From Geodermatophilus poikilotrophus (GTDB lineage Bacteria > Actinomycetota > Actinomycetes > Mycobacteriales > Geodermatophilaceae), in contig NZ_FOIE01000003.1 in the NCBI RefSeq assembly GCF_900111455.1, forward strand, positions 1 to 64,000: a DNA stretch of 64,000 nt. The letters are read 5' to 3'. Of this stretch, positions 1-64,000 are shown one piece after another. Positions within the stretch are counted from its first letter, which is position 1, and each line of letters opens with the position of its first letter. The notes below the pieces were generated by a model. The model had not been told where the DNA came from. It searched no databases and worked only from the letters and a program-made list of their open reading frames with translations. The position numbers and the translations under genes were made by a program.

Positions 1-95
1 GTAAGGCCCCCGCCCAGACCAGCGGGTTGATAGGCCGGAGGTGGAAGCACCGCGAGGTGTGGAGCTGACCGGTACTAACAGGCCGAGGGCTTGAC
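1..95 (+). rRNA. rrl: 23S ribosomal RNA, 3' end (partial)
   Basis: The window opens inside the last part of a 23S rRNA gene. The closing sequence around 68-95 (GACCGGTACTAACAGGCCGA, then GGGCTTGACC) is the standard actinobacterial 23S 3' terminus. The 5' end lies outside the window and the exact 3' end is uncertain by a few bases. The 127-nt spacer to 5S holds no tRNA. Confidence 0.93.
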
Positions 96-222
96 CACAC
101 GACCACAACGACCCCCACACCAGGTGTGCGGGGTGACGGTCGAAGAATCATGCGTAGCAAACAGCGTCCACTGTGCGGTTCTGAACGCACCAACCGGGAT
201 CCGGTCGGTCAGGTTCACAGTG

Positions 223-339
223 TTACGGCGGTCATGGCGAGAGGGAAACGCCCGGTCCCATTCCGAACCCGGAAGCTAAGCCTCTCAGCGCCGATGGTAC
301 TGCCCCGGGAACGGGGTGGGAGAGTAGGACACCGCCGGA
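223..339 (+). rRNA. rrf: 5S ribosomal RNA
   Basis: A complete 5S rRNA of about 117 nt. It begins TTACGGCGGTCATGGCGAGA and contains the conserved CCCATTCCGAACCCGGAAG segment; the ends TTACGGCGG and CACCGCCGG pair to form helix I. It follows 23S in the same orientation, so this is the distal end of an rrn operon. Ends may be off by one or two bases. Confidence 0.95.
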
Positions 340-350
340 CAACCATTCCA

Positions 351-384
351 CGAAGGGCCCTCACCACTCGGTGAGGGCCCTTCG
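351..384 (+). terminator. rrn operon terminator
   Basis: A perfect 15-bp inverted repeat (CGAAGGGCCCTCACC and its complement) with a 4-nt loop begins 11 nt after 5S. It is the strongest simple hairpin in this part of the window and lies where the rRNA transcript must end. The gene beyond it is on the opposite strand, so it may also block readthrough from that side. Confidence 0.9.
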
Positions 385-446
385 TGCACCCCCGACCAGA
401 AACCGCTGTCCCTGGGACGCTCCGCCGGGTCCCGTCCCGGTGCGGG

Positions 447-1112
447 TCAGCGGCGGGCGCGCGGCTCCCGCGTCGTCGCCCCGACGTTGTCCGCCAGCCA
501 CGCGTTGAGCGCGGTCAGGTCGCGCCACGCGTCGCGCACCTCGTCGAGCGCCCGGCGGTCGTGCAGCCAATCGGCGGGCTCCCAACGGCGGGTGGCGTAC
601 AGGGACCTGTGCCGGAGCAGGTCGGCGCGGTCGCCGTCCCGGCCGAAGCCGGCCGGTACCCGGACCAACCGCTCGCCGTCGATCGTCCAGCCGGCCGTCG
701 CGAGCCGGTCCACCTCGGCGCGCAGCCGCGGGCCCTGCACGTCGTCCGCCACGGCGCGGCGGTAGCGGGCCACCTGGTCGGACTCCAGGCGCCAGCACCC
801 ACCGGCGACCATCAGCCCGTCGGCGGACACCTGCACGTACCAGGCCCCGGCGCCCCGACCGTCGGGGTTCACGACCGCACCCTGGTGGGTCTTGTACGGC
901 GTCTTGTCGTTGCTGAAGCGCACGTCGCGGTAGGGGCGGAAGAGCTGCGCGGTGCCGAACTCACCTGCCAGCTCGTCGAGGAGCGCCTGCATCGGCGCCC
1001 GCACGAAGGCGTCGTAGGTCGGACGACTGCGGGTCCAGTAGGTCTTGCTGTTGTCGGCCTCCAGGCCCTCGTAGAAGACCAGCCCCTCGTCGGGGAACCC
1101 CTCGAAGGTCAT
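447..1112 (-). CDS. DUF2461 (TIGR02453) family protein
   Basis: A 221-residue soluble protein of the DUF2461 family, whose biochemical function is not established. Family hallmarks are the N-terminal block with NSKTYW (residues 21-26) and the basic RFSNDKTPYKTH block (65-76). The length matches the family. The ATG at 1112 overlaps the TGA of the upstream acetyltransferase gene as ATGA, which fixes the start and indicates translational coupling. Homologues are widespread single-copy genes in actinobacteria. I give no reaction. Confidence 0.9.
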   Translation of the reverse strand: MTFEGFPDEGLVFYEGLEADNSKTYWTRSRPTYDAFVRAPMQALLDELAGEFGTAQLFRPYRDVRFSNDKTPYKTHQGAVVNPDGRGAGAWYVQVSADGLMVAGGCWRLESDQVARYRRAVADDVQGPRLRAEVDRLATAGWTIDGERLVRVPAGFGRDGDRADLLRHRSLYATRRWEPADWLHDRRALDEVRDAWRDLTALNAWLADNVGATTREPRARR

Positions 1113-1696
1113 CGTCTCCCGTCCGCCTCCTGCAGCAGGGTGTGCCAGCGGACCTCGCGGAGCGGCGTCCCCCCGGTGTCCAGCGTGCGAGTCCAGCCGT
1201 CGCGCGCCCAGCCCGCCGACTCGAAGAAGCCCGCGGACACCGCATCCTGGTCCGGCAACCACACCTGCAGGCGCGCCGTCCCGTCGTCCCGGGCCAGGTC
1301 GGTGACCGCGGCGAGCAGCCGGCTGCCGTGCCCGCGCCGCCCCCAGCGGGGCTCGACCAGCAGGGTGGCGATCTCGCTGCTGGGACCCGCAGGGTGCGGG
1401 TGCTCGTCCGCGGCGAGCTCCGCGGGGCCGGAGGCGGCGAAGCCGACCACCACGTCCCGCTCCACCGCCACGAGGACGCGGTGCCCCGGGGTGGGCGGTG
1501 CGGTCACCGCGGCCCGCCAGGCATCGGCTGCCGCGGCCTCGTCCCAGCCGTCGAGGACCTCGGAGGGCAGCACCGTGCGGTACGCCGTCCGCCAGGTGAC
1601 GGCCTGCACGCGGGCGACCGCGGGGGCGTCGGAGCGCCGCGCTGGGCGGACCGACACCTCCGCGGCCCGGCGGGGGAACGGCGAGGTCGGCTGCAC
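1109..1696 (-). CDS. GNAT-family N-acetyltransferase
   Basis: A 195-residue GNAT enzyme, expected to move an acetyl group from acetyl-CoA to an amine; the substrate is unknown. The acetyl-CoA-binding motif A is visible as LLVEPRWGRRGHGSRLL (about residues 112-128) with the RxxGxG signature, followed by the usual C-terminal FFESAGW segment. The GTG at 1696 is preferred because a TACGCT hexamer ends 7 nt before it, the leaderless arrangement seen at many genes here. It is the first gene of a two-gene minus-strand unit with the DUF2461 gene and diverges from the YcaQ-like gene. Confidence 0.88.
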   Translation of the reverse strand: MQPTSPFPRRAAEVSVRPARRSDAPAVARVQAVTWRTAYRTVLPSEVLDGWDEAAAADAWRAAVTAPPTPGHRVLVAVERDVVVGFAASGPAELAADEHPHPAGPSSEIATLLVEPRWGRRGHGSRLLAAVTDLARDDGTARLQVWLPDQDAVSAGFFESAGWARDGWTRTLDTGGTPLREVRWHTLLQEADGRR

Positions 1697-1703
1697 GCCA
1701 GGC

Positions 1704-1709
1704 AGCGTA
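1704..1709 (-). promoter_or_regulatory. -10 element TACGCT, leaderless start
   Basis: On the minus strand TACGCT matches the actinobacterial TANNNT -10 pattern and lies 7 nt before the GTG at 1696, so transcription should begin at or next to the start codon. No clear -35 hexamer is visible. Confidence 0.6.
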
Positions 1710-1765
1710 GGCCGCGACGGGGTGCCTGCCGGAGTCGTCAGGGGTCCCGGGCAGGATCGGCCGCC

Positions 1766-2977
1766 GTGGGAGCACCCGTCGCCGACCGGCTGCCGGCCGC
1801 GCTGGCCCGCCGCATCGCCCTGGCCGCGCAGGGTCTCGCCGACCCGCGGCCCACGGGCGCCGTCGACGGGCGGCAGCTGCGCCGGATGACGTCCCGGCTG
1901 GCCGTGCTGCAGATCGACTCGGTCAACGTGCTGTCCCGCGCTCACTACCTGCCGGCCTTCAGCCGCCTCGGACCCTATCCGCGCGAGACGCTCGACGACC
2001 TCGCCGACCGCCGCAGCAAGCTGTTCGAGTACTGGGCGCACGAGGCGTCGCTGCTCCCCGTCCGGTTGCACCCGCACCTGCGCTGGCGGATGGCGGCGGC
2101 CGAGGAGCACGCCTGGGGCTCGATGGTCCGGATCCAGCGCGAGCGTCCGGGATTCGTCAGCGAGGTCCTCGAGCGGGTGCGGGAGACCGGTCCGCTCAAG
2201 GCCAGCGACCTCGCCGAGCCGCGACCGGACCGGCCCGGGAGCATGTGGAACTGGCACGCCGGCAAGGTCGCCCTCGAGTGGCTCTTCTACACCGGCGTCG
2301 TCACCACCCGGGGCCGGACGGCGGGCTTCGAACGCGTCTACGACCTCACCGAGCGGGTGCTGCCCGCAGCCGTGCTCCGCGTTCCCACCCCGGCGCCGGC
2401 CGACGCCGTCCGCGAGCTGGTGCGCACCGCCTCGCGTGCCCTGGGCGTGGCCACCGAGCGCGACCTGCGCGACTACTTCCGGCTGCGCCCGCCGGCCGCG
2501 CGGGCGGCGATCGCCGAACTGGCCGACGCGGGCGAGCTCGTCCCCGTCGAGGTGACCGGCTGGGGTGCGCCGGCGTGGCTGCACCCCACGGCACGCCGTC
2601 CCCGCCGGGTGCGGGCACGGGCGCTGCTGAGCCCCTTCGACTCCCTGGTCTGGGAGCGGCCGCGGGTGGAGCGCATCTTCGGCTTCCGGTACCGGCTGGA
2701 GATCTACACGCCGGCGGCTCAGCGGGTGCACGGCTACTACGTCCTGCCGTTCCTGCTCGGCGACCGGCTGGTGGCGCGGGTCGACCTCAAGGCCGACCGG
2801 CACGCCGGGGTCCTGCGGGTCCAGTCGGCGTTCGCCGAGGAGGGCGTGGACCGTGCCGAGGTGACCGCTGCTCTCGCCGCGGAGCTGGCGCTCATGGCCG
2901 GCTGGATGCAGCTGGGCGCCGTCGTCGTGGGCGAGCGCGGCGACCTGGCTGCCGACCTCGCCGCCGTCGTGGGCTGA
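1766..2977 (+). CDS. YcaQ-like winged-helix protein (DNA interstrand-crosslink glycosylase family)
   Basis: A 403-residue protein of the winged helix DNA-binding / YcaQ (AlkX, HTH_42) family. Characterised relatives unhook DNA interstrand crosslinks by base excision; E. coli YcaQ has about 410 residues. Conserved segments visible are QIDSVNVLSRAHYLPAFSR near the N terminus, FEYWAHEASLLP, and the C-terminal LLSPFDSLVWERPRVERIF. I chose the GTG at 1766, 70 bp from the divergent acetyltransferase, because it gives the family length. A role in alkylation or crosslink repair is family-based. The stop lies 6 bp from the end of the convergent DUF1232 gene. Confidence 0.9.
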   Translation: MGAPVADRLPAALARRIALAAQGLADPRPTGAVDGRQLRRMTSRLAVLQIDSVNVLSRAHYLPAFSRLGPYPRETLDDLADRRSKLFEYWAHEASLLPVRLHPHLRWRMAAAEEHAWGSMVRIQRERPGFVSEVLERVRETGPLKASDLAEPRPDRPGSMWNWHAGKVALEWLFYTGVVTTRGRTAGFERVYDLTERVLPAAVLRVPTPAPADAVRELVRTASRALGVATERDLRDYFRLRPPAARAAIAELADAGELVPVEVTGWGAPAWLHPTARRPRRVRARALLSPFDSLVWERPRVERIFGFRYRLEIYTPAAQRVHGYYVLPFLLGDRLVARVDLKADRHAGVLRVQSAFAEEGVDRAEVTAALAAELALMAGWMQLGAVVVGERGDLAADLAAVVG

Positions 2978-2983
2978 ACGGGC

Positions 2984-3391
2984 TCAGTCCCCGCCGAGCC
3001 CGGCCAGGCGCTGCACGACGGCGAGGCCCGCGGGCCCGCCCGGCCAGGCGCGCTGCACGGCAGGCGCCCCGGCTGCACGAACCACCGATCGGAGCGCCAG
3101 GGCCACCACGACGACGTCGTCGGCGTAGCCGAGGACCGGGACGACGTCGGGCACCAGGTCCACCGGCGAGAGCAGGTAGACCAGCAGCAGCCACAGCCGC
3201 ACCCGGACGCCCCGGGGCAGGGACCGGTCGGCGGCCAGCCGGCGCACCAGGCGCACCAGGTCCGGCAGCAGCCGCAGCGCCTCGCGCACGGTGAGGTCCG
3301 GAGGCCGCGTCCGCCACAGGAGCAGCAGCAGGACGCCCCAGAGCAGCAGCAGCCCGCCGACGACCGCTGCGAGCACGCCCCACCACTCCAC
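2984..3391 (-). CDS. DUF1232 (YkvA) membrane protein
   Basis: A 135-residue protein with one N-terminal membrane segment (residues 3-27) and the DUF1232 signature YLLSPVDLVPDVVPVLGYAD (72-91), a hydrophobic hairpin typical of the YkvA family. The molecular role is unknown. The GTG at 3391 is chosen over upstream in-frame codons because the protein then begins directly at the membrane segment and because a CAGACT hexamer ends 7 nt before it. It is convergent with the YcaQ-like gene and divergent from thyA. Confidence 0.85.
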   Translation of the reverse strand: MEWWGVLAAVVGGLLLLWGVLLLLLWRTRPPDLTVREALRLLPDLVRLVRRLAADRSLPRGVRVRLWLLLVYLLSPVDLVPDVVPVLGYADDVVVVALALRSVVRAAGAPAVQRAWPGGPAGLAVVQRLAGLGGD

Positions 3392-3467
3392 GGTGACGAG
3401 TCTGGCTCGTGGGGCAGGAGCGGTGGGCAGGTGACCGGTGTCGCGGTCCCCTGTCGGCACCCGCCCG

Positions 3468-3473
3468 TAGGCT
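3468..3473 (+). promoter_or_regulatory. -10 element TAGGCT before thyA
   Basis: TAGGCT fits TANNNT and ends 7 nt before the thyA GTG at 3481. This predicts a leaderless or near-leaderless transcript and supports that start over the longer upstream frame. No -35 is evident. Confidence 0.55.
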
Positions 3474-3480
3474 CGGGTCC

Positions 3481-4299
3481 GTGGCAAGCGCGACCGACGG
3501 CCCGATCGACACCCAGTACGAGGACCTGCTGCGCCGGGTGCTCGAGCAGGGCACCCCCAAGCAGGACCGGACGGGCACCGGCACGGTGAGCCTGTTCGGC
3601 GAGCGGCTGCGCTACGACCTCGCCGAGCGGTTCCCGCTGGTCACCACGAAGTCGGTGCACTTCCGGTCGATCGCCTACGAGCTGCTGTGGTTCCTCCGCG
3701 GTGACAGCAACGTGCGGTGGCTGCAGGAGAACAGGGTCAGCATCTGGGACGAGTGGGCCTCGCCGGAGGGCGAGCTCGGTCCGGTCTACGGCGTCCAGTG
3801 GCGGTCCTGGCCCACGCCCGGCGGTGAGCACGTCGACCAGATCGCGGGCGTCCTGGAGACGCTGCGCACCGATCCGGACTCCCGGCGCATGGTCGTGTCG
3901 GCCTGGAACGTCGCCGCGCTGCCGGACATGGCGCTCGCGCCCTGCCACGCGCTGTTCCAGTTCCACGTCGCCGACGGGCGGCTGTCCTGCCAGCTCTACC
4001 AGCGCAGCGCCGACATGTTCCTCGGCGTGCCGTTCAACATCGCCAGCTACGCGCTGCTCACCCGCATGGTCGCCGCTCAGGTGGGCCTGGCCCCCGGTGA
4101 CTTCATCTGGGTCGGGGGCGACTGCCACGTCTACAGCAACCACGTCGACCAGGTCCGCGAGCAGCTCTCCCGCGAGGCGCTGCCCTTCCCGACCCTCGAC
4201 CTGGCCCCGGCGCCCTCGCTGTTCGACTACACCTACGAGCACTTCACGCTGCGCGACTACCGGCACCACCCCACGATCCGCGCCGCGGTGGCGGTCTGA
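3481..4299 (+). CDS. thyA: thymidylate synthase ThyA
   Basis: Folate-dependent thymidylate synthase (272 residues; E. coli has 264). It methylates dUMP to dTMP using methylenetetrahydrofolate and releases dihydrofolate. The catalytic Cys155 lies in APCHALFQF and the substrate-binding block [18 protein letters not shown] (173-190) is intact, as is the N-terminal RTGTGT loop. The GTG at 3481 follows a TAGGCT hexamer by 7 nt. It is first in a tight run with dfrA (5 bp gap) and dapA, so the dihydrofolate it makes can be recycled by the next gene product. Confidence 0.97.
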
Positions 4300-4304
4300 G
4301 CCGC

Positions 4305-4835
4305 GTGGCCGTCGGGCTGGTCTGGGCGCAGGCCCGCGGCGGGGTGATCGGGGTCGACGGCCGGCTGCCCTGGCACCTGCCCGAGGACCTCCGCCTGTTC
4401 CGCGAGCTCACCACGGGCAGCACGGTCGTCATGGGCCGGCGCACCTGGGAGTCGCTGCCCGAGCGGTTCCGCCCGTTGCCCGGACGGCGCAACGTCGTCC
4501 TCACCACCGACCGCTCGTGGGCCGCGGACGGCGCCGAGCGGGTGGGCGGGGTCGGGGACGTGCTGGCGCGCGCGGACGCCGGCGACCTCTGGGTCATCGG
4601 CGGTGGCCGGGTCTACGCCGCGTTCCTCCCGCACGCCGACCGGGTGGTCGTCACCGACGTCGACACCGACGTCGACGGCGACACCTGGGCTCCGCAGCTG
4701 GGCGCGGAGTGGGCGCGGGTGTCGCGCACCCCGGCGGCGGGCTGGTCGGCGTCCACCACCGGCCTGCGGTACGCGGTGTCGGAGTACGCGCGCGCAGCGA
4801 CCGACGCCGACGTGTCGGCCGGGACGGGTCGGTAG
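4305..4835 (+). CDS. dfrA: dihydrofolate reductase
   Basis: NADPH-dependent dihydrofolate reductase (176 residues), reducing the dihydrofolate left by ThyA to tetrahydrofolate. Visible motifs are LPWHLPEDL with the catalytic acid at about Asp28, VMGRRTWESLP of the NADP site, and WVIGGGRVYAAFLP. The stretch TDVDTDVDGDTWAP near the C terminus is the normal family DxDGDxxxP motif. The GTG start lies 5 bp after the thyA stop, consistent with a folate-cycle operon. The C-terminal tail of about 15 residues looks dispensable. Confidence 0.96.
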   Translation: MAVGLVWAQARGGVIGVDGRLPWHLPEDLRLFRELTTGSTVVMGRRTWESLPERFRPLPGRRNVVLTTDRSWAADGAERVGGVGDVLARADAGDLWVIGGGRVYAAFLPHADRVVVTDVDTDVDGDTWAPQLGAEWARVSRTPAAGWSASTTGLRYAVSEYARAATDADVSAGTGR

Positions 4836-4838
4836 ATT
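4833..4838 (+). promoter_or_regulatory. -10 element TAGATT before dapA
   Basis: TAGATT, a strong TANNNT match, ends 6 nt before the dapA ATG and overlaps the dfrA stop. It suggests a leaderless internal promoter in addition to readthrough from thyA-dfrA. Confidence 0.6.
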
Positions 4839-4844
4839 CCCGGT

Positions 4845-5741
4845 ATGACCAGTGACCCCGCCCGGCCCTTCGGGCGTGTGCTCACGGCGATGGTGACCCC
4901 CTTCGCCGAGGACGGCTCGATCGACCTCGCGGGGGCCCAGGAGCTGGCCGCCCACCTGGTCGACCGGCAGGCGCACGACGGCCTGGTCGTGCTCGGCACC
5001 ACCGGCGAGGCGCCCACCCTGAGCGAGGGTGAGCAGCGCGCCGTGCTGGAGGCGGTGCTCGACGCGGTGGGTGACCGCGCGACCGTCGTCGCGGGCGTCG
5101 GCACCAACGACACCGCGCACACCATCGAGAACGCGCGCCGGGCCGAGCAGGTGGGCGCGCACGGCCTGCTCGTCGTGACCCCGTACTACAACAAGCCCCC
5201 GCAGGCCGGCCTGCTGAGGCACTTCACCGCCGTCGCCGACGCCACCGACCTGCCGGTGATGCTGTACGACATCCCGCCGCGCTCGGTCGTCCCCATCGAG
5301 GTGGACACCCTCGCCCGGCTGGCCGAGCACCCGCGCATCGTCGCGGTCAAGGACGCCAAGGGCGACCTCGGCGCGGTCATGCACACCCTCGCCCGCACCG
5401 ACCTGGCGTACTACAGCGGCGAGGACATGCTCAACCTGCCGCTGCTGGCGGTCGGCGGTGTGGGCGTCGTGAGCGTCGTCGGGCACCTCGCCGGCCCGCG
5501 GCTGGCCGAGCTGGTCACCGCCGTCGAGTCCGGCGACCTGGTGAAGGCCCGCGCGGTCAACGAGAGCATGCTCCCGCTCTACACCGGCGTCTTCCGCACC
5601 CAGGGCGTCATCCTGACCAAGGCGGCGCTGCGCGAGCTGGGCCTGCCCGCCGGGCCGGTGCGCCCGCCGCTGGTCGACGCCACCCCCGAACAACTGGCGC
5701 AGCTGCGCGCCGACCTCGCCGACGGAGGCATCCACCTGTGA
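4845..5741 (+). CDS. dapA: 4-hydroxy-tetrahydrodipicolinate synthase
   Basis: DapA condenses pyruvate with aspartate semialdehyde, the first committed step of diaminopimelate and lysine synthesis. The 298-residue TIM-barrel protein has the Schiff-base Lys169 in VAVKDAKGD, the catalytic Tyr in VTPYYNKPP (111-119) and the GTTGEAPTL substrate loop (51-59). It lies between dfrA and RNase J as in mycobacteria. The ATG follows TAGATT by 6 nt with no Shine-Dalgarno sequence. Another gene of this pathway, dapF, lies at 47325. Confidence 0.97.
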   Translation: MTSDPARPFGRVLTAMVTPFAEDGSIDLAGAQELAAHLVDRQAHDGLVVLGTTGEAPTLSEGEQRAVLEAVLDAVGDRATVVAGVGTNDTAHTIENARRAEQVGAHGLLVVTPYYNKPPQAGLLRHFTAVADATDLPVMLYDIPPRSVVPIEVDTLARLAEHPRIVAVKDAKGDLGAVMHTLARTDLAYYSGEDMLNLPLLAVGGVGVVSVVGHLAGPRLAELVTAVESGDLVKARAVNESMLPLYTGVFRTQGVILTKAALRELGLPAGPVRPPLVDATPEQLAQLRADLADGGIHL

Positions 5742-5751
5742 GCGCGACCTC

Positions 5752-7452
5752 GTGACCACCTCGACCACCCAGCCGCACCTGGACCTGCAGGCACCGCCCG
5801 CGCTACCCGACGGTGGGCTGCGGGTGATGGCGCTCGGCGGGCTGGGCGAGATCGGCCGCAACATGGCCGTCCTCGAGTTCGACGGCAAGCTGCTCGTCAT
5901 CGACTGCGGCGTGCTGTTCCCGGAGGCCGAGCAGCCGGGCGTCGACCTGATCCTCCCCGACTTCGGGATCATCGAGCACCGGCTCGACGACGTCGTCGCC
6001 GTCGTCCTCACCCACGGGCACGAGGACCACATCGGCGCGATCCCCTACCTGCTGCGCATGCGCGGCGACATCCCGCTGGTGGGGTCCCGGTTCACCCTCG
6101 CCCTGGTCAAGGCCAAGCTGCGCGAGCACCGGCTGGACCCGGTGCTGGTCCAGGTGGCCGCCGGCGACGACCACCTCGCGGGCCCGTTCCACTGCGAGTT
6201 CATCTCGGTCAACCACTCGATCCCCGACGCGCTGGCCGTGGCCGTGCACACGCCGGCCGGCGTCCTCGTGCACACCGGCGACTTCAAGATGGACCAGCTG
6301 CCGCTGGACGGCGTCCTCACGGACCTGGGCGCCTTCGCCCGGCTGGGCCTGGAGGGCATCGACCTGCTGCTCGCCGACTCCACCAACGCCGAGATCCCCG
6401 GGTTCGTCACGCCCGAGCGGTCGATCGGCCCGGTCCTGGAGGACGTGTTCCGGCGGGCCACCCAGCGGCTGATCGTCTCCAGCTTCGCCAGCCACGTGCA
6501 CCGCATCCAGCAGGTGCTCGACGCCGCCGAGGTGCACGGCCGCAAGGTCGCCTTCGTCGGCCGCTCGATGGTCCGCAACATGGGGGTGGCCCGCGACCTC
6601 GGACTGCTGCGCGTCGCGCCCGGCCTCATGGTCGGCCTGGACGAGGCGACCAGCATGCCGCCGGAGCAGGTCGTGCTGGTGAGCACCGGGTCGCAGGGGG
6701 AGCCGCTGTCGGCACTCGGGCGGATGGCCCGCGGTGAGCACCACCAGGTGACCATCGAGGCCGGCGACACGATCGTGCTGGCCTCCTCGCTGGTGCCGGG
6801 CAACGAGACCGCGGTCTACAAGGTGATCAACGGGCTGGCGCGGCTCGGCGCCACCGTGGTGCACAAGGAGACCGCGCGGGTGCACGTCTCCGGGCACGCC
6901 CCGGCCGGCGAGCTGCGCACGCTGCTCAACGTGGCCAAGCCGCGACACCTCATGCCGGTGCACGGCGAGTGGCGCCACCTACGGGCGCACGCGGCGCTGG
7001 CCGAGGAGACCGGGATGGCCGGCGACCGGGTGTTGCTCGCCGAGAACGGCGTCGTCGTCGACTTGGTCGACGGCAAGGCGACGATCGTCGGGTCGGTGCC
7101 GGTCGGGGACGTCTACGTCGACGGCCTCAACGTCGGCGACGTGGGGGAGGAGTCGCTGCAGGAGCGGCGGATCCTCGGCGACGAGGGCTTCGTGGCGCTC
7201 ACCGTCGTCATCGAGCCCTCGACGCGCACCATCGTGCGGCCGGTGCACCTCTCCGCCCGCGGCTTCGCCGACGACCCCTCCGTCTTCGACCCGGCTCTGC
7301 AGCTGGTCGAGGAGGCCCTGCGGCGCACGCTGGCTGACGGGGTCACCGACGCGCACCGGCTCTCCCAGGTGATCCGCCGGACGATCGGCAAGTGGGTGTC
7401 CGACACCTACCGCCGCCGTCCCATGATCATCCCGACCGTTCTCGAGGTCTGA
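5752..7452 (+). CDS. rnj: ribonuclease J
   Basis: RNase J (566 residues), a metallo-beta-lactamase/beta-CASP ribonuclease with endo- and 5'-3' exonuclease activity in RNA processing and decay. The metal site THGHEDHIG (87-95) is intact, as are the NHSIPDA, HTGDFKMD and ADSTNAE motifs, and the C-terminal beta-CASP block contains SGHAPAGEL and HGEWRHL. The GTG start lies 10 bp after dapA, the synteny seen in mycobacteria. The stop is followed directly by a copy of the dispersed hairpin repeat and a strong terminator, so the thyA-dfrA-dapA-rnj transcript probably ends there. Confidence 0.96.
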   Translation: MTTSTTQPHLDLQAPPALPDGGLRVMALGGLGEIGRNMAVLEFDGKLLVIDCGVLFPEAEQPGVDLILPDFGIIEHRLDDVVAVVLTHGHEDHIGAIPYLLRMRGDIPLVGSRFTLALVKAKLREHRLDPVLVQVAAGDDHLAGPFHCEFISVNHSIPDALAVAVHTPAGVLVHTGDFKMDQLPLDGVLTDLGAFARLGLEGIDLLLADSTNAEIPGFVTPERSIGPVLEDVFRRATQRLIVSSFASHVHRIQQVLDAAEVHGRKVAFVGRSMVRNMGVARDLGLLRVAPGLMVGLDEATSMPPEQVVLVSTGSQGEPLSALGRMARGEHHQVTIEAGDTIVLASSLVPGNETAVYKVINGLARLGATVVHKETARVHVSGHAPAGELRTLLNVAKPRHLMPVHGEWRHLRAHAALAEETGMAGDRVLLAENGVVVDLVDGKATIVGSVPVGDVYVDGLNVGDVGEESLQERRILGDEGFVALTVVIEPSTRTIVRPVHLSARGFADDPSVFDPALQLVEEALRRTLADGVTDAHRLSQVIRRTIGKWVSDTYRRRPMIIPTVLEV

Positions 7453-7515
7453 AGGAGGACCCCGTCCTCTCCACCCCCCGCAGGCTCGCGGCGGGACCGG
7501 AGGCGGGGCCGCGGG
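7453..7515 (+). repeat. stop-proximal hairpin repeat, copy 1 (after rnj)
   Basis: It begins immediately after the TGA of rnj with AAGGAGGACCCC. The left arm GGACCCCGTCCTC pairs with the right arm GAGGCGGGGCC, leaving mismatches, around the conserved apical CACC/CTCGCGG region. It lies in the orientation of the upstream gene. See the family finding. Confidence 0.7.
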
Positions 7516-7548
7516 CGGCGCCGGGGGACCACGGGGTCCCCGGCGCCG
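7516..7548. terminator. bidirectional terminator between rnj and the anti-sigma gene
   Basis: A 14-bp stem with one bulge (CGGCGCCGGGG against CCCCGGCGCCG) and a short loop sits between the convergent rnj and anti-sigma genes, 8 bp before the anti-sigma stop. A symmetric GC hairpin can stop transcripts from both sides. Confidence 0.75.
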
Positions 7549-7555
7549 CTGCTCG

Positions 7556-8221
7556 TCACAGCTCCGAGCTCGCCACCACGGTGCCGTCGGCGGCCACGAC
7601 CTGGAAACCGGTGGCGTCCTCCCGCAGCACCGAGGAGTTGAGGTTGCAGCGCAGCTCCGCGGGCCCCACGCCGAGGAACTCACCGGCGGGGACCGCGGTG
7701 CCGTCCTCGTCGGTGACCACGACGCGGTAGACCGCGCCGGCGGTGAACCCCTCACCGGTCAGCTTCACCTCCACGCCCCAGGTGTGCGGGACGACGTCGG
7801 CGGTGGCCCGGATGCCGCTGTCCGCGACCTGCACCGCGACCGGCTCGAGCGGCAGCGGGTTCGGCACCGGACGGGCCAGCCAGCCGATCCCGAAACCCGC
7901 CGCGGCCACACCCGCTGCGGCGGCCACGGCCAGCGCCCGGCGGGACCACGTCCGCCGCCGCCGCAGCGGCTCCTCGGCTGCGATCCGCGCGAGCACCGCC
8001 TCGCCGAGGCCGGCCGGGGGCGCCGGCTGCTCGTCGAGCCGGTCGGGGTCCACGCCCTCCAGCCGTGCGGCGAGCGGCGAGAGCTCGGCGAGCTCCGCTC
8101 GGCAGGAGGCGCACCCGTCGAGGTGGGCGCGGACGCCGGCCCGCTCCTCCGGCGTCCCGTGCCCGAGGGCGTACCAGCCCAGCTGCTCGCGCAGTCTCCG
8201 GTGCTCTCCCCGCTCGGTCAC
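7556..8221 (-). CDS. zinc-binding anti-sigma factor, membrane-anchored
   Basis: A 221-residue anti-sigma factor. The cytoplasmic N-terminal part carries the HxxxCxxC zinc anti-sigma motif (His33, Cys37, Cys40 in RAHLDGCASC), then one membrane helix (about 96-116), then an extracytoplasmic domain of about 100 residues with beta-like sequence. It should hold the adjacent ECF sigma factor inactive until an envelope or redox signal releases it. The GTG overlaps the sigma-factor stop by 4 bp (GTGA), so the two are co-translated. The outer domain resembles the RskA C-terminal type, but the signal is unknown. Confidence 0.88.
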   Translation of the reverse strand: MTERGEHRRLREQLGWYALGHGTPEERAGVRAHLDGCASCRAELAELSPLAARLEGVDPDRLDEQPAPPAGLGEAVLARIAAEEPLRRRRTWSRRALAVAAAAGVAAAGFGIGWLARPVPNPLPLEPVAVQVADSGIRATADVVPHTWGVEVKLTGEGFTAGAVYRVVVTDEDGTAVPAGEFLGVGPAELRCNLNSSVLREDATGFQVVAADGTVVASSEL

Positions 8222-8754
8222 GGTTCCACCCCCATCTCCTCCATCGCCAACCGCAGTGCCTTGAGGCCGTAGAACACCCGGCTCCGCAGCGTGCCGACCG
8301 GGATGCCGAGCTCCGCGGCCACCTCCGCGTGCGGCCGTCCGCGCAGATGGGTCTGCACGATCGCCGTCCGGTGGTCCTCGCCGATCCGGCGCAGCGCCTC
8401 CTCGACGACCCACTCGTCCACCAGCGCCTCGTCGACGCCGCCGCCTGCGGGGACGTCGTCGCCCGCGCCGTCGGTCAGCGTCCGCTGCCACGGCCGGACG
8501 GCGGACCGCCGCGCCTCGTCGACGACGACGTTGCGGGCGATGGCGAACAGCCAGGTCCGCAGGCTGGCCAGGCGCGGGTCGTAGGCGTCCGCGGAACGCC
8601 AGGCGCGCAGGAACACCTCCTGGACGACGTCCTGCGCGGCGCCGCCGTCACCCAGCTGGCGCAGCGCGAAGCGGTACAGCTCCGCGCCGTGCGCGGCGTA
8701 GGCCGCCCGGACGTCGAGCTCGCGGCCCTCCAGCCGCCCGTGCTCGCGCATCAT
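8218..8754 (-). CDS. ECF-family RNA polymerase sigma factor
   Basis: A 178-residue sigma-70 ECF protein with region 2 (about residues 22-85, including [11 protein letters not shown] and TWLFAIARN) and region 4 (118-170) with the helix-turn-helix [20 protein letters not shown]. It directs RNA polymerase to a stress regulon that cannot be named from here. The ATG at 8754 has a strong GGGAGGAG ribosome site 7 nt upstream, which decides against the longer open frame to 8919. It is transcribed with its anti-sigma factor and diverges from ftsK. A candidate self-activated promoter lies at 8779-8804. Confidence 0.93.
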
Positions 8755-8778
8755 CGGTGCTCCTCCCGTCGGGAGGTG

Positions 8779-8804
8779 TACGGCTGCCGGGGCGTCCCGG
8801 TTCA
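8779..8804 (-). promoter_or_regulatory. candidate ECF autoregulatory promoter
   Basis: On the minus strand TGAACC (8804-8799), a 16-nt spacer and CGTA (8782-8779) resemble the AAC-type -35 and CGT-type -10 of ECF promoters. The site is 25 nt before the sigma-factor start. ECF operons are often self-activated; this one is unproven. Confidence 0.4.
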
Positions 8805-8953
8805 CCGACCGGCCGAGCCGGCTCCCCATCGTGGCGCGGGCCCGCTCCATCGGCGTCCCGGCGCGGCTCTGCAGCCGAGACGTGCCGAACCGTTCCCGTG
8901 CGGCTTGGCATGCGGACACGCTGCGCCTGCCGTCGGGGCGGCCCGGCGGCCGT

Positions 8954-8959
8954 TACCGT
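8954..8959 (+). promoter_or_regulatory. -10 element TACCGT before ftsK
   Basis: TACCGT ends 6 nt before the ATG at 8966. With no Shine-Dalgarno sequence present, this supports the 8966 start and a leaderless ftsK mRNA. Confidence 0.55.
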
Positions 8960-8965
8960 CGACGC

Positions 8966-11497
<2,532 letters not shown>

Positions 11498-11547
11498 GGG
11501 AGGGGCGGGTCACCCTCGCTGTTCCTGGTGGGGAACGGAGCGCGCCC

Positions 11548-11553
11548 TACGAT
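11548..11553 (+). promoter_or_regulatory. -10 element TACGAT before rimO
   Basis: TACGAT ends 6 nt before the GTG at 11560, predicting a leaderless rimO-pgsA transcript. Confidence 0.55.
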
Positions 11554-11559
11554 GGACCG

Positions 11560-12987
11560 GTGACACCTCCGACCGACCCTGCCCGCACCGTGGCGGTGGT
11601 GACCCTCGGGTGCGCCCGCAACGAGGTCGACTCGGAGGAGCTGGCCGGCCGGCTGGCCGCCGGCGGCTACCGGTTGGTCGAGGACGCCGAGGGCGCGGAC
11701 GCCGTCCTCGTGAACACCTGCGGCTTCATCGAGTCGGCCAAGAAGGACTCCGTCGACGCCATCCTGGCCGCCACCGACTCCGGCGCCCGGGTGGTCGCGG
11801 TCGGCTGCATGGCCGAGCGGTACGGCTCCGAGCTCGCCGGTGCGCTGCCCGAGGCCACGGTGCTCGGCTTCGACGACTACACGGCCATCGGCGACCGGCT
11901 CGACGACGTGCTCACCGGTCGTCCGCTCGTCCCGCACGACCCCCGCGACCGGCGCACGCTGCTGCCGATCAGCCCGGTGGACCGCAGCGCGGTCGTCACC
12001 GCGCCCGACGCCCCGGTCATCCCCGGCCACGGCTGGCTGCAGCGGCGCCGGCTGGCCTCGGGCCCGTCAGCCGCGCTGAAGCTCGCCTCCGGCTGCGACC
12101 GGCGCTGCGCCTTCTGCGCCATCCCGGCCTTCCGCGGCTCGTTCGTCTCCCGGCCGCCGGCGGAGGTGCTCGGCGAGGCGCAGTGGCTGGCCGCGCAGGG
12201 CGTCACCGAGCTGGTCCTGGTCAGCGAGAACTCCACGTCCTACGGCAAGGACCTGGGCGACCTGCGCCAGCTGGAGCGGCTGCTGCCGCAGCTGGCCGCG
12301 GTCGAGGGCATCGTCCGGGTGCGGGTGGCCTACCTGCAGCCGGCCGAGCTGCGGCCGGGCCTGCTCGAGGTCATCGCCGCCACCGGCGGGGTCGCCCCCT
12401 ACTTCGACCTGTCCTTCCAGCACGCCTCGCCGACGCTGTTGCGCCGGATGCGCCGCTTCGGCGGCACCGACGACTTCCTCGCGCTGATCGAGCGGGCCCG
12501 CGCGCTGGCGCCGGCCGCCGGCTTCCGCACCAACGTCATCCTCGGCTTCCCCGGGGAGACCGAGGACGACGTCGCCGAGCTCGAGCGCTTCCTCGTCGAG
12601 GGGCGGCTGGACGCCGTCGGGGTATTCGGCTACTCCGACGAGGAGGGGACCGAGGCGATGGGGCTGCCGGGCAAGCTCGACCAGGCCGAGATCGACGCCC
12701 GCGTCCGGCGGATCACCGACCTGGTCGAGGAGCTCACCGCGCAGCGCGCCGAGGACCGCCTCGGTGAGCGGGTCGAGGTGCTGCTCACCGAGGACCTCTC
12801 CACCGGGGAGGGGAGCGGGGTGTGGGCGGGGCACGCCGCCCACCAGGACCCCGAGGCCGACGGGACCACGACGGTCTCCGGGGTGCCGGACGGCGCGGTC
12901 GCGGGCATGCTGGTCGCCGCAGAGGTCGTCGACACCGAGGGGGTCGACCTGGTGGCCACGGCACTCGTGCCCGCGGTGCACGCATGA
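11560..12987 (+). CDS. rimO: ribosomal protein S12 methylthiotransferase RimO
   Basis: A radical-SAM methylthiotransferase (475 residues) that adds a methylthio group to the conserved Asp of ribosomal protein S12. An N-terminal UPF0004 domain carries the second iron-sulfur cluster ligands in TLGCARN, NTCGFI and AVGCMAERY. The radical-SAM motif CDRRCAFC places cysteines at 179, 183 and 186. A C-terminal TRAM domain follows. It differs from the MiaB paralogue at 42550 in having GCARN and [10 protein letters not shown] rather than GCQMN and CAVRENA. The GTG start follows TACGAT by 6 nt; the stop overlaps pgsA as ATGA. Confidence 0.95.
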
Positions 12988-13646
12988 ACTCTCCGGTGGA
13001 CCCGGCCGCCACGCCGCCCCAGTCGGCGCGGGTAGTCAACCTGCCCAACGCGCTCACCCTGCTCCGGCTGGCCGTGGTGCCGGTGTTCGCCGCTCTGCTC
13101 CTCGCCGACGGCGGGATGGACGACGACCGGCGTTACTGGGCCACCCTCGTCTTCGCGCTCGCGATCATCACCGACCGCTACGACGGGATGATCGCCCGGC
13201 GCACCGGTCAGGTGACCGAGTTCGGCAAGCTCGCCGACCCGATCGCCGACAAGGCGCTGACCGGCACCGCCCTCATCGGCCTGTCGGTCCTCGCGCTGCT
13301 GCCCTGGTGGGTGACGCTGACCATCCTCGTCCGCGAGGTCGGCGTGACCCTGCTGCGCTTCTGGGTGATCCGCCACGGGGTGATCGCGGCCAGCCGCGGC
13401 GGCAAGGCCAAGACCGTCCTCCAGGCGCTGGCCATCGGGCTCTACACCCTCCCGTTCGACGGCCTGTTCGGCACGCTGCGGTGGTGGGTGATGGCCGCCG
13501 CCGTGGTGCTCACCGTGGTGACCGGCCTGGACTACGTCCACCGCGCGCTGGCGCTGCGCCGCACCAGCGCCCGCGCCATGCGCGCCGCGGCCGCTCGCCG
13601 TTCGGCGGGACCGGCCGGCGGGCCGCGGACCGACGCCGCCGCCTGA
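12984..13646 (+). CDS. pgsA: CDP-diacylglycerol-glycerol-3-phosphate 3-phosphatidyltransferase
   Basis: A CDP-alcohol phosphatidyltransferase (220 residues) predicted to make phosphatidylglycerophosphate for phosphatidylglycerol and cardiolipin. The family motif DxxDGxxARxxGxxTxxGxxxDxxxD is seen as [13 protein letters not shown] followed by [11 protein letters not shown]. Four to six membrane helices are predicted and the C-terminal tail is basic and alanine-rich. The start overlaps the rimO stop (ATGA). The order ftsK-pgsA-clgR matches mycobacteria, where this gene is called pgsA3, so the glycerophosphate acceptor is likely but not certain. Confidence 0.9.
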
Positions 13647-13757
13647 GCAAGGACCCCCTGCCCCCACCACTCGCACGCTCGCGGCGGGTCCCTGCAGGGG
13701 GCCGCCCGTCCTCCGCACCGCTCGCAGGCCCGCGGTGAGCCTCTGAACGGGGCCGAC
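13647..13757 (+). repeat. stop-proximal hairpin repeat, copy 2 (two units, after pgsA)
   Basis: Unit 1 (13647-13703) starts right after the pgsA stop: GGACCCCCTGC pairs with GCAGGGGGCC, leaving one bulged A, with CCCACC-type inner arms and an apical CTCGCACGCTCGCGG. Unit 2 (13704-13757) is a partial second copy with CACCGCTCGCAGGCCCGCGG. Both lie in the orientation of pgsA. Confidence 0.75.
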
Positions 13758-13834
13758 GGCCGCTGCAGGGCCGCCGTCCCGCTCACCCCTGGAGGCTCCG
13801 GACCGGACCGGGGAAGGGCCGCCCGGCCTCCGGT

Positions 13835-13852
13835 GTTACGCCCAGAGCGGAC
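13835..13852. promoter_or_regulatory. candidate ClgR-binding site
   Basis: GTTACGCCCAGAGCGGAC matches the remembered corynebacterial ClgR consensus WNNWCGCYNANRGCGWWS at 16 of 18 positions, including the complete CGC-Y-NAN-R-GCG core. It lies 105 nt before clgR, as expected for autoregulation. Apart from the repeat and this site, the 310-nt gap between pgsA and clgR shows nothing else I can name. Confidence 0.5.
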
Positions 13853-13956
13853 GCGCCCGGCACGGCCAGGTGACCGTCGGTGCCTCCGCGTACCGTGAAC
13901 GCACGGCCCCCTCCCCGGGTGCCGCCGCTTCCGCACAGGCAGGACAGGAGACGGCG

Positions 13957-14361
13957 ATGACGCTGCTGCGCACCCAGCTCGGGACGACCCTGCGCGGCCA
14001 CCGGCTGCGCCAGCGTCGGACGCTGCGCGACGTCTCCGGTGCCGCCCGGGTCAGCCTGGGCTACCTCTCCGAGGTCGAGCGGGGGCAGAAGGAGGCCTCC
14101 TCCGAGCTGCTCGCCTCGATCTGCGACGCCCTCGACGTCGAGCTCGCCGACCTGCTGGCCGAGGTCAGCCTGCGACTGCGCGGCGAGGACGGCCGCGTGC
14201 GCCCGCTCGTCCCCGCGGCCGACGCCGCCGGCGTCCCCACCGAGGAGGCGGCGGTCGCCACCTCCGGCGAGCAGCCGGTCGCCGAGCCCGCGCTGGCCCT
14301 GGTCGGTGCGCCGGGCCGCGCCGCCGGCCGCGCGTCCGGCGCGGTGTCGCTGGCGGCCTGA
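13957..14361 (+). CDS. clgR: ClgR-type helix-turn-helix transcriptional regulator
   Basis: A 134-residue XRE-family regulator. The helix-turn-helix spans about residues 9-65, with [20 protein letters not shown] and [19 protein letters not shown], the near-invariant ClgR recognition region. In relatives ClgR activates clp protease genes and, in mycobacteria, pspA. The C-terminal 60 residues are alanine-rich and poorly conserved. The ATG at 13957 has AGGAG 7 nt upstream. It follows pgsA as in mycobacteria, but pspA, its usual neighbour there, lies about 10 kb away at 24384. A repeat copy starts right at its stop. Confidence 0.9.
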
Positions 14362-14402
14362 GGGAGGACCCGTCCTCCCACCCGGAGGAGGCGCGGGACG
14401 GC
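14362..14402 (+). repeat. short copy of the stop-proximal hairpin (after clgR)
   Basis: Directly after the clgR stop, GGGAGGAC and GTCCTCCC form an 8-bp stem around CC. The opening GGAGGACCCGTCC matches the family 5' arm, but the rest is shortened. It may act as the clgR terminator. Confidence 0.5.
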
Positions 14403-14446
14403 GTCGGCCACTTGACCGGGAGCGGCCCCGGTGCGAGACAGGGGCC

Positions 14447-15037
14447 ATGGCGTCGGCCGCACCGCTCCCGCACGACCCCGCTCCACCGCGCCGGGTCCCC
14501 CGCGCTCCCGCGCACGTGCCGGGCTCGCACACCCGCGGCGGCAACGCGATGGAGCGCACCCGCGCAGGCCTGCTCGACGGTGCCGTGCGGGCGTTCGCCG
14601 ACCGTGGCCTGCGCGGCAGCACCATGCAGTCGGTGGCGGCCGCGGCCGGGGTGGCCAAGGCGACCCTCTACAACCACTTCCGGACCAAGGACGAGGTGGC
14701 CCGCGCGCTGCTGGCCGCCGAACTCGACCGGCTGGCCGCGCTGGTCGCCGGCCTCGCTCCCGGTGCGGCCCTGACCGCGCTGGCCGACGAGGTCGCCGGC
14801 CACCCGGTGCTGCGCCGCGTCGCCGACGGCGAGCCGGCCGTGCTGACCGGTCTGCTGGCCACCTCGCCCGAGCGCTGGGCGGAGCTGGTCGACCGGCTGG
14901 CCACGGCGCTGGGAGCCGACGCCGACGTGGCCGAACTCGCGGCACGCTGGCTGCTCGGTCTGGTGCTGCAGCCGGGGGAACCGGCCGTGCGCCGCGCGAC
15001 GGCCGACCGGCTCGCCCACCTCGTCCGGCCGTCCTGA
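14447..15037 (+). CDS. TetR-family transcriptional regulator
   Basis: A 196-residue TetR-type repressor with the N-terminal helix-turn-helix near residues 36-85: RTRAGLLDGAVRAFADRGL, then STMQSVAAAAGVAKATLYNH and FRTKDEVARALL. The C-terminal ligand domain gives no clue to its inducer. The ATG at 14447 adds about 34 unstructured residues; an in-frame ATG at 14549 (MERTRAG) starts exactly at the domain and is a real alternative. It lies between clgR and the DUF4032 gene, and its target is unknown. Confidence 0.85.
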   Translation: MASAAPLPHDPAPPRRVPRAPAHVPGSHTRGGNAMERTRAGLLDGAVRAFADRGLRGSTMQSVAAAAGVAKATLYNHFRTKDEVARALLAAELDRLAALVAGLAPGAALTALADEVAGHPVLRRVADGEPAVLTGLLATSPERWAELVDRLATALGADADVAELAARWLLGLVLQPGEPAVRRATADRLAHLVRPS

Positions 15038-15158
15038 CGGGCGTCGCGGCAGACGAGTTCCGCCGGGCCGCGCAGTCCAGCGGTGCGGCGTGGGATGGTG
15101 ACGGTCCGGCACCGCCCCGCCAGGGCGTCGGCTGCAGCTGCGACCATCGGAGCTCGTC

Positions 15159-16394
15159 GTGCGGTACCTCTTCCGGCCACCGGCCACCGACGGCGCGGGC
15201 CTGCTGAGCCTGCCCTTCCACCTACCCCTCGAGGAGTGGGACCCCGAGCTCCTGCTCGAGGTCCCGCAGCGCGGCATCTCGCGGCACGTCGTCCGGTTCA
15301 CCGCGCAGGGCGGGCACGTCTACGCCCTCAAGGAGATCCCGGAGCGGCTGGCCCGCCACGAGTACGCGCTGCTCGGCCGGTTCGAGGAGGAGGGGCTCCC
15401 GTCGGTCTCGGTGCTGGGCATCTGCGTCGACCGTCCCGACGACCAGGACGCCGTCCTGGTGACCCGCTACCTCGAGTACTCGATGTCCTACCGGTACCTG
15501 TTCTCCCGGCCCCACGGCGAGCACTCCGAGGAGCAGCTGCTCGACACCATGGTGGTGCTGCTCGTCCGGCTGCACCTGGCCGGCGTGTTCTGGGGCGACT
15601 GCTCGCTGTCGAACACCCTGTTCCGGCTCGACGCCGGCGCCTTCACCGCCCATCTCGTGGATGCCGAGACCTCCGAGAGGCACCCCCAGCTCAGCCCGGG
15701 GCAGCGGCGCTACGACGTCGACCTGGCACGGGAGCGGGTGGGCGCCGAGCTGCTGGACCTGCAGGCCGGCAGCCTCCTGCCGTCGCACGTGGACCCCATC
15801 GAGGTCGCCGACAGCCTGCCCGTGCGCTACGAGGCGCTGTGGGAGGAGGTGAACCGCGAGGAGGTCTTCGCGCTGGCCGAGCAGCGCCAGCGGGTGGCCG
15901 AGCGGCTGCAGCGGCTCAACGACCTGGGGTTCGACGTGGGCGAGATCGAGCTCGTCACCGATCCCGAGGGCGGCGCGCGGCTGCGGGTGGAGACCCGCGT
16001 CTCCGAGCCCGGGCAGAACCGCCGGGAGCTGTTCCGGCTGACCGGCCTGGAGGTGCAGGAGCGCCAGGCCCGCCGGCTGCTCAACGACCTGCGCGCCTAC
16101 CGCGCCACGCTGGAGCAGCAGACCGGCGCCCCGGCCCCGGAGACCGTCGCGGGCTACCGCTGGCTGGCCGAGTCCTACCAGCCCGTCGTCGAGGCCATCC
16201 CGCCCGACCTCGCCGGTCGGCTCGCACCGGCGGAGGTCTTCCACGAGATCCTCGAGCACCGCTGGTTCCTGTCCGAGAAGGCCGGCCACGACGTCGGGAC
16301 GACGAGGGCCGCGCGCTCCTACTTCGACACCGTGCTGCCCCGCACGCCCAAGGAGCTGACCACGCCCTCGGCCATCGTCGGCAGCCGCGATTGA
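15159..16394 (+). CDS. DUF4032 protein with kinase-like core
   Basis: A 411-residue actinobacterial DUF4032 protein. The middle resembles the catalytic part of lipopolysaccharide/small-molecule kinases: HVYALKEIPERLARHEYALL provides a candidate ATP-binding lysine near residue 55, and HLAGVFWGDCSLSNTLF (about 139-155) looks like an HxxxxxxGDxxxxN catalytic loop, followed by HLVDAETSE as a possible metal-binding segment. The C-terminal half (about 220-400) is the DUF4032 region proper. Substrate and role are unknown. The GTG at 15159 is chosen from the conserved MRYLF start. It precedes the sugar-import genes, but a repeat copy at its stop separates them. Confidence 0.85.
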   Translation: MRYLFRPPATDGAGLLSLPFHLPLEEWDPELLLEVPQRGISRHVVRFTAQGGHVYALKEIPERLARHEYALLGRFEEEGLPSVSVLGICVDRPDDQDAVLVTRYLEYSMSYRYLFSRPHGEHSEEQLLDTMVVLLVRLHLAGVFWGDCSLSNTLFRLDAGAFTAHLVDAETSERHPQLSPGQRRYDVDLARERVGAELLDLQAGSLLPSHVDPIEVADSLPVRYEALWEEVNREEVFALAEQRQRVAERLQRLNDLGFDVGEIELVTDPEGGARLRVETRVSEPGQNRRELFRLTGLEVQERQARRLLNDLRAYRATLEQQTGAPAPETVAGYRWLAESYQPVVEAIPPDLAGRLAPAEVFHEILEHRWFLSEKAGHDVGTTRAARSYFDTVLPRTPKELTTPSAIVGSRD

Positions 16395-16455
16395 GGAGGG
16401 ACCCCCATCGCCCCCACCGCTCGCAGACCCGCGGTGGGACCCCGCGAGGCGGCCG
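16395..16455 (+). repeat. stop-proximal hairpin repeat, copy 3 (after DUF4032 gene)
   Basis: It starts at the DUF4032 stop with GGAGGGACCCCC. The inner stem CCCACCG/CGGTGGG is perfect around CTCGCAGACC, while the outer arms are weaker than in other copies. Confidence 0.65.
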
Positions 16456-16467
16456 CGGAGGCGGTGT

Positions 16468-16513
16468 AACGAGGTGATTTCGTTCGAGTTGACACCCACT
16501 GTGGCCTGGGCCA
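16468..16513 (+). promoter_or_regulatory. promoter and inverted repeats before the sugar ABC operon
   Basis: AACGA-N7-TCGTT (16468-16484) lies just upstream of a consensus -35 TTGACA (16489-16494). A second palindrome, TGGCCTGGGCCA (16502-16513), falls in the spacer or -10 zone. The -10 is not clear; CACGGT at 16512 would give a 17-nt spacer. This layout fits a sugar-responsive repressor, but no LacI- or GntR-type gene is adjacent. Confidence 0.4.
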
Positions 16514-16563
16514 CGGTACGAAAACCGCGGTGATCTCAAGCGAACTGCGCCCCACGGAGGCGG

Positions 16564-17910
16564 ATGACGGTGTCGAGGAACAGCAAGGACAGATCGTCCG
16601 GCAGAGCCGCGACGCGGGGGCGCAGACGTCAGCTGGGCGGAGCGGCGGCGGCCGCGGTCCTCGCCTCGACGCTCGCCGCCTGTGGCGGTGGCGGGGGTGG
16701 GGGCTCCGCACCGGTCCTCAACTGGTACATCAACCCGGACTCCGGCGGACAGGCGGAGATCGCGCAACGGTGCAGCGACGCCTCGAACGGCGCGTACACG
16801 ATCCAGACCTCGCAGCTGCCCCGGGAGTCCTCCGCCCAGCGTGAGCAGCTCGTCCGGCGGCTGGCGGCCAGCGACGCCTCGATCGACCTGATGAGCCTGG
16901 ACCCCCCGTACATCCCCGAGTTCGCGCAGGCCGGCTTCCTCGCCCCCGTCCCCGACGACCTCGCCGAGCGGGTCACTGAGGGCGTCGTGCAGAGCTCCAT
17001 CGACTCCGCGACGTGGGACGGTGAACTGGTCGCCATCCCGTTCTGGGCCAACACGCAGCTGCTCTGGTACCGCCAGTCCGTGGCGGAGGCGGCCGGGCTC
17101 GACATGACCCAGCCGGTGACCTGGGACCAGCTCGTCACGGCCGCCCAGGAGCAGGGGAAGCTCCTCAGCGCCCAGGGCCGGCGCGCCGAGTCGCTGGTGG
17201 TGTGGCTCAACGCGCTCGTCGAGTCCGCCGGCGGCTCCATCATCGAGGAGAACTCCGAGAACCCGGAGGACATCCAGCTGGGGCTGACCAGCCCGGCGGC
17301 CGCCCGGGCCGCCGAGGTGATGAACACCGTGGCGAACTCCGGCGTCGTCGGTGCCGCCTTCTCGACGTCCAGTGAGGACACCAGCGCCACCGAGTTCGAG
17401 GGCGCGGACGCCGGCTTCATGGTCAACTGGCCGTTCGTCTACTCGCGGGCGCTCTCCGCCGTCGAGGCGGGCACCCTGGACGCGTCCGTGCCGGAGGACT
17501 ACGGCTGGGCGCTGTACCCGGCCGTCGACGCCGGCCAGCCGAGCGCACCCCCGTTCGGCGGGATCGACCTGGGCGTCAGCGCCGTGAGCCAGAACGTCGA
17601 GCTCGCTTACCAGGCGACGGAGTGCATCACCAGCGACGAGAACCAGACCTACTACATGACCACCAACGGCAACCCCGCCTCCTCGGCCGCCGTCTACGAC
17701 GACCCCGAGGTGCTGGAGGTCTTCCCGATGGCTCCGACGATCCTGGAGTCCCTGGAGGCAGCGGCCAACCGTCCGCAGACGCCGTACTACAGCGAGGTCT
17801 CCGGAGCCATCCAGCGCGAGTACCACCCCCCGTCGTCGGTGACGCCCGAGACCGGTGAGCGGGCCCAGGCCCTGATCGAGGCCGTCCTGTCAGGAGACCA
17901 GCTGCTATGA
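16564..17910 (+). CDS. sugar ABC transporter substrate-binding lipoprotein
   Basis: A 448-residue family-1 extracellular solute-binding protein. A twin-arginine-rich N terminus (residues 10-22) precedes a lipobox STLAAC with Cys40 as the lipidated residue, then a Gly-rich linker that tethers the binding domain to the membrane. The mature part has the two-lobe family pattern, including AIPFWANTQLLWYRQSV and GADAGFMVNWPFVYS. Gene order with two permeases, an ATPase and GH13 is like trehalose/maltose (LpqY-SugABC) or alpha-glucoside (AglEFG) importers. The ligand is inferred to be an alpha-glucoside. The stop overlaps the next gene (ATGA). Confidence 0.92.
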   Translation: MTVSRNSKDRSSGRAATRGRRRQLGGAAAAAVLASTLAACGGGGGGGSAPVLNWYINPDSGGQAEIAQRCSDASNGAYTIQTSQLPRESSAQREQLVRRLAASDASIDLMSLDPPYIPEFAQAGFLAPVPDDLAERVTEGVVQSSIDSATWDGELVAIPFWANTQLLWYRQSVAEAAGLDMTQPVTWDQLVTAAQEQGKLLSAQGRRAESLVVWLNALVESAGGSIIEENSENPEDIQLGLTSPAAARAAEVMNTVANSGVVGAAFSTSSEDTSATEFEGADAGFMVNWPFVYSRALSAVEAGTLDASVPEDYGWALYPAVDAGQPSAPPFGGIDLGVSAVSQNVELAYQATECITSDENQTYYMTTNGNPASSAAVYDDPEVLEVFPMAPTILESLEAAANRPQTPYYSEVSGAIQREYHPPSSVTPETGERAQALIEAVLSGDQLL

Positions 17911-18869
17911 GCACCACCACGCTGCCACCCACCGAGAAGACCCAACCGGTCGCGGCTCCGCGCGGGACCATCAGCGACCGCTCCCGCGCCGAACGGAAGC
18001 TCGGCTGGCTGCTGGCCGGCCCGGCGTTCGTGGTCATGCTGCTGGTCACCGCCTACCCGATCCTGCAGGCGCTCTGGTACTCGCTGTTCAACTACCGCCT
18101 GACCGACCCGGAGAACCGGTCCTTCCGGGGGCTGGGCAACTACGCGGTGATCCTGTCCGACGGTCTCTGGTGGCAGGCGCTGCTCGTCACGCTGTTCATC
18201 ACCGTGGTGACCGTCGTCGTCGAGCTGGTCCTGGGCTTCGCGCTGGCGCTGGTGATGGCCAAGGCGCTCAGTTCCATCCGCCCCGTCGTCCGGGCGGCGA
18301 TCCTCATCCCGTACGCGGTCATCACGGTCGTCTCGGCCTTCGCGTGGGCGTTCGCCTTCCGGATCGAGACCGGCTTCGTGAACAGCTGGTTCGCCTGGCT
18401 CCCCGGGATCACGGCGGACACCGACTGGTTCGGCGGCCAGTGGACCTCGCTCCTCGTGATCTGCCTGGCGGAGATCTGGAAGACCACGCCCTTCATCTCG
18501 CTGCTGATCCTCGCCGGCCTCGCGCAGGTCCCCGACGTGCTGCAGGAGGCGGCCAAGGTCGACGGCGCCACCTGGTGGCAGCGGATGTGGCGGGTGACCA
18601 TCCCGAACATGAAGGCGGCGATCATGGTCGCCCTGCTCTTCCGCACGCTCGACGCGTTCCGCATCTTCGACTCGATCTACATCATGACGGCCGGCGCCAA
18701 CGGCACGGAGTCGGTCTCCTTCCTGGCCTACCGGCAGACGATCGCGCGAGTGGAGATCGGCCTCGGCTCCGCGGTCTCCGTCCTGCTGTTCCTGAGCGTC
18801 GTGCTGATCGCGTTCATCTTCATCAAGGGCTTCCGGATCGACCTGGCCCAGGCGAGGGGGGAAGGCTGA
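17907..18869 (+). CDS. sugar ABC transporter permease (MalF/SugA type)
   Basis: A 320-residue inner-membrane permease with six predicted helices. The cytoplasmic EAA loop that docks on the ATPase is visible as EAAKVDGATWWQRMWRVTIP near residues 212-231. The first helix starts after a polar N terminus of about 35 residues. It overlaps the binding-protein gene by 4 bp and its stop overlaps the next permease start by 1 bp (TGATG), so the operon is translationally coupled. Confidence 0.93.
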   Translation: MSTTTLPPTEKTQPVAAPRGTISDRSRAERKLGWLLAGPAFVVMLLVTAYPILQALWYSLFNYRLTDPENRSFRGLGNYAVILSDGLWWQALLVTLFITVVTVVVELVLGFALALVMAKALSSIRPVVRAAILIPYAVITVVSAFAWAFAFRIETGFVNSWFAWLPGITADTDWFGGQWTSLLVICLAEIWKTTPFISLLILAGLAQVPDVLQEAAKVDGATWWQRMWRVTIPNMKAAIMVALLFRTLDAFRIFDSIYIMTAGANGTESVSFLAYRQTIARVEIGLGSAVSVLLFLSVVLIAFIFIKGFRIDLAQARGEG

Positions 18870-19702
18870 TGTCCCAGCGGGAGAAGACCTGGTGGATCGT
18901 CGGGGGGATCCTGATCGTCCTCTACGCGCTGTTCCCGATCGCGTGGATCGTGTCGCTGTCGTTCAAGGCGTCGGCGGACATCGCCAACCAGTCGTTCCTG
19001 CCGACGTCGGTGACCTGGGAGAACTACGCGACGATCCTCACCGGGTCGGCCAGCGGGCTCTTCCTGCCGGCGCTGCGGAACTCGTTCGGCATCTGCCTGA
19101 TCGCGACGTTCATCTCGTGCGTCCTGTCGATGTTCGCCGCGTACGCCATCGCCCGGCTGGACTTCCCCGGCAAGCGGCTGATCCTCTCGACGGCACTCGG
19201 CGTGGCGATCTTCCCGGTCATCTCGATCGTGACGCCGCTGTTCAACCTGTGGCGGCAGGTCGGCCTCTACGACACCTGGCCCGGGCTGATCATCCCGTAC
19301 CTGTCCCTGACGCTGCCGATCTCCATCTGGACGATGTCGGCGTTCTTCCGGGAGATCCCCTGGGAGATGGAGCAGGCCGCGCAGGTCGACGGAGCGACCA
19401 CCTGGCAGGCGTTCCGCAAGGTGATCGTGCCGCTGGCCGCCCCGGGCGTCTTCACCACCGCGATCATCGCCTTCTTCATCGCCTGGAACGACTTCGCGTA
19501 CGGCATCTCGCTGACCTCGACCGAGGCGTCGCGGCCGGTGCCTGCCGCGCTCGGCCTGTTCTCCGGTGCCTCGCAGTTCGAGGACCCGACCGGTGCGATC
19601 GCCGCGGCGGCGGTCGTGGTCACGATCCCGGTCGTCGTCCTGGTGCTGCTCTTCCAGCGGCGCATCGTCGCCGGTCTCACCAACGGCGCGGTCAAGGGCT
19701 GA
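18869..19702 (+). CDS. sugar ABC transporter permease (MalG/SugB type)
   Basis: The second permease (277 residues) of the importer. It has six predicted helices, starts directly at a membrane segment after MSQREKTW and carries the EAA-loop motif MEQAAQVDGATTWQAFRKV in the second half. It forms the heterodimeric channel with the preceding gene product. The ATG shares one base with the upstream TGA. After it come 38 bp with a ribosome site for the ATPase. Confidence 0.93.
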   Translation: MSQREKTWWIVGGILIVLYALFPIAWIVSLSFKASADIANQSFLPTSVTWENYATILTGSASGLFLPALRNSFGICLIATFISCVLSMFAAYAIARLDFPGKRLILSTALGVAIFPVISIVTPLFNLWRQVGLYDTWPGLIIPYLSLTLPISIWTMSAFFREIPWEMEQAAQVDGATTWQAFRKVIVPLAAPGVFTTAIIAFFIAWNDFAYGISLTSTEASRPVPAALGLFSGASQFEDPTGAIAAAAVVVTIPVVVLVLLFQRRIVAGLTNGAVKG

Positions 19703-19740
19703 CCCCCGTACCCACCCACCCAGCGAGGGGACGAGATCTC

Positions 19741-21018
<1,278 letters not shown>

Positions 21019-21024
21019 GCCGAC

Positions 21025-21055
21025 GGCACCGGCGGCCGGCCCGGCCGCCGGTGCC
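21025..21055 (+). terminator. terminator after the ABC operon
   Basis: A 13-bp perfect stem (GGCACCGGCGGCC and complement) with a 5-nt loop starts 7 nt after the ATPase stop. It probably ends the transporter transcript, or reduces readthrough into the GH13 gene 45 nt further on. Confidence 0.75.
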
Positions 21056-21099
21056 TCGTCCTGCCCGACGCCTCCCGCCCCGGGCACGTCAGGAGCACG

Positions 21100-22755
21100 A
21101 TGCACCCCGCTGACCTCGAGGGCAGCCGTCCGTGGTGGCGGACAGCGGTCGTCTACGAGGTCTACCTGCGCAGCTTCGCCGACTCCGACGGGGACGGCGT
21201 CGGGGACGTGAACGGGCTGCGCAGCCGGCTGCCGTACCTCGTGGACCTCGGCGTCGACGCCCTGTGGGTCACGCCCTGGTACCCCTCGCCGATGGCCGAC
21301 GGCGGCTACGACATCAGCGACCACCGCGACATCGACCCGCGCCTGGGCACCCTGGCCGACGTCGACGCGCTGCTCACCGAGGCCCACGACACGGGCCTGC
21401 GGTTGATCGTCGACCTGGTCGCCAACCACACCTCCGCCGAGCACCCGTGGTTCCGCGCCGCCGTGGCCGGCGGCCGGGGAGCGCCCGAGCGGGCGCGGTA
21501 CTTCTTCCGGGAGGGCCGGGACGGTGGGGACCGGCCGCCCAACGACTGGATCAGTGCCTTCGGCGGCCCGGCCTGGACCCGTGTCCGCGAGCCGGACGGG
21601 CGGCCGGGGCAGTGGTACCTGCACCTCTTCGCGCCCGAGCAGCCGGACCTGGACTGGGACGACCCGGTCGTGCAGGAGGAGTTCGACGGCATCGTGCGGT
21701 TCTGGCTCGACCGCGGCGTGGACGGCATCCGGGTGGACGCCGCACCGGCTCTGGCCAAGGTCCCCGGGCTGCCGGACGCCGGCCACGCACCCGGTGCGCT
21801 GTTCGAGTCGGCCCGGTGGGTGGACAACCCGCACTGGGACCGCGACGAGGTGCACGAGGTCTTCCGGCGCTGGCGGGCGATCAGCGATGGCTACGACGGC
21901 GACCGGGTGTTCGTCTCCGAGGCGGTGGTCGCCGGTCCCGAGCGACTGGCCCGCTACGTCCGGCCCGACGAGCTGCACACCAGCTTCAACTTCGACTACC
22001 TCCGCGCCTCGTGGGACGCCGGCAGCCTCCGCGGGGCGATCGACGGGACGCTCGCCGCGCTGGCACCGGTCGGGGCACCGCCGACGTGGGTGCTGTCCAG
22101 CCACGACGAGACCCGGCACGTCACCCGCTTCGGCCGGGCGTCCAGCGGCGCGGCGACCATGGGCTTCGACACGTCGGGTCCGGCTGACCTCGATCTCGGG
22201 CTCCGGCGGGCGCGGGCTGCCGCACTGCTCACGCTCGCGCTGCCCGGCGGCGCCTACCTGTACCAGGGGGAGGAGCTCGGCCTGCCCGAGGTCGAGGACC
22301 TGCCCGAGGACGTGCTGCAGGACCCGACCTGGGAGCGTTCGGGCCGCACCGCCCGCGGCCGGGACGGCTGCCGGGTGCCGCTGCCGTGGTCCGGTGACCG
22401 GCCGCCGTTCGGCTTCACCGCCGACGGCGTCCGCCCGTGGCTGCCCCAGCCCGAGGCGTGGCGGACGTCGACGGTGGCCGCCCAGCGGGACGACCCGGCG
22501 TCCACCCTGTCGTTGTACCGCAGCGCCCTGCGGCTGCGCCGCAGCCTGCCGGGCCTCGCCGACGACGAGTCGCTGACCTGGTGTGACCTCGGGGACGGCG
22601 TGCTCGCCTTCGACCGCGGCAGCCGGTTCCGCTGCGTGGTCAACCTCTCGGGGCGACCCGTGCCCCTGGCCGGCCAGGGCGAGCCGGTGCTGACCAGCGA
22701 GCCGATCGGCGGTGAGCTGCCGCCGGACACGGCCGCCTGGCTGCGGACGGGCTAG
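21100..22755 (+). CDS. GH13 alpha-glucosidase-type glycoside hydrolase
   Basis: A 551-residue cytoplasmic glycoside hydrolase of family 13, expected to split alpha-glucosides brought in by the adjacent importer. Conserved regions are DLVANHTS (I), GIRVDAAPA with nucleophile Asp213 (II), VFVSEAVV with acid/base Glu274 (III) and SSHDETRH with Asp336 (IV). Region IV normally reads NHD; here the residue before His335 is Ser334. No signal peptide is seen. Similarity in layout is to actinobacterial AglA/GH13_30 enzymes. Trehalose synthase or oligo-1,6-glucosidase activity cannot be excluded. Its end overlaps the convergent GNAT gene by 4 bp. Confidence 0.9.
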   Translation: MHPADLEGSRPWWRTAVVYEVYLRSFADSDGDGVGDVNGLRSRLPYLVDLGVDALWVTPWYPSPMADGGYDISDHRDIDPRLGTLADVDALLTEAHDTGLRLIVDLVANHTSAEHPWFRAAVAGGRGAPERARYFFREGRDGGDRPPNDWISAFGGPAWTRVREPDGRPGQWYLHLFAPEQPDLDWDDPVVQEEFDGIVRFWLDRGVDGIRVDAAPALAKVPGLPDAGHAPGALFESARWVDNPHWDRDEVHEVFRRWRAISDGYDGDRVFVSEAVVAGPERLARYVRPDELHTSFNFDYLRASWDAGSLRGAIDGTLAALAPVGAPPTWVLSSHDETRHVTRFGRASSGAATMGFDTSGPADLDLGLRRARAAALLTLALPGGAYLYQGEELGLPEVEDLPEDVLQDPTWERSGRTARGRDGCRVPLPWSGDRPPFGFTADGVRPWLPQPEAWRTSTVAAQRDDPASTLSLYRSALRLRRSLPGLADDESLTWCDLGDGVLAFDRGSRFRCVVNLSGRPVPLAGQGEPVLTSEPIGGELPPDTAAWLRTG

Positions 22756-23222
22756 CGGGTGAGCGACCGGGTGAGGACGAGGCGGTCCTCGCCCGGTCCG
22801 GCACGGTCCTGGGCCCGGTGGGCACTGGCGCCGAGTGCGGTGTGGAAGGCGACCGCGGCGGTGTCCTCCGGTCGGGTGACCGTCTGGACGACACGCGCCC
22901 CGGTGTTGCGCGCCAGGTCGTCGAACCACGCGACCAGCCGGCGGCCCAGCCCGGTGCGGCGCCGGTCGTAGCGCACGGCGAGCAGGTGCAGGTAGGCCAG
23001 CCGGTCGACGGTGACCACGCCGAGCAGGTAGCCGACGTCCTCCCCGTCGGCGCCGCGGGCCAGCGCGCCGAAGCCGCCGAACTGGTCGAACCAGACCGGG
23101 TGGTGCAGCGGCCGGGTGTCGACCGCCCAGAACCGGTCGTGCGCGGCGAGCAGCCGGGCGCGGACGACGGGAGCCGACAGCGCGGCGAGCCCGACGAGGG
23201 TGACGTCGTCGGGAGCGCTCAA
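22752..23222 (-). CDS. GNAT-family N-acetyltransferase
   Basis: A 156-residue acetyltransferase. The acetyl-CoA motif is seen as LLAVRYDRRRTGLGRRLVAW (about 78-97), with the expected RRxGxGxxL pattern. The substrate is unknown. The likely start is TTG at 23222, overlapping the stop of the sugar-kinase gene as TTGA; no better ATG or GTG lies nearby, so translational coupling is the argument. It is convergent with the GH13 gene. Confidence 0.82.
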   Translation of the reverse strand: MSAPDDVTLVGLAALSAPVVRARLLAAHDRFWAVDTRPLHHPVWFDQFGGFGALARGADGEDVGYLLGVVTVDRLAYLHLLAVRYDRRRTGLGRRLVAWFDDLARNTGARVVQTVTRPEDTAAVAFHTALGASAHRAQDRAGPGEDRLVLTRSLTR

Positions 23223-24235
23223 CGGCGGGCCGCTTCCAGTTCCTCGCGGGTCGGCGGGTCGGCGCCCTCGCGGGTGCAGTTCAGCGCCGCGACCAGGGCG
23301 GCGTCGTCGATGATCGGCAGCAGCTGCTCGTCGGGCAGCTCCTCCAGCGCGGCCCGGGTGGTGATCCCCGCGTCCAGCAGCCCGGCGAACAGCCCCGCCG
23401 CCAGCGAGTCACCGGCGCCGACCGTGTCGGCCACGGTCACCCGCGGGGGCTCGCGGCGCAGCAGGTCACGGCCGGGCCGGGCGATGCGCAACGGGGCCCC
23501 GCCGTCGGTGAGCAGCACCAGGGCGGCGCCGCGGTCGGCCCAGCGCAGGGCCGTCCCGTCGAGGTCGCCGGCGCTGTCGGGCTCGAGCCAGGCGAGGTCC
23601 TCGGCGCTGACCTTGACGATGTCGGCCCGGAACAGCAGCCGGTCGAGGCGGGTGCGCACCGATGCGGCGGAGTTGCCCAGCGCCGTCCCGACCGGGCCGT
23701 CGGCCAGCATCGGGCGGATGTTGGGGTCGACGCTGACCAGGGCACGGCCGTCGGCGGCCACCTGCTCGACCAGCCGGGCGATCGCCTCGCAGCCGGGCGG
23801 GGTCCAGCTGGAGATCGAACCGACGTGCAGGATCGCCGTCCCGGACGGCAGGACGGCGGCGAGCTCCTCGTCGCTCCACTGCCAGTCGGCGGCGCCCTGC
23901 ACGTGGAACCCGTAGTCCGGGGAGCCGTCGGGGCCCAGGCCCACCACCGCGAGGCTGACCGGCTCGGTGGCCGGCACGAGCCCGGCGAGGTCCACGCCGG
24001 CCAGCTCCACGTGCCGCCGCAGCCCCACGGCCAGCGGGCCGGTGCCCAGCCGGGCGAGCAGCCGCACCGGGACGCCGAGACGGCCCGCGGCCACCGCGAC
24101 GTTGAGGGCGTTGCCGCCGGGCCGGGCGACGTAGTGCGGTGCTGTGCCGTGCGGCCCGGCGCCGGCCGCGACGTCGGGCAGCATGTCGACGACGAGTTCC
24201 CCGAGGACGCTCAGCACCGAGCGATCGCTGGTCAC
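23219..24235 (-). CDS. PfkB-family sugar kinase (fructokinase-like)
   Basis: A ribokinase/PfkB-family kinase (338 residues) that phosphorylates a sugar with ATP. The N-terminal [15 protein letters not shown] signature (substrate lid region) and the C-terminal [18 protein letters not shown] signature with catalytic Asp276 are intact, as is SVDPNIRP. The neighbourhood of an alpha-glucoside importer and GH13 enzyme suggests fructokinase in sucrose use, but the substrate is inferred. The GTG at 24235 is set by a TAGGGT hexamer 7 nt upstream; the frame is open further upstream without coding character. Confidence 0.9.
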
Positions 24236-24242
24236 GCCCGCG

Positions 24243-24248
24243 ACCCTA
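24243..24248 (-). promoter_or_regulatory. -10 element TAGGGT before the sugar kinase
   Basis: TAGGGT on the minus strand ends 7 nt before the GTG at 24235, predicting a leaderless kinase-GNAT transcript. Confidence 0.6.
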
Positions 24249-24383
24249 GCGACCGGAACGCCTCCGTACCCGGGCGCTGGCTCACCCGCGGGCGCACCTG
24301 GGACGATGACGGGGACGACGATCGCTGCGGCACGCCGGACGGGTAGGCCCTGGCGGACGACCGCTACCTGCGCAGGAGGACAG

Positions 24384-25217
24384 ATGCCGAACCCGTTCGT
24401 GAAGTTGTGGAAGTACCTCACGGCCTCGGCCAACGCGAAGATCGACGAGAAGGCCGACCCGAAGATCCAGATCCAGCAGGCCATCGAGGCCGAGCAGCAG
24501 CGGCACCAGGCGCTGGCCAACCAGGCGGCCGCCGTGCTGGGCAACCAGCGTCAGCTGGAGATGCGGCTCAACCGGCAGCTCGGCGAGGTGGAGAAGCTGC
24601 AGGCCTCTGCGCGTCAGGCGCTGGTGCTGGCCGACCAGACCCGCGCCGGCGGGGACGCGGCCAAGGCGGCGGAGTACGAGAACGCCGCGCAGGCCTTCGC
24701 CACCCAGCTGGTCGCCGCCGAGCAGGCGATGGAGGACCTCAAGCGCAGCCACGACGAGGCGCTGCAGGCCGCCGAGCAGGCGCGCGGCGCGGTCGAGCAG
24801 AGCCGGATGCGGCTGCAGACGACCCTGGCCGAGCGCACCAAGCTGATGAGCCAGCTCGAGCAGGCCAAGATGCAGGAGCACGTGGCGGCCTCGCTCAAGC
24901 AGGTCAACGAGCTCTCCGCGCCGGGCAACACCCCGAGCCTGGGCGAGGTGCGGGACAAGATCGAAGCCCGCTACGCGAACGCCCTGGGCCAGGCCGAGCT
25001 GGCGCAGACGTCGGTCGAGGGCCGGATGCTCGAGGTGCAGAAGGCGACCCTCGACGTCGCCGGCGCCTCGCGGCTGGATCAGATCCGCGCCTCGATGGGG
25101 CAGCCGGCGATCACCGGCCAGGACGCGGTCCCGGCCCTGGAGGAGGGGACGCCGTCGGTGCCGACGTCCACCGCCCAGCCGGCGGCACAGTCGGCCGACC
25201 GCCCCGACCAGCAGTAG
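24384..25217 (+). CDS. pspA: PspA/IM30 (ESCRT-III-like) envelope-stress protein
   Basis: A PspA-family protein (277 residues), a membrane-binding coiled-coil protein that protects the envelope. The N terminus [20 protein letters not shown] is the amphipathic, membrane-binding helix. Long alpha-helical coiled-coil sequence rich in Ala, Gln and Glu follows from about 25 to 225, and the C-terminal 40 residues are disordered. The ATG at 24384 has CAGGAGGA 3 nt upstream. In mycobacteria pspA directly follows clgR, which activates it; here the two are 10 kb apart. Repeat elements follow its stop. Confidence 0.93.
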
Positions 25218-25219
25218 GA

Positions 25220-25370
25220 GGAGGACCCCGCGTCCCCCCACCGCTGGCGGGCTCCTGGTGGGGGGACGCGGGGCCGTTCCGACGCGTTCCCAGGCTCGCG
25301 GCGGGGCCCTGCAGGGAGCCGCGTCCTCCCCACCCTGCGCGAGCTCGGGGTGGGACCCGGAGCGGGGGTG
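25220..25370 (+). repeat. stop-proximal hairpin repeat, copy 4 (two units, after pspA)
   Basis: Unit 1 has the best stem of the family: CCCCGCGTCCCCCCACC (25226-25242) pairs perfectly over 17 bp with 25257-25273 around a 14-nt loop, again with GGACCCC against GGGGCC leaving a bulged A. Unit 2 (about 25290-25370) is a degenerate second copy containing GGCCCTGCAGGGAGCC and CCCCACC/GGTGGGACCC. Confidence 0.8.
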
Positions 25371-25376
25371 ACCGCT

Positions 25377-25408
25377 CGCGGCCCGGTCACCGTGGTGACC
25401 GGGCCGCG
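25377..25408. terminator. bidirectional terminator between pspA and nei
   Basis: A 15-bp perfect palindrome (CGCGGCCCGGTCACC and complement, 2-nt centre) lies between the convergent pspA and nei genes, 5 bp from the nei stop. Confidence 0.8.
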
Positions 25409-25413
25409 GCGTC

Positions 25414-26268
25414 TCAGGAGGCGCTGGGGAGCGGCGGCGGGTGGTCGGGCTCGCCGGTGCGGGCCGCCGGGTCGACGGGGGAGCAGGCGGCCTGGCAGCG
25501 CGGGCACCAGTAGGTGATCCGCTCCTGCAGGTCCGGGCCCTGGTCGCCGCGCAGGATCGGCGTGCCGCAGCGGTAGCAGGGGCGGTCCTTGCGGCCGTAG
25601 ACCCAGTGGTCGCGGCCGCGGCGCAGGTCGCCGGTGGTGCTCTGCTCCGGGCGTTCGCGGTTGGCCAGCATCAGCGACCGGGTCCGCTCGACCAGCCCTG
25701 GCAGGTCCTTGACGTCGGCGACCCGCATCCACGGGTGCACGCCGCAGACGAACAGGCCCTCGACCTTGTAGAGGTTGCCGGGACCGCACAGGTTGCGCTG
25801 GTCGAGGATGGCCACGCCGATCTGCTCGTCGGGGTGCGCCCGCAGTCGGCGGAGCGCCTCCTCGAGGTCCCAGTCCGGGCCGAGGACGTCGGGGCCGAGG
25901 TGGCCGAACAGCTGGTCCTCGTGCTCGGTGCGGACCATGGCCACGTCGTGCAGCCGGTAGCCGACGCACTCCCACTCGTCGGTGGCCAGGATGGCGCGGA
26001 TGGAGAAGGCCGGACCGCCGCGCCACCGGGTGCCGTGCCGGTAGATGTGCCAGCTGCCGTCCATCCGGTAGTGCGTGCGCAGCGTCCAGCCGTCGGTGAA
26101 CCGGGTGAGCATGTGCTTGCCGCGCGGCACCACCGCGGAGACGGTTCGACCGGCGAGGTCGGTGGCGGCCAGCTGCGGCACGCGCAGCTCACCGCGGCGC
26201 AGGGTGGCGCCGCCGAGCGCGGTGTCCATCCGCTTCGCCGCCAGCCAGACGGTGTCTCCCTCGGGCAC
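25414..26268 (-). CDS. nei: Fpg/Nei-family DNA glycosylase/AP lyase (Nei2 type)
   Basis: A 284-residue bifunctional glycosylase removing oxidised bases. The catalytic N terminus PEGDTV (Pro2, Glu3) has the Nei form rather than the Fpg form PELPEV; Lys51 in GKHMLTRF is conserved, the helix-two-turn-helix contains LDQRNLCGPGNLYK, and the C-terminal zinc finger has Cys231, 234, 255 and 258. In M. tuberculosis nei and lhr are adjacent; here lhr is the next minus-strand gene but one plus-strand gene lies between. The start codon is GTG, with GACACT 7 nt upstream as a possible leaderless -10. Confidence 0.94.
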   Translation of the reverse strand: MPEGDTVWLAAKRMDTALGGATLRRGELRVPQLAATDLAGRTVSAVVPRGKHMLTRFTDGWTLRTHYRMDGSWHIYRHGTRWRGGPAFSIRAILATDEWECVGYRLHDVAMVRTEHEDQLFGHLGPDVLGPDWDLEEALRRLRAHPDEQIGVAILDQRNLCGPGNLYKVEGLFVCGVHPWMRVADVKDLPGLVERTRSLMLANRERPEQSTTGDLRRGRDHWVYGRKDRPCYRCGTPILRGDQGPDLQERITYWCPRCQAACSPVDPAARTGEPDHPPPLPSAS

Positions 26269-26285
26269 GCGCTCCAGTGTCCCCC

Positions 26286-26339
26286 GGCCCCGTCCAGGGC
26301 ACCGCCCTGAGCTCGTCGGGGGTGGGCAGGACGGGGTCC
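26286..26339 (-). repeat. orphan hairpin repeat upstream of nei
   Basis: A full-length family member in minus orientation: GGACCCCGTCC pairs with GGACGGGGCC, leaving the same bulged A, with the inner GCCCACC/GGGCGGT region. Unlike the others it does not follow a stop codon: it lies between the divergent nei (minus) and the plus-strand gene at 26415. Confidence 0.75.
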
Positions 26340-26414
26340 TGCTGCTGCTCGGACGCGGCGCAGGTCACCTCCGGCGGCGGGAAGTCGCGCGTCCGCCGCG
26401 GCGCTGAGCCTCCC

Positions 26415-27011
26415 GTGCAGCGACGCGAGCGATCGACGAGCTCCCCGGTCACCGCGCCCCAGGAGGTGGTCGCGGCCGCCGAGCCGGTCACGGTCACCGT
26501 CGCCCGCGACGTGCGGGCCGACCAGCGCGAGGCCTTCGAGCGGTGGGCCGGCGAGGTGCTGGGCCTGGCCGCGGAGTTCCCGGGCAACCTGGGCACCAGC
26601 TTGCTGCGTCCGGGCCCGGGCTCGACCCGCTACCACCTGGTCTACCGCTTCGCCGACGGCGAGTCGCTGGCGCGCTGGGAGCGCTCGACCGAGCGGCAGG
26701 CCGCGCTGCAGCGCGTCGAGCACCTGTCCGACCGGGTCGACTACGCACACGTGGCCGGTCTGGACAGCTTCTTCACGGCGCTGACCCCCTCCCGGCCGGG
26801 GCCCCGCTGGCGGATGACCGCCCTCACGGTGGCCGCTGTCTTCGGCATCACGCTCGTCTTCCAGCTGCTGGTGTCGCCGCACGTGACGAGCTGGCCGCTG
26901 CCCCTGCGGCTGCTGCTGTCGGCGGTCATCGTGGTGGTGCTGCTGGGCTACGTCGTCATGCCGGTGCTGACCCGCCTCTTCGCGCGCTGGCTGCACCCTT
27001 CCCGCGACTGA
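26415..27011 (+). CDS. antibiotic biosynthesis monooxygenase-like domain membrane protein
   Basis: A 198-residue protein. The N-terminal part (about 20-110, with PVTVTVARDVRADQREAFER and YHLVYRFADGESLARW) resembles the dimeric alpha-beta barrel/ABM fold often found with two C-terminal helices in this subfamily. Two membrane segments follow, at about 132-155 and 160-185. The enzymatic role is unknown and may be structural. The GTG at 26415 is uncertain; the frame stays open to 26277, through the repeat, which argues against a longer protein. A repeat copy begins right after its stop. Confidence 0.8.
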   Translation: MQRRERSTSSPVTAPQEVVAAAEPVTVTVARDVRADQREAFERWAGEVLGLAAEFPGNLGTSLLRPGPGSTRYHLVYRFADGESLARWERSTERQAALQRVEHLSDRVDYAHVAGLDSFFTALTPSRPGPRWRMTALTVAAVFGITLVFQLLVSPHVTSWPLPLRLLLSAVIVVVLLGYVVMPVLTRLFARWLHPSRD

Positions 27012-27060
27012 GGAAGGACCTCCCTGCCCCCGCTCCCGGCGGGGCCCTGCAGGGAGGCCG
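27012..27060 (+). repeat. stop-proximal hairpin repeat, copy 5
   Basis: It begins at the TGA of the monooxygenase-like gene. Arms CCTCCCTGC and GCAGGGAGG pair over 9 bp, with an inner CCCCG/CGGGG stem. Relative to other copies both arms differ in step (CCTCCC/GGGAGG), preserving pairing. The loop is shorter than usual. Confidence 0.75.
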
Positions 27061-27162
27061 CCCCTCCCCGCTCCTGTCGAGGGACCCGTCCTCGCCATCC
27101 GTGGCAGGTCCGGGCAGGTTCTGGTGACGAGCCCTGCACGGCACTGGAGAGGCGCGCCGGGT

Positions 27163-30100
27163 TCAGGCGCGCAGGCGCAGGCCGCGGGGGGTGGCGGCGA
27201 AGCCGGCCGCCTGCAGTGCGGCCGACAGCGGGGTCGACTCGTGCACCGAGGCGCCGTCGGCCTTCTGCACCACCATCCGGCCCAGCGCTCCTGCCGCGAC
27301 CGCCCCGGACAGCGCGGTCGCGGCCTCCTTGAGCGCGGTCTCGTCCTCGGTCCAGGACAGCAGCGTCTTGCCGCCGCGCTCGACGTAGAGCACCAGCTCG
27401 CCGTCGACCAGCACCACCAGCGCGCCGGCCTTCCGCCCCGCCCGGTGCCCGGTGGAGCGCCGTCCGCCGCCGGTGCCCTCACCGACGTCGACCGCCGCGC
27501 CGGCGTCGCTGCCCGGCTCGGCGGAGGCGCTGTCCGGGCGCTCGGGCCAGGGGAGCGCCGCACCGTAGACGTTGGCCGGGTCGGTGGCGGCCAGCACCAC
27601 CGCGCCGCCGGGCACCCGGTCGGGGGAAGCGAAGCTGCGCAGCCGGTCGACCGACCCCGGCGTGCCGAACTGGGCGGCGCCGAGGGTCTCCACGAAGTAG
27701 CCGCGACGGGCCCGACCGTTCTCCTCGAAGGCCCGCAGCACCGGGTACACCGCGGAGAAGCCCCCCGAGACCTGCTCGGCCACCACCGCGCCGCGGGTGA
27801 GCACGCCGTGCCGCTCGAGCAGCGCCTCGGCGCGGGCCGTCGTCCGCTTGGTGGCGTTGGGCTCCCGGTCGGGCAGCCGGGACCACCGGCCGGCCACCGT
27901 AGGTGGGCCGCTGCGGGTCGGCATGGCCGGCCGGCCGAGCCGGGTGCGGCCGTAGCGGCTGCGGTCCAGCCGGGCCCGCGGCGGCGTGGGCTGGCGCTTG
28001 TGCGTGCCGCCGCCGGACAGCCGGGTGCGCAGCGGCGCGAGGGTGTCGTTGGTGAGCACGCCGGACCAGACGAGGTCCCACACGAGGTCGGCGAAGGCAG
28101 CGTCGTCGGTGGAGCCGGCCAGGTCCGACAACCCCCGGAAGAACAGCGCCTGACCGCCGGCCAGCTGGTCCAGCACGGTGGACCCCGCCTCGGGCAGCTC
28201 GAGCGGCTCGGGGAGCAGGAGCGGAGCGAGGTCGGCCGGGACGAGGCTGACCCAGCCGTCCCCGCCGGGCAGCCCACCCGCCCCGGCCCACAGCACCTCG
28301 CCGGCGCTGGTCAGCTCGTCCAGCATCGCGGGGGAGTAGTCGCGGACCCGGGCCGGCAGCACCAGCGACTCCAGTGCGCTGGCCGGCACGAGGGCCCCCG
28401 CCAGCTGCTCGACGACCGCGAGGACGCCGTCCGGGCCGCGCATCCGGCTGCCCACCGACTGCCAGGACGGGGTGAAGCGCGCCAGCGTGCCGACGGGCAC
28501 GGGCTCCACCTCCTGGCGCAGCCGGGCCAGGCTGCGCCGGCGGACCGACCGGAGCACGTCGGCGTCGCACCACTCCTGGCCGGTGCCGCCGGGACGGAAC
28601 TCGCCGGTGACCAGGCGGCCGGTGCCGACCAGCCGCTGCACGGTCGCCGTCACCACCGCGACGCCCAGCCCCAGCCGCTGCGCCACCTCACCGGGCTGGA
28701 AGGGACCGTGCGTGCGGGCGTAGCGGCCCACCAGGTCCCCGAGCGGGTCGGGCACCGGCTCGGTGAACACCTCGGGCACCCCGACGGGCAGGGCGGTGCC
28801 GAGGGCGTCGCGCAGCCGGCCGGCGTCCTCGATCGCCACGTACCGCTCCTCGCCGGCGATGCGCACCACCAGCGCGCGGCGGGCGGCCACCAGCTCGTCG
28901 AGCCACTCCTGGCCCACGCCGCGGGCGGTGGCCTCCGTGGGGGTGAGGTCACCGACGATGCGCAGCAGGTCCGCGGCGCCGTCGGGGTCGCGGGGATGGC
29001 GTTGGGCCGGCAGTCGCTGCAGCTCGTTCTCCACCTCGGTCAGCGCCTCGGCGTCGAGCAGCTCCCGCAGCTCGGAGCGGCCGAGGAGCTCGGCGAGCAG
29101 GCCGGTGTCGAGGGCCAGCGCCTGTGCCCGCCGCTCGGCCAGCGGGGCGTCGCCCTCGTAGAGGAACTGGCCGACGTAGCCGAACAGCAGCGACTGGGCG
29201 AACGGTGAGGCCGCCTGGGTCTGCACGTCGACCACCCGCACCCGGCGGGAGCGGACGTCGCGCATCAGCTCGACCAGGCCGGGCACGTCGTAGACGTCCT
29301 GCAGCACCTCGCGGGCGGCCTCGAGCGTGATCGGGAAGCTGGAGAACTCGCTGGCCACCGAGAGCAGCTGTGCGGCGCGCTGCCGTTGCTGCCACAGCGG
29401 GGTGCGCCGGCGCGGGTCGCGGCGGGGGAGCAGCAGCGCCCGGGCCGCGCACTCGCGGAACCGGCTGGCGAACAGCGCCGAGCTGCCGACCTCGGCGGTC
29501 ACCTCGCGTTCGACGTCGTCCGGGTCCAGGACGGCGAGGTCGGCCTCCGGCGGCTCGCCGGTGGTGTCGGGCAGCCGCAGCACGATGCCGTCGTCGGAGT
29601 GCATCGAGGCGACGTCCACGCCGTAGCGCTCCCGCAGCCGGGCGGCGAGCACGAGCGCCCACGGGGCGTTGACCTGGGCGCCGAAGGGCGAGTGGACGAC
29701 CAGCCGCCAGTCACCGAGCTCGTCGCGGAAGCGTTCCACCAGCAGCGTGCGGTCGTCGGGCAGGTGCCCGGTGGCCTGCTTCTGCTCGGCCAGGTAGGCC
29801 AGCAGGTTGGCCGCGCCCCACTCGTCGAGGCCAGCGGCGCGGGCGCGCTCGAGCCCGGCCTCGGGCGTCGCGGTGCCGACCTCGCGGAGGAAGGCGCCCA
29901 GCGCGCGACCCAGCTCCAGCGGGCGGCCGGGCGCGTCGCCGTGCCAGAACGGCATCTTGCCGGGCTGGCCGGGGGCGGGGCTCACCAGGACTCGGTCGTG
30001 GGTGATCTCCTCGATCCGCCAGGAGGAGGAGCCGAGGAGGAACACGTCGCCCACCCGCGACTCGTAGACCATCTCCTCGTCGAGCTCGCCGACCCGCCGG

Positions 30101-31770
30101 CCGCCGCGGCTGTCCTCGCCGCCGACGAGGAAGACGCCGAACAGGCCGCGGTCGGGGATGGTGCCGCCGCTGGTGACCGCCAGCCGCTGGGCGCCGCCGC
30201 GAGCGGTCAGGGTGTCGGTGACCCGGTCCCAGGTCAGCCGCGGCCGCAGCTCGGCGAAGGCGTCGGAGGGGTACCGACCGGCCAGCATGTCGAGCACCGC
30301 GTGCAGCGCGGAGTCCGGCAGCGAGGCGAACGGCGCCGACCGGCGGACCAGCGCGGCGACCTCGTCGACGGTCCGCGGCCGCTCGGAGACGACGGCGACC
30401 ACCTGCTGGGCCAGCACGTCGAGCGGGTTGCGCAGGTAGCGGATCGACTCGATCGCGCCGGCCTTCATCCGTTCGGCGACCAGCGCGCACTGGACCAGGT
30501 CGCCGCGGTACTTCGGGAAGAGCACGCCGCGGCTGACCGCGCCGACCTGGTGGCCGGCGCGACCCACGCGCTGCAGGCCGGAGGCGACCGTGGGTGGGGC
30601 CTCCACCTGGACCACGAGGTCGACCGCGCCCATGTCGATGCCGAGCTCGAGGCTGGAGGTGGCCACCACGGCCGGCAGCCGTCCGGACTTCAACGCCTCC
30701 TCCACGATCGCCCGCTGCTCGCGGGACACCGAGCCGTGGTGCGCGGCGGCGACCGGCTGCACGCCTTCGGGCACCCCGCCGCCGGAGCCGGCCTGCGCCA
30801 TCAAGGCGGCGGCGTTGGTGCCCGGCGGGACCGGCTCCCCGGTCGCCCGCTCGTAGGCCAGCTCGTTGAGCCGGCTGGTCAGCCGCTCGGCCAGCCGCCG
30901 GGAGTTGGCGAAGACGATCGTGCTGCGGTGGGCCTCCACGAGGTCGAGCACCCGCTCCTCGACCGCCGGCCAGATCGACGTCCGCGGCTGGTCGCCGGCG
31001 GCGGAGCCCTCGAGCTCACCGGTGGGCTGGCCCAGGGTGCTCATGTCCTCGACCGGGACGACGACCGAGAGGTCCCACTCCTTCGCCGACCCGGGCGCGA
31101 CCACCTCGACCGGGCGGCCGCCGGCGAGGAAGGCGGCCACCTCCTCGACGGGGCGGACCGTGGCGGACAGGCCGATCCGCTGCGCGGGGCGCTCCAGCAG
31201 CTCGTCGAGCCGGTCGAGGGTGACGGCCAGGTGCGCGCCGCGCTTGGTGTCGGCCACCGCGTGAACCTCGTCGACGATCACCGTCTCGACGCCGCGCAGC
31301 GCCTCCCGGGCGGCGCTGGTGAGCAGCAGGAACAGCGACTCCGGCGTGGTGATCAGGATGTCGGTGGGCCGCCGCGCGAAGGCCCGCCGCTCCTCGGCGG
31401 GAGTGTCCCCGGAGCGGGTGCCGACCTGGATCTCCGGGCGGGGCAGGCCCAGCCGGGCCGCCGCCTGCCCGATGCCGGCCAACGGGGCGCGCAGGTTGCG
31501 CTCGACGTCGACGGCGAGCGCCTTCAGCGGGGACACGTACAGGACCCGGCAGCGGGCCTGCTCGTCGGCCGGCGGCGGGGTGCCGGCCAGCCGGTCGAGC
31601 GACCACAGGAAGGCGGCGAGGGTCTTGCCCGAGCCGGTGGGCGCGACGACGAGCGCGTGGCCGCCGCTGCTGATGGCCCGCCAGGCGCCCTCCTGGGCGG
31701 CGGTGGGCTCGGCGAAGGCGCCGGTGAACCAGGCCCGGGTGGGCTCGGAGAACCGGTCGAGGGCGGGCAC
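27163..31770 (-). CDS. lhr: Lhr-family superfamily-2 DNA helicase
   Basis: A large ATP-dependent 3'-5' helicase (1535 residues; mycobacterial Lhr is about 1500). Walker A is APTGSGKT (43-50), the DEVH box lies in VIVDEVHAVADTK (about 165), and motif VI is GLQRVGRAGHQVGAVSRG. The helicase core ends near residue 500, followed by winged-helix, Lhr-specific and C-terminal domains typical of the long Lhr form. Lhr is linked to DNA repair and is induced by damage in mycobacteria. The GTG at 31770 is the best start near the conserved RFSEPTRAWF; a GTG at 31784 is an alternative. Confidence 0.95.
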   Translation of the reverse strand: MPALDRFSEPTRAWFTGAFAEPTAAQEGAWRAISSGGHALVVAPTGSGKTLAAFLWSLDRLAGTPPPADEQARCRVLYVSPLKALAVDVERNLRAPLAGIGQAAARLGLPRPEIQVGTRSGDTPAEERRAFARRPTDILITTPESLFLLLTSAAREALRGVETVIVDEVHAVADTKRGAHLAVTLDRLDELLERPAQRIGLSATVRPVEEVAAFLAGGRPVEVVAPGSAKEWDLSVVVPVEDMSTLGQPTGELEGSAAGDQPRTSIWPAVEERVLDLVEAHRSTIVFANSRRLAERLTSRLNELAYERATGEPVPPGTNAAALMAQAGSGGGVPEGVQPVAAAHHGSVSREQRAIVEEALKSGRLPAVVATSSLELGIDMGAVDLVVQVEAPPTVASGLQRVGRAGHQVGAVSRGVLFPKYRGDLVQCALVAERMKAGAIESIRYLRNPLDVLAQQVVAVVSERPRTVDEVAALVRRSAPFASLPDSALHAVLDMLAGRYPSDAFAELRPRLTWDRVTDTLTARGGAQRLAVTSGGTIPDRGLFGVFLVGGEDSRGGRRVGELDEEMVYESRVGDVFLLGSSSWRIEEITHDRVLVSPAPGQPGKMPFWHGDAPGRPLELGRALGAFLREVGTATPEAGLERARAAGLDEWGAANLLAYLAEQKQATGHLPDDRTLLVERFRDELGDWRLVVHSPFGAQVNAPWALVLAARLRERYGVDVASMHSDDGIVLRLPDTTGEPPEADLAVLDPDDVEREVTAEVGSSALFASRFRECAARALLLPRRDPRRRTPLWQQRQRAAQLLSVASEFSSFPITLEAAREVLQDVYDVPGLVELMRDVRSRRVRVVDVQTQAASPFAQSLLFGYVGQFLYEGDAPLAERRAQALALDTGLLAELLGRSELRELLDAEALTEVENELQRLPAQRHPRDPDGAADLLRIVGDLTPTEATARGVGQEWLDELVAARRALVVRIAGEERYVAIEDAGRLRDALGTALPVGVPEVFTEPVPDPLGDLVGRYARTHGPFQPGEVAQRLGLGVAVVTATVQRLVGTGRLVTGEFRPGGTGQEWCDADVLRSVRRRSLARLRQEVEPVPVGTLARFTPSWQSVGSRMRGPDGVLAVVEQLAGALVPASALESLVLPARVRDYSPAMLDELTSAGEVLWAGAGGLPGGDGWVSLVPADLAPLLLPEPLELPEAGSTVLDQLAGGQALFFRGLSDLAGSTDDAAFADLVWDLVWSGVLTNDTLAPLRTRLSGGGTHKRQPTPPRARLDRSRYGRTRLGRPAMPTRSGPPTVAGRWSRLPDREPNATKRTTARAEALLERHGVLTRGAVVAEQVSGGFSAVYPVLRAFEENGRARRGYFVETLGAAQFGTPGSVDRLRSFASPDRVPGGAVVLAATDPANVYGAALPWPERPDSASAEPGSDAGAAVDVGEGTGGGRRSTGHRAGRKAGALVVLVDGELVLYVERGGKTLLSWTEDETALKEAATALSGAVAAGALGRMVVQKADGASVHESTPLSAALQAAGFAATPRGLRLRA

Positions 31771-31858
31771 GGCTCCAGTGTCCACAGGGGGACGACACTC
31801 CGCTGACCTGCGAACAGCGGCCAGGGCCCCCGACGTGGTGTGCGGCACACTGACCGCC

Positions 31859-33004
31859 ATGCGCCGATCCCTGTACGAGGCCGAGCACGAGGACTTCCGG
31901 GAGACGGTCCGCGCCTGGGCCGAGAAGAACGTCGCCCCCTTCCACGACCAGTGGGAGCGCGACGGCATCGTGCCCCGCGACGTCTGGACCTCGGCCGGCG
32001 CGCAGGGACTGCTGGGCACCGACATGGACGAGCGGTACGGCGGCGGGGGCGTGCGCGACTTCCGCTACCAGGCGGTGCTCGACGAGGAGCTCATGCGGAT
32101 CGGCGCCACCGGTCTGGGCTTCGGCCTGCACAACGACGTCGCCGGGCCCTACCTGCGCGACCTGGGCACCGAGGAGCAGCACCAGCGCTGGCTGCCGGGG
32201 TTCTGCAGCGGTGAGCTCATCACCGCCATCGCCATGACCGAGCCGGCGGCCGGCAGCGACCTGCAGGGCATCCGGACGACGGCCCGCCGGGACGGTGACG
32301 GGTGGCTGCTCTCCGGCTCCAAGACCTTCATCACCAACGGCATCAACGCCGACCTGGTCATCGTCGTGGCGCGGACCGACCCCGACGCCCCGGGGTCGCG
32401 GGGACTGAGCCTCCTGGTGGTGGAGCGGGGCATGCCCGGTTTCACCCGGGGGCGGAACCTGCCCAAGATCGGCCTCAAGGCGCAGGACACCGCGGAGCTG
32501 TACTTCGACGGCGTGCCGGTGCCGGCCGAGAACCTGCTGGGCACCGAGAACCACGGCTTCGCCCACCTGATGGAGAACCTGCCGCAGGAGCGGCTGTCCA
32601 TCGCGGTCGGCGCGGTGGCCGCGGCCGAGACCGTGCTGGCGCAGACCGTCGAGTACGTCACCGGGCGCACCGCCTTCGGCCGGCCGGTGGGCAGCTTCCA
32701 GAACAGCCGGTTCGTCCTGGCCGAGCTGCAGACCGAGGTCACCATCGCCCGCACCTTCGTCGACGAGTGCGTGCGACAGCTCGACCGCGGCGAGCTCACC
32801 CCGGTCGACGCGGCGATGGCCAAGTACTGGACCACCGAGCTGCAGAACAAGGTGGCCGACCGCTGCCTGCAGCTGCACGGCGGCTACGGCTACATGGACG
32901 AGTACCCGGTGTCCAAGGCCTGGCGCGACGCCCGCATCCAGCCGATCTACGGCGGCACCAACGAGATCATGCGCGAGATCGTCGGCCGTGCCATGGGCCT
33001 CTAG
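31859..33004 (+). CDS. acyl-CoA dehydrogenase
   Basis: A flavin-dependent acyl-CoA dehydrogenase (381 residues) that introduces a trans-2,3 double bond into acyl-CoA thioesters. Signature motifs are AMTEPAAGSDL in the FAD/substrate region, GSKTFITNG, QLHGGYGYMDEYPVSKAWRD and the C-terminal YGGTNEIMREIVGR with the likely catalytic Glu. Chain-length preference cannot be read. The ATG at 31859 is divergent from lhr by 88 bp and CACACT ends 7 nt before it, a possible leaderless -10. The MFS gene begins 12 bp after its stop, so the two may be cotranscribed. Confidence 0.93.
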   Translation: MRRSLYEAEHEDFRETVRAWAEKNVAPFHDQWERDGIVPRDVWTSAGAQGLLGTDMDERYGGGGVRDFRYQAVLDEELMRIGATGLGFGLHNDVAGPYLRDLGTEEQHQRWLPGFCSGELITAIAMTEPAAGSDLQGIRTTARRDGDGWLLSGSKTFITNGINADLVIVVARTDPDAPGSRGLSLLVVERGMPGFTRGRNLPKIGLKAQDTAELYFDGVPVPAENLLGTENHGFAHLMENLPQERLSIAVGAVAAAETVLAQTVEYVTGRTAFGRPVGSFQNSRFVLAELQTEVTIARTFVDECVRQLDRGELTPVDAAMAKYWTTELQNKVADRCLQLHGGYGYMDEYPVSKAWRDARIQPIYGGTNEIMREIVGRAMGL

Positions 33005-33016
33005 CAGGGGTCTGAC

Positions 33017-34285
33017 GTGACTGCCCAGACCCGGTCCGCCGATCCGGCGCTCGTCCAGCGCCGGACTCTCGGCGTGCTCAGCGGGGGAGTCGCCCTGAGC
33101 GGGCTGGGCATCACGGTCGGCATCACCGTCGGTGGCCTCCTCGCACGCGACGTGGCCGGCACCGAGACCGCGGCCGGTCTCGGCCAGACGGCCGGCGTGC
33201 TCGGGGCCGCGGTCCTCGCCGTGCCGCTGGCCCGCGTCAGCGACCGCGCCGGCCGGCGGGCCGGGCTGGCCGCCGGGTACGGGGTCGCCGTCCTGGGTGC
33301 CCTGCTGACCGTCGTCGCCGCGGTCGTCTCGTCGCTGCCGCTGCTCCTCGTCGGCCTGTTCGCCTTCGGCGCCGCCACCACGTGCGGGCTGCAGGCGCGC
33401 TACGCCGCGGCCGACCTCGCCGTACCCGAGCAGCGCGGGCGGGCGCTGTCCCTGGTGGTGTGGGCGACCACGGTCGGCTCGGTGCTCGGCCCCAACCTCG
33501 CCGGCCCCGGTGAGGCGCTCGGCGAGGCCCTGGGACTGCCGCCGCTCACCGGGCCCTTCGCCATCTCCGTCGCCGTCTTCGCACTCGTCGCCCTTGGCCT
33601 GCTCGCCATGCTGCGACCCGACCCGCTGCTGCTGGCCCGCCGGCTGCGGGGTGCAGGGGCGGACGTCGGACGGCCACGACGGGCCACCACGCACGCCGTC
33701 CGCGCCGTGTGGGCCGACCCCCGCGGCCGGCTCGGGATCACCGCGGTGGTGGTCTCCCACGCGGTGATGGTCGGCGTGATGGTCATGGCGCCGGTGCACA
33801 TGAGCCACGCCGGCGGGACGACGCTGCGCGTCATCGGTCTGGTCATCAGCGTGCACGTCGCCGGCATGTACCTGTTCTCCCCGCTGGTCGGACTGCTGGC
33901 CGACCGGGCCGGCCGCCGGACCGCGGTCGCCGTGGGCGCGGCCCTGCTGCTGGCCGCGGCGGCGCTGGCCGGGACGGCGGCACCCGGAGCGGCTCTGCAG
34001 CTCGGCGCCGGGCTGCTCCTGCTCGGGCTCGGCTGGTCCTGCGGGCTCATCGCCGGGTCCACGCTCGTCACCGAGTCGGTCACCGACGAGCAGCGGCCGG
34101 CCGCGCAGGGCGGCACCGACCTGCTCATGGGGCTGGGTGCGGCGGTCGCCGGTGTCGCCGGGGGCCCGCTGCTCGCCGCGGGCGGCTACGGGCTGGTGGC
34201 GACGGTCTCGGCCGCGCTCGTGGTCCCGCTGCTCGTGGTGTGGGCACGGACCGGCGGAGCAGGAGTGGCTCAGCGGCCCCGGTAG
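33017..34285 (+). CDS. major facilitator superfamily transporter
   Basis: A 422-residue MFS protein with about twelve predicted membrane helices. The loop 2-3 motif is visible as RVSDRAGRRAGLAAGYG and its repeat in the second half as LLADRAGRRTAVAVGAAL. The substrate is unknown; loss of the first-helix charged motifs leaves drug efflux and metabolite export both possible. The GTG start lies 12 bp after the acyl-CoA dehydrogenase stop. The 3' end overlaps the small minus-strand gene by 16 bp. Confidence 0.9.
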   Translation: MTAQTRSADPALVQRRTLGVLSGGVALSGLGITVGITVGGLLARDVAGTETAAGLGQTAGVLGAAVLAVPLARVSDRAGRRAGLAAGYGVAVLGALLTVVAAVVSSLPLLLVGLFAFGAATTCGLQARYAAADLAVPEQRGRALSLVVWATTVGSVLGPNLAGPGEALGEALGLPPLTGPFAISVAVFALVALGLLAMLRPDPLLLARRLRGAGADVGRPRRATTHAVRAVWADPRGRLGITAVVVSHAVMVGVMVMAPVHMSHAGGTTLRVIGLVISVHVAGMYLFSPLVGLLADRAGRRTAVAVGAALLLAAAALAGTAAPGAALQLGAGLLLLGLGWSCGLIAGSTLVTESVTDEQRPAAQGGTDLLMGLGAAVAGVAGGPLLAAGGYGLVATVSAALVVPLLVVWARTGGAGVAQRPR

Positions 34286-34377
34286 TTGCGCCAGAGCAGG
34301 ACCAGCGAGGCCAGGAGCGCCAGGGCGATGCCGACCTCGAGGAGGAGGTCCAGGGTGGCCGAGCCGGTGCCGATCAC
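34270..34377 (-). CDS. 35-residue single-helix membrane peptide
   Basis: A very short gene encoding VIGTGSATLDLLLEV followed by GIALALLASLVLLWRNYRGR: one membrane helix with a basic tail. Support comes from a TACGCT hexamer ending 6 nt before the GTG, the same leaderless arrangement as neighbouring genes, and from divergence with DUF3046, which has its own mirror-image element. Its end overlaps the MFS gene by 16 bp. Function unknown; annotation pipelines would usually miss it. Confidence 0.5.
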   Translation of the reverse strand: MIGTGSATLDLLLEVGIALALLASLVLLWRNYRGR

Positions 34378-34383
34378 CCGTCC

Positions 34384-34389
34384 AGCGTA
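34384..34389 (-). promoter_or_regulatory. -10 element TACGCT before the 35-residue gene
   Basis: On the minus strand TACGCT ends 6 nt before the GTG at 34377. It forms a divergent pair with the TAGCGT element at 34429. Confidence 0.5.
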
Positions 34390-34428
34390 GGAGCCCGGGG
34401 AGCGCAGCAGACCCGGCCGCGTGCGCGC

Positions 34429-34434
34429 TAGCGT
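34429..34434 (+). promoter_or_regulatory. -10 element TAGCGT before the DUF3046 gene
   Basis: TAGCGT ends 7 nt before the GTG at 34442, predicting a leaderless DUF3046 mRNA. Confidence 0.55.
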
Positions 34435-34441
34435 CGGGGTC

Positions 34442-34636
34442 GTGCGACTGCAGGATTTCTGGTCCCGGCTCCGCGAGCAGTTCGGCCCCATGCGCGCGGA
34501 GAGCGTGGCCCGCGACCACGTGTTCAGCTCGCTGGGCGGGCGCAGCGCCGTCGAGGCCATCGACGCCGGCCTGCCGGTGCGGCGCGTGTGGCTGGCGATC
34601 TGCGAGGAGTTCGACGTGCCGCGCAGGGAGCGCTGA
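34442..34636 (+). CDS. DUF3046 family protein
   Basis: A 64-residue actinobacterial DUF3046 protein. It matches the family in length and pattern: LQDFWSRLREQFG, then SVARDHVFSSLGGRSAVEAI, then RRVWLAICEEFDVPRRER at the end. Function unknown. It regularly lies directly upstream of recA in actinobacteria, as here, and may share in recA regulation. The GTG at 34442 is supported by TAGCGT 7 nt upstream. Confidence 0.88.
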   Translation: MRLQDFWSRLREQFGPMRAESVARDHVFSSLGGRSAVEAIDAGLPVRRVWLAICEEFDVPRRER

Positions 34637-34665
34637 GTCGCAGGACCGGCGTGTCACGCTGGCAG

Positions 34666-34681
34666 TCGAACAGACGTTCGG
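34666..34681. promoter_or_regulatory. SOS box (LexA site) upstream of recA
   Basis: TCGAACAGACGTTCGG matches the actinobacterial SOS box TCGAAC-N4-GTTCGA at every position but the last. It lies 140 nt before recA. A TAGATT hexamer (34684-34689) overlaps its downstream edge and could be the -10 that LexA blocks. Confidence 0.85.
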
Positions 34682-34745
34682 ACTAGATTGGTGCCGCAGT
34701 CCACAGGCCGGGCGTTCCTCCACAGGTCGACCGGATCCCCCGGAA

Positions 34746-34768
34746 GTGTCAGACCTCCGCTCTAGCGT
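34746..34768 (+). promoter_or_regulatory. PafBC-type (RecA-independent) damage promoter before recA
   Basis: GTGTCAGAC, exactly 8 nt, then TAGCGT matches the known mycobacterial RecA-NDp/PafBC motif tTGTCRgtg-N8-TAnnnT in core and spacing. It lies 53 nt before the recA ATG and downstream of the SOS box, giving recA two damage inputs as in M. tuberculosis. Confidence 0.65.
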
Positions 34769-34821
34769 CGACACCGACCCGCTCGAACACACGGCATCGC
34801 GACTTCCCGAAGGTGAGCACC

Positions 34822-35856
34822 ATGGCAACGCTCGACCGCGACAAGGCCCTCGACATGGCCCTCGCCCAGATCGACAAGCAGTTCGGCAAGGGCTCGGTCA
34901 TGCGGCTGGGCGACAACGCCGCACAGGCGATCAAGGTCATCCCGACCGGCTCGATCGCCCTCGACATCGCCCTCGGCATCGGTGGCCTGCCGCGCGGCCG
35001 CGTCATCGAGGTGTACGGCCCCGAGGCCTCCGGGAAGACCACGGTCGCCCTGCACGCGGTGGCCAACGCGCAGGCCGCCGGCGGTATCGCGGCGTTCATC
35101 GACGCCGAGCACGCGCTCGACCCCGAGTACGCCCGGGCCATCGGCGTCGACACCGACGCGCTGCTGGTCAGCCAGCCCGACACCGGTGAGCAGGCGCTGG
35201 AGATCGCCGACATGCTCATCCGCTCCGGCGCGCTCGACGTCATCGTCATCGACTCGGTCGCCGCGCTCGTGCCCCGCGCCGAGATCGAGGGCGAGATGGG
35301 TGACAGCCACGTCGGTCTGCAGGCCCGGCTGATGAGCCAGGCGCTCCGGAAGATCACCGGTGCGCTGAACAACTCCGGCACCACCGCGATCTTCATCAAC
35401 CAGCTGCGCGAGAAGGTCGGCGTCGTCTACGGCTCGCCCGAGGTCACCACCGGTGGCCGCGCGCTGAAGTTCTACTCGTCGGTCCGGCTCGACGTCCGCC
35501 GCATCGAGACCCTCAAGCAGGGCACCGAGGCGGTCGGCAGCCGGGTCCGCGTGAAGGTCGTCAAGAACAAGGTGGCCGCGCCGTTCAAGCAGGCCGAGCT
35601 CGACCTGCTGTGGGGTACCGGGTTCAGCCGTGAGGGCGGTCTGATCGACGCCGGCGTCGAGCAGGGCTTTATCCGCAAGTCCGGCGCCTGGTACACGTAC
35701 GAGGGCGACCAGCTCGGCCAGGGCAAGGAGAACGTCCGCACCTTCCTGCGCGACAACCCCGACCTCGCCGACGAGATCGAGAAGAAGGTCAAGGAGAAGC
35801 TGGGCATCGGCGCGAAGGTCGATGAGCCGGCCGTGGCCGACCAGCCCGACTTCTGA
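34822..35856 (+). CDS. recA: recombinase RecA
   Basis: RecA (344 residues) forms filaments on single-stranded DNA, drives strand exchange and triggers LexA self-cleavage. Walker A is GPEASGKTT (66-74); MAW-type segments [12 protein letters not shown] and loop L2 around [17 protein letters not shown] are intact. There is no intein. The ATG at 34822 has GAAGG 9 nt upstream; the in-frame GTG at 34813 lies inside that ribosome site. Promoter evidence shows both an SOS box and a PafBC-type element. recX follows after 2 bp. Confidence 0.97.
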
Positions 35857-35858
35857 CG

Positions 35859-36527
35859 GTGGGCGGCTGGCCCGAGGCGCGGGAGCGCTCGGCTCGCGCC
35901 CAGCGACGCGGGCGGCGCTCCGGTTCGTCCCCTGACCCGGACGGTCCGGACGCCGCCCTGCCGGCGGGCGACCCGCAACCCGAAGACGACCCGGGCGACC
36001 CCGAGCAGGTCGCCCGGTCGATCTGCCTGCGGGCGTTGACCGGCGCTCCCAAGACCCGTCAGCAGCTGGCCGACCTGCTCGCCAAGCGCGGCATCCCCGA
36101 TGACGTCGCCGAACTGGTCCTGGACCGGTTCGGCGAGGTCGGACTCATCGACGACGCCGCCTTCGCCCGGGCCTGGGTGACCTCGCGCCAGACCGGGCGA
36201 GGCTTGGCGCGGCGTGCGCTCAAGGCCGAGTTGCGCGCCAAGGGCGTCGACGGCGAGGTCGCCGAGGAGGCGGTCGCCCTCGTCGACGACCAGGACGAGT
36301 GGGATGCGGCCCGTCGCCTGGTGCAGCGTCGGCTGCCCGGGCTGCGGCGGGTCGACCGCGTCACCGCCGAGCGCCGGCTGGTGGGCATGCTGGCCCGCAA
36401 GGGCTACGGCTCCGGGCTGGCCGCCTGGGTGGTCCGTGAGGCACTCGACGAGGAGCGGTCCGGACATGCGGAGGAGTCGGAGCCGGGGCCGCACCACGGG
36501 CAGGGCCTGGACGCCTGGCTGCCGTGA
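35859..36527 (+). CDS. recX: regulatory protein RecX
   Basis: RecX (222 residues) binds RecA filaments and limits their activity. The first 50 residues are disordered and charged, followed by the three-helix RecX repeats: ICLRALTGAPKTRQQLADLL, GLIDDAAFARAWVTSRQTGRG and RLVGMLARKGYGSGLAAWVV. It lies 2 bp after recA, the usual operon, so it is induced with recA. The 224-nt gap to ctaD, which is convergent, holds GC-rich short hairpins (for example AGGGGC/GCCCCT near 36643) and one repeat copy belonging to ctaD. Confidence 0.93.
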   Translation: MGGWPEARERSARAQRRGRRSGSSPDPDGPDAALPAGDPQPEDDPGDPEQVARSICLRALTGAPKTRQQLADLLAKRGIPDDVAELVLDRFGEVGLIDDAAFARAWVTSRQTGRGLARRALKAELRAKGVDGEVAEEAVALVDDQDEWDAARRLVQRRLPGLRRVDRVTAERRLVGMLARKGYGSGLAAWVVREALDEERSGHAEESEPGPHHGQGLDAWLP

Positions 36528-36670
36528 CCGGCCGGCCCCTTCCCCGCCGGGGCCGACGAGGCGTCGCGGACGGCCCTCCGGGGCCGGCCCTCGCCTGGCG
36601 TGTCCTCAGCTCCCGAAGGGCCGGGGTTGCCAGCACGACGGTGAAGGGGCGGCCCCTCCAGGGCCCGGCC

Positions 36671-36722
36671 GGCCCCGTCCCGAGTTCCGTCCCGAGCCTG
36701 TGAAGGGTGCGAGGACGGGTTC
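36671..36722 (-). repeat. hairpin repeat, copy 6 (after ctaD)
   Basis: A family copy in minus orientation about 30 nt after the ctaD stop: ACCCGTCC pairs with GGACGGGG-type sequence around CACCCTTCACAGGCTCGGGACGG. Compared with the DUF349 copy the apical part is nearly identical. Confidence 0.6.
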
Positions 36723-36751
36723 GTTCTACGAGTGCTGGCAGGAGACCTGTC

Positions 36752-38512
36752 TCAGGTCGGGTCGGGGTCCCTGCTGCCCTGCCGCTGACCTCCGCTGAGG
36801 CCGACCTCGCTGACGCCGGCGTAGGGCTCGTGCCGCTTGCCGACGTGCTTCTCCTGCTCCAGCCGCTCGATCAGGTGCGGGTAGTGCGCCTCGAAGGCCG
36901 GCCGCTCGGAGCGGATCTTCGGGATCTCGGTGAAGTTGTGCCGCGGCGGCGGGGACGACGTCGCCCACTCCAGCGAGTTGCCGTGACCCCAGGGGTCGTC
37001 CCGCACCGCCAGTGGCCCGTGGCGCCAAGACCGGATCACGTTGAAGAGGAAGGGGATGATGGAGGCGCCGAGGATGAACGAGAAGATCGTCGACACCGTG
37101 TTCAGCATGGTGAAGCCGTCGCTGGCCAGGTAGTTGGCGTAGCGACGCGGCATGCCCTCACCGCCGAGCCAGTGCTGCACCAGGAACGTGCCGTGGAACC
37201 CGATGAAGGTCATCCAGAACTGGAGCTTGCCGAGACGCTCGTCGAGCATCCGGCCGCACATCTTGGGGAACCAGAAGTAGACGCCGGCGTAGGCGGCGAA
37301 CACCACGGTCCCGAAGACCACGTAGTGGAAGTGCGCCACGACGAAGTAGCTGTCGTTGACGTGCCAGTCCAGCGGCGGCGAGGCCAGCAGCACGCCGGTC
37401 AGACCACCGAGCAGGAAGGTGACCATGAAGCCGATCGCGAACAGCATCGGCGTCTCGAAGGTCAGCTGACCCCGCCACATGCTGCCGATCCAGTTGAAGA
37501 ACTTGATCCCGGTCGGCACGGCGATCAGGTAGGTCAGGAACGCGAAGAACGGCAGCAGCACCGCGCCGGTGGCGTACATGTGGTGCGCCCACACCGTCAC
37601 CGACAGGGCGCCGATGGCGATGGTCGCGAAGACCATGCCCTTGTAGCCGAACAGCGGCTTGCGGCTGAACACCGGGATGATCTCGGTGACGATGCCGAAG
37701 AACGGCAGCGCGATGATGTAGACCTCGGGGTGCCCGAAGAACCAGAACAGGTGCTGCCACAGCATCGACCCCCCGTTCTCCTCCGAGTACACCAACGCGC
37801 CGATCTGCCGGTCCGCCAGGAGGGCGAACAGCGCCGCGGTGAGGATCGGGAACGCGAAGAGCACCAGCAGGCTGGTCACCAGGGTGTTCCAGCAGAAGAT
37901 CGGCATCCGGAACAGCGTCATGCCCGGCGCCCGCAGGCAGACCATGGTGGTCGCGAAGTTGACCGCACCGAGGATCGTGCCCAGGCCGGACACCGCCAGG
38001 CCGGCGATCCACAGGTCCGGGCCGGCGCCGGGACTGTGCGCGACGTCGGACAGCGGGGTGTAGGCGTACCAGCCGAAGTCGGCGGCACCGCCCGGGGTGA
38101 GGAAGCCCGACACCGCGAGGGTGCTGCCGAAGAGGAACAGCCAGTACGAGAACGAGTTCAGCCGCGGGAACGCGACGTCGGGCGCGCCGATCTGCAGCGG
38201 CATGATCAGGTTGCCGAACGCGAAGAACAGCGGCGTCGCGAAGAACAGCAGCATGATCGTGCCGTGCATGGTGACCAGCTGGTTGTACTGCTCCGGCGAG
38301 AGGAACTGCAGGGCCGGCCGGGCCAGCTCCCCACGCATGAGCATCGCCATCAGGCCGCCGATGATGAACCACACGAACGACGTGACCAGGTACATCAGAC
38401 CGATGGTCTTGTGGTCGGTGGTCCGCAGGAAGTTCGACAGCCGCGAGCCCTTCTCCGGTGCAGGAGCGGTGCTCGATCGCGTGATGATGGGGTGCGGGGC
38501 CAGAGCGGTCAT
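36752..38512 (-). CDS. ctaD: cytochrome c oxidase subunit I
   Basis: The catalytic subunit (586 residues) of an aa3-type oxidase, reducing oxygen and pumping protons. Twelve membrane helices are predicted. Heme and copper ligands are visible: the CuB His-Tyr pair in FFGHPEVYI, the two histidines of WAHHMY and the heme ligands in [10 protein letters not shown], plus [10 protein letters not shown] for the low-spin heme. The last 60 residues are polar. The ATG at 38512 (MTALAPHP) is preferred over the upstream open frame. No other oxidase subunit is in the window, so this is a solitary copy placed between recX and the glu operon. Confidence 0.95.
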
Positions 38513-38612
38513 GCGGCGACTCCCAGGGGCGACCGCGCTCCTCCGGCTCGGAGCTGGAACCCATGGTGACCCCACAACGCAGGTCAGGGAAGCGGGAACA
38601 CCCCCGAGCCGC

Positions 38613-39056
38613 TCATCCGGCGCGCGGAACCGGTTCCTCCGCCGACCGTTGGGCCGCCGACCAGGCGGTCACGTCGACGGCGACGCCGTCCGGTGCCTCG
38701 TCGTCGGTCACCAGCCAGCTGCCCTCGCGGCCCAGCTCGCAGGACAGCCACGCTCGCATCTGCAGGTCGAAGACCCGCTCGGGCGCGGCGGCCGCGGAGC
38801 TCACCGGCCCGAGGAAGGTCACGTCGGCCTCCTCACCCCCGGCGAAGCGCAGCACCACCCGGCACCGCGAGCGCCGGTGACGGGCCGGCGGCACGACCTC
38901 CCGCACGACGGCGGTGTCTGCGCCCGCGGCGGCGGCCAGGGACGACGCGGAGGCGCGCAGCTGGGTCACGAAGTCCTGGGCGGCGTCCAGGGGTGCCGCC
39001 GGACGGCGCGCCGGCGCCGGGAGCGGAGGCACGGCGGGGCGGAGTGCGGTGTCCAC
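38613..39056 (-). CDS. hypothetical protein
   Basis: An unrecognised protein of about 147 residues. An alanine/proline-rich N terminus is followed by a mixed region with alternating charged and hydrophobic residues: [20 protein letters not shown], then [20 protein letters not shown] and [18 protein letters not shown]. This looks like a small beta-rich domain with no membrane segment or signal peptide. The start is uncertain: GTG at 39056, or GTG at 39095, which adds 13 residues. It sits between the glu operon and ctaD on the same strand and could be cotranscribed with either. No function is proposed. Confidence 0.65.
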
Positions 39057-39131
39057 GTCGCAGTTCTCGGCAGTCCGGCCTGCGGATGGGACCACCGGGC
39101 GGGACCCGGCAGCCCCACCCGGGGGCCGGTG

Positions 39132-40037
39132 TCACCGGACTGTCGGGACGACGCCGCCGCCGCCGCCCATCTGCACGTCGGCGGGCAGCTCGGTCGGCGT
39201 CGTGGCCGCCGTCTTCGCGTTGCCACGGGTGCGCCGCTCCACGTACCGCGCCAGCCACGACAGCACCAGGTTGATCGCGATGTAGATGACCGCTGCGGCG
39301 ACGTAGAGCTGGAACGTGTACTGGTTGCCGAACTGCAGCGTGAAGAACTCCACCAGGCCACGCGCCCCGCGCAGGAGCTCGGGGAAGCTGATGATGAAGC
39401 CCAGCGAGGTGTCCTTGAGCAGCACGACGAGCTGGGCGATGAGCACCGGCAGCATGCGCCGGACCGCCTGCGGGAGCAGCACCAGCGTCATGACCTGCGT
39501 CTTGCGCATACCGAGGCCGTAGGCGGCCTCGCGCTGGCCGCGGTCCACCGACAGGATCCCGGCGCGGAAGATCTCGGCGAGCACCGCGGCGTTGTAGAGG
39601 ACCAGGCCACCCACCAGGGCCCAGAACGCGCTGAGCCGGATCCCGAACTTCGGGAGCAGGAAGTAGAGCGCGAAGATCAGGACCAGCAGCGGCACCGCGC
39701 GGAAGAACTCGATCAGTGTCGTGACGACCACGCGGACCCAGCGGTGCTCCGAGAGCCGGCCGACCGCGAGCAGGAGACCCAGCACGGTGGCCAGCACCAT
39801 GCCGACGATCGCGACCTGGAGCGTGCGCAGCAGGGCCTGGCCGAGTGCCTGGGGCACCTGGCTGGCCGGGTCGAACAGGACGGCCCACCGCTGTGGCTCC
39901 AGCTGGCCGTTGCCGGCCAGGCGGACGAGGACGAGGGCGGCGATCACCACGACGACGAGGACGCCGACCGCCGTGCCGATGCGGATGCGTCGGCGGGCCT
40001 TCGGGCCGGGCACGTCGAAGAGGACGGGTGTCGTCAT
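39132..40037 (-). CDS. gluD: glutamate ABC transporter permease GluD-like
   Basis: A HisM/GlnP-type amino-acid permease (301 residues) with an N-terminal helix, a second helix block and the cytoplasmic EAA-type loop seen as REAAYGLGMRKTQVMTLVLL. The C-terminal tail is polar with a poly-glycine stretch. The order of binding protein, two permeases and a separate ATPase gene matches gluABCD of Corynebacterium, which also lies near recX. The ATG overlaps the GluC stop (ATGA). Glutamate as substrate is inferred from this synteny. Confidence 0.9.
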   Translation of the reverse strand: MTTPVLFDVPGPKARRRIRIGTAVGVLVVVVIAALVLVRLAGNGQLEPQRWAVLFDPASQVPQALGQALLRTLQVAIVGMVLATVLGLLLAVGRLSEHRWVRVVVTTLIEFFRAVPLLVLIFALYFLLPKFGIRLSAFWALVGGLVLYNAAVLAEIFRAGILSVDRGQREAAYGLGMRKTQVMTLVLLPQAVRRMLPVLIAQLVVLLKDTSLGFIISFPELLRGARGLVEFFTLQFGNQYTFQLYVAAAVIYIAINLVLSWLARYVERRTRGNAKTAATTPTELPADVQMGGGGGVVPTVR

Positions 40038-40681
40038 CGCAGGATCGCCACCCGGCGCTCGATCCGGTTGACCGCCAGGGCGGACGGGAGGGTGATGACC
40101 ATGTAGCCCACGACCACGCCGACGAGCACGAGCGTCAGGTCACCGGCGTCGGCGTTGACCAACCGGGGCAGCAGCGAGCTCAGGTCGCTCACCGAGAAGC
40201 CTGCGGCGATGGAGGTGTTCTTCACCATCGCGATCAGCACGTTGCCCAGGGGTGGGACCACGGTCCGGAACGCCTGGGGGAGGACGACCTCGCGGAGGGA
40301 CTGCCCGAAGGTCAGCCCGAGCGCCCGCGCGGCCTCGGCCTGGCCGCCCGACACCGCGTTGACCCCCGAGCGCACCGCCTCGCAGACGAAGGCGGCGGTG
40401 TAGAGGCCGACCGACAGGACGGCCCCGGGGAAGAAGCCGATGACGAAGTCGATCTGCGGCAGCCCGAAGATGATGAAGAAGAAGACCACCGTGAGCGGCG
40501 TGTTGCGGAAGGTCTCGACGTAGAAGGTGGCCAGGCCGCGCAGCGGGGGGATGGGGCTGACGCGCATCGCGGCGAGGAGGGTGCCGAGCACCAGCGCCAG
40601 CAGGCCGGCCAGCAGCGACAGACCGAGGGTGGTCAGGAACGCATCGAGGAACAGGTCGGCGTTCTCGCGCACGAAGTCCAC
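40034..40681 (-). CDS. gluC: glutamate ABC transporter permease GluC-like
   Basis: The partner permease (215 residues). Its EAA-type loop is AEAARALGLTFGQSLREVVL (about 133-152), and MRVSPIPPLR and YVETFRNTPLTVVFFF are typical of the polar amino-acid family. The GTG at 40681 has GGAGG about 6 nt upstream and gives the family length; the frame open to 40735 is not needed. It is 80 bp after GluB and overlaps GluD by 4 bp. Confidence 0.9.
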   Translation of the reverse strand: MDFVRENADLFLDAFLTTLGLSLLAGLLALVLGTLLAAMRVSPIPPLRGLATFYVETFRNTPLTVVFFFIIFGLPQIDFVIGFFPGAVLSVGLYTAAFVCEAVRSGVNAVSGGQAEAARALGLTFGQSLREVVLPQAFRTVVPPLGNVLIAMVKNTSIAAGFSVSDLSSLLPRLVNADAGDLTLVLVGVVVGYMVITLPSALAVNRIERRVAILR

Positions 40682-40761
40682 GGCGCCTCCTCTCCGGGTC
40701 GGGACGGCGAGGCGCCGCCGGGCGGGAGGTCCCACCCGGCGGCGTCAGGGGATCCGCTCGA

Positions 40762-41652
40762 TCAGTACCGGTCGATCGTCGGGGGCTCGGGAGCCGGCTC
40801 GCCGGTGATCGCGCCTGCGGTCCGGTCCCAGGCCGCGGCCCAGCTGCCGTCCTCGAAGGCCTGCTCGAGGGTGTCGTTGATGAAGCCGCGGAACTCGTCG
40901 TCGCCCTTCGTCAGCCCGATGCCGTACGGCTCCTGGGTGAAGGGGTTGCCCACCAGCTCGAAGGCGCCCTGACCGCCCTGCACGAGGCCGGTGAGGATGA
41001 CGTTGTCGGTGGTCACCGCGTCGACCTGGCCGTTGCGCAGCGCGTCGGCGCACTTGGAGTACACGTCGAACAGCGTCAGCTGGGCCTCGGGGTAGTTGTC
41101 CCGGATGTTCTGCGCCGGCGTGGAGCCCTCCACCGAGCAGACCCGCTTGCCGGCGAGGTCGTCGGGGCCCTCGATGGCCAACGGGTTGCCCGTGGCGACC
41201 ATGATGTCCTGGCCGGCCTCGTAGTAGGGCCCGGCGAAGTCGATGAGCTGCTTGCGGGCGTCGTTGATCGTGTAGGTGGCCACGACGACGTCGACGTCGC
41301 CGTTCTGGATGAAGGACTCCCGGTTGGCCGACACCGTCTCCTTCCACTCGATCTCCTCGGGGGCGATGCCCAGCTCGCCGGCGACGATCTTGGCGACCTC
41401 GACGTCGAAGCCCTCGGGCACGCCCTGCGGGTTGGCCAGACCGAAGCCGGGCTGGTCGAACTTGGTGCCGACGGTGATCGTCCCGGCCTCGGCGAGCTCG
41501 GCCATCGTGCTCCCGGCCGGGAACTCGACGTCCTGGGCGACCTCGGGGGCGTTCTCGGTGGCCTCCTCGGCCTGCTGACCGGCCTCGCTGGAGCAGCCGG
41601 CGAGCACGAGGCCCAGGGCCCCCAGGGTGGCGGCGTAGCGGGTGATGCGCAT
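40762..41652 (-). CDS. gluB: glutamate-binding lipoprotein GluB-like
   Basis: The substrate-binding lipoprotein (296 residues) of the importer. The signal peptide ends in the lipobox LVLAGC (Cys20), followed by an acidic linker of about 30 residues and a family-3 solute-binding domain with GTITVGTKFDQPGFG, GFDVEVAKIVAGELG and RKQLIDFAGPYYEAGQ. The ATG at 41652 is preceded by GAGAGGAA. Placed between GluA and the permeases, it is presumably the most abundant subunit. The substrate is inferred as glutamate or another acidic amino acid. Confidence 0.92.
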   Translation of the reverse strand: MRITRYAATLGALGLVLAGCSSEAGQQAEEATENAPEVAQDVEFPAGSTMAELAEAGTITVGTKFDQPGFGLANPQGVPEGFDVEVAKIVAGELGIAPEEIEWKETVSANRESFIQNGDVDVVVATYTINDARKQLIDFAGPYYEAGQDIMVATGNPLAIEGPDDLAGKRVCSVEGSTPAQNIRDNYPEAQLTLFDVYSKCADALRNGQVDAVTTDNVILTGLVQGGQGAFELVGNPFTQEPYGIGLTKGDDEFRGFINDTLEQAFEDGSWAAAWDRTAGAITGEPAPEPPTIDRY

Positions 41653-41673
41653 GTGCGTTCCTCTCTACCGGGC

Positions 41674-42429
41674 TCAGTGGGTGAGGATCTTCGCGAGGAA
41701 GTCCTTGGCCCGGTCCGACTGCGGGTTGGTGAAGAAGGTCTCGGGGACGGCGGACTCGACGATCCGGCCGCCGTCCATGAACACGACCCGGTTGGCCGCC
41801 CGGCGGGCGAAGCCCATCTCGTGGGTGACGACGACCATCGTCATGCCGTCGCGGGCCAGCGAGATCATCACGTCGAGGACCTCGTTGATCATCTCGGGGT
41901 CGAGCGCGGAGGTCGGCTCGTCGAAGAGCATCACCTTCGGGTCCATCGCCAGGGCCCGCGCGATGGCGACCCGCTGCTGCTGGCCGCCCGAGAGCTGCGC
42001 CGGGTACTTGTTCGCCTGCACGCCGACCCCGACCCGGTCCAGCAGCTCGCGGGCGCGCCGCTCGGCCTCGGCCTTGCTCTGCTTGCGCACCTTGATCGGG
42101 CCGAGGGTGACGTTCTCGAGGATCGTCTTGTGGGCGAAGAGGTTGAAGCTCTGGAAGACCATGCCGACGTCGGCCCGCAGCCGGGCGAGCTCCTTGCCCT
42201 CCTCGGGCAGGCGCTGGCCGTCGATGGTGATCTCGCCGGAGTCGATGGGCTCCAGCCGGTTGATCGTGCGGCACAGCGTCGACTTGCCCGACCCGGACGG
42301 GCCGATGACGACGACCACCTCGCCGCGGTCGATCGACAGGTCGATGTCCTGCAGGACGTGCAGCTCACCGAACCACTTGTCGACCCCGGACAGGCGGACG
42401 AGAGGCTCTCCGGCGGTACGGCTGGTCAC
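41674..42429 (-). CDS. gluA: glutamate ABC transporter ATP-binding protein GluA-like
   Basis: The ATPase of the amino-acid importer (251 residues). Walker A is GPSGSGKST, the Q-loop region is [14 protein letters not shown], the signature is [15 protein letters not shown], Walker B is [12 protein letters not shown] and the switch is [11 protein letters not shown]. The GTG at 42429 is chosen because TAGGGT ends 7 nt before it; an upstream ATG at 42462 would overlap that promoter. It is the first gene of the operon and diverges from miaB. Confidence 0.94.
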
Positions 42430-42436
42430 CCGGGGA

Positions 42437-42442
42437 ACCCTA
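42437..42442 (-). promoter_or_regulatory. -10 element TAGGGT before gluA
   Basis: TAGGGT on the minus strand ends 7 nt before the GTG at 42429, marking a leaderless start for gluABCD and ruling against the 42462 start. Confidence 0.6.
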
Positions 42443-42549
42443 GATGCGGCGGACGACGTCATCCGTCTCCCGCGATCACGAAGGCGTAACGAAGCCCGGC
42501 CGGGTGAGGCGGGGGACGCCCGATCGGGTCGCCGTACCCTCGTTCCGTC

Positions 42550-44001
42550 ATGACGACCGACCTGCAGGCTGCCGGGCGGACCTACCGGGTCCGCACCTAC
42601 GGCTGCCAGATGAACGTGCACGACTCCGAGCGCCTCTCGGGGCTGCTGGAGGCCGCCGGCTACACCGCCGCCCCCGAGGGGGAGGACGCCGACGTCGTCG
42701 TCCTCAACACCTGCGCGGTGCGGGAGAACGCCGACAACCGCCTCTACGGCAACCTCGGCCACCTCCGCCCGGTCAAGGACGGCCGTCCGGGCATGCAGAT
42801 CGCCGTCGGCGGCTGCCTGGCGCAGAAGGACCGGGGCGAGATCGTCCGGCGGGCCCCCTGGGTGGACGTCGTCTTCGGCACGCACAACGTCGGCTCGCTG
42901 CCGGCGCTGCTGGAGCGCGCGCGGCACAACGCCGAGGCGCAGGTGGAGATCGCCGAGGCCCTCGAGGTCTTCCCGTCGACGCTGCCGGCCAAGCGGGACT
43001 CCGCCTACTCCGGCTGGGTGTCCATCAGCGTCGGCTGCAACAACACCTGCACGTTCTGCATCGTCCCGGCGCTCCGCGGCAAGGAGCGGGACCGCCGGCC
43101 CGGCGAGATCCTGGCCGAGGTGCAGGCGCTGGTCGACCAGGGCGTCCTCGAGGTGACCCTCCTCGGCCAGAACGTGAACGCCTACGGCGTCGAGTTCCGC
43201 GACCGGGGCGCCTTCGCCGACCTGCTGCGTGCGACCGGCCGGATCGACGGGCTGGAGCGGGTGCGGTTCACCAGCCCGCACCCGCGGGAGTTCACCGACG
43301 ACGTCATCACCGCGATGGCCGAGACCCCCGCGGTCTGCCACCAGTTGCACATGCCGCTGCAGTCCGGCTCGGACGACGTCCTCCGCCGGATGCGCCGCGG
43401 CTACCGGCAGGACCGGTACCTGGGGATCATCGAGCGGGTGCGGGCCGCGATGCCGGACGCCGCGATCACCACCGACGTCATCGTGGGCTTCCCCGGCGAG
43501 ACCGAGGCCGACTTCGAGCAGACCCTCGACGTGGTCCGGCAGGCCCGCTTCTCCAGCGCCTTCACCTTCCAGTACTCCAAGCGGCCCGGGACGCCGGCCG
43601 CGGAGATGGGGGGCCAGCTGCCCAAGGAGGTCGTGCAGGAGCGCTACCTGCGGCTGACCGCGCTGCAGGACGAGATCAGCTGGGCGGAGAACCGGGCCCA
43701 GGTCGGGCGGACCGTCGAGCTGCTGGTCGCGGCGGGGGAGGGCAGCAAGGACGCCCAGCGCGGCCGGCTCTCGGGCCGCGCCCGCGACGGGCGGCTGGTG
43801 CACTTCACGGCGGCGGACGGCGTCCGGCCCGGTGACGTGGTCGAGACCGTGGTGACCCAGGCGGCGCCGCACCACCTGGTCGCCGACGGACCGCTGCTGT
43901 CGCACCGGCGCACCCGGGCCGGCGACGCCGCCGGGACGGGCGCCCGCCCGACCACCCCCGGCGTCCTGCTCGGGATGCCGCGCATCGGCGCCCCGACGTG
44001 A
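42550..44001 (+). CDS. miaB: tRNA-2-methylthio-N6-dimethylallyladenosine synthase MiaB
   Basis: A radical-SAM methylthiotransferase (483 residues) that converts i6A37 to ms2i6A37 in tRNAs reading UNN codons. N-terminal cluster ligands appear in [16 protein letters not shown] and VGGCLAQ; the radical-SAM motif CNNTCTFC has cysteines at 163, 167 and 170; a C-terminal TRAM domain follows. MiaA, which makes its substrate, lies at 46405. The ATG at 42550 is divergent from gluA. The 3' end is followed by a repeat copy that belongs to the convergent DUF349 gene. Confidence 0.96.
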
Positions 44002-44012
44002 CGGTCGTGGGT

Positions 44013-44070
44013 GGCCCCGTCCCGGGTCCCGCCCTGAGCTCGTGAAGGGTGGGCAGGACGGGGTCCTCCT
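44013..44070 (-). repeat. stop-proximal hairpin repeat, copy 7 (after DUF349 gene)
   Basis: In minus orientation, starting at the DUF349 stop: GGACCCCGTCC pairs with GGACGGGGCC over 10 bp with one bulged A; apical part CCCACCCTTCACGAGCTCAGGGCGGG. It also occupies the gap to the convergent miaB. Confidence 0.8.
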
Positions 44071-45654
44071 TCAGCGGCGGTTGGCGCTCTTCTCGGCCTC
44101 GGCCAGCCACTCCCGGCGGGTGGCCAGGTTCGCCCGGGCCTCCTCGATCCGGCGGCCGTCGCCGGCGGCCTCGGCCTTGGCGAGCTGCTCCTCGGCCTTG
44201 GTCACCGCCTGGCGCATCGAGGTGACCATCGGGTTCTCCGGGGCCACCCGCGGGCGGGAGGTGTCGACGGCGCCGCGGATGCGCTGCTCGACGGCCTGCA
44301 TCCGGTCCTCCAGCTGACGCATGGCGCCGCGCGGGACGTGGCCGATGGCGTCGTAGCGCTCCTGCAGCTTGCGCAGCACGTTCTGGGCTCCGCGCAGGTC
44401 GCTGGACGGGTCGAGCTTCTCCGCCTCGGCGAGGATCTCCTCCTTGGCCTGCTGGTTCGCAAGCTGCTCGGCGTTGCGGGCCTTGTCGGACTCGGCGCGG
44501 GCGCTGAAGAAGACGTCCTGCGCGGCGCGGAACTGCTTCCACAGGTCGTCGTCGCCGTCGCGACCGGTGCGCGGCACGGCCTTCCACCGGTCCATCAGCG
44601 AGCGCATGGCGGCGCTCGTGGGGCCCCACTCGGTCGACGTGGAGAGCCGCTGGGCCTCGGTGATGAGCTCCTGCTTGGCTGCGCGGGCCTCGCCGCGCTG
44701 GGCGTCGAGGGCGGCGAAGTGCGCGCCCCGGCGGCGGCCGAAGGCGTCCCGGGCGGCGGCGAAGCGGCTCCACAGCGCCTCGTCGGTCTTGCGGTCGATG
44801 CCGCGGATGGTCTTCCACTCCTCGACGATGGCCTTGAGCCGGTCGCCGGCGGCCTTCCACGAGGTGGACTCGGCGGCGATCTGCTCGGCCTCGGCGGCCA
44901 GCGCCTCCTTGCGGGCGACCTGCGCGGCCCGTGCGGCGGCCTTCTCCGCCCGGGACTCGGCGGCCGCCGAGTCCGCGGTCTCCACCATCGCCCGGGCGCG
45001 CGCAGCCAGCCCGTCGAGGTCGCCGACGGCGGTGGCGGTGGGGATGGACTCGGCGAGCGCCTGCGCCTTGGCCTTGATCTCGCTGGGGTTGCCGGTGTGC
45101 GCCCGCAGCCGCGCCTCGAGCAGGGCGACCTCGGTGGCCAGGTCGTCGTAGCGGCGGGCGTAGTGGGCCAGCCCCGAGGCCGGGTCGCCCGCCTGCCACG
45201 AGCCGACCGCGCGCTCGCCCTCGGCGGTGCGCACGTAGACCGTCCCGTCCTCGTCCACCCGGCCCCACTGGGCGGGGTCGGACGCCGGGGCCGCCTCGGC
45301 GGGCGGGTGCGGGACGGGGTGCTGCGGTGCGGGCGTCGCCGGAGCGGCGGTCTCAGGCGTTGCGGTCTCAGGCGTGGCGCCATCAAGCGTGGCGCTCTCG
45401 GCAGTGGCGGTCTCGGGACCGGGGGCCTCGGGTGCGGGCGTCCCCGGAGCGGAGGCCTCGGACGCGGGCGGCTCCGGCGCGGCCTGCGACGGGGCCTGCT
45501 CGGTGGCGGCCCCCGTGGCCGGGTCGGCGAGGGCGGCGTCGCCGGGGCTGGGCGCCGCCGCCGTCCCCGCCTCGGGGGCGACCGCCTCGGATCCGGCCGT
45601 CTCGGGCTGGGGCAGCTGCTGCGAGGGGTTTCCGGCGTTCTCCGTGCTCGACAC
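44071..45654 (-). CDS. DUF349 domain protein
   Basis: A 527-residue protein. The first 145 residues are disordered and dominated by Ala, Pro, Thr and Glu with short PETA-like repeats. Then come a segment of about 40 residues (WGRVDEDGTVYVRTAEGER) and four or five DUF349 helical repeats, each about 70 residues, such as ALWSRFAAARDAFGRRR and DLWKQFRAAQDVFFSARAES. The C-terminal 100 residues are coiled coil. Function unknown; distant relatives are linked to RNA or DNA binding. The same neighbourhood (miaB, miaA, dapF) holds in mycobacteria. The GTG at 45654 starts 40 bp from the divergent extradiol-like gene. Confidence 0.9.
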   Translation of the reverse strand: MSSTENAGNPSQQLPQPETAGSEAVAPEAGTAAAPSPGDAALADPATGAATEQAPSQAAPEPPASEASAPGTPAPEAPGPETATAESATLDGATPETATPETAAPATPAPQHPVPHPPAEAAPASDPAQWGRVDEDGTVYVRTAEGERAVGSWQAGDPASGLAHYARRYDDLATEVALLEARLRAHTGNPSEIKAKAQALAESIPTATAVGDLDGLAARARAMVETADSAAAESRAEKAAARAAQVARKEALAAEAEQIAAESTSWKAAGDRLKAIVEEWKTIRGIDRKTDEALWSRFAAARDAFGRRRGAHFAALDAQRGEARAAKQELITEAQRLSTSTEWGPTSAAMRSLMDRWKAVPRTGRDGDDDLWKQFRAAQDVFFSARAESDKARNAEQLANQQAKEEILAEAEKLDPSSDLRGAQNVLRKLQERYDAIGHVPRGAMRQLEDRMQAVEQRIRGAVDTSRPRVAPENPMVTSMRQAVTKAEEQLAKAEAAGDGRRIEEARANLATRREWLAEAEKSANRR

Positions 45655-45694
45655 GTGTCGGAGTGTCCCACGACGCATCCGGGAGACTGCTGCC

Positions 45695-46408
45695 GTGAGC
45701 TCAGCCCCGGCCGCTCGGTCCCGCGCGACCCCGTCGGCCGTCGCCTTCTGCCCCTGCCCACCGCTGCTGGTGCCGGCCGTGGCCGGGCGGGCGGCGGCGG
45801 ACACCGCGACCCTGCGCGCCGCGTGCGCGACCGCGGTCGACGCGGTGCTGGCCACCGGGCCGGAGGTGGTCGTGGTGGTCGGCGGAGAGGCGGCCTGCGG
45901 GCGCTTCGGGGACGGTGACGGCGGAGACCTCCGCGGTCTCGGCGTCGACCTGGAGGTGCCCTTCGCAGGACGGGCCCGGTCCGGTGGGCGCCGCATGCCG
46001 CTGGCCCACACGCTCGGCGCGTGGCTGCTCGACGGGGCCGGGTACGCCGGCGTCCGCCTTGGTGTCGGCCCCGACGACCTCGCCGGCGCGCTGGACGGGC
46101 TCCCCGGCCCGGTCGCCGTCCTCGCCATGGGGGACGGCTCGGCGCGGCGCTCGCTCAAGGCGCCCGGCCACCTCGACGAGGCCGCCGAGCCCTTCGACGA
46201 CGCCGTCGCCACCGCGCTCGCCGCAGGCGACCCCGGCGCCCTGGCCGCGCTCGACCCCGCGGAGGGCGCCCGGCTGCTCGCCGCCGGCGTGCCCACCTGG
46301 CGGGCGGTCGGGGCCGCGCTGACCGGCCGGGAGGTCACCGGCCGGCTGCACGCGCACGAGGCGCCCTTCGGCGTCGGTTACCTGGTGGCCGACTGGAGCG
46401 TGCGGTGA
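45695..46408 (+). CDS. class III extradiol dioxygenase-like protein
   Basis: A 237-residue protein resembling the LigB/class III extradiol ring-cleavage dioxygenase fold found between DUF349/miaB and miaA in actinobacteria. Visible are VAFCPCPPLLVPAVAG at the N terminus, EVVVVVGGEAACG and LAMGDGSARRSLKAPGHLDE, the last with a conserved Gly-Asp and His as in the family. The usual paired metal histidines are only partly evident, so enzymatic activity is doubtful. The GTG at 45695 is chosen from the conserved start. Its stop overlaps miaA by 4 bp, implying co-translation. Confidence 0.8.
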   Translation: MSSAPAARSRATPSAVAFCPCPPLLVPAVAGRAAADTATLRAACATAVDAVLATGPEVVVVVGGEAACGRFGDGDGGDLRGLGVDLEVPFAGRARSGGRRMPLAHTLGAWLLDGAGYAGVRLGVGPDDLAGALDGLPGPVAVLAMGDGSARRSLKAPGHLDEAAEPFDDAVATALAAGDPGALAALDPAEGARLLAAGVPTWRAVGAALTGREVTGRLHAHEAPFGVGYLVADWSVR

Positions 46409-47328
46409 GCGGTCCGCCGCCGGTGGTCGCGCTGGTCGGCCCCACCGCCACCGGCAAGACCGCCCTCGGGGTCGCCCTGGCACGCCGGCTGGGCGGCGAG
46501 GTGGTGAACGCCGACTCGATGCAGCTGTACCGCGGCATGGACATCGGCACCGCCAAGCCCGACGTCGCCGAGCGGGACGGCGTGCGGCACCACCTGCTCG
46601 ACCTCTGGCACGTGCGCGAGGCGGCGTCGGTGGCCGAGTACCGGCGGCTGGCCCGCGCCGAGGTCGACCGGCTGCGCGCGGCCGGGGTGGTGCCGCTGCT
46701 GGTCGGCGGCTCCGGGCTCTACGTGCGCGCGGTCCTCGACGAGCTGGACTTCCCCGGCACCGACCCCGCGGTGCGCGCCCGGCTGGAGGCCGAGCTCGCC
46801 GAGGTCGGCCCGGCGGTACTGCACGCACGGCTGGCCACGCTCGACCCCGCCGCCGGGGCCGCCGTCCTCCCCTCGAACGGGCGGCGCATCGTGCGGGCCC
46901 TGGAGGTCGTCGAGATCACCGGCGGCCCGTTCCGGGCGACGCTGCCTGAGCCGCGGCCGCACTACCCGGCGGTGACCGTCGGTCTGGACCGCGCACCGGC
47001 CGAGCTCGACGAGCGGGTCGCCGTCCGGGTCGACCGGATGTGGGCCGCGGGCTTCGTCGCCGAGGTGGAGGCGCTGGCCGCCGACGGCCTGCGCGAGGGG
47101 CCCACGGCCTCCCGGGCGCTGGGCTACGCCCAGGTGCTGGCCCAGCTCGACGGCACGCTGACGCCCGCCGAGGCCCGGGAGCGCACGGTGGGCACCACCC
47201 GTCGGTTCGTCCGACGGCAGCGCTCGTGGTTCCGCCGCGACCCGGCGACCACCTGGCTCGACGCCGCCCGGCCGGACCTGGTGGAGGCCGCCCTCGGGGT
47301 GATCACCGCTCGTACGCTGGAACGGTGA
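46405..47328 (+). CDS. miaA: tRNA dimethylallyltransferase MiaA
   Basis: Transfers a dimethylallyl group to A37 of tRNAs, giving the i6A that MiaB then thiomethylates (307 residues). The P-loop is GPTATGKT (12-19), NADSMQLYRGMDIGTAKP and LVGGSGLYVRAVLDELDFP are the prenyl and tRNA-binding motifs, and NGRRIVRALEVVEITG is conserved. It overlaps both neighbours by 4 bp (GTGA), so extradiol-like protein, MiaA and DapF are coupled. Confidence 0.96.
   Translation: MSGPPPVVALVGPTATGKTALGVALARRLGGEVVNADSMQLYRGMDIGTAKPDVAERDGVRHHLLDLWHVREAASVAEYRRLARAEVDRLRAAGVVPLLVGGSGLYVRAVLDELDFPGTDPAVRARLEAELAEVGPAVLHARLATLDPAAGAAVLPSNGRRIVRALEVVEITGGPFRATLPEPRPHYPAVTVGLDRAPAELDERVAVRVDRMWAAGFVAEVEALAADGLREGPTASRALGYAQVLAQLDGTLTPAEARERTVGTTRRFVRRQRSWFRRDPATTWLDAARPDLVEAALGVITARTLER
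47313..47318 (+). promoter_or_regulatory. -10 element TACGCT inside miaA, before dapF
   Basis: TACGCT ends 6 nt before the dapF GTG although it lies within the miaA coding sequence. It could drive a separate leaderless dapF transcript. Confidence 0.45.
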
Positions 47329-48194
47329 GCGCGCACCGGGTGCTGATCGGCCACGGCACGGAGAACGACTTCGTCGTCCTGCCCGACCCCGACGGCACCG
47401 GTTGGCCGGAGAGCCGGCTGGACGCGGAGATGGTCCGGCGGCTGTGCGAGCGACGTGCCGGCCTGGGCGGGGACGGCGTGCTGCGCGTCGTGCGCAGCGT
47501 GCACGTGCCCGACGCTCCCGCCGTCCTCGGCGAGGCACTGGGGTGGTGCGAGTGGTTCATGGACCACCGCAACGCCGACGGCTCCACGGCCGAGATGTGC
47601 GGCAACGGGATCCGCCTGTTCCTGCACGTGCTGGTCACCGAGGGGCTCGTCGAGCGGGCCGCCTGCGCCGACGGGATCTGGGTCGGCACCCGCGGCGGTC
47701 CCCGGCGGGTGGGCGCGGCGGCCGACGGCGGCTACTGGGTGGACATGGGCCCGGCCCGGCCGTTCGGCGCCGGCACCGCCCACCTCGACGGCGCCTCGTT
47801 CCCCGGCCGCGCGGTCTCCATGGGCAACCCGCACCTGGCCGTGCTCACCGACGTCGACGTCGACACCCTCGACCTCGGCACCGCGCCGGCGGTCGACGCC
47901 CGGCTGTTCCCGGACGGCGTGAACGTGGAGTTCGTCAACGTCCTGGACCCGGGCAGGCACGTGCGGCTGCGGGTGTCCGAGCGCGGCGTGGGGGAGACCC
48001 GCTCGTGCGGCACCGGTGCCTGCGCGGCGGCCTGGGCGGCCCTGGAGGCCGCCGGCGCGGCGACCGGCACCGTCACCGTCGACGTCCCCGGCGGCCGGCT
48101 GGGCGTGACGGTCGACGAGCGGACGACGGTGCTCTCCGGCCCCGCGGTCGTGGTGGCGACCGGCGAGCTCACCCCCGAGTGGCTCGGTAGCTGA
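47325..48194 (+). CDS. dapF: diaminopimelate epimerase
   Basis: Interconverts LL- and meso-diaminopimelate for peptidoglycan and lysine (289 residues). The two catalytic cysteines are Cys92 in AEMCGNGIR and Cys228 in RSCGTGACAA; GTENDFVVLPD and MGNPHLAVL are also conserved. The GTG start overlaps the miaA stop (GTGA) and follows TACGCT by 6 nt. Together with dapA it gives two steps of the same pathway in this window. It is convergent with a small minus-strand gene. Confidence 0.96.
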   Translation: MSAHRVLIGHGTENDFVVLPDPDGTGWPESRLDAEMVRRLCERRAGLGGDGVLRVVRSVHVPDAPAVLGEALGWCEWFMDHRNADGSTAEMCGNGIRLFLHVLVTEGLVERAACADGIWVGTRGGPRRVGAAADGGYWVDMGPARPFGAGTAHLDGASFPGRAVSMGNPHLAVLTDVDVDTLDLGTAPAVDARLFPDGVNVEFVNVLDPGRHVRLRVSERGVGETRSCGTGACAAAWAALEAAGAATGTVTVDVPGGRLGVTVDERTTVLSGPAVVVATGELTPEWLGS

Positions 48195-48226
48195 CCCGCC
48201 GACGGCTCCCAGGGGCCCGCCGCCCC

Positions 48227-48282
48227 GGCCCCCTGCAGGGGCCCGCCACGAGCCTGCGAGTGGTGGGGAGCAGGGGGCCCTC
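48227..48282 (-). repeat. stop-proximal hairpin repeat, copy 8
   Basis: In minus orientation, 2 nt from the stop of the 69-residue gene: GGCCCCCTGC pairs with GCAGGGGGCC over 10 bp, here without the bulged A because the arm reads GGGCCCCC; the inner CCACCACTCGCAGGCTCGTGG is a close match to the family loop. Confidence 0.8.
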
Positions 48283-48284
48283 GT

Positions 48285-48494
48285 TCAGGTCTTCGGCGTC
48301 TCGGTGTCCTCGGGCGCCTCGGGCATGAGTGACTCGCCGGCGGTGCCCGGGCTTCCGGAGGGGCGGCCGCGGCCGCTGTCCTGGTCGGGGCCGCCGCCGA
48401 GTGGGTTGCGCGGCGGGTCGAGGCCCACGGGGTCCCGGCCGGGGTCGTCGAGCTCCTCGTTCGCCCCCGCCGCGCTGCTGCCCGTCTCGCTCAT
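48285..48494 (-). CDS. small disordered hypothetical protein
   Basis: A 69-residue hydrophilic protein rich in Gly, Pro, Asp and Ser (for example GRDPVGLDPPRNPLGGGPDQ), with no membrane segment or recognisable domain, probably unstructured. It is supported as real by a strong GAGGAGG ribosome site 6 nt before the ATG and by a hairpin repeat placed at its stop. It is divergent from hflX and convergent with dapF. No function is proposed. Confidence 0.65.
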   Translation of the reverse strand: MSETGSSAAGANEELDDPGRDPVGLDPPRNPLGGGPDQDSGRGRPSGSPGTAGESLMPEAPEDTETPKT

Positions 48495-48644
48495 CTCGAG
48501 CCTCCTCGTGTGGTCGGTCGTCGTCCGGACCTACCCGGTGACGACCCGGCCACGCGTTCGGGATGGTCCGCGGCGTTCGCGGTGTTGTACCGGCCGATGA
48601 CAACTCGGATGCCCCAGGTGCTGGGGTCTGCCACGCTGGAGACG

Positions 48645-50135
48645 ATGACGACAGCACAGAACCGCGCCGTGCTCGACGACGCCGAGGAGCGCGCCCTCCG
48701 GTCCGCGCCCGCACCCGTGGAGGAGGCGCCCAGCTCCGACGAGGGGTGGAACGAGCCGGACGAGACGACCGGCTCGTACGCGCTCGAGGCCCGCGGTGCG
48801 CTGCGCCGCGTCGCCGGCCTGTCCACCGAGCTCGCCGACGTCACCGAGGTCGAGTACCGCCAGCTGCGCCTGGAGCGCGTCGTGCTGGTGGGTGTCTGGA
48901 CCGAGGGCACGCAGGCCGACGCCGACCGCTCGCTCGCCGAGCTGGCCGCGCTGGCCGAGACCGCGGGCTCTCAGGTGCTGGAGGCGGTCAGCCAGCGGCG
49001 CGACAAGCCCGACGCCGGCACCTACGTCGGGTCGGGCAAGGCCGTCGAGATCCGCGACATCGTCGCGGCCGCCGGCGCCGACACCGTGATCTGCGACGGT
49101 GAGCTGACGCCCGGCCAGCTCAACGCGCTGGAGAAGATCCTCAAGGTCAAGGTGGTCGACCGGACCGCGTTGATCCTCGACATCTTCGCCCAGCACGCGT
49201 CGAGCCGGGAGGGCAAGGCGCAGGTCGAGCTGGCGCAGATGCAGTACATGCTGCCGCGGCTGCGCGGCTGGGGTGAGTCGCTGTCCCGGCAGGCCGGTGG
49301 TCGCGTCGCCGGCGGTGGCGGCATCGGCACCCGCGGTCCTGGTGAGACCAAGATCGAGACCGATCGACGGCGGATCCGGGCGCGGGTCAGCAAGCTGCGC
49401 CGCGAGATCGCCGGCATGGCCACGGCCCGGGCCACCCAGCGCTCGGCCCGCGGGCGCAACGCCGTCCCGAGCGTGGCGATCGCCGGGTACACCAACGCCG
49501 GCAAGTCCAGTCTGCTCAACCGGCTCACCGGCGCCGGCGTGCTGGTCGAGAACGCGCTGTTCGCGACGCTGGACCCGACCGTGCGCCGAGCGCAGTCGCC
49601 GGACGGCCGCGAGTACACGCTCACCGACACCGTCGGCTTCGTGCGGCACCTGCCGCACCAGCTCGTCGACGCCTTCCGCTCCACGCTGGAGGAGGTGGCC
49701 GCCGCTGACATGCTGCTGCACGTCGTCGACGGCTCCGACCCCGACCCGCTGGGCCAGATCGACGCCGTGCACGTCGTCCTCCGGGAGATCGACGCGGCGG
49801 CGGTGCCGGAGCTCATCGTGGTCAACAAGGTCGACGCGATGAGCGAGGAGGACGTCCTCACCCTGCGCCGGGCCCTTCCGGGCGCGGTCTGGGTGTCGGC
49901 GCGCACGGGCGCCGGGATCGAGCAGCTCCGCGAGATCGTCGCAGCCCGGCTCCCGCACCCCGACGTCGAGGTCGACGTGCTGGTGCCCTACGACCGCGGC
50001 GACCTGGTCGCCCGGGTCCACCGGGACGGCGAGGTGCTGAAGGAGACCCACGAGGCCGGCGGCACCCGGCTCAGCGCGCGGGTGGACGGCGCGCTGGCTG
50101 CCGCGCTCGGGGGGTTCGCGGCGCCGGTCGCCTGA
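48645..50135 (+). CDS. hflX: GTPase HflX
   Basis: A ribosome-associated GTPase (496 residues) that rescues or splits stalled ribosomes. An N-terminal HflX domain (about 60-230) contains DAGTYVGSGKAVEI, followed by the GGRVAGGGGIGTRGPGETKI linker, P-loop AGYTNAGKSS, DTVGFVRHLPHQL for G3 and NKVDAM for G4. The N-terminal 50 residues are acidic and disordered. The ATG at 48645 (MTTAQNR) follows CACGCT by 7 nt; the frame is open to 48510 but that part is probably untranslated. The order miaA-dapF-hflX-lexA matches mycobacteria. Confidence 0.94.
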   Translation: MTTAQNRAVLDDAEERALRSAPAPVEEAPSSDEGWNEPDETTGSYALEARGALRRVAGLSTELADVTEVEYRQLRLERVVLVGVWTEGTQADADRSLAELAALAETAGSQVLEAVSQRRDKPDAGTYVGSGKAVEIRDIVAAAGADTVICDGELTPGQLNALEKILKVKVVDRTALILDIFAQHASSREGKAQVELAQMQYMLPRLRGWGESLSRQAGGRVAGGGGIGTRGPGETKIETDRRRIRARVSKLRREIAGMATARATQRSARGRNAVPSVAIAGYTNAGKSSLLNRLTGAGVLVENALFATLDPTVRRAQSPDGREYTLTDTVGFVRHLPHQLVDAFRSTLEEVAAADMLLHVVDGSDPDPLGQIDAVHVVLREIDAAAVPELIVVNKVDAMSEEDVLTLRRALPGAVWVSARTGAGIEQLREIVAARLPHPDVEVDVLVPYDRGDLVARVHRDGEVLKETHEAGGTRLSARVDGALAAALGGFAAPVA

Positions 50136-50180
50136 CGTGCTCGCTCGATCGAGCGAGGTCACGCCCAGGTCACGGCCCGG

Positions 50181-50186
50181 TACCGT
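50181..50186 (+). promoter_or_regulatory. -10 element TACCGT before the PAP2 gene
   Basis: TACCGT ends 6 nt before the GTG at 50193, a leaderless-type start. Confidence 0.55.
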
Positions 50187-50192
50187 GACCGC

Positions 50193-50927
50193 GTGACCAG
50201 CGGCGCGGTACGGCGGCGTCCCGGGGCGACTCCCGCGGACGCCGCCGCCGGCCCGGAGGTCTCCGTGGGCCGCCCGCCGCGGTGGCTGCTGCTGCTGGCG
50301 GGGGTCGTCACGGTCGCGGTGACCGTCGACCTGCTCTCCCGGGGCGTGCTCGAGCGGATGGACCTGCGGGTCTCCGAGGTGGTCAGTGCCTGGGAGCTCG
50401 ATGGCTCGGGCGCTTACTGGCCGGTGTGGGCGGTGACCCAGCTCGGCGGGCGCGGCTTCATCCTGGTCGTGCTCGCCGGTCTGGTCGGCTACCTCGGGTG
50501 GCGGTTCCGCACGGTCGTTCCGCTGCTGCGGGTGCTCCTCGCGCTGGTGCTGCTGACCGTCGTCGTCTACTCGTTCAAGTACGGGACCGGGCGCACCGCC
50601 CCGGCCTACCCCGGGTCCTTCTTCCACCGCGACGGCGCCTCCTACCCCTCCGGGCACGTCGCCAACGCCGTCCTCATGTGGGGGGTCGCCCGCTGGCAGG
50701 TCGTGCAGTACCGGCTGGCGTCCTGGCTGCAGCGCACGACCTGGGTGCTGAGCGTCACCGGCCCGGTGGCGACCGGCATCGCCATGGTCTCCCTGGACTT
50801 CCACTGGGTCACCGACGCGGTCGTCGGGGCGGCCGTCGGCATCCTGCTGCTGGGCGTGGTTCACGTCCTGGACGACGTCGTGGTGTCACGCTGGCTGGGT
50901 GCCCGAGCAGGCCGGTCGTCCGCGTAG
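50193..50927 (+). CDS. PAP2-family membrane phosphatase
   Basis: A PAP2/lipid phosphate phosphatase-type protein (244 residues) with five or six membrane helices. The three phosphatase motifs are recognisable: KYGTGRTAP, the YPSGH core and SLDFHWVTD with the catalytic His. The substrate is probably a lipid or polyprenyl phosphate outside the membrane. The GTG at 50193 follows TACCGT by 6 nt. The following gene starts 29 bp inside its 3' end. Confidence 0.9.
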   Translation: MTSGAVRRRPGATPADAAAGPEVSVGRPPRWLLLLAGVVTVAVTVDLLSRGVLERMDLRVSEVVSAWELDGSGAYWPVWAVTQLGGRGFILVVLAGLVGYLGWRFRTVVPLLRVLLALVLLTVVVYSFKYGTGRTAPAYPGSFFHRDGASYPSGHVANAVLMWGVARWQVVQYRLASWLQRTTWVLSVTGPVATGIAMVSLDFHWVTDAVVGAAVGILLLGVVHVLDDVVVSRWLGARAGRSSA

Positions 50928-51954
50928 CGGCGTCGGGGGGCGACGTCTGGCGGCGGGGACGGGTCTCGCGCTGACGCTCGTCCTCGGCGCCGCCGCGCCG
51001 GCGTCCGCCCAGGCGGCCGACTCCGCCGCGCCGCAGACGCGCTGCCAGCTCACCGACCCGCGGCTGCCCGAGGTCTCCGGGCTGGTCGAGGTCGGGAACC
51101 GGATGCTGGTGCACAACGACGGCGGCGACTCGCTCGACGTGTTCGTGCTCGACAGCACCTGCGCGGTGGTCACGGTCCACTCCGCGCCGGTCGACCCCTA
51201 CGACCCGGAGGACCTGGCGCTGGCCGTCGACGGGACGGTCTGGCTGGCCGACACCGGCGACAACACCGGGACCCGGCCGACGGTGGCACTGCTGGCCCTG
51301 CACGCCGACGGCAGCAGCTCGGTCTTCCGGCTGGCCTACCCCGACGGCCCGCGGGACGTCGAGGCGCTGCTGCTCGCCCCTGACGGAACGCCCCACCTGG
51401 TGACCAAGGAGGTGCTGGGGGCCAGCGCGGTCTACCGGCCGGTGTCGCCGCTGGTCGAGGACGGCACGGTCGGGCTCACGGAGGTGGGGAGCGTCGACCT
51501 CGTGCTCACCGGGACGCCGGGTGGACCCGTCGGCCGCGCCGGGCAGCTCATGGTCACCGGGGGCGCCGTGTCGCCCGACGAGCGGTGGGTGGCCCTGCGC
51601 ACCTACACCGACGCCTACGTCTGGCCGCTGACCGGGTCGGACGTCGCGGCGGCGCTGGCGGGCGAGCCCCGCCGGGTGGCCCTGCCCGAGGCGGCCCAGG
51701 GTGAGGCGGTGAGCTTCACCGGCGACTCCTCCGGGCTCGTCGTCGCGGGGGAGGGGCTGCCCAGCGACGTCACCGTGGTCCCGCTGCCGGCCGCGCCGGC
51801 CCCTGCCACGGGGGCGGCGCCGGCGGACGGCTCGCTCCCCGGCCTGCTCTCCGCCGACGACGGGCCGCCCCCGGTCGCGGCCGCGGTGGCCGCCGCCGCC
51901 GTGGCCGGGGTGGTGGTCTGGCTCGGCGGCAAGCTCGTCCGCCGGCGCGACTGA
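50899..51954 (+). CDS. secreted, C-terminally anchored beta-propeller-like protein
   Basis: A 351-residue exported protein of unknown function. A signal peptide (about residues 15-40, cleavage near ASA-QAA) precedes repeating short beta-like segments with Asp-rich turns (WLADTGDNTGTRPTVALLAL, MVTGGAVSPDERWVALRTY), suggesting a beta-propeller like those of esterase-like phytase families. A Pro/Ala linker, a C-terminal membrane helix and a KLVRRRD tail form an anchor. It overlaps the PAP2 gene by 29 bp and is probably cotranscribed. GTG at 50899 is the most likely start; no enzyme activity can be assigned. Confidence 0.78.
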   Translation: MPEQAGRPRSGVGGRRLAAGTGLALTLVLGAAAPASAQAADSAAPQTRCQLTDPRLPEVSGLVEVGNRMLVHNDGGDSLDVFVLDSTCAVVTVHSAPVDPYDPEDLALAVDGTVWLADTGDNTGTRPTVALLALHADGSSSVFRLAYPDGPRDVEALLLAPDGTPHLVTKEVLGASAVYRPVSPLVEDGTVGLTEVGSVDLVLTGTPGGPVGRAGQLMVTGGAVSPDERWVALRTYTDAYVWPLTGSDVAAALAGEPRRVALPEAAQGEAVSFTGDSSGLVVAGEGLPSDVTVVPLPAAPAPATGAAPADGSLPGLLSADDGPPPVAAAVAAAAVAGVVVWLGGKLVRRRD

Positions 51955-51974
51955 CGCCGCGCCGGCGGCCCGTC

Positions 51975-52030
51975 GGCCCCGTCCCCGAGCCGCCCCGAGC
52001 GTGCGAGGGGTGGGGAGTACGGGGCCTTCG
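51975..52030 (-). repeat. stop-proximal hairpin repeat, copy 9 (after lexA)
   Basis: In minus orientation, abutting the lexA stop: GGCCCCGTACTCCCCACCCC at the 5' side pairs through GGCCCCGT with ACGGGGCC; loop CTCGCACGCTCGGGG. It also closes the gap to the convergent secreted-protein gene. Confidence 0.75.
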
Positions 52031-52822
52031 TCAGACCCGGCGCAGCACCGTGACGACGCGGCCCAGCACGGTCGCGTCGTCACCGGGGATGGGCTCATAC
52101 GCCGGGTTGTGCGGCAGCAGCCACACGTGCCCGTCGCGCCGCTTGTAGGTCTTCACCGTCGCCTCACCGTCGATCATGGCGGCGACGATCTCGCCGTTCT
52201 CCGCGGTCGGCTGCTGCCGCACGACGACCCAGTCGCCGTCGCAGATGGCTGCCTCGACCATCGAGTCACCCGTGACCTTGAGCATGAACAGCGTCCCCTC
52301 GCCGACCAGTTCGCGTGGGAGCGGGAAGACGTCCTCCACGGCCTGCTCGGCCAGCACCGGACCACCCGCGGCGATCCGGCCGACGAGCGGCACGTAGGTG
52401 GGCGCGGGGGTCTCCTCGGCGCCGACCGGGGCGACCCCCGTGGGCGCCGAGGCGCCGGCGCTGTCACCGGGCAGGCGCACGTCGAGCGCGCGGGGCCGGT
52501 TCGGGTCGCGGCGCAGCCAGCCCTTCTTCTGCAGCACGCTGAGCTGGTGGGCCACCGAGGAGGCCGACGACAGCCCGACGGCCTCGCCGATCTCACGCAC
52601 CGAGGGCGGGTAGCCGCGCCGCTCGATGGAGTCACGGATCACCTCGAGGACCCGCCGCTGCCGCTGGGTGAGCCCGTCGCCGGCCTCGCCGCGGTCGGGG
52701 AAGGTGCGCACGGACGCCGCCTCGGCCGGCTCCGGCGCGCCGGCCCGGCTCCCGGACGTGCGCCGCGACGAGCTGCCGCCGCCCCGGACCCCGCTGCCCG
52801 ACGTCCCGCTCGTGCCCGCCAC
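52031..52822 (-). CDS. lexA: SOS repressor LexA
   Basis: LexA (263 residues) represses damage genes and cleaves itself when RecA is active. A disordered N-terminal 50 residues precede the winged helix-turn-helix ([38 protein letters not shown]). The cleavage Ala-Gly lies in RIAAGG, the catalytic serine is Ser187 in GDSMVEAAI, and the catalytic lysine is Lys224 in TVKTYK. The GTG at 52822 has a GGGGGAG ribosome site. It is divergent from the LysM gene with two SOS boxes between, so it should autoregulate. Confidence 0.96.
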
Positions 52823-52991
52823 GTCTCCCCCTCGCCGGCCGTGTCGCCACGGCCCTCGTGTCCTGCGCCCGCCGGAGGCGCCGCGGCCGGGCGTGGCCCT
52901 CGACGGAACGCGCCCGGCCCGGTCCCGCCGGCGCCCCGAGGCGACGGCGGACGGGTGCTGCTCCGGACGGTAGCGCCTCGGCGCCGGGACT

Positions 52992-53007
52992 TCAAACGTG
53001 TGTTCGA
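52992..53007. promoter_or_regulatory. SOS box, lexA-proximal
   Basis: TCAAACGTGTGTTCGA differs from the perfect TCGAAC-N4-GTTCGA site at one position. It lies 170 bp upstream of the lexA start and 66 bp from the second box. Confidence 0.75.
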
Positions 53008-53072
53008 AACGGCCGGGAGGTGTCGGGTCGACCCCGTCGGCTGGATGCGGTAGACATCGCACCGTCATCCGA

Positions 53073-53088
53073 TCGAACACTTGTTCGA
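53073..53088. promoter_or_regulatory. SOS box, LysM-gene-proximal (perfect)
   Basis: TCGAACACTTGTTCGA is a perfect 16-bp SOS palindrome, 29 bp before the LysM gene start. It is the best LexA site in the window. Confidence 0.92.
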
Positions 53089-53116
53089 TCCGGCCCGGTG
53101 GCGAGGAGGAGTGGTC

Positions 53117-53758
53117 ATGGCGAGCGTGCGGCAGGCCGTGCTGGAGTTCGACGCGGCGGTGCGGGTCCCGTGGCGGCCGTTGCTCGGGTCGGGGACCGGC
53201 GGCGGTGCCCCGGCGTCCGGGCCGGCGACGGCCGGGTTGCCCGGTGCGGCAGGCCAGGCGACGCGGTCCGTCCTGCCGGGCTCCGGTCCCCGGGTGGCCG
53301 GGCACCTGCGGCCGGTCCCCGACTGCCCTGTCGGGCGCGAGCCGCGCGGTGCCGGTCCGGTCACCGAGGCACCCCGCACCCGTCGTGACCCGGCGCGCCC
53401 GGGTGGTCGGCCGCTGCGGTCCGCACCGGCCGCAGGCGCCGTCCGCGGCGGGTGCGCACCGGCGCCGGCCTCCGTGCGGCTGACCCGCCGCGGGCGCCGG
53501 TTCGTCGCCGCGCTCGCGCTGGGTGGCGCCGTCGCCCTCGGGGCGTCGATCGCCCCGCTGGCCGACGGGGCCGACGGAGGGCTGCACCTGGCCGGCGAGA
53601 GCAGCGTAGAGGTCCAGCCGGGCGACACGGTCTGGTCGATCGCGGGGGAGGTCGCCGGGGACGGCCAGGACGTGCGCGTCGTGGTCGACGCCATCGAGGA
53701 GCTCAACGACCTCGAGGGCTCCGTCGTCGTGCCGGGGCAGGTGCTCGAGCTGCCCTGA
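53117..53758 (+). CDS. LysM protein, candidate SOS-induced division inhibitor
   Basis: A 213-residue protein with a long Gly/Pro/Ala-rich cytoplasmic N terminus, one membrane helix (about 128-148) and an outer LysM domain (163-212, [16 protein letters not shown] and [11 protein letters not shown]) that should bind peptidoglycan. Position and layout match YneA of Bacillus and Rv2719c of M. tuberculosis, both divergent from or next to lexA and induced by SOS to pause division. The ATG at 53117 has GAGGAGG 6 nt upstream, and a perfect SOS box lies 29 bp before it. The inhibitor role is inferred from context. Confidence 0.85.
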
Positions 53759-53875
53759 CGGGTCCGTGCCGGGCTCGTGCGGCATCGCCCCAGGTCGAGG
53801 AGCGACAAGTCGCGGCGCCGATGTTCGTCAACCCGTCGTGCCGAGTCGTTGACGCTCTGTGGCCAGCCGCGGTTC

Positions 53876-53881
53876 TACGGT
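53876..53881 (+). promoter_or_regulatory. -10 element TACGGT before the gene at 53889
   Basis: TACGGT ends 7 nt before the GTG at 53889, indicating a leaderless start rather than the ATG at 53898. A TTGACG at 53849 is too far upstream (21-nt spacer) to count as its -35 with confidence. Confidence 0.5.
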
Positions 53882-53888
53882 CGGAGTC

Positions 53889-54533
53889 GTGTCAGCGATG
53901 CCAGGCAGCCGGGCCGCCGTCTTCACGCAGCAGTCGCAGAGCGTCGAGGTGCACCTCGAGGGCGCCTGGTGGCCGGGGTCGCTGCTGGGCTGGCGGCACG
54001 ACGGCGGAGGTGCCTGCGAGGTCTGGGTGCGGGTGACCGTCGACGGCGCGGACCGCGAGACCTGGACCGACCTCGCCGGGGTCCGGCTGCCGGAGGTCTA
54101 CCCGGCTCCGGCGTTGGTCCCGGACGCCGGTGCCGACCCCTTCGCGGGTCCGGCGGAGGAGCTGCTCCCGGGGGCCGCAGCCGCCCCGCTGCTGTCCCTG
54201 AGCGAGGCCGCGGCCCGTGAGCAGCGGGTGGCCGGGGTCCTCCCCGCGCCGGCTCCGGTGCGCCGGCGCCGTCGTCACGGCGGCGACGTGACCGCCGAGC
54301 TGCCCGCCGTCGACGGCGGCGGCCAGCCGGTCGGCCGCCACCGGGCCTCGGCCGTGGCCGGCCGCCACCGCGCGGCCGACGCGCCCGCGGAGGCGCCGCA
54401 CGCGGAGCCCACCGACGCGACGGTGCTCATGCCGCGCGCGACGGAGGCCGACTGCCTCACCCGGCCCATGCGGCTCGGTGACCGCGCGCCCCGTCCCCGC
54501 CTGGCGCGCCCCGACGCGGCCCTCCGCGCCTGA
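53889..54533 (+). CDS. hypothetical protein
   Basis: An unrecognised 214-residue protein. The N-terminal 70 residues look like a small beta domain (VFTQQSQSVEVHLEGAWWPG, VWVRVTVDGADRETWTDLAG), possibly an SH3-like barrel. The rest is disordered, alternating Ala/Pro and Arg/His-rich stretches with a C terminus ending DRAPRPRLARPDAALRA. No membrane helix or signal peptide. The GTG at 53889 is supported by TACGGT 7 nt upstream. It lies between the LysM gene and nrdR and is followed by a hairpin repeat. No function is proposed. Confidence 0.7.
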   Translation: MSAMPGSRAAVFTQQSQSVEVHLEGAWWPGSLLGWRHDGGGACEVWVRVTVDGADRETWTDLAGVRLPEVYPAPALVPDAGADPFAGPAEELLPGAAAAPLLSLSEAAAREQRVAGVLPAPAPVRRRRRHGGDVTAELPAVDGGGQPVGRHRASAVAGRHRAADAPAEAPHAEPTDATVLMPRATEADCLTRPMRLGDRAPRPRLARPDAALRA

Positions 54534-54594
54534 GGAAGGACCCGCTGCCCTCCACCGCTCGCCGGCTCGGGGCCGGGCCCTGCACGTGGGCCGC
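54534..54594 (+). repeat. stop-proximal hairpin repeat, copy 10
   Basis: It starts at the stop of the hypothetical gene with GGAAGGACCCGCTGCC and contains CCACCGCTCGCCGGCTCGGGG and GGGCCCTGCACGTGGGCC. Pairing of the outer arms is poorer than in other copies, so it is a diverged member. Confidence 0.6.
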
Positions 54595-54738
54595 CGTCCT
54601 CGTCGCGCTCCGCGATACACCCCTGCACCGCGCCGCGCGACCGCTGCGGCGCCTTCCGCGGCGTGTCGCGGGGCTGGTGTGACGACTGCGCGCCGGTGGT
54701 CACGGAGTCACCTCGACGGACGACGCGCCACAGCTTCA

Positions 54739-54790
54739 GCTTGCAGATCTAGTAGAGCCCGGCCTAGGGTTCCCCTACATCTAGTAGTTG
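54739..54790 (+). promoter_or_regulatory. nrdRJ promoter with paired NrdR-like boxes
   Basis: ATCTAGTAG occurs twice (54747-54755 and 54779-54787), exactly 32 bp apart, the three-turn spacing typical of NrdR box pairs. Each copy lies in a partial palindrome (AGATCT; CTAC-ATCTA-GTAG). Between and around them are -35 TTGCAG (54741) and -10 TAGGGT (54765) with an 18-nt spacer, so the boxes flank the start of transcription. The remaining 433 nt of this gap show nothing else I can name apart from the repeat. Confidence 0.6.
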
Positions 54791-54966
54791 CACCGCTGTA
54801 AGCCGTCCACAGGCCGATCCTCAGGTCCTCCCCACGACGTCCACCGGATGTCCCCAGGGAGGTCCACAGCCGGCCTCCCGGCTCCGTCGCACCGGCCGCT
54901 CCGGCGATCCACGCGACGCCCGGGCGGATCTCGCGGCGGGCGTGCCCGGAGGGGAGGCGAGAGGCC

Positions 54967-55506
54967 GTGCGCTGCCCCTTCTGCCACAACCCCGACAGCC
55001 GCGTCATCGACTCGCGCGAGGCCGACGAGGGGGCGACCACCCGTCGCCGCCGGTCGTGCCCCGGGTGCGGGCGTCGCTTCACCACGGTGGAGGAGGCCGT
55101 CCTCGCCGTCGTCAAGCGCAGCGGCGTGAGCGAGCCGTTCAACCGCAGCAAGGTGGTGGCCGGCGTCCGCCGGGCGTGCCAGGGGCGGCCGGTCGACGAG
55201 GACCAGCTGCAGAAGCTGGCCCAGCAGGTGGAGGACGCCATCCGGGCCACCGGTGCAGCGGAGGTCCCCAGCAACGAGGTGGGGCTGGCCATCCTGCGAC
55301 CGCTGCGGGAGCTGGACGAGGTCGCGTACCTGCGCTTCGCCAGCGTCTACCGCGCGTTCACCTCGCTCGAGGACTTCGAGAAGGAGATCACCGAGCTGCG
55401 GGCCCGGCACGTCGCTGCCGGCACCCCGCCCCTGCCCGGCATGCAGGACCCGCCGGTCCGCCGGCGGGGTGGGGGGCGCGGTCAGGCCGCGTCCGCCGCC
55501 ACCTGA
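54967..55506 (+). CDS. nrdR: transcriptional repressor NrdR
   Basis: NrdR (179 residues) represses ribonucleotide reductase genes in response to dATP/ATP. The zinc ribbon has Cys3, Cys6, Cys31 and Cys34 ([23 protein letters not shown]), and an ATP-cone domain covers about 46-136 ([20 protein letters not shown]). The C-terminal 30 residues are Gly/Pro/Arg-rich. The GTG start has GGAGGGGAGGCGAGAG just upstream. nrdJ follows after 79 bp, and the paired boxes at 54739-54790 suggest self-regulation. Confidence 0.96.
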
Positions 55507-55585
55507 GAACTGTCAGCACCACCGGATAAGAAGAGGGCGGCTCTCTTCCCCAGCCGCCGCAAGCCCACAACACAGGGAGAGCTCC

Positions 55586-58441
55586 GTGACCGAGACCGAG
55601 GATCGCTTGTCGGGCCGTACGCGTCGCGCCGCCAAGGCGCCGACCAGGGGGAAGGGCCTGAAGGTCAAGCGCGTCTTCACCACCGCCGGGGTGCACCCGT
55701 ACGACGAGGTGACCTGGGAGCGTCGGGACGTCGTCATGACGAACTGGCGGGACGGCTCGATCAACTTCGAGCAGCGCGGCGTGGAGTTCCCCGCCGAGTG
55801 GAGCATCAACGCCACCAACATCGTCACCACGAAGTACTTCCGCGGTGCCGTCGGCACCCCGCAGCGCGAGACCAGCCTGCGCCAGCTCATCGACCGGGTG
55901 GTGCTCACCTACGGTGCCGCCGGCCGCGAGCACGGCTACTTCGCCTCCGAGGGCGACGCCGAGGTCTTCGAGCACGAGCTGACCTGGATGCTGCTGCACC
56001 AGTACTTCAGCTTCAACAGCCCCGTGTGGTTCAACGTCGGCACCAGCGCACCCCAGCAGGTCAGCGCCTGCTTCATCCTCGCGGTCGACGACACGATGGA
56101 CTCGATCCTCAACTGGTACCGGGAGGAGGGGCTGATCTTCAAGGGCGGCTCCGGCGCCGGCCTGAACCTCTCCCGCATCCGCTCCTCCAAGGAGCTGCTC
56201 TCGTCCGGCGGCACCGCTTCCGGCCCGGTCAGCTTCATGCGCGGCGCCGACGCCTCCGCCGGCACCATCAAGTCCGGTGGGGCCACCCGTCGCGCGGCCA
56301 AGATGGTCGTCCTCGACATCGACCACCCCGACATCGAGGAGTTCATCGAGACCAAGGCGCGCGAGGAGGACAAGATCCGCGCGCTGCGCGACGCCGGGTA
56401 CGACATGGACCTCGGCGGCAGGGACATCACCAGCGTCCAGTACCAGAACGCCAACAACTCCGTCCGGGTCTCCGACGAGTTCATGCGCGCGGTGGAGGAC
56501 GGCACCGAGTTCGGCCTGCGCGGCCGCCTCGACGGCACGGTGATCGAGACCGTCGACGCCAAGGACCTGTTCCGCAAGGTCACCCAGGCCGCCTGGGAGT
56601 GCGCCGACCCGGGCATCCAGTACGACGACACGATCAACGACTGGCACACCAACCCCGAGACCGGGCGGATCAACGCGTCCAACCCCTGCTCGGAGTACAT
56701 GAGCCTGGACAACAGCTCGTGCAACCTGGCGTCGCTGAACCTCATGAAGTTCCTCCAGGACGACGGCACGTTCGACAGCCGGAACTTCGTCAAGGCCGTC
56801 GAGCTGGTCATCACCGCGATGGACATCTCGATCTGCTTCGCCGACTTCCCGACCGACCCGATCGGTGAGACCACCCGCGCCTACCGGCAGCTGGGCATCG
56901 GCTACGCGAACCTCGGCGCGCTGCTCATGGCCACCGGCCACGCGTACGACTCGCGCGGCGGCCAGACCCTCGCCGCGGCGATCACCTCGCTGATGACCGG
57001 CACCGCGTACCGCCGCTCGGCGGAGCTGGCCGGCATCGTGGGCGCCTATGAGGGCTTTGCCCGCAACGCCGACGCCCACGCCCGCGTCATGCGCAAGCAC
57101 GCCGCGGCCAACGACGCCATCCGCCCGGTCGGCGCCGACGACGCCGACGTGCTCAAGGCCGCGACCGCCCAGTGGCAGGAGTGCCTGGAGCTCGGCGCCG
57201 ACTTCGGCTGGCGCAACGCGCAGGCCTCGGTGCTGGCCCCCACCGGCACGATCGGCTTCATGATGGACTGCGACACGACCGGCATCGAGCCGGACTTCTC
57301 GCTGGTCAAGTACAAGAAGTTGGTCGGCGGCGGCTCCATGCAGATCGTCAACCAGACGGTCCCGCGGGCGCTGCGCAGCCTCGGCTACCAGGACGAGCAG
57401 ATCGAGGCGATCGTCGAGTACATCGCCGAGCACGGCCACGTCGTCGACGCCCCGAGCCTGCGCCCGGAGCACTACGAGGTCTTCGACTGCGCGATGGGCG
57501 AGCGGGCCATCTCCCCGATGGGCCACGTCCGGATGATGGCCGCGGTGCAGCCGTTCATCTCCGGCGCGATCAGCAAGACGGTCAACATGCCGGAGACGGC
57601 GACCGTCGAGGACGTCGAGAACATCTACTTCCAGGGCTGGAAGCTCGGCCTCAAGGCGCTGGCGATCTACCGCGACAACTGCAAGGTCGGTCAGCCGCTG
57701 TCGGATGCCAAGGCGAAGAAGGCCGACACCAAGGTCGAGGCCGCTGCTCCGGTGACCGCGCTGTCGCACCCGGTGCGCAAGCGGCTGCCGAAGAAGCGGA
57801 CCAGCGTCACCACGTCCTTCAGCGTCGCCGGCGCCGAGGGCTACATGACCGCCGGCATGTACGAGGACGGCAGCCTCGGCGAGGTCTTCCTCAAGCTGGG
57901 CAAGCAGGGCTCGACGCTGGCCGGCGTCATGGACGCCTTCTCGATCGGCATCTCGCTCGCGCTGCAGCACGGTGTGCCGCTGGAGACCTACATCCAGAAG
58001 TTCACCAACATGCGCTTCGAGCCGGCCGGCATGACCGACGACCCCGACATCCGGATCGCCCAGTCGGTGATGGACTACATCTTCCGTCGCCTGGCGCTGG
58101 ACCACCTGCCGGTGGACAAGCGGGCCAGCCTCGGCATCTTCACCGCCGAGGAGCGCGCCGCCCAGGTGTCCGGCTACGGCACCTCCGCCTCGACCGCCAC
58201 GGTCGTGGAGGAGGAGGTCGACGTGGAGGCGCTGCGCGGCTCGGTGCCGACCGAGTCCCCGGCGAAGCCGGAGCCCAAGGCGGAGCCGGTCAAGGAGGCC
58301 CACTCCTCGGCCGAGCTGCTCGAGCTGGTCACCGGCACCGCCACCGACGCGCCGCTGTGCATGACCTGCGGCACGAAGATGCGCCCGGCCGGCAGCTGCT
58401 ACGTCTGCGAGGGGTGCGGCTCGACCAGCGGCTGCAGCTGA
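55586..58441 (+). CDS. nrdJ: vitamin B12-dependent ribonucleotide reductase (class II)
   Basis: A class II reductase (951 residues) that makes deoxynucleotides with adenosylcobalamin and needs no oxygen. Conserved features are NSPVWFNVG, a catalytic cysteine region SACFILAVDDTMDS, NPCSEYMSLDNSSCNLASLN with the radical-bearing cysteine, and LAPTGTIGFMMDCDTTGIEP. The C terminus ends in a zinc-ribbon-like CMTCGTKM and CYVCEGCGSTSGC that carries the redox cysteines. The GTG at 55586 has AGGGAGA 5 nt upstream. It is cotranscribed with nrdR. No cobalamin riboswitch is visible in the 79-bp gap. Confidence 0.96.
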   Translation: MTETEDRLSGRTRRAAKAPTRGKGLKVKRVFTTAGVHPYDEVTWERRDVVMTNWRDGSINFEQRGVEFPAEWSINATNIVTTKYFRGAVGTPQRETSLRQLIDRVVLTYGAAGREHGYFASEGDAEVFEHELTWMLLHQYFSFNSPVWFNVGTSAPQQVSACFILAVDDTMDSILNWYREEGLIFKGGSGAGLNLSRIRSSKELLSSGGTASGPVSFMRGADASAGTIKSGGATRRAAKMVVLDIDHPDIEEFIETKAREEDKIRALRDAGYDMDLGGRDITSVQYQNANNSVRVSDEFMRAVEDGTEFGLRGRLDGTVIETVDAKDLFRKVTQAAWECADPGIQYDDTINDWHTNPETGRINASNPCSEYMSLDNSSCNLASLNLMKFLQDDGTFDSRNFVKAVELVITAMDISICFADFPTDPIGETTRAYRQLGIGYANLGALLMATGHAYDSRGGQTLAAAITSLMTGTAYRRSAELAGIVGAYEGFARNADAHARVMRKHAAANDAIRPVGADDADVLKAATAQWQECLELGADFGWRNAQASVLAPTGTIGFMMDCDTTGIEPDFSLVKYKKLVGGGSMQIVNQTVPRALRSLGYQDEQIEAIVEYIAEHGHVVDAPSLRPEHYEVFDCAMGERAISPMGHVRMMAAVQPFISGAISKTVNMPETATVEDVENIYFQGWKLGLKALAIYRDNCKVGQPLSDAKAKKADTKVEAAAPVTALSHPVRKRLPKKRTSVTTSFSVAGAEGYMTAGMYEDGSLGEVFLKLGKQGSTLAGVMDAFSIGISLALQHGVPLETYIQKFTNMRFEPAGMTDDPDIRIAQSVMDYIFRRLALDHLPVDKRASLGIFTAEERAAQVSGYGTSASTATVVEEEVDVEALRGSVPTESPAKPEPKAEPVKEAHSSAELLELVTGTATDAPLCMTCGTKMRPAGSCYVCEGCGSTSGCS

Positions 58442-58484
58442 TGTGAGGGGTCGGGGAGGCCCCTGCCGGCGAGGACGGCGACGT

Positions 58485-58518
58485 CCTGAGTTCCGGACAC
58501 CCGTGTCCTGAACTCAGG
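58485..58518. other. 34-bp near-perfect palindrome downstream of nrdJ
   Basis: CCTGAGTTC-C-GGACAC, two bases, GTGTCC-T-GAACTCAGG: fifteen of sixteen positions pair, with one C/T mismatch. It begins 43 nt after nrdJ and 33 nt before the stronger terminator. It could be the first of two terminators or a protein site. Confidence 0.6.
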
Positions 58519-58550
58519 GCGGGACTTCCCGGCGGCTGCGTCCGGCCCGT

Positions 58551-58587
58551 CCACCGGCCCGGCCCTCACTGAGGGCCGGGCCGGTGG
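58551..58587. terminator. terminator after nrdJ
   Basis: A perfect 17-bp palindrome (CCACCGGCCCGGCCCTC and complement) with a loop of about three bases. It is the likely end of the nrdR-nrdJ transcript. Confidence 0.85.
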
Positions 58588-58696
58588 CGTCTCCCCTGCG
58601 AGGGAGGGAGGCGCCACCGCGACCCGTGCGACGGTGCCGCCCTACCCTCACCCCCCAGCACGAGGCGCCGCGCTGCGCCGGCACCCAGGAGGCGCC

Positions 58697-59455
58697 GTGA
58701 CCGACGACTCGCGCGGACGTACCCGGCCTGACGTCGGGTCCGCCGCGGCGATCCGCACCGAGCTGGCCGAGCTGGCCGACCCCGAGCGGGCCGCGGGCAT
58801 GGCCCGCTACTTCCAGGCGCGGCCGGGCGGCTATGGCGAGGGCGACCGGTTCCTCGGGGTCGCGGTGCCCCCGCAGCGGCGGATCGCCCGGCGGTACGCC
58901 GCGGGGACGACGCTGGCAGACGTCGAGGAACTGCTGGAGAGCCCGTGGCACGAGGAGCGGCTCACCGCGCTGTTCGTCCTCGTGCACCGCTTCGAGCGGG
59001 CGGACGACGGCGAGCGCGACCGGATCGTGGAGCTCTACCTCGCCCGGCGGGACCGGGTGGACAACTGGGACCTGGTGGACGCCTCGGCGCCGTACCTGCT
59101 CGGGCCCTGGCTGCTCGCCCGGAACCGGGCCGAGGACTGGCCCCTGCTCGACGAGCTGGCCGGGTCGACGTCGGTCTGGGACCGCCGGATCGCGGTGATG
59201 GCCACCTTCGCCGGCGTCCGGGCGGGTCGTCCCGAGGCGACCCTGCGGCTGGCCGACCGGCTGCTCACCGACCCCGCGGACCTGGTGCAGAAGGCCGTGG
59301 GCTGGATGCTGCGGGAGGTGGCGAACCGGGACCGTGCCCGGGTGGAGGCCTTCCTGGGGCCGCGCTACCGGCGGATGCCGCGCACGATGCTCCGCTACGC
59401 GATCGAACGGCTGCCCGCGGACCGGCGCCGGGACTACCTCGCCGGGCGGGTCTGA
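58697..59455 (+). CDS. AlkD-like DNA alkylation repair protein
   Basis: A 252-residue HEAT-repeat protein of the AlkD family, glycosylases that remove N3- and N7-alkylated purines without flipping the base. The family motif RFLGVAVPPQRRIARRYA, then WHEERLTALFVLVHRFER, DNWDLVDASAPYLLGPWLL and LVQKAVGWMLREV span the repeats; Asp and Trp of DNWDLVD are the expected catalytic and stacking residues. The GTG at 58697 has AGGAGGCGCC just upstream. Substrate range cannot be read. Confidence 0.92.
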   Translation: MTDDSRGRTRPDVGSAAAIRTELAELADPERAAGMARYFQARPGGYGEGDRFLGVAVPPQRRIARRYAAGTTLADVEELLESPWHEERLTALFVLVHRFERADDGERDRIVELYLARRDRVDNWDLVDASAPYLLGPWLLARNRAEDWPLLDELAGSTSVWDRRIAVMATFAGVRAGRPEATLRLADRLLTDPADLVQKAVGWMLREVANRDRARVEAFLGPRYRRMPRTMLRYAIERLPADRRRDYLAGRV

Positions 59456-59810
59456 TCGCCCGGCTCGCTCGGTCCCCCCCGGGGATCGGGATCCGGGTGA
59501 CCGAGCTCCCGCCGGGACCGCGCGCCCACGCCGACAGCTCATCTGGGCGGCACCGATCCGGCGCGAGCCGACCGTCGCCTCGCCGGGCACCACCCCGGGG
59601 CCGGGACCTCGCAGGACACCCCCTGGCCGTGGGACCGACATCGCAGTTCGGCAGCAGCTCGAGGACGGACCCGGCCGGCATCGACCGTCGAGCAGGTGTC
59701 GGGTGGGTGACGAGTTGGTGACCTCTGACCCGGGAGCTCGCGGGGGCACCGCGCGCCCACGGATGATGGTCTCCTCAGCGCCGCGGGCGCCGGGAGAGGG
59801 GAGCAGAGAC
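59456..59810 (+). other. 355-nt intergenic region without recognised gene
   Basis: Frames through this stretch are open only because of high GC; none shows protein-like composition or a ribosome site. The direct near-repeat GGGTGGGTGACGAGTTGGTGAC lies near 59700. I see no tRNA, hairpin of note or family repeat. The promoter of the gene at 59811 presumably lies in the last 100 nt but is not obvious. Confidence 0.5.
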
Positions 59811-60074
59811 GTGCGCGAGTTCATCGACGAGGTCGCCGTCCTGAGCCGGTGGCTGGGCCGGGACGTGGCCACGGACCTGGACGCCGTGGTCCCCGACTGG
59901 AACGTGTTCCGGTTCCACGACGCGGTGGTGTTCGAACCGGACGTGTCCGAGTGCGTCGACTGCATGTACCTCGTGTGCGGTGAGAGCGTCCGTGAGTTCT
60001 CCCCGAGCCGGGTGACGATCGACGAGGCCTACGCCGAGCTGGTCGACGGACGAGCACTCCCCGCCGTGGCCTGA
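59811..60074 (+). CDS. small acidic hypothetical protein
   Basis: An unrecognised 87-residue soluble acidic protein. It has regular alternation of hydrophobic and charged residues (VREFIDEVAVLSRWLGRDVA, VPDWNVFRFHDAVVFEPDVS) and two cysteines in ECVDCMYLVC, which could bind a metal or form a disulfide. The GTG has GGGGAGCAGAG directly upstream, supporting expression. It stands alone between the AlkD gene and a MFS gene. Confidence 0.65.
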   Translation: MREFIDEVAVLSRWLGRDVATDLDAVVPDWNVFRFHDAVVFEPDVSECVDCMYLVCGESVREFSPSRVTIDEAYAELVDGRALPAVA

Positions 60075-60290
60075 CGCCGGCTCCCGAGGCCGGAACCGTC
60101 CAGCGGGCAGGCCCACCCCGGGTCTCCGCCGAGACGGGCGGATGAGCCTCGCGGGCCGACCCCCGTCCGCCGATCGGGACGACCGGTGCCCCGGTCGGCA
60201 GGTGCAGGGCCGCGTCGCTGCCGTGTCGGGAGTCGGCGGGGTCCCGGGCCCTCGACGGGCCGCGGTCACCGCCGTGCGAGCATCCAGGAC

Positions 60291-61502
60291 GTGCTGTGGC
60301 GGGGGCGGGGGGAGCTGCCCCGTGAGGTCGGCATCCTCGCCGTCGTCGCCTTCGTCGTCGCGCTCGGCTTCGGCATCGTGGCACCGGCCATCCCGCTCTA
60401 CGCCCGGGCCTTCGGCGTCGGGACGACGGCCGTCGGGCTCGCCGTCAGCGCCTTCGCGTTCTTCCGCTTCGTCTCGGCCTTCGGCGGCGGTTCCCTGGTC
60501 GAGCGGTTCGGCGAGCGGACCGTCCTGTCCGCCGGCCTCGCCGTCGTCGCCGTCACCACCGGCCTGGCCGGTCTGGCCGCGTCCTTCCCGCTCTTCCTCG
60601 CCCTCCGGGCGGCCGGTGGCGTGGGCAGCGCCATGTTCACCGTCGCCGCGCTGTCGCTGCTGCTGCGGGTAGCCCCGCCCTCGCACCGCGGTCGCGCCGC
60701 GGCGACGTGGCAGGGCGGGTTCATCCTCGGCGGGATCGCCGGTCCGGCGGCCGGCGGGCTGCTCGCCGAGCTCTCGCCGCGGCTGCCCTTCTTCCTCTAC
60801 GCCGGCTTCCTGCTGCTCGCCGGCTCGGTCGCCATGGTGCTGCTGCGCCCGTCCGTGACGACGCAGCCCTCGGCGGCGCCCGCGGCGACCGGACCCGACC
60901 TCGCCGCCGAGCCGGTCGCCCTGCGGACGGCCCTGCGGTCCCGCGTCTACCTGACCGCGCTGGTGGCCAACCTCGGCGTGGGCTGGGTGCTGTTCGGCGT
61001 CCGCAACTCGCTGGTGCCCCTGTACGTCACCGAGGAACTGGGCCGGACCGTCGCCTGGGCCGGCGCCGGGCTGCTCGCCGGCTCCGTGGCGCAGGCGCTG
61101 GGCCTGCTGCGGTCGGGGCGCCTGGCCGACACGTGGGGACGGCGTCCGGCGCTCGTCCTCGGCGCCGCGCTGGCCACGGTCTCGACGGCGGCCCTGGTCC
61201 TGCCTCCGGCGTTGTGGGTGTTCCTGCTGTCGATGGCGCTCTTCGGGCTGGCCGCCTCCTTCCTCGCCAGCGTGCCGGCGGCACTGGTCGCCGACGTCAG
61301 CCCGGCCCGTGGCGGCCGGGTGGTGGCGGTGTTCCAGATGTCGGCCGACCTCGGCGCCATCGTGGGACCGCTCGTGGCCGGCTGGCTCACCGACGTCATC
61401 TCGTACCAGGCGGCCTTCGCCGCCACCACGGCCGTGCTGGCCGCCGGGCTCGGCGCCGCCCTCACGCTCCCGCGGACGACCGGCGCGCCCGTCCGGCGGT
61501 AG
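60291..61502 (+). CDS. major facilitator superfamily exporter
   Basis: A 403-residue MFS protein, DHA1-like, with twelve predicted helices. The loop 2-3 motif GGSLVERFGERTVLSAGL and motif C GGFILGGIAGPAAGGLLAEL (typical of antiporters) support an efflux role. A second half repeat has GRLADTWGRRPALVLGAAL. The substrate is unknown. The GTG at 60291 (VLWRGRGELP) begins just before helix 1; the frame is open to 60186 but that part looks non-coding. No transcription factor is adjacent. Confidence 0.88.
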   Translation: MLWRGRGELPREVGILAVVAFVVALGFGIVAPAIPLYARAFGVGTTAVGLAVSAFAFFRFVSAFGGGSLVERFGERTVLSAGLAVVAVTTGLAGLAASFPLFLALRAAGGVGSAMFTVAALSLLLRVAPPSHRGRAAATWQGGFILGGIAGPAAGGLLAELSPRLPFFLYAGFLLLAGSVAMVLLRPSVTTQPSAAPAATGPDLAAEPVALRTALRSRVYLTALVANLGVGWVLFGVRNSLVPLYVTEELGRTVAWAGAGLLAGSVAQALGLLRSGRLADTWGRRPALVLGAALATVSTAALVLPPALWVFLLSMALFGLAASFLASVPAALVADVSPARGGRVVAVFQMSADLGAIVGPLVAGWLTDVISYQAAFAATTAVLAAGLGAALTLPRTTGAPVRR

Positions 61503-61557
61503 GCCGGACCGGCTCCGCGCAGCGTCGCCGGGGGTCGCGTGGCCCCCGGCCACGGCG

Positions 61558-62073
61558 ATGAGCGAGGTCACCGGGCGATCACGCCGGATCGCCTCCCGTC
61601 ACGGGTCACGGGCGCGCCGACGTCTGGTGCGCCCCGCGGCCGGAGCCGCGGGCCTCGCCGCGCTCGCCGCGGTCAGCGTCGCCACCGTCGTCCTCGGGGC
61701 GGACGCGACGCAGGCCGCGTCAGTGCTCGCACCGTCCGCCACCGTCGTCGGCATCATCGCCGCGCTGCCCCAGCTGCCGGCCATCCTGTCCGACCGCACC
61801 CGGGACCCGTCCGGGACGTCCCCGGCGCGCTGGTACCCCGGCGCCGCCTCCTGCCCCTCCTGGACCGCCTTCGGCCGGCTGCTCGGTCAGCCGACGGTCT
61901 GGGCTGTCGGCCGTCTCCGGCCTGGTCGCGCCGTCCGGCGCGGTGGCCGCCCTGGCCAGCGGCGTGTGCCGCGCCGGCCGGGGGTGTGCTGCCGTCCGGC
62001 CCGGACGTCGTCCTCGACGACCGGGAGGCCACGGTCGGAAGGGCCGGCCACGGATGGGACAGTGCCGGGGTGA
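61558..62073 (+). pseudogene. PQ-loop/SemiSWEET-like membrane protein, probably frameshifted
   Basis: The first 115 codons look like a PQ-loop protein: helices at about 25-45 and 50-68, AALPQLPAIL with the PQ motif, then GTSPARWYPGA and SWTAFGRLLGQPTVW. After the Trp at 61900-61902 this frame turns into arginine-rich non-coding sequence. The next frame instead continues as LSAVSGLVAPSGAVAALASGV, a plausible last helix. One extra base at about 61903 would explain it. The stop of the unshifted frame overlaps the DUF1801 start (GTGA), which may be chance. A sequencing error is possible. Confidence 0.5.
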
Positions 62074-62462
62074 GCACCGGCGACCTCGACGTCCTGCTGG
62101 CCCGGCTCGCGCCCGGCGTCGCCGACCTGGTGCGGGCGGCCGACGAGCTGGTCCGGGAGGTGGACCCGGACGTCGTCCGGGTCCTCTGGCCGCACCAGGG
62201 CACCGTCGGCTACGGCGTCGGCCCGGCCAAGAACAGCGAGCACTACGCCTACCTGGCGACGTTCGCCCGGCACCTGAACCTCGGCTTCAACCACGGCGCG
62301 TCCCTCGAGCACGGCGGCCTGCTCGACGGCGCCGGCAAGGCGTTCCGCAAGCTCACCGTCCGCCGCTCCGAGGACCTCGGCGACCCCCGGCTGGCGCCGC
62401 TGCTGCGCACCGCTCGCGCGGAGCGGCTGGCCGCCCTCGGCCGCGGCGGCCCGGGCGGCTGA
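62070..62462 (+). CDS. DUF1801 (YdhG-like) protein
   Basis: A 130-residue protein of the DUF1801/YdhG group, a small iron-chaperone-like fold of uncertain role. Family segments are LVREVDPDVVRVLWPHQGTV, YGVGPAKNSEHYAYLATFAR, LNLGFNHGASLEHGGLLDGAG and the C-terminal RKLTVRRSEDL. The GTG at 62070 gives the family length; GACAGT ends 6 nt before it as a possible leaderless -10. It is followed by a minus-strand ketopantoate reductase gene. Confidence 0.85.
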   Translation: MSTGDLDVLLARLAPGVADLVRAADELVREVDPDVVRVLWPHQGTVGYGVGPAKNSEHYAYLATFARHLNLGFNHGASLEHGGLLDGAGKAFRKLTVRRSEDLGDPRLAPLLRTARAERLAALGRGGPGG

Positions 62463-62550
62463 GCCGCCGCGCCCGTGCGTCGGTGGACGTCACCGGTGCG
62501 GGGTGTCCCGGCCTGCACCGGGTGCGGTTCGCACCGACCCGGCAGGGCGG

Positions 62551-63483
62551 TCAGCTGCCCGGGTACCGCTCCCGCAGCTCGTCGACGTAGCGGGCGGTGA
62601 CCGGGGCGGCGATCCCGTGCCGGGTCGCGGCCCGCACCACCGCGCGGCCGATTGCGTCGAGCTCGATCGGCCGGCCGGCGGCGGCGTCCCGCTGCATCGA
62701 CGAGCGCATGCCCGCGGGCACGCTGTCGAAGAAGTCGACGACCTGCTGCTCGTCGGCGGGCGCGCCCTCGGCGCGGGCGACGGCGGCGACCTCGCCGACG
62801 ATCGCGACCAGGTCCTCCCGCCGGGACTCGCGGACCTCGCCGGCGGTCGCCTGCGCCGCGGTGGTGAGGAGGGCCAGGGGCGCCAGGAAGTTCAGCTTGC
62901 CCCACAGCGCGGCCTGCTCGTCGTCCCCGACCCGGGTGGTGACGCCGGCCTGCTGCAGGGCGTCGGCCAGCCGCTGCACCCGCTGCCCGAGCCCGTCCAC
63001 GGCGACGAGGTCGACGGTCACGAACGGACTCCCGTGCCGGACGACGCCCGGTGCGGTGCGGGTGCTCTCGACGCGGATCGTCGCCGGGACGACGCCGGCC
63101 TCCGGGTAGCGGCGGCGCAGCAGGTCGACGTGCTCGACACCGTTGAGCAGCGGCACGACCAGCGCGTCGCCCAGGACGTCCGCGGGCACGCGCTCCAGGG
63201 CGTCGTCCAGGTGGGTGGCCTTGACGCACACGAGGACGGCGTCGACCGGGGTGCTCAGCCGCTCGGCGGCGTGGACCGGGGTGGTGAAGTCGCCGAAGTG
63301 CGCGCTCTGCACCCGCACGCCCGCCGTCCGCAGCCGATCCGCCGTCCCCGCGCTCGCCAGGCAGGTGACCGACGCGCCGGCGCGGGCCAGCAGGGCCGCC
63401 AGCAGACCGCCGACCCCGCCGGGGCCGAGCACCGCCACGCGCAATCCGGTCGGGACGTCCTGTTCGTCGGTCACGGCAGACAT
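62551..63483 (-). CDS. ketopantoate reductase family protein
   Basis: An NADPH-dependent 2-dehydropantoate 2-reductase-type enzyme (310 residues), the pantothenate-pathway step that reduces ketopantoate. The dinucleotide-binding motif GPGGVGGLLAALLARAG is at the N terminus; the catalytic lysine lies in LWGKLNFLAPLALLTT, and the C-terminal SSMQRDAAAGRPIELDAIGR is the substrate-site signature. The family also includes other alpha-keto-acid reductases, so panE identity is not certain. The ATG at 63483 has GAGG 5 nt upstream; GTG at 63474 is an alternative. Confidence 0.88.
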   Translation of the reverse strand: MSAVTDEQDVPTGLRVAVLGPGGVGGLLAALLARAGASVTCLASAGTADRLRTAGVRVQSAHFGDFTTPVHAAERLSTPVDAVLVCVKATHLDDALERVPADVLGDALVVPLLNGVEHVDLLRRRYPEAGVVPATIRVESTRTAPGVVRHGSPFVTVDLVAVDGLGQRVQRLADALQQAGVTTRVGDDEQAALWGKLNFLAPLALLTTAAQATAGEVRESRREDLVAIVGEVAAVARAEGAPADEQQVVDFFDSVPAGMRSSMQRDAAAGRPIELDAIGRAVVRAATRHGIAAPVTARYVDELRERYPGS

Positions 63484-63499
63484 CATCGCCTCGCAGCAG

Positions 63500-63544
63500 G
63501 GACCCATCGCCCCGGGTCAGCCGGGCGTACGGGGCGATGGGGCC
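63500..63544 (-). terminator. hairpin after the truncated minus-strand gene
   Basis: CCCATCGCCCC (63503-63513) pairs with GGGGCGATGGG (63531-63541) around a 17-nt loop, 10 nt after the stop at 63555. It probably ends the upstream minus-strand gene before panE. It shares GC bias but not the conserved arms of the repeat family. Confidence 0.6.
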
Positions 63545-63554
63545 CCGCGCACCC

Positions 63555-64000
63555 TCAGCCGGCAGCGGCCTCCCGGAGCAGCCGCTCGTAGCGTCGCTCG
63601 GTCGGGGACGGTTGCAGGTCGCCCAGGAAGACTGCGACGACGTGTGCTCCCGGCCGGTCCGCGGCCTCGGCGCGGACCTGGCGCCAGACGGCGAGGTTGG
63701 GGTGGTCGTAGGCGGTGCACGCCTCGGCCGGGCTGAGCAGGTCGATGGCCTCCTGCAGGCGCTGCTCGTCGAGGAGGTACGTCGCCGTCCCGCGGACGTG
63801 ACCGCACACCGACGCCAGCACCACCGCGGGCAGGAAGTTCTCGCCGCGGTCGACGCGCGGGAAGACCTCCTCGGCCGCGGCGTCGCCGTCCACGGTCAGG
63901 CCGACCGCGTAGGCCGCCGGGCGCTCGTATCCCTCGATCGCGTCCTCCAGCCGCTCGCGGGCCGCCGCGATCTCCTCGGTCGTCGTCCACCGCTCGTCCG
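63555..64000 (-). CDS. hypothetical protein, 5' end outside the window
   Basis: An open frame running off the right edge; at least 148 residues are present. It is a soluble, acidic, mainly helical sequence (EEIAAARERLEDAIEGYERP, DEQRLQEAIDLLSPAEACTA, VWRQVRAEAADRPGAHVVAV). The GTG at 63893 is internal to this frame and is probably not the start. I do not recognise the family and propose no function. A hairpin follows its stop. Confidence 0.7.
   Translation of the reverse strand, partial: DERWTTTEEIAAARERLEDAIEGYERPAAYAVGLTVDGDAAAEEVFPRVDRGENFLPAVVLASVCGHVRGTATYLLDEQRLQEAIDLLSPAEACTAYDHPNLAVWRQVRAEAADRPGAHVVAVFLGDLQPSPTERRYERLLREAAAG

Follow-up and report, generated by a model that had tools for sequence, protein, structure and literature searches.

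Hairpin copies in the 64-kb window

The window, i.e., the whole 64-kb stretch of Geodermatophilus DNA analysed, carries a dispersed hairpin repeat, most copies of which follow gene stops. With R2, a covariance model of a 17-pair hairpin based on 54 copies, of which 4 are window copies, 13 copies were found at E<1e-4, and a short one was recognised in addition at 14362. The copies are listed below with their R2 scores; gene names marked Pfam rest on Pfam matches.

7453-7512, + strand: hairpin copy with arms of the GTCC/GGAC type, following the RNase J stop (TGA 7450-7452; Pfam); 61 bits, E 6.9e-11
13646-13705, + strand: hairpin copy with arms of the CTGC/GCAG type, following the CDP-alcohol phosphatidyltransferase stop (TGA 13644-13646); 69.3 bits
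13706-13750, + strand: second, adjoining copy, partial (model positions 11-55); 43.1 bits
14362-14383, + strand: short derivative GGGAGGACCCGTCCTCCCACCC, recognised by sequence, following the stop of the helix-turn-helix gene at 13870-14361 (Pfam); no R2 match at E up to 1
16394-16456, + strand: hairpin copy after the stop of a DUF4032 gene (TGA 16392-16394); 41.8 bits
25218-25277, + strand: nearly perfect palindrome after the TAG (25215-25217) of ORF 24144-25217; 37.2 bits; fold of -50.9 kcal/mol over 65 nt
25313-25371, + strand: second copy within a degenerate cluster; 42.6 bits
26284-26344, - strand: orphan, upstream of a Fapy/H2TH DNA glycosylase gene (25414-26268, - strand; Pfam); 57.4 bits
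27011-27061, + strand: shortened copy following an ABM-domain gene (stop 27009-27011; Pfam); 35.2 bits
36669-36728, - strand: inner copy of a nest with a degenerate outer copy, following the COX1 stop (36752-36754, - strand; Pfam); 43.2 bits
44011-44071, - strand: copy following the stop of the DUF349 gene at 44071-46338 (- strand); 74.4 bits
48225-48285, - strand: copy following the stop of a short ORF called at 48285-48494 (- strand; no Pfam match); 82.2 bits, the best of the window
51973-52031, - strand: copy after the lexA stop (gene called at 52031-53785, - strand; LexA and Peptidase_S24 domains); 50.4 bits
54533-54593, + strand: copy after the stop of ORF 53859-54533 (no Pfam match); 42.8 bits

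All twelve places named in the initial annotation carry the kind of sequence described there, and the orphan listed near 26286 is indeed without a stop codon. Eleven of the 13 R2 copies were already on that list, and the two additional ones (13706-13750 and 25313-25371) lie beside the copies at 13646 and 25218. At the COX1 site the inner copy lies about 24 nt past the stop, and the outer 5' arm, as judged by eye, is located between the stop and the inner copy.

Form and distribution of the repeat family

The unit is about 57-61 nt long. Its purine-rich foot and a GGA are followed by a lower stem, about 8 bp in length and variable in sequence, then by an inner stem and the conserved loop CTCGCAGGCTCG. 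In 400 kb sampled from the same genome, 53 copies were found, which extrapolates to about 640 copies per genome, and the exact loop 12-mer occurs 125 times genome-wide compared to 2 times for the reversed control. The R1 genome search gave at least 150 scored matches, a figure that does not serve as a copy count. Only 11 of 122 copies lie within called genes, and the family is thus mostly extragenic. In the sample, copies were present at 56 of 624 called gene ends (about 1 in 11), these gene-end counts being approximate because a simple in-house gene caller was used.

At the Rfam gathering score, only 5S and LSU rRNA were detected in the 64-kb window, with no match to the repeat. Outside the Geodermatophilaceae, a profile search of 69 named actinobacterial loci (1.118 Mb) gave no match at E<=1e-3, and the covariance model found nothing below E 0.14 in the same loci. 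Two genomes of the class that are rich in loop 12-mers (G250 and G196) showed no such hairpin in the 21 loci inspected. In the literature covered, from which subscription papers are mostly missing and which includes portions of PMC3733652, PMC12306157, PMC12548453, and PMC2734929, no account of this repeat was found, and a two-term text search of PMC5009743 gave no occurrence.

Covariation and mismatches in the stem

Alignment A1 contained 93 of the 122 copies after filtering by length, score, and ends, and alignment A2 contained the 54 copies of A1 that are exactly 61 nt long, picked by length and not by pairing. This same-length set and structure-anchored counting were used because RNAalifold on the 93-copy MAFFT alignment misaligned arms of unequal length. 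Covariation was observed in 10 of 17 stem pairs, with 90 doubly changed cells compared to 30.1 after shuffling, confirming the earlier statement that pairing is kept while the sequence changes; the paired arm changes also hold in the sampled DNA of the same genome. The shuffle test of the lower stem excluded 16 of the 174 distinct copies, those in which fewer than 5 positions of that stem were paired.

The further proposal that this pairing points to selection on RNA structure was unsupported overall. In the structure-anchored count of lower-stem mismatches, with the pairing register chosen for maximal pairing, G.U and A.C were nearly equal (44 vs 38), and a second count gave 13 vs 21; at one stem position, 34 of the 54 copies have A.C. 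The picture is mixed along the stem, since in the inner half of the lower stem (four positions) G.U exceeded A.C (33:10), which leaves room for RNA selection, while A.C exceeded G.U at the four outer positions (28 vs 11), and the opposing halves make the G.U versus A.C test a weak one. Covarying arms in a repeat family need not imply selection at the RNA level.

Placement relative to stop codons

Placement was scored in 70 top-level copies, after 9 of the 122 copies (near an end or partial) had been left unused and 43 copies with another 5' start at most 48 nt before them had been set apart by a pattern rule; a stop triplet is also present in 17 of these 43. In 59 of the 70 top-level copies a stop triplet lies 2-8 nt ahead of GGACC, compared to 2 of 70 at a control offset, indicating that the adjacency is not due to chance, and the remaining 11 have no stop in the tested range. 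In 56 of the 59 stop-adjacent copies, the stop closes a frame that is open for 60 codons or longer (39% of random triplets reach such a frame). The commonest junction, found in 33 of the 70, is TGA, 4 nt, and then GGACC. The gene-stop placement and sense orientation described for the window thus hold in the sampled DNA as well; of the distance of 0-30 nt given initially, the adjacency stands and the true spacing is tighter.

A copy at the stop was found at 19 of 236 convergent and 32 of 324 codirectional gene ends, indicating no convergent preference, and a further 45 convergent and 24 codirectional ends have a copy elsewhere in the gap. Beyond the element, stems of at least 10 bp were commoner at ends with a copy (15/47) than at ends without one (43/246). 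One of the seven stems of at least 12 bp beyond an element (L160:15508) consists of repeat sequence itself.

In a second genus, a stop was in place at 13 of 17 scored loci. Nine of these 13 stops close a frame of at least 60 codons and the other four, all TAG, close frames of 12-33 codons, so that some of the TAGs may be the element's own.

Presence, absence and nesting among relatives

The family varies in presence at orthologous stop codons of sister species. All 8 window stop sites compared by eye have at least one relative without a copy. At the RNase J stop, inspection by eye of 26 genomes gave 4 clear copies, 5 remnants, and 17 genomes with none, and no recognisable element was seen in G048, G062, G051, G056, and G061. 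At the CDP-alcohol phosphatidyltransferase site, inspection by eye showed element-like sequence, in part degenerate or nested, in each of the seven near relatives, and no element was found in G042, G043, G046, and G047. The element at the DUF4032 site is absent from G056, G062, and G051, and a nested inner copy is present there in G040. At the DUF349 site, G048 and G040 have another arm type, and G051 and G062 have no copy. The orphan (26284-26344) is common to G048 and G056 and was not seen in G040, G061, and G062.

Nested copies sit in the loops of other copies, with about 10-14 loop bases lost, and three-deep nests were recognised by eye at L158:9695 and L157:6114. Nested inner copies are present at the lexA site in G048, G040, G062, and G049; since those of G048 and G040 are nearly identical, this nest may be shared by descent and not a separate event. 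No base-exact empty site beside a stop was obtained among the compared relatives, because intergenic DNA diverges fast. Variable presence at orthologous sites and nesting are general features of mobile elements that the family shows, and the earlier suggestion of a REP-like element adapted to its site is supported by a family that is dispersed, stop-adjacent, oriented, polymorphic between species, and nested.

Search for a mobilising enzyme

The Y1/RAYT transposase (PF01797) was found in 0 of 112 Geodermatophilaceae genomes, while 5 of 14 control genomes were positive. Y1_Tnp, the RVT_1 reverse transcriptase, and IS110 are all absent from the Geodermatophilus genome, and RAYT, reverse transcriptase, and IS110 were rejected as mobilisers on this ground. 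A light search with half models built from 15 copies gave no autonomous partner. By eye, 13 of the 16 lone 5' halves are outer parts of nests or tandem starts, and 10 lone 3' halves were also found.

Origin and possible action of the repeat

The Geodermatophilus repeat looks like a small REP-like mobile element and not like a transcription terminator. The best explanation as a whole, and in our judgement a probable one, is that the family comprises REP-like, non-autonomous DNA hairpins of Geodermatophilaceae that are mobile or were so recently. We infer that copies spread as DNA hairpins inserting immediately 3' of TGA or TAG, and that inserted copies would persist chiefly at gene stops, since this position would spare both the protein and the downstream terminator. 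The mobilising activity would involve no recognisable Y1 (RAYT) transposase, and a candidate is opening of the loop followed by repair of extruded hairpins. With the stop in the A site, the base of the transcribed hairpin, 4 nt further on, would be near the mouth of the mRNA channel of the ribosome, and an action like that of stop-proximal E. coli REPs would therefore be expected. By analogy, slower termination, mildly lower expression, or shielding of the 3' end is predicted.

A cis-acting RNA device, i.e., an intrinsic terminator lacking a U tail or a 3'-end stabiliser kept by selection on RNA pairing, would account for the sense orientation, the stop adjacency, the strong covariation, the stable folds of many window copies, and the excess of G.U in the inner half of the lower stem, but G.U is not in excess of A.C overall, convergent gene ends are not preferred, and presence is patchy among sister species. 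As to termination, T makes up 12.2% of the 15 nt after GGCC (61 copies) against 12.8% of the sampled DNA; stems of at least 12 bp persist beyond the element, being as frequent at ends with a copy (7/47) as at ends without one (31/246), and other such stems begin 3-87 nt past stops with no fixed 4 nt. The unusual terminator envisaged in the initial annotation was thus set aside as the main reading, and an RNA device of either kind is considered distinctly unlikely. Ectopic recombination and repair without transposition would also spread arms and nest copies. In this scheme, extruded hairpins are opened at the loop, e.g., by an SbcCD-like nuclease, and a copy of a neighbour is used to seal them, or other copies convert them. 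This is consistent with the 10-14 loop nt replaced by nested copies, with different arm types at one orthologous site, with Ku being encoded in the genome, and with the near-perfect palindromes (window 25218-25277 and L026:9936-9999), which fit hairpin-templated correction. Alone, however, it leaves both the first arrival at a new stop codon and the fixed stop spacing unexplained, and we consider it unlikely.

Insertion might also be read through translation, with the inserting step taking place at a terminating ribosome or on an mRNA that has been cut at its stop codon and not on the DNA triplet. Of the 43 TGA-type top-level copies, 42 come after a frame of 60 codons or more, compared to an expected 20%, the share of stops among all TGA triplets counted (stops plus those outside genes), or 75% when only the first 30 nt after stops are allowed (p=8e-5). 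The excess of in-frame TGA is modest, though, since the expected share rises to about 85% with the 30-nt limit and chance open frames together; in addition, the genome lacks an RVT_1 reverse transcriptase, and nested copies enter loops without any stop. This reading is considered very improbable. A scheme in which insertion is guided by translation termination, with stops read in frame via the terminating ribosome or the mRNA, loops as landing sites, and no known transposase or reverse transcriptase, is likewise held to be very improbable.

For the preferred reading, a REP-like mobile element, the loop nesting together with the missing Y1 transposase prompts the question how REP-like elements can spread where RAYTs are missing. 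The genes with copies and their empty orthologues in sister species form a natural set for measuring what a hairpin 4 nt past the stop does.

Comparison with known systems

The repeat resembles the REPs with GTAG or CGTC tags described in PMC3733652, a paper whose main text is without the words Actinobacteria, Geodermatophil, and Frankia, in being a high-copy, mostly extragenic imperfect palindrome beside gene 3' ends. It is longer (about 57-61 nt, compared to the 20-40 nt given there) and differs in its conserved loop, variable arms, and usual junction of TGA plus 4 nt. GTAG termini of REPs often supply the flanking ORF with its TAG stop (Di Nocera et al. 2013, PMC3733652). An unpaired GTAG at the foot is present in some copies of the Geodermatophilus repeat but is not characteristic of it (positions -6 to -3 in 9 of 107 copies, anywhere from -8 to -1 in 11). 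In contrast to RAYT-associated REPs, no dedicated Y1 transposase was found in its genome or in the 112 genomes of its family. With intrinsic terminators it shares a GC-rich hairpin downstream of genes, but no T tract follows and the other hairpins of the gene are not replaced.

Mycobacterial MIRUs, as portrayed in the available portions of PMC12548453 and PMC2734929, are likewise short, apparently mobile actinobacterial repeats, precise at a translation signal and sometimes tandem. Their insertion sites are start codons, and they contain an ORF that is coupled at -4 nt spacing, whereas the Geodermatophilus copies follow stop codons, and among codirectional gene ends whose gap is below 10 nt, 1 of 50 has a copy.

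In position, the repeat parallels the ribosome-stalling E. coli REPs near stops, which are also sense-side hairpins within 15 nt of the stop; in E. coli, REPs less than 16 nt from the stop are reported to down-regulate translation (PMC12306157). That paper places 446 of 4072 E. coli REPs within 15 nt of a stop and gives 260 of 496 for an earlier study. The Geodermatophilus repeat, with a stop within 8 nt in 59 of 70 top-level copies, is abundant and bound to the stop codon more tightly than these E. coli figures.

Structure and abundance of the element

The hairpin copies listed in the initial annotation proved genuine when the sequence at each place was inspected. When aligned on GGACC, the copies show one layout. 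A foot rich in purines is followed by GGA, whose A is bulged, then by a lower stem (about 8 bp), an inner stem and a loop of CTCGCAGGCTCG or near variants. With a covariance model of 17 pairs, derived from 54 copies, the window yielded 13 hits at E<1e-4. Genome-wide, the exact loop 12-mer occurred 125 times, compared to 2 for the reversed control. The window's RNase J shares 98% identity with its counterpart in G. africanus DSM 45422, which places the DNA in a Geodermatophilus genome. At least one loop 12-mer was present in 103 of 112 Geodermatophilaceae genomes, with all 12 genera represented, and by manual count it exceeded the genome's own reversed control in 98 of the 112, in several by a few only.

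A 400-kb grid sample of the genome held 53 copies, extrapolating to about 640 per genome. Copy density was uneven, with none in 6 of 20 stretches of 20 kb and eight in one. The copy-free stretches were L009, L010, L012, L018, L020 and L021; L009 has a low GC content (67.7%) and is perhaps acquired DNA.

Two other repeats were observed. Genome G250, from another family of the same order, carries a different high-copy palindrome with the same 12-mer, GCTTCGAGGCTCGCAGGCTCGCACCTCAG (stretches L167, L171, L175, L179, L185), apparently a separate dispersed repeat family. Repeats of short period (15 nt) lie within a DUF349 gene (window 45300-45483).

Position relative to stop codons

The window and 40 further stretches (864 kb) contained 122 copies, 113 of them anchored and 70 top-level, that is, with no other copy's start within the 48 nt before. 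TGA, TAG or TAA was found at -8 to -2 from GGACC in 59/70 top-level copies, compared to 2/70 and 4/70 at two control offsets. An open frame of at least 60 codons ended at this stop in 56 of the 59 (median 331), while random stop triplets had a median frame of 40.5 codons and 39% reached 60. The commonest junction was TGA at -7 (33 copies, all after a frame of at least 60 codons), followed by TAG at -8 or -5 (6 copies each). Some of the eleven exceptions had a slightly more distant stop or were part of an inverted nest. One copy adjoins a tRNA gene on the opposite strand, where the gene boundary has no stop codon:

L156:18265-18325, + strand, copy adjoining the 5' end of tRNA-Trp (18191-18265, - strand)

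In a second genus, the same hairpin was seen by eye at 20/20 loop 12-mer loci. Of 17 loci scored by script, 13 had a stop, nine after a frame of at least 60 codons and four being TAG after 12-33 open codons; by eye, the three unscored loci had a stop too.

Evidence for probable mobility

At all eight compared window stop sites, the copy was missing from at least one relative, and the stop codon kept its aligned place where flanks were comparable (by eye). At the RNase J stop, 26 Geodermatophilus genomes comprised 4 with clear copies, 5 with remnants and 17 without (by eye); G041 has a copy and none is present in G042 or G047, each of which matches G041 at 96% identity across 1.5 kb of the gene. 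At the phosphatidyltransferase stop, the G063 copy lies between the TGA and a flank shared with G045, which is without a copy.

Copies were also found within loops of other copies, with three-deep nests present (by eye). Set against orthologues without nesting at three sites, the copies that host an inner one have lost about 10-14 bases of their loop, as at lexA in G040, where CCCCTCG|CACGCTCGGG|GCGGG is replaced by CCCCTCG|inner copy|CGGG. Inner copies at lexA were seen in four relatives, nearly identical in G048 and G040 and different in G062 and G049. At L158:5154-5240 (+), three successive element starts occur, of which two are the same 28-nt 5' half, stopping close to CTCG; the pattern looks as though successive copies had each entered at the loop. 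At L024:15566-15715 (-), a CTGC-type element 3' half plus extension is repeated in tandem with a unit of about 46 nt, VNTR-like.

No Y1 transposase, the type tied to known REP elements, was found in the 112 family genomes, and neither RVT_1 nor IS110 in the source genome, which encodes Ku.

Non-stop TGA triplets outside called genes number 2179 and TGA stops 537, so frame-blind insertion would be expected to strike a stop in 20% of cases. A frame of at least 60 codons precedes 42 of 43 TGA-type copies, which would fit the bold reading that insertion is guided by translation. However, the expectation rises to 75% if only the first 30 nt past a stop tolerate insertion (p=8e-5), and to about 85% by our own arithmetic with chance open frames allowed for. 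A DNA-level preference for TGA/TAG combined with purifying selection therefore stays the simplest account of stop placement.

Terminator function and selection on the arms

The proposal of an unusual terminator was not supported. T content after the hairpin was 12.2%, matching sampled DNA, and elements were not concentrated in convergent gene pairs. Stems of at least 12 bp persisted beyond the element in 7/47 gene ends with it, one of the seven being repeat sequence itself, compared to 31/246 without it (p=0.64); for stems of at least 10 bp the counts were 15/47 and 43/246. At element-free ends, stems of at least 12 bp (31/253) started 3-87 nt past the stop. Since other stems are as frequent beyond the element as at element-free ends, it appears to have been inserted between stop and terminator, not to have replaced the terminator. 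A separate 12-bp stem after the RNase J element (window ~7514-7550) is likely an ordinary terminator.

That pairing is kept while sequence changes was borne out, with both sides changed in 10/17 pairs and 90 doubly changed cells compared to 30.1 after shuffling. In the same-length alignment, 91.7% of cells were paired (81.1% shuffled) and the covariation score was 0.283 (0.113 shuffled, 0.050-0.071 slid). The structure-anchored count gave 100 distinct arm pairs among the 158 best-paired of 174 copies, with 88.9% Watson-Crick pairs in these 158 compared to 60.7% after shuffling.

The further claim of selection on RNA structure was not supported overall. Such selection on the sense strand is expected to tolerate G.U and reject A.C; G.U and A.C numbered 44 and 38 in the structure-anchored count, and 13 and 21 in a second count, apart from one stem position that is A.C in 34/54 copies. 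The inner four positions of the lower stem favoured G.U over A.C (33:10), whereas the outer four favoured A.C (G.U:A.C 11:28), and these opposite leanings make the test weak; overall, no RNA-strand signature was seen. Near-perfect palindromes among the copies include the following:

Window 25218-25277, near-perfect palindromic copy
L026:9936-9999, near-perfect palindromic copy
G048, near-perfect palindromic inner copy

Their symmetry suggests hairpin-templated correction at the DNA level.

Proposed effect and comparison with known systems

In the mRNA, the stem usually starts 4 nt past the stop, close to the mRNA entry of a ribosome whose A site is occupied by that stop.

In E. coli, REPs less than 16 nt from a stop are described as down-regulating translation (PMC12306157), and by analogy the element is predicted to down-regulate translation mildly. 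No prior description of the Geodermatophilaceae element was found in the literature searched. GTAG REPs, as described, likewise adjoin ORF ends and may provide TAG stops (PMC3733652). MIRUs are described as apparently mobile, like the element, but are placed at start codons, not stops (PMC12548453). The Geodermatophilaceae element is set apart by its lack of a Y1 transposase across the 112 family genomes, its stop-plus-4 rule, its conserved loop with variable arms and its loop nesting.
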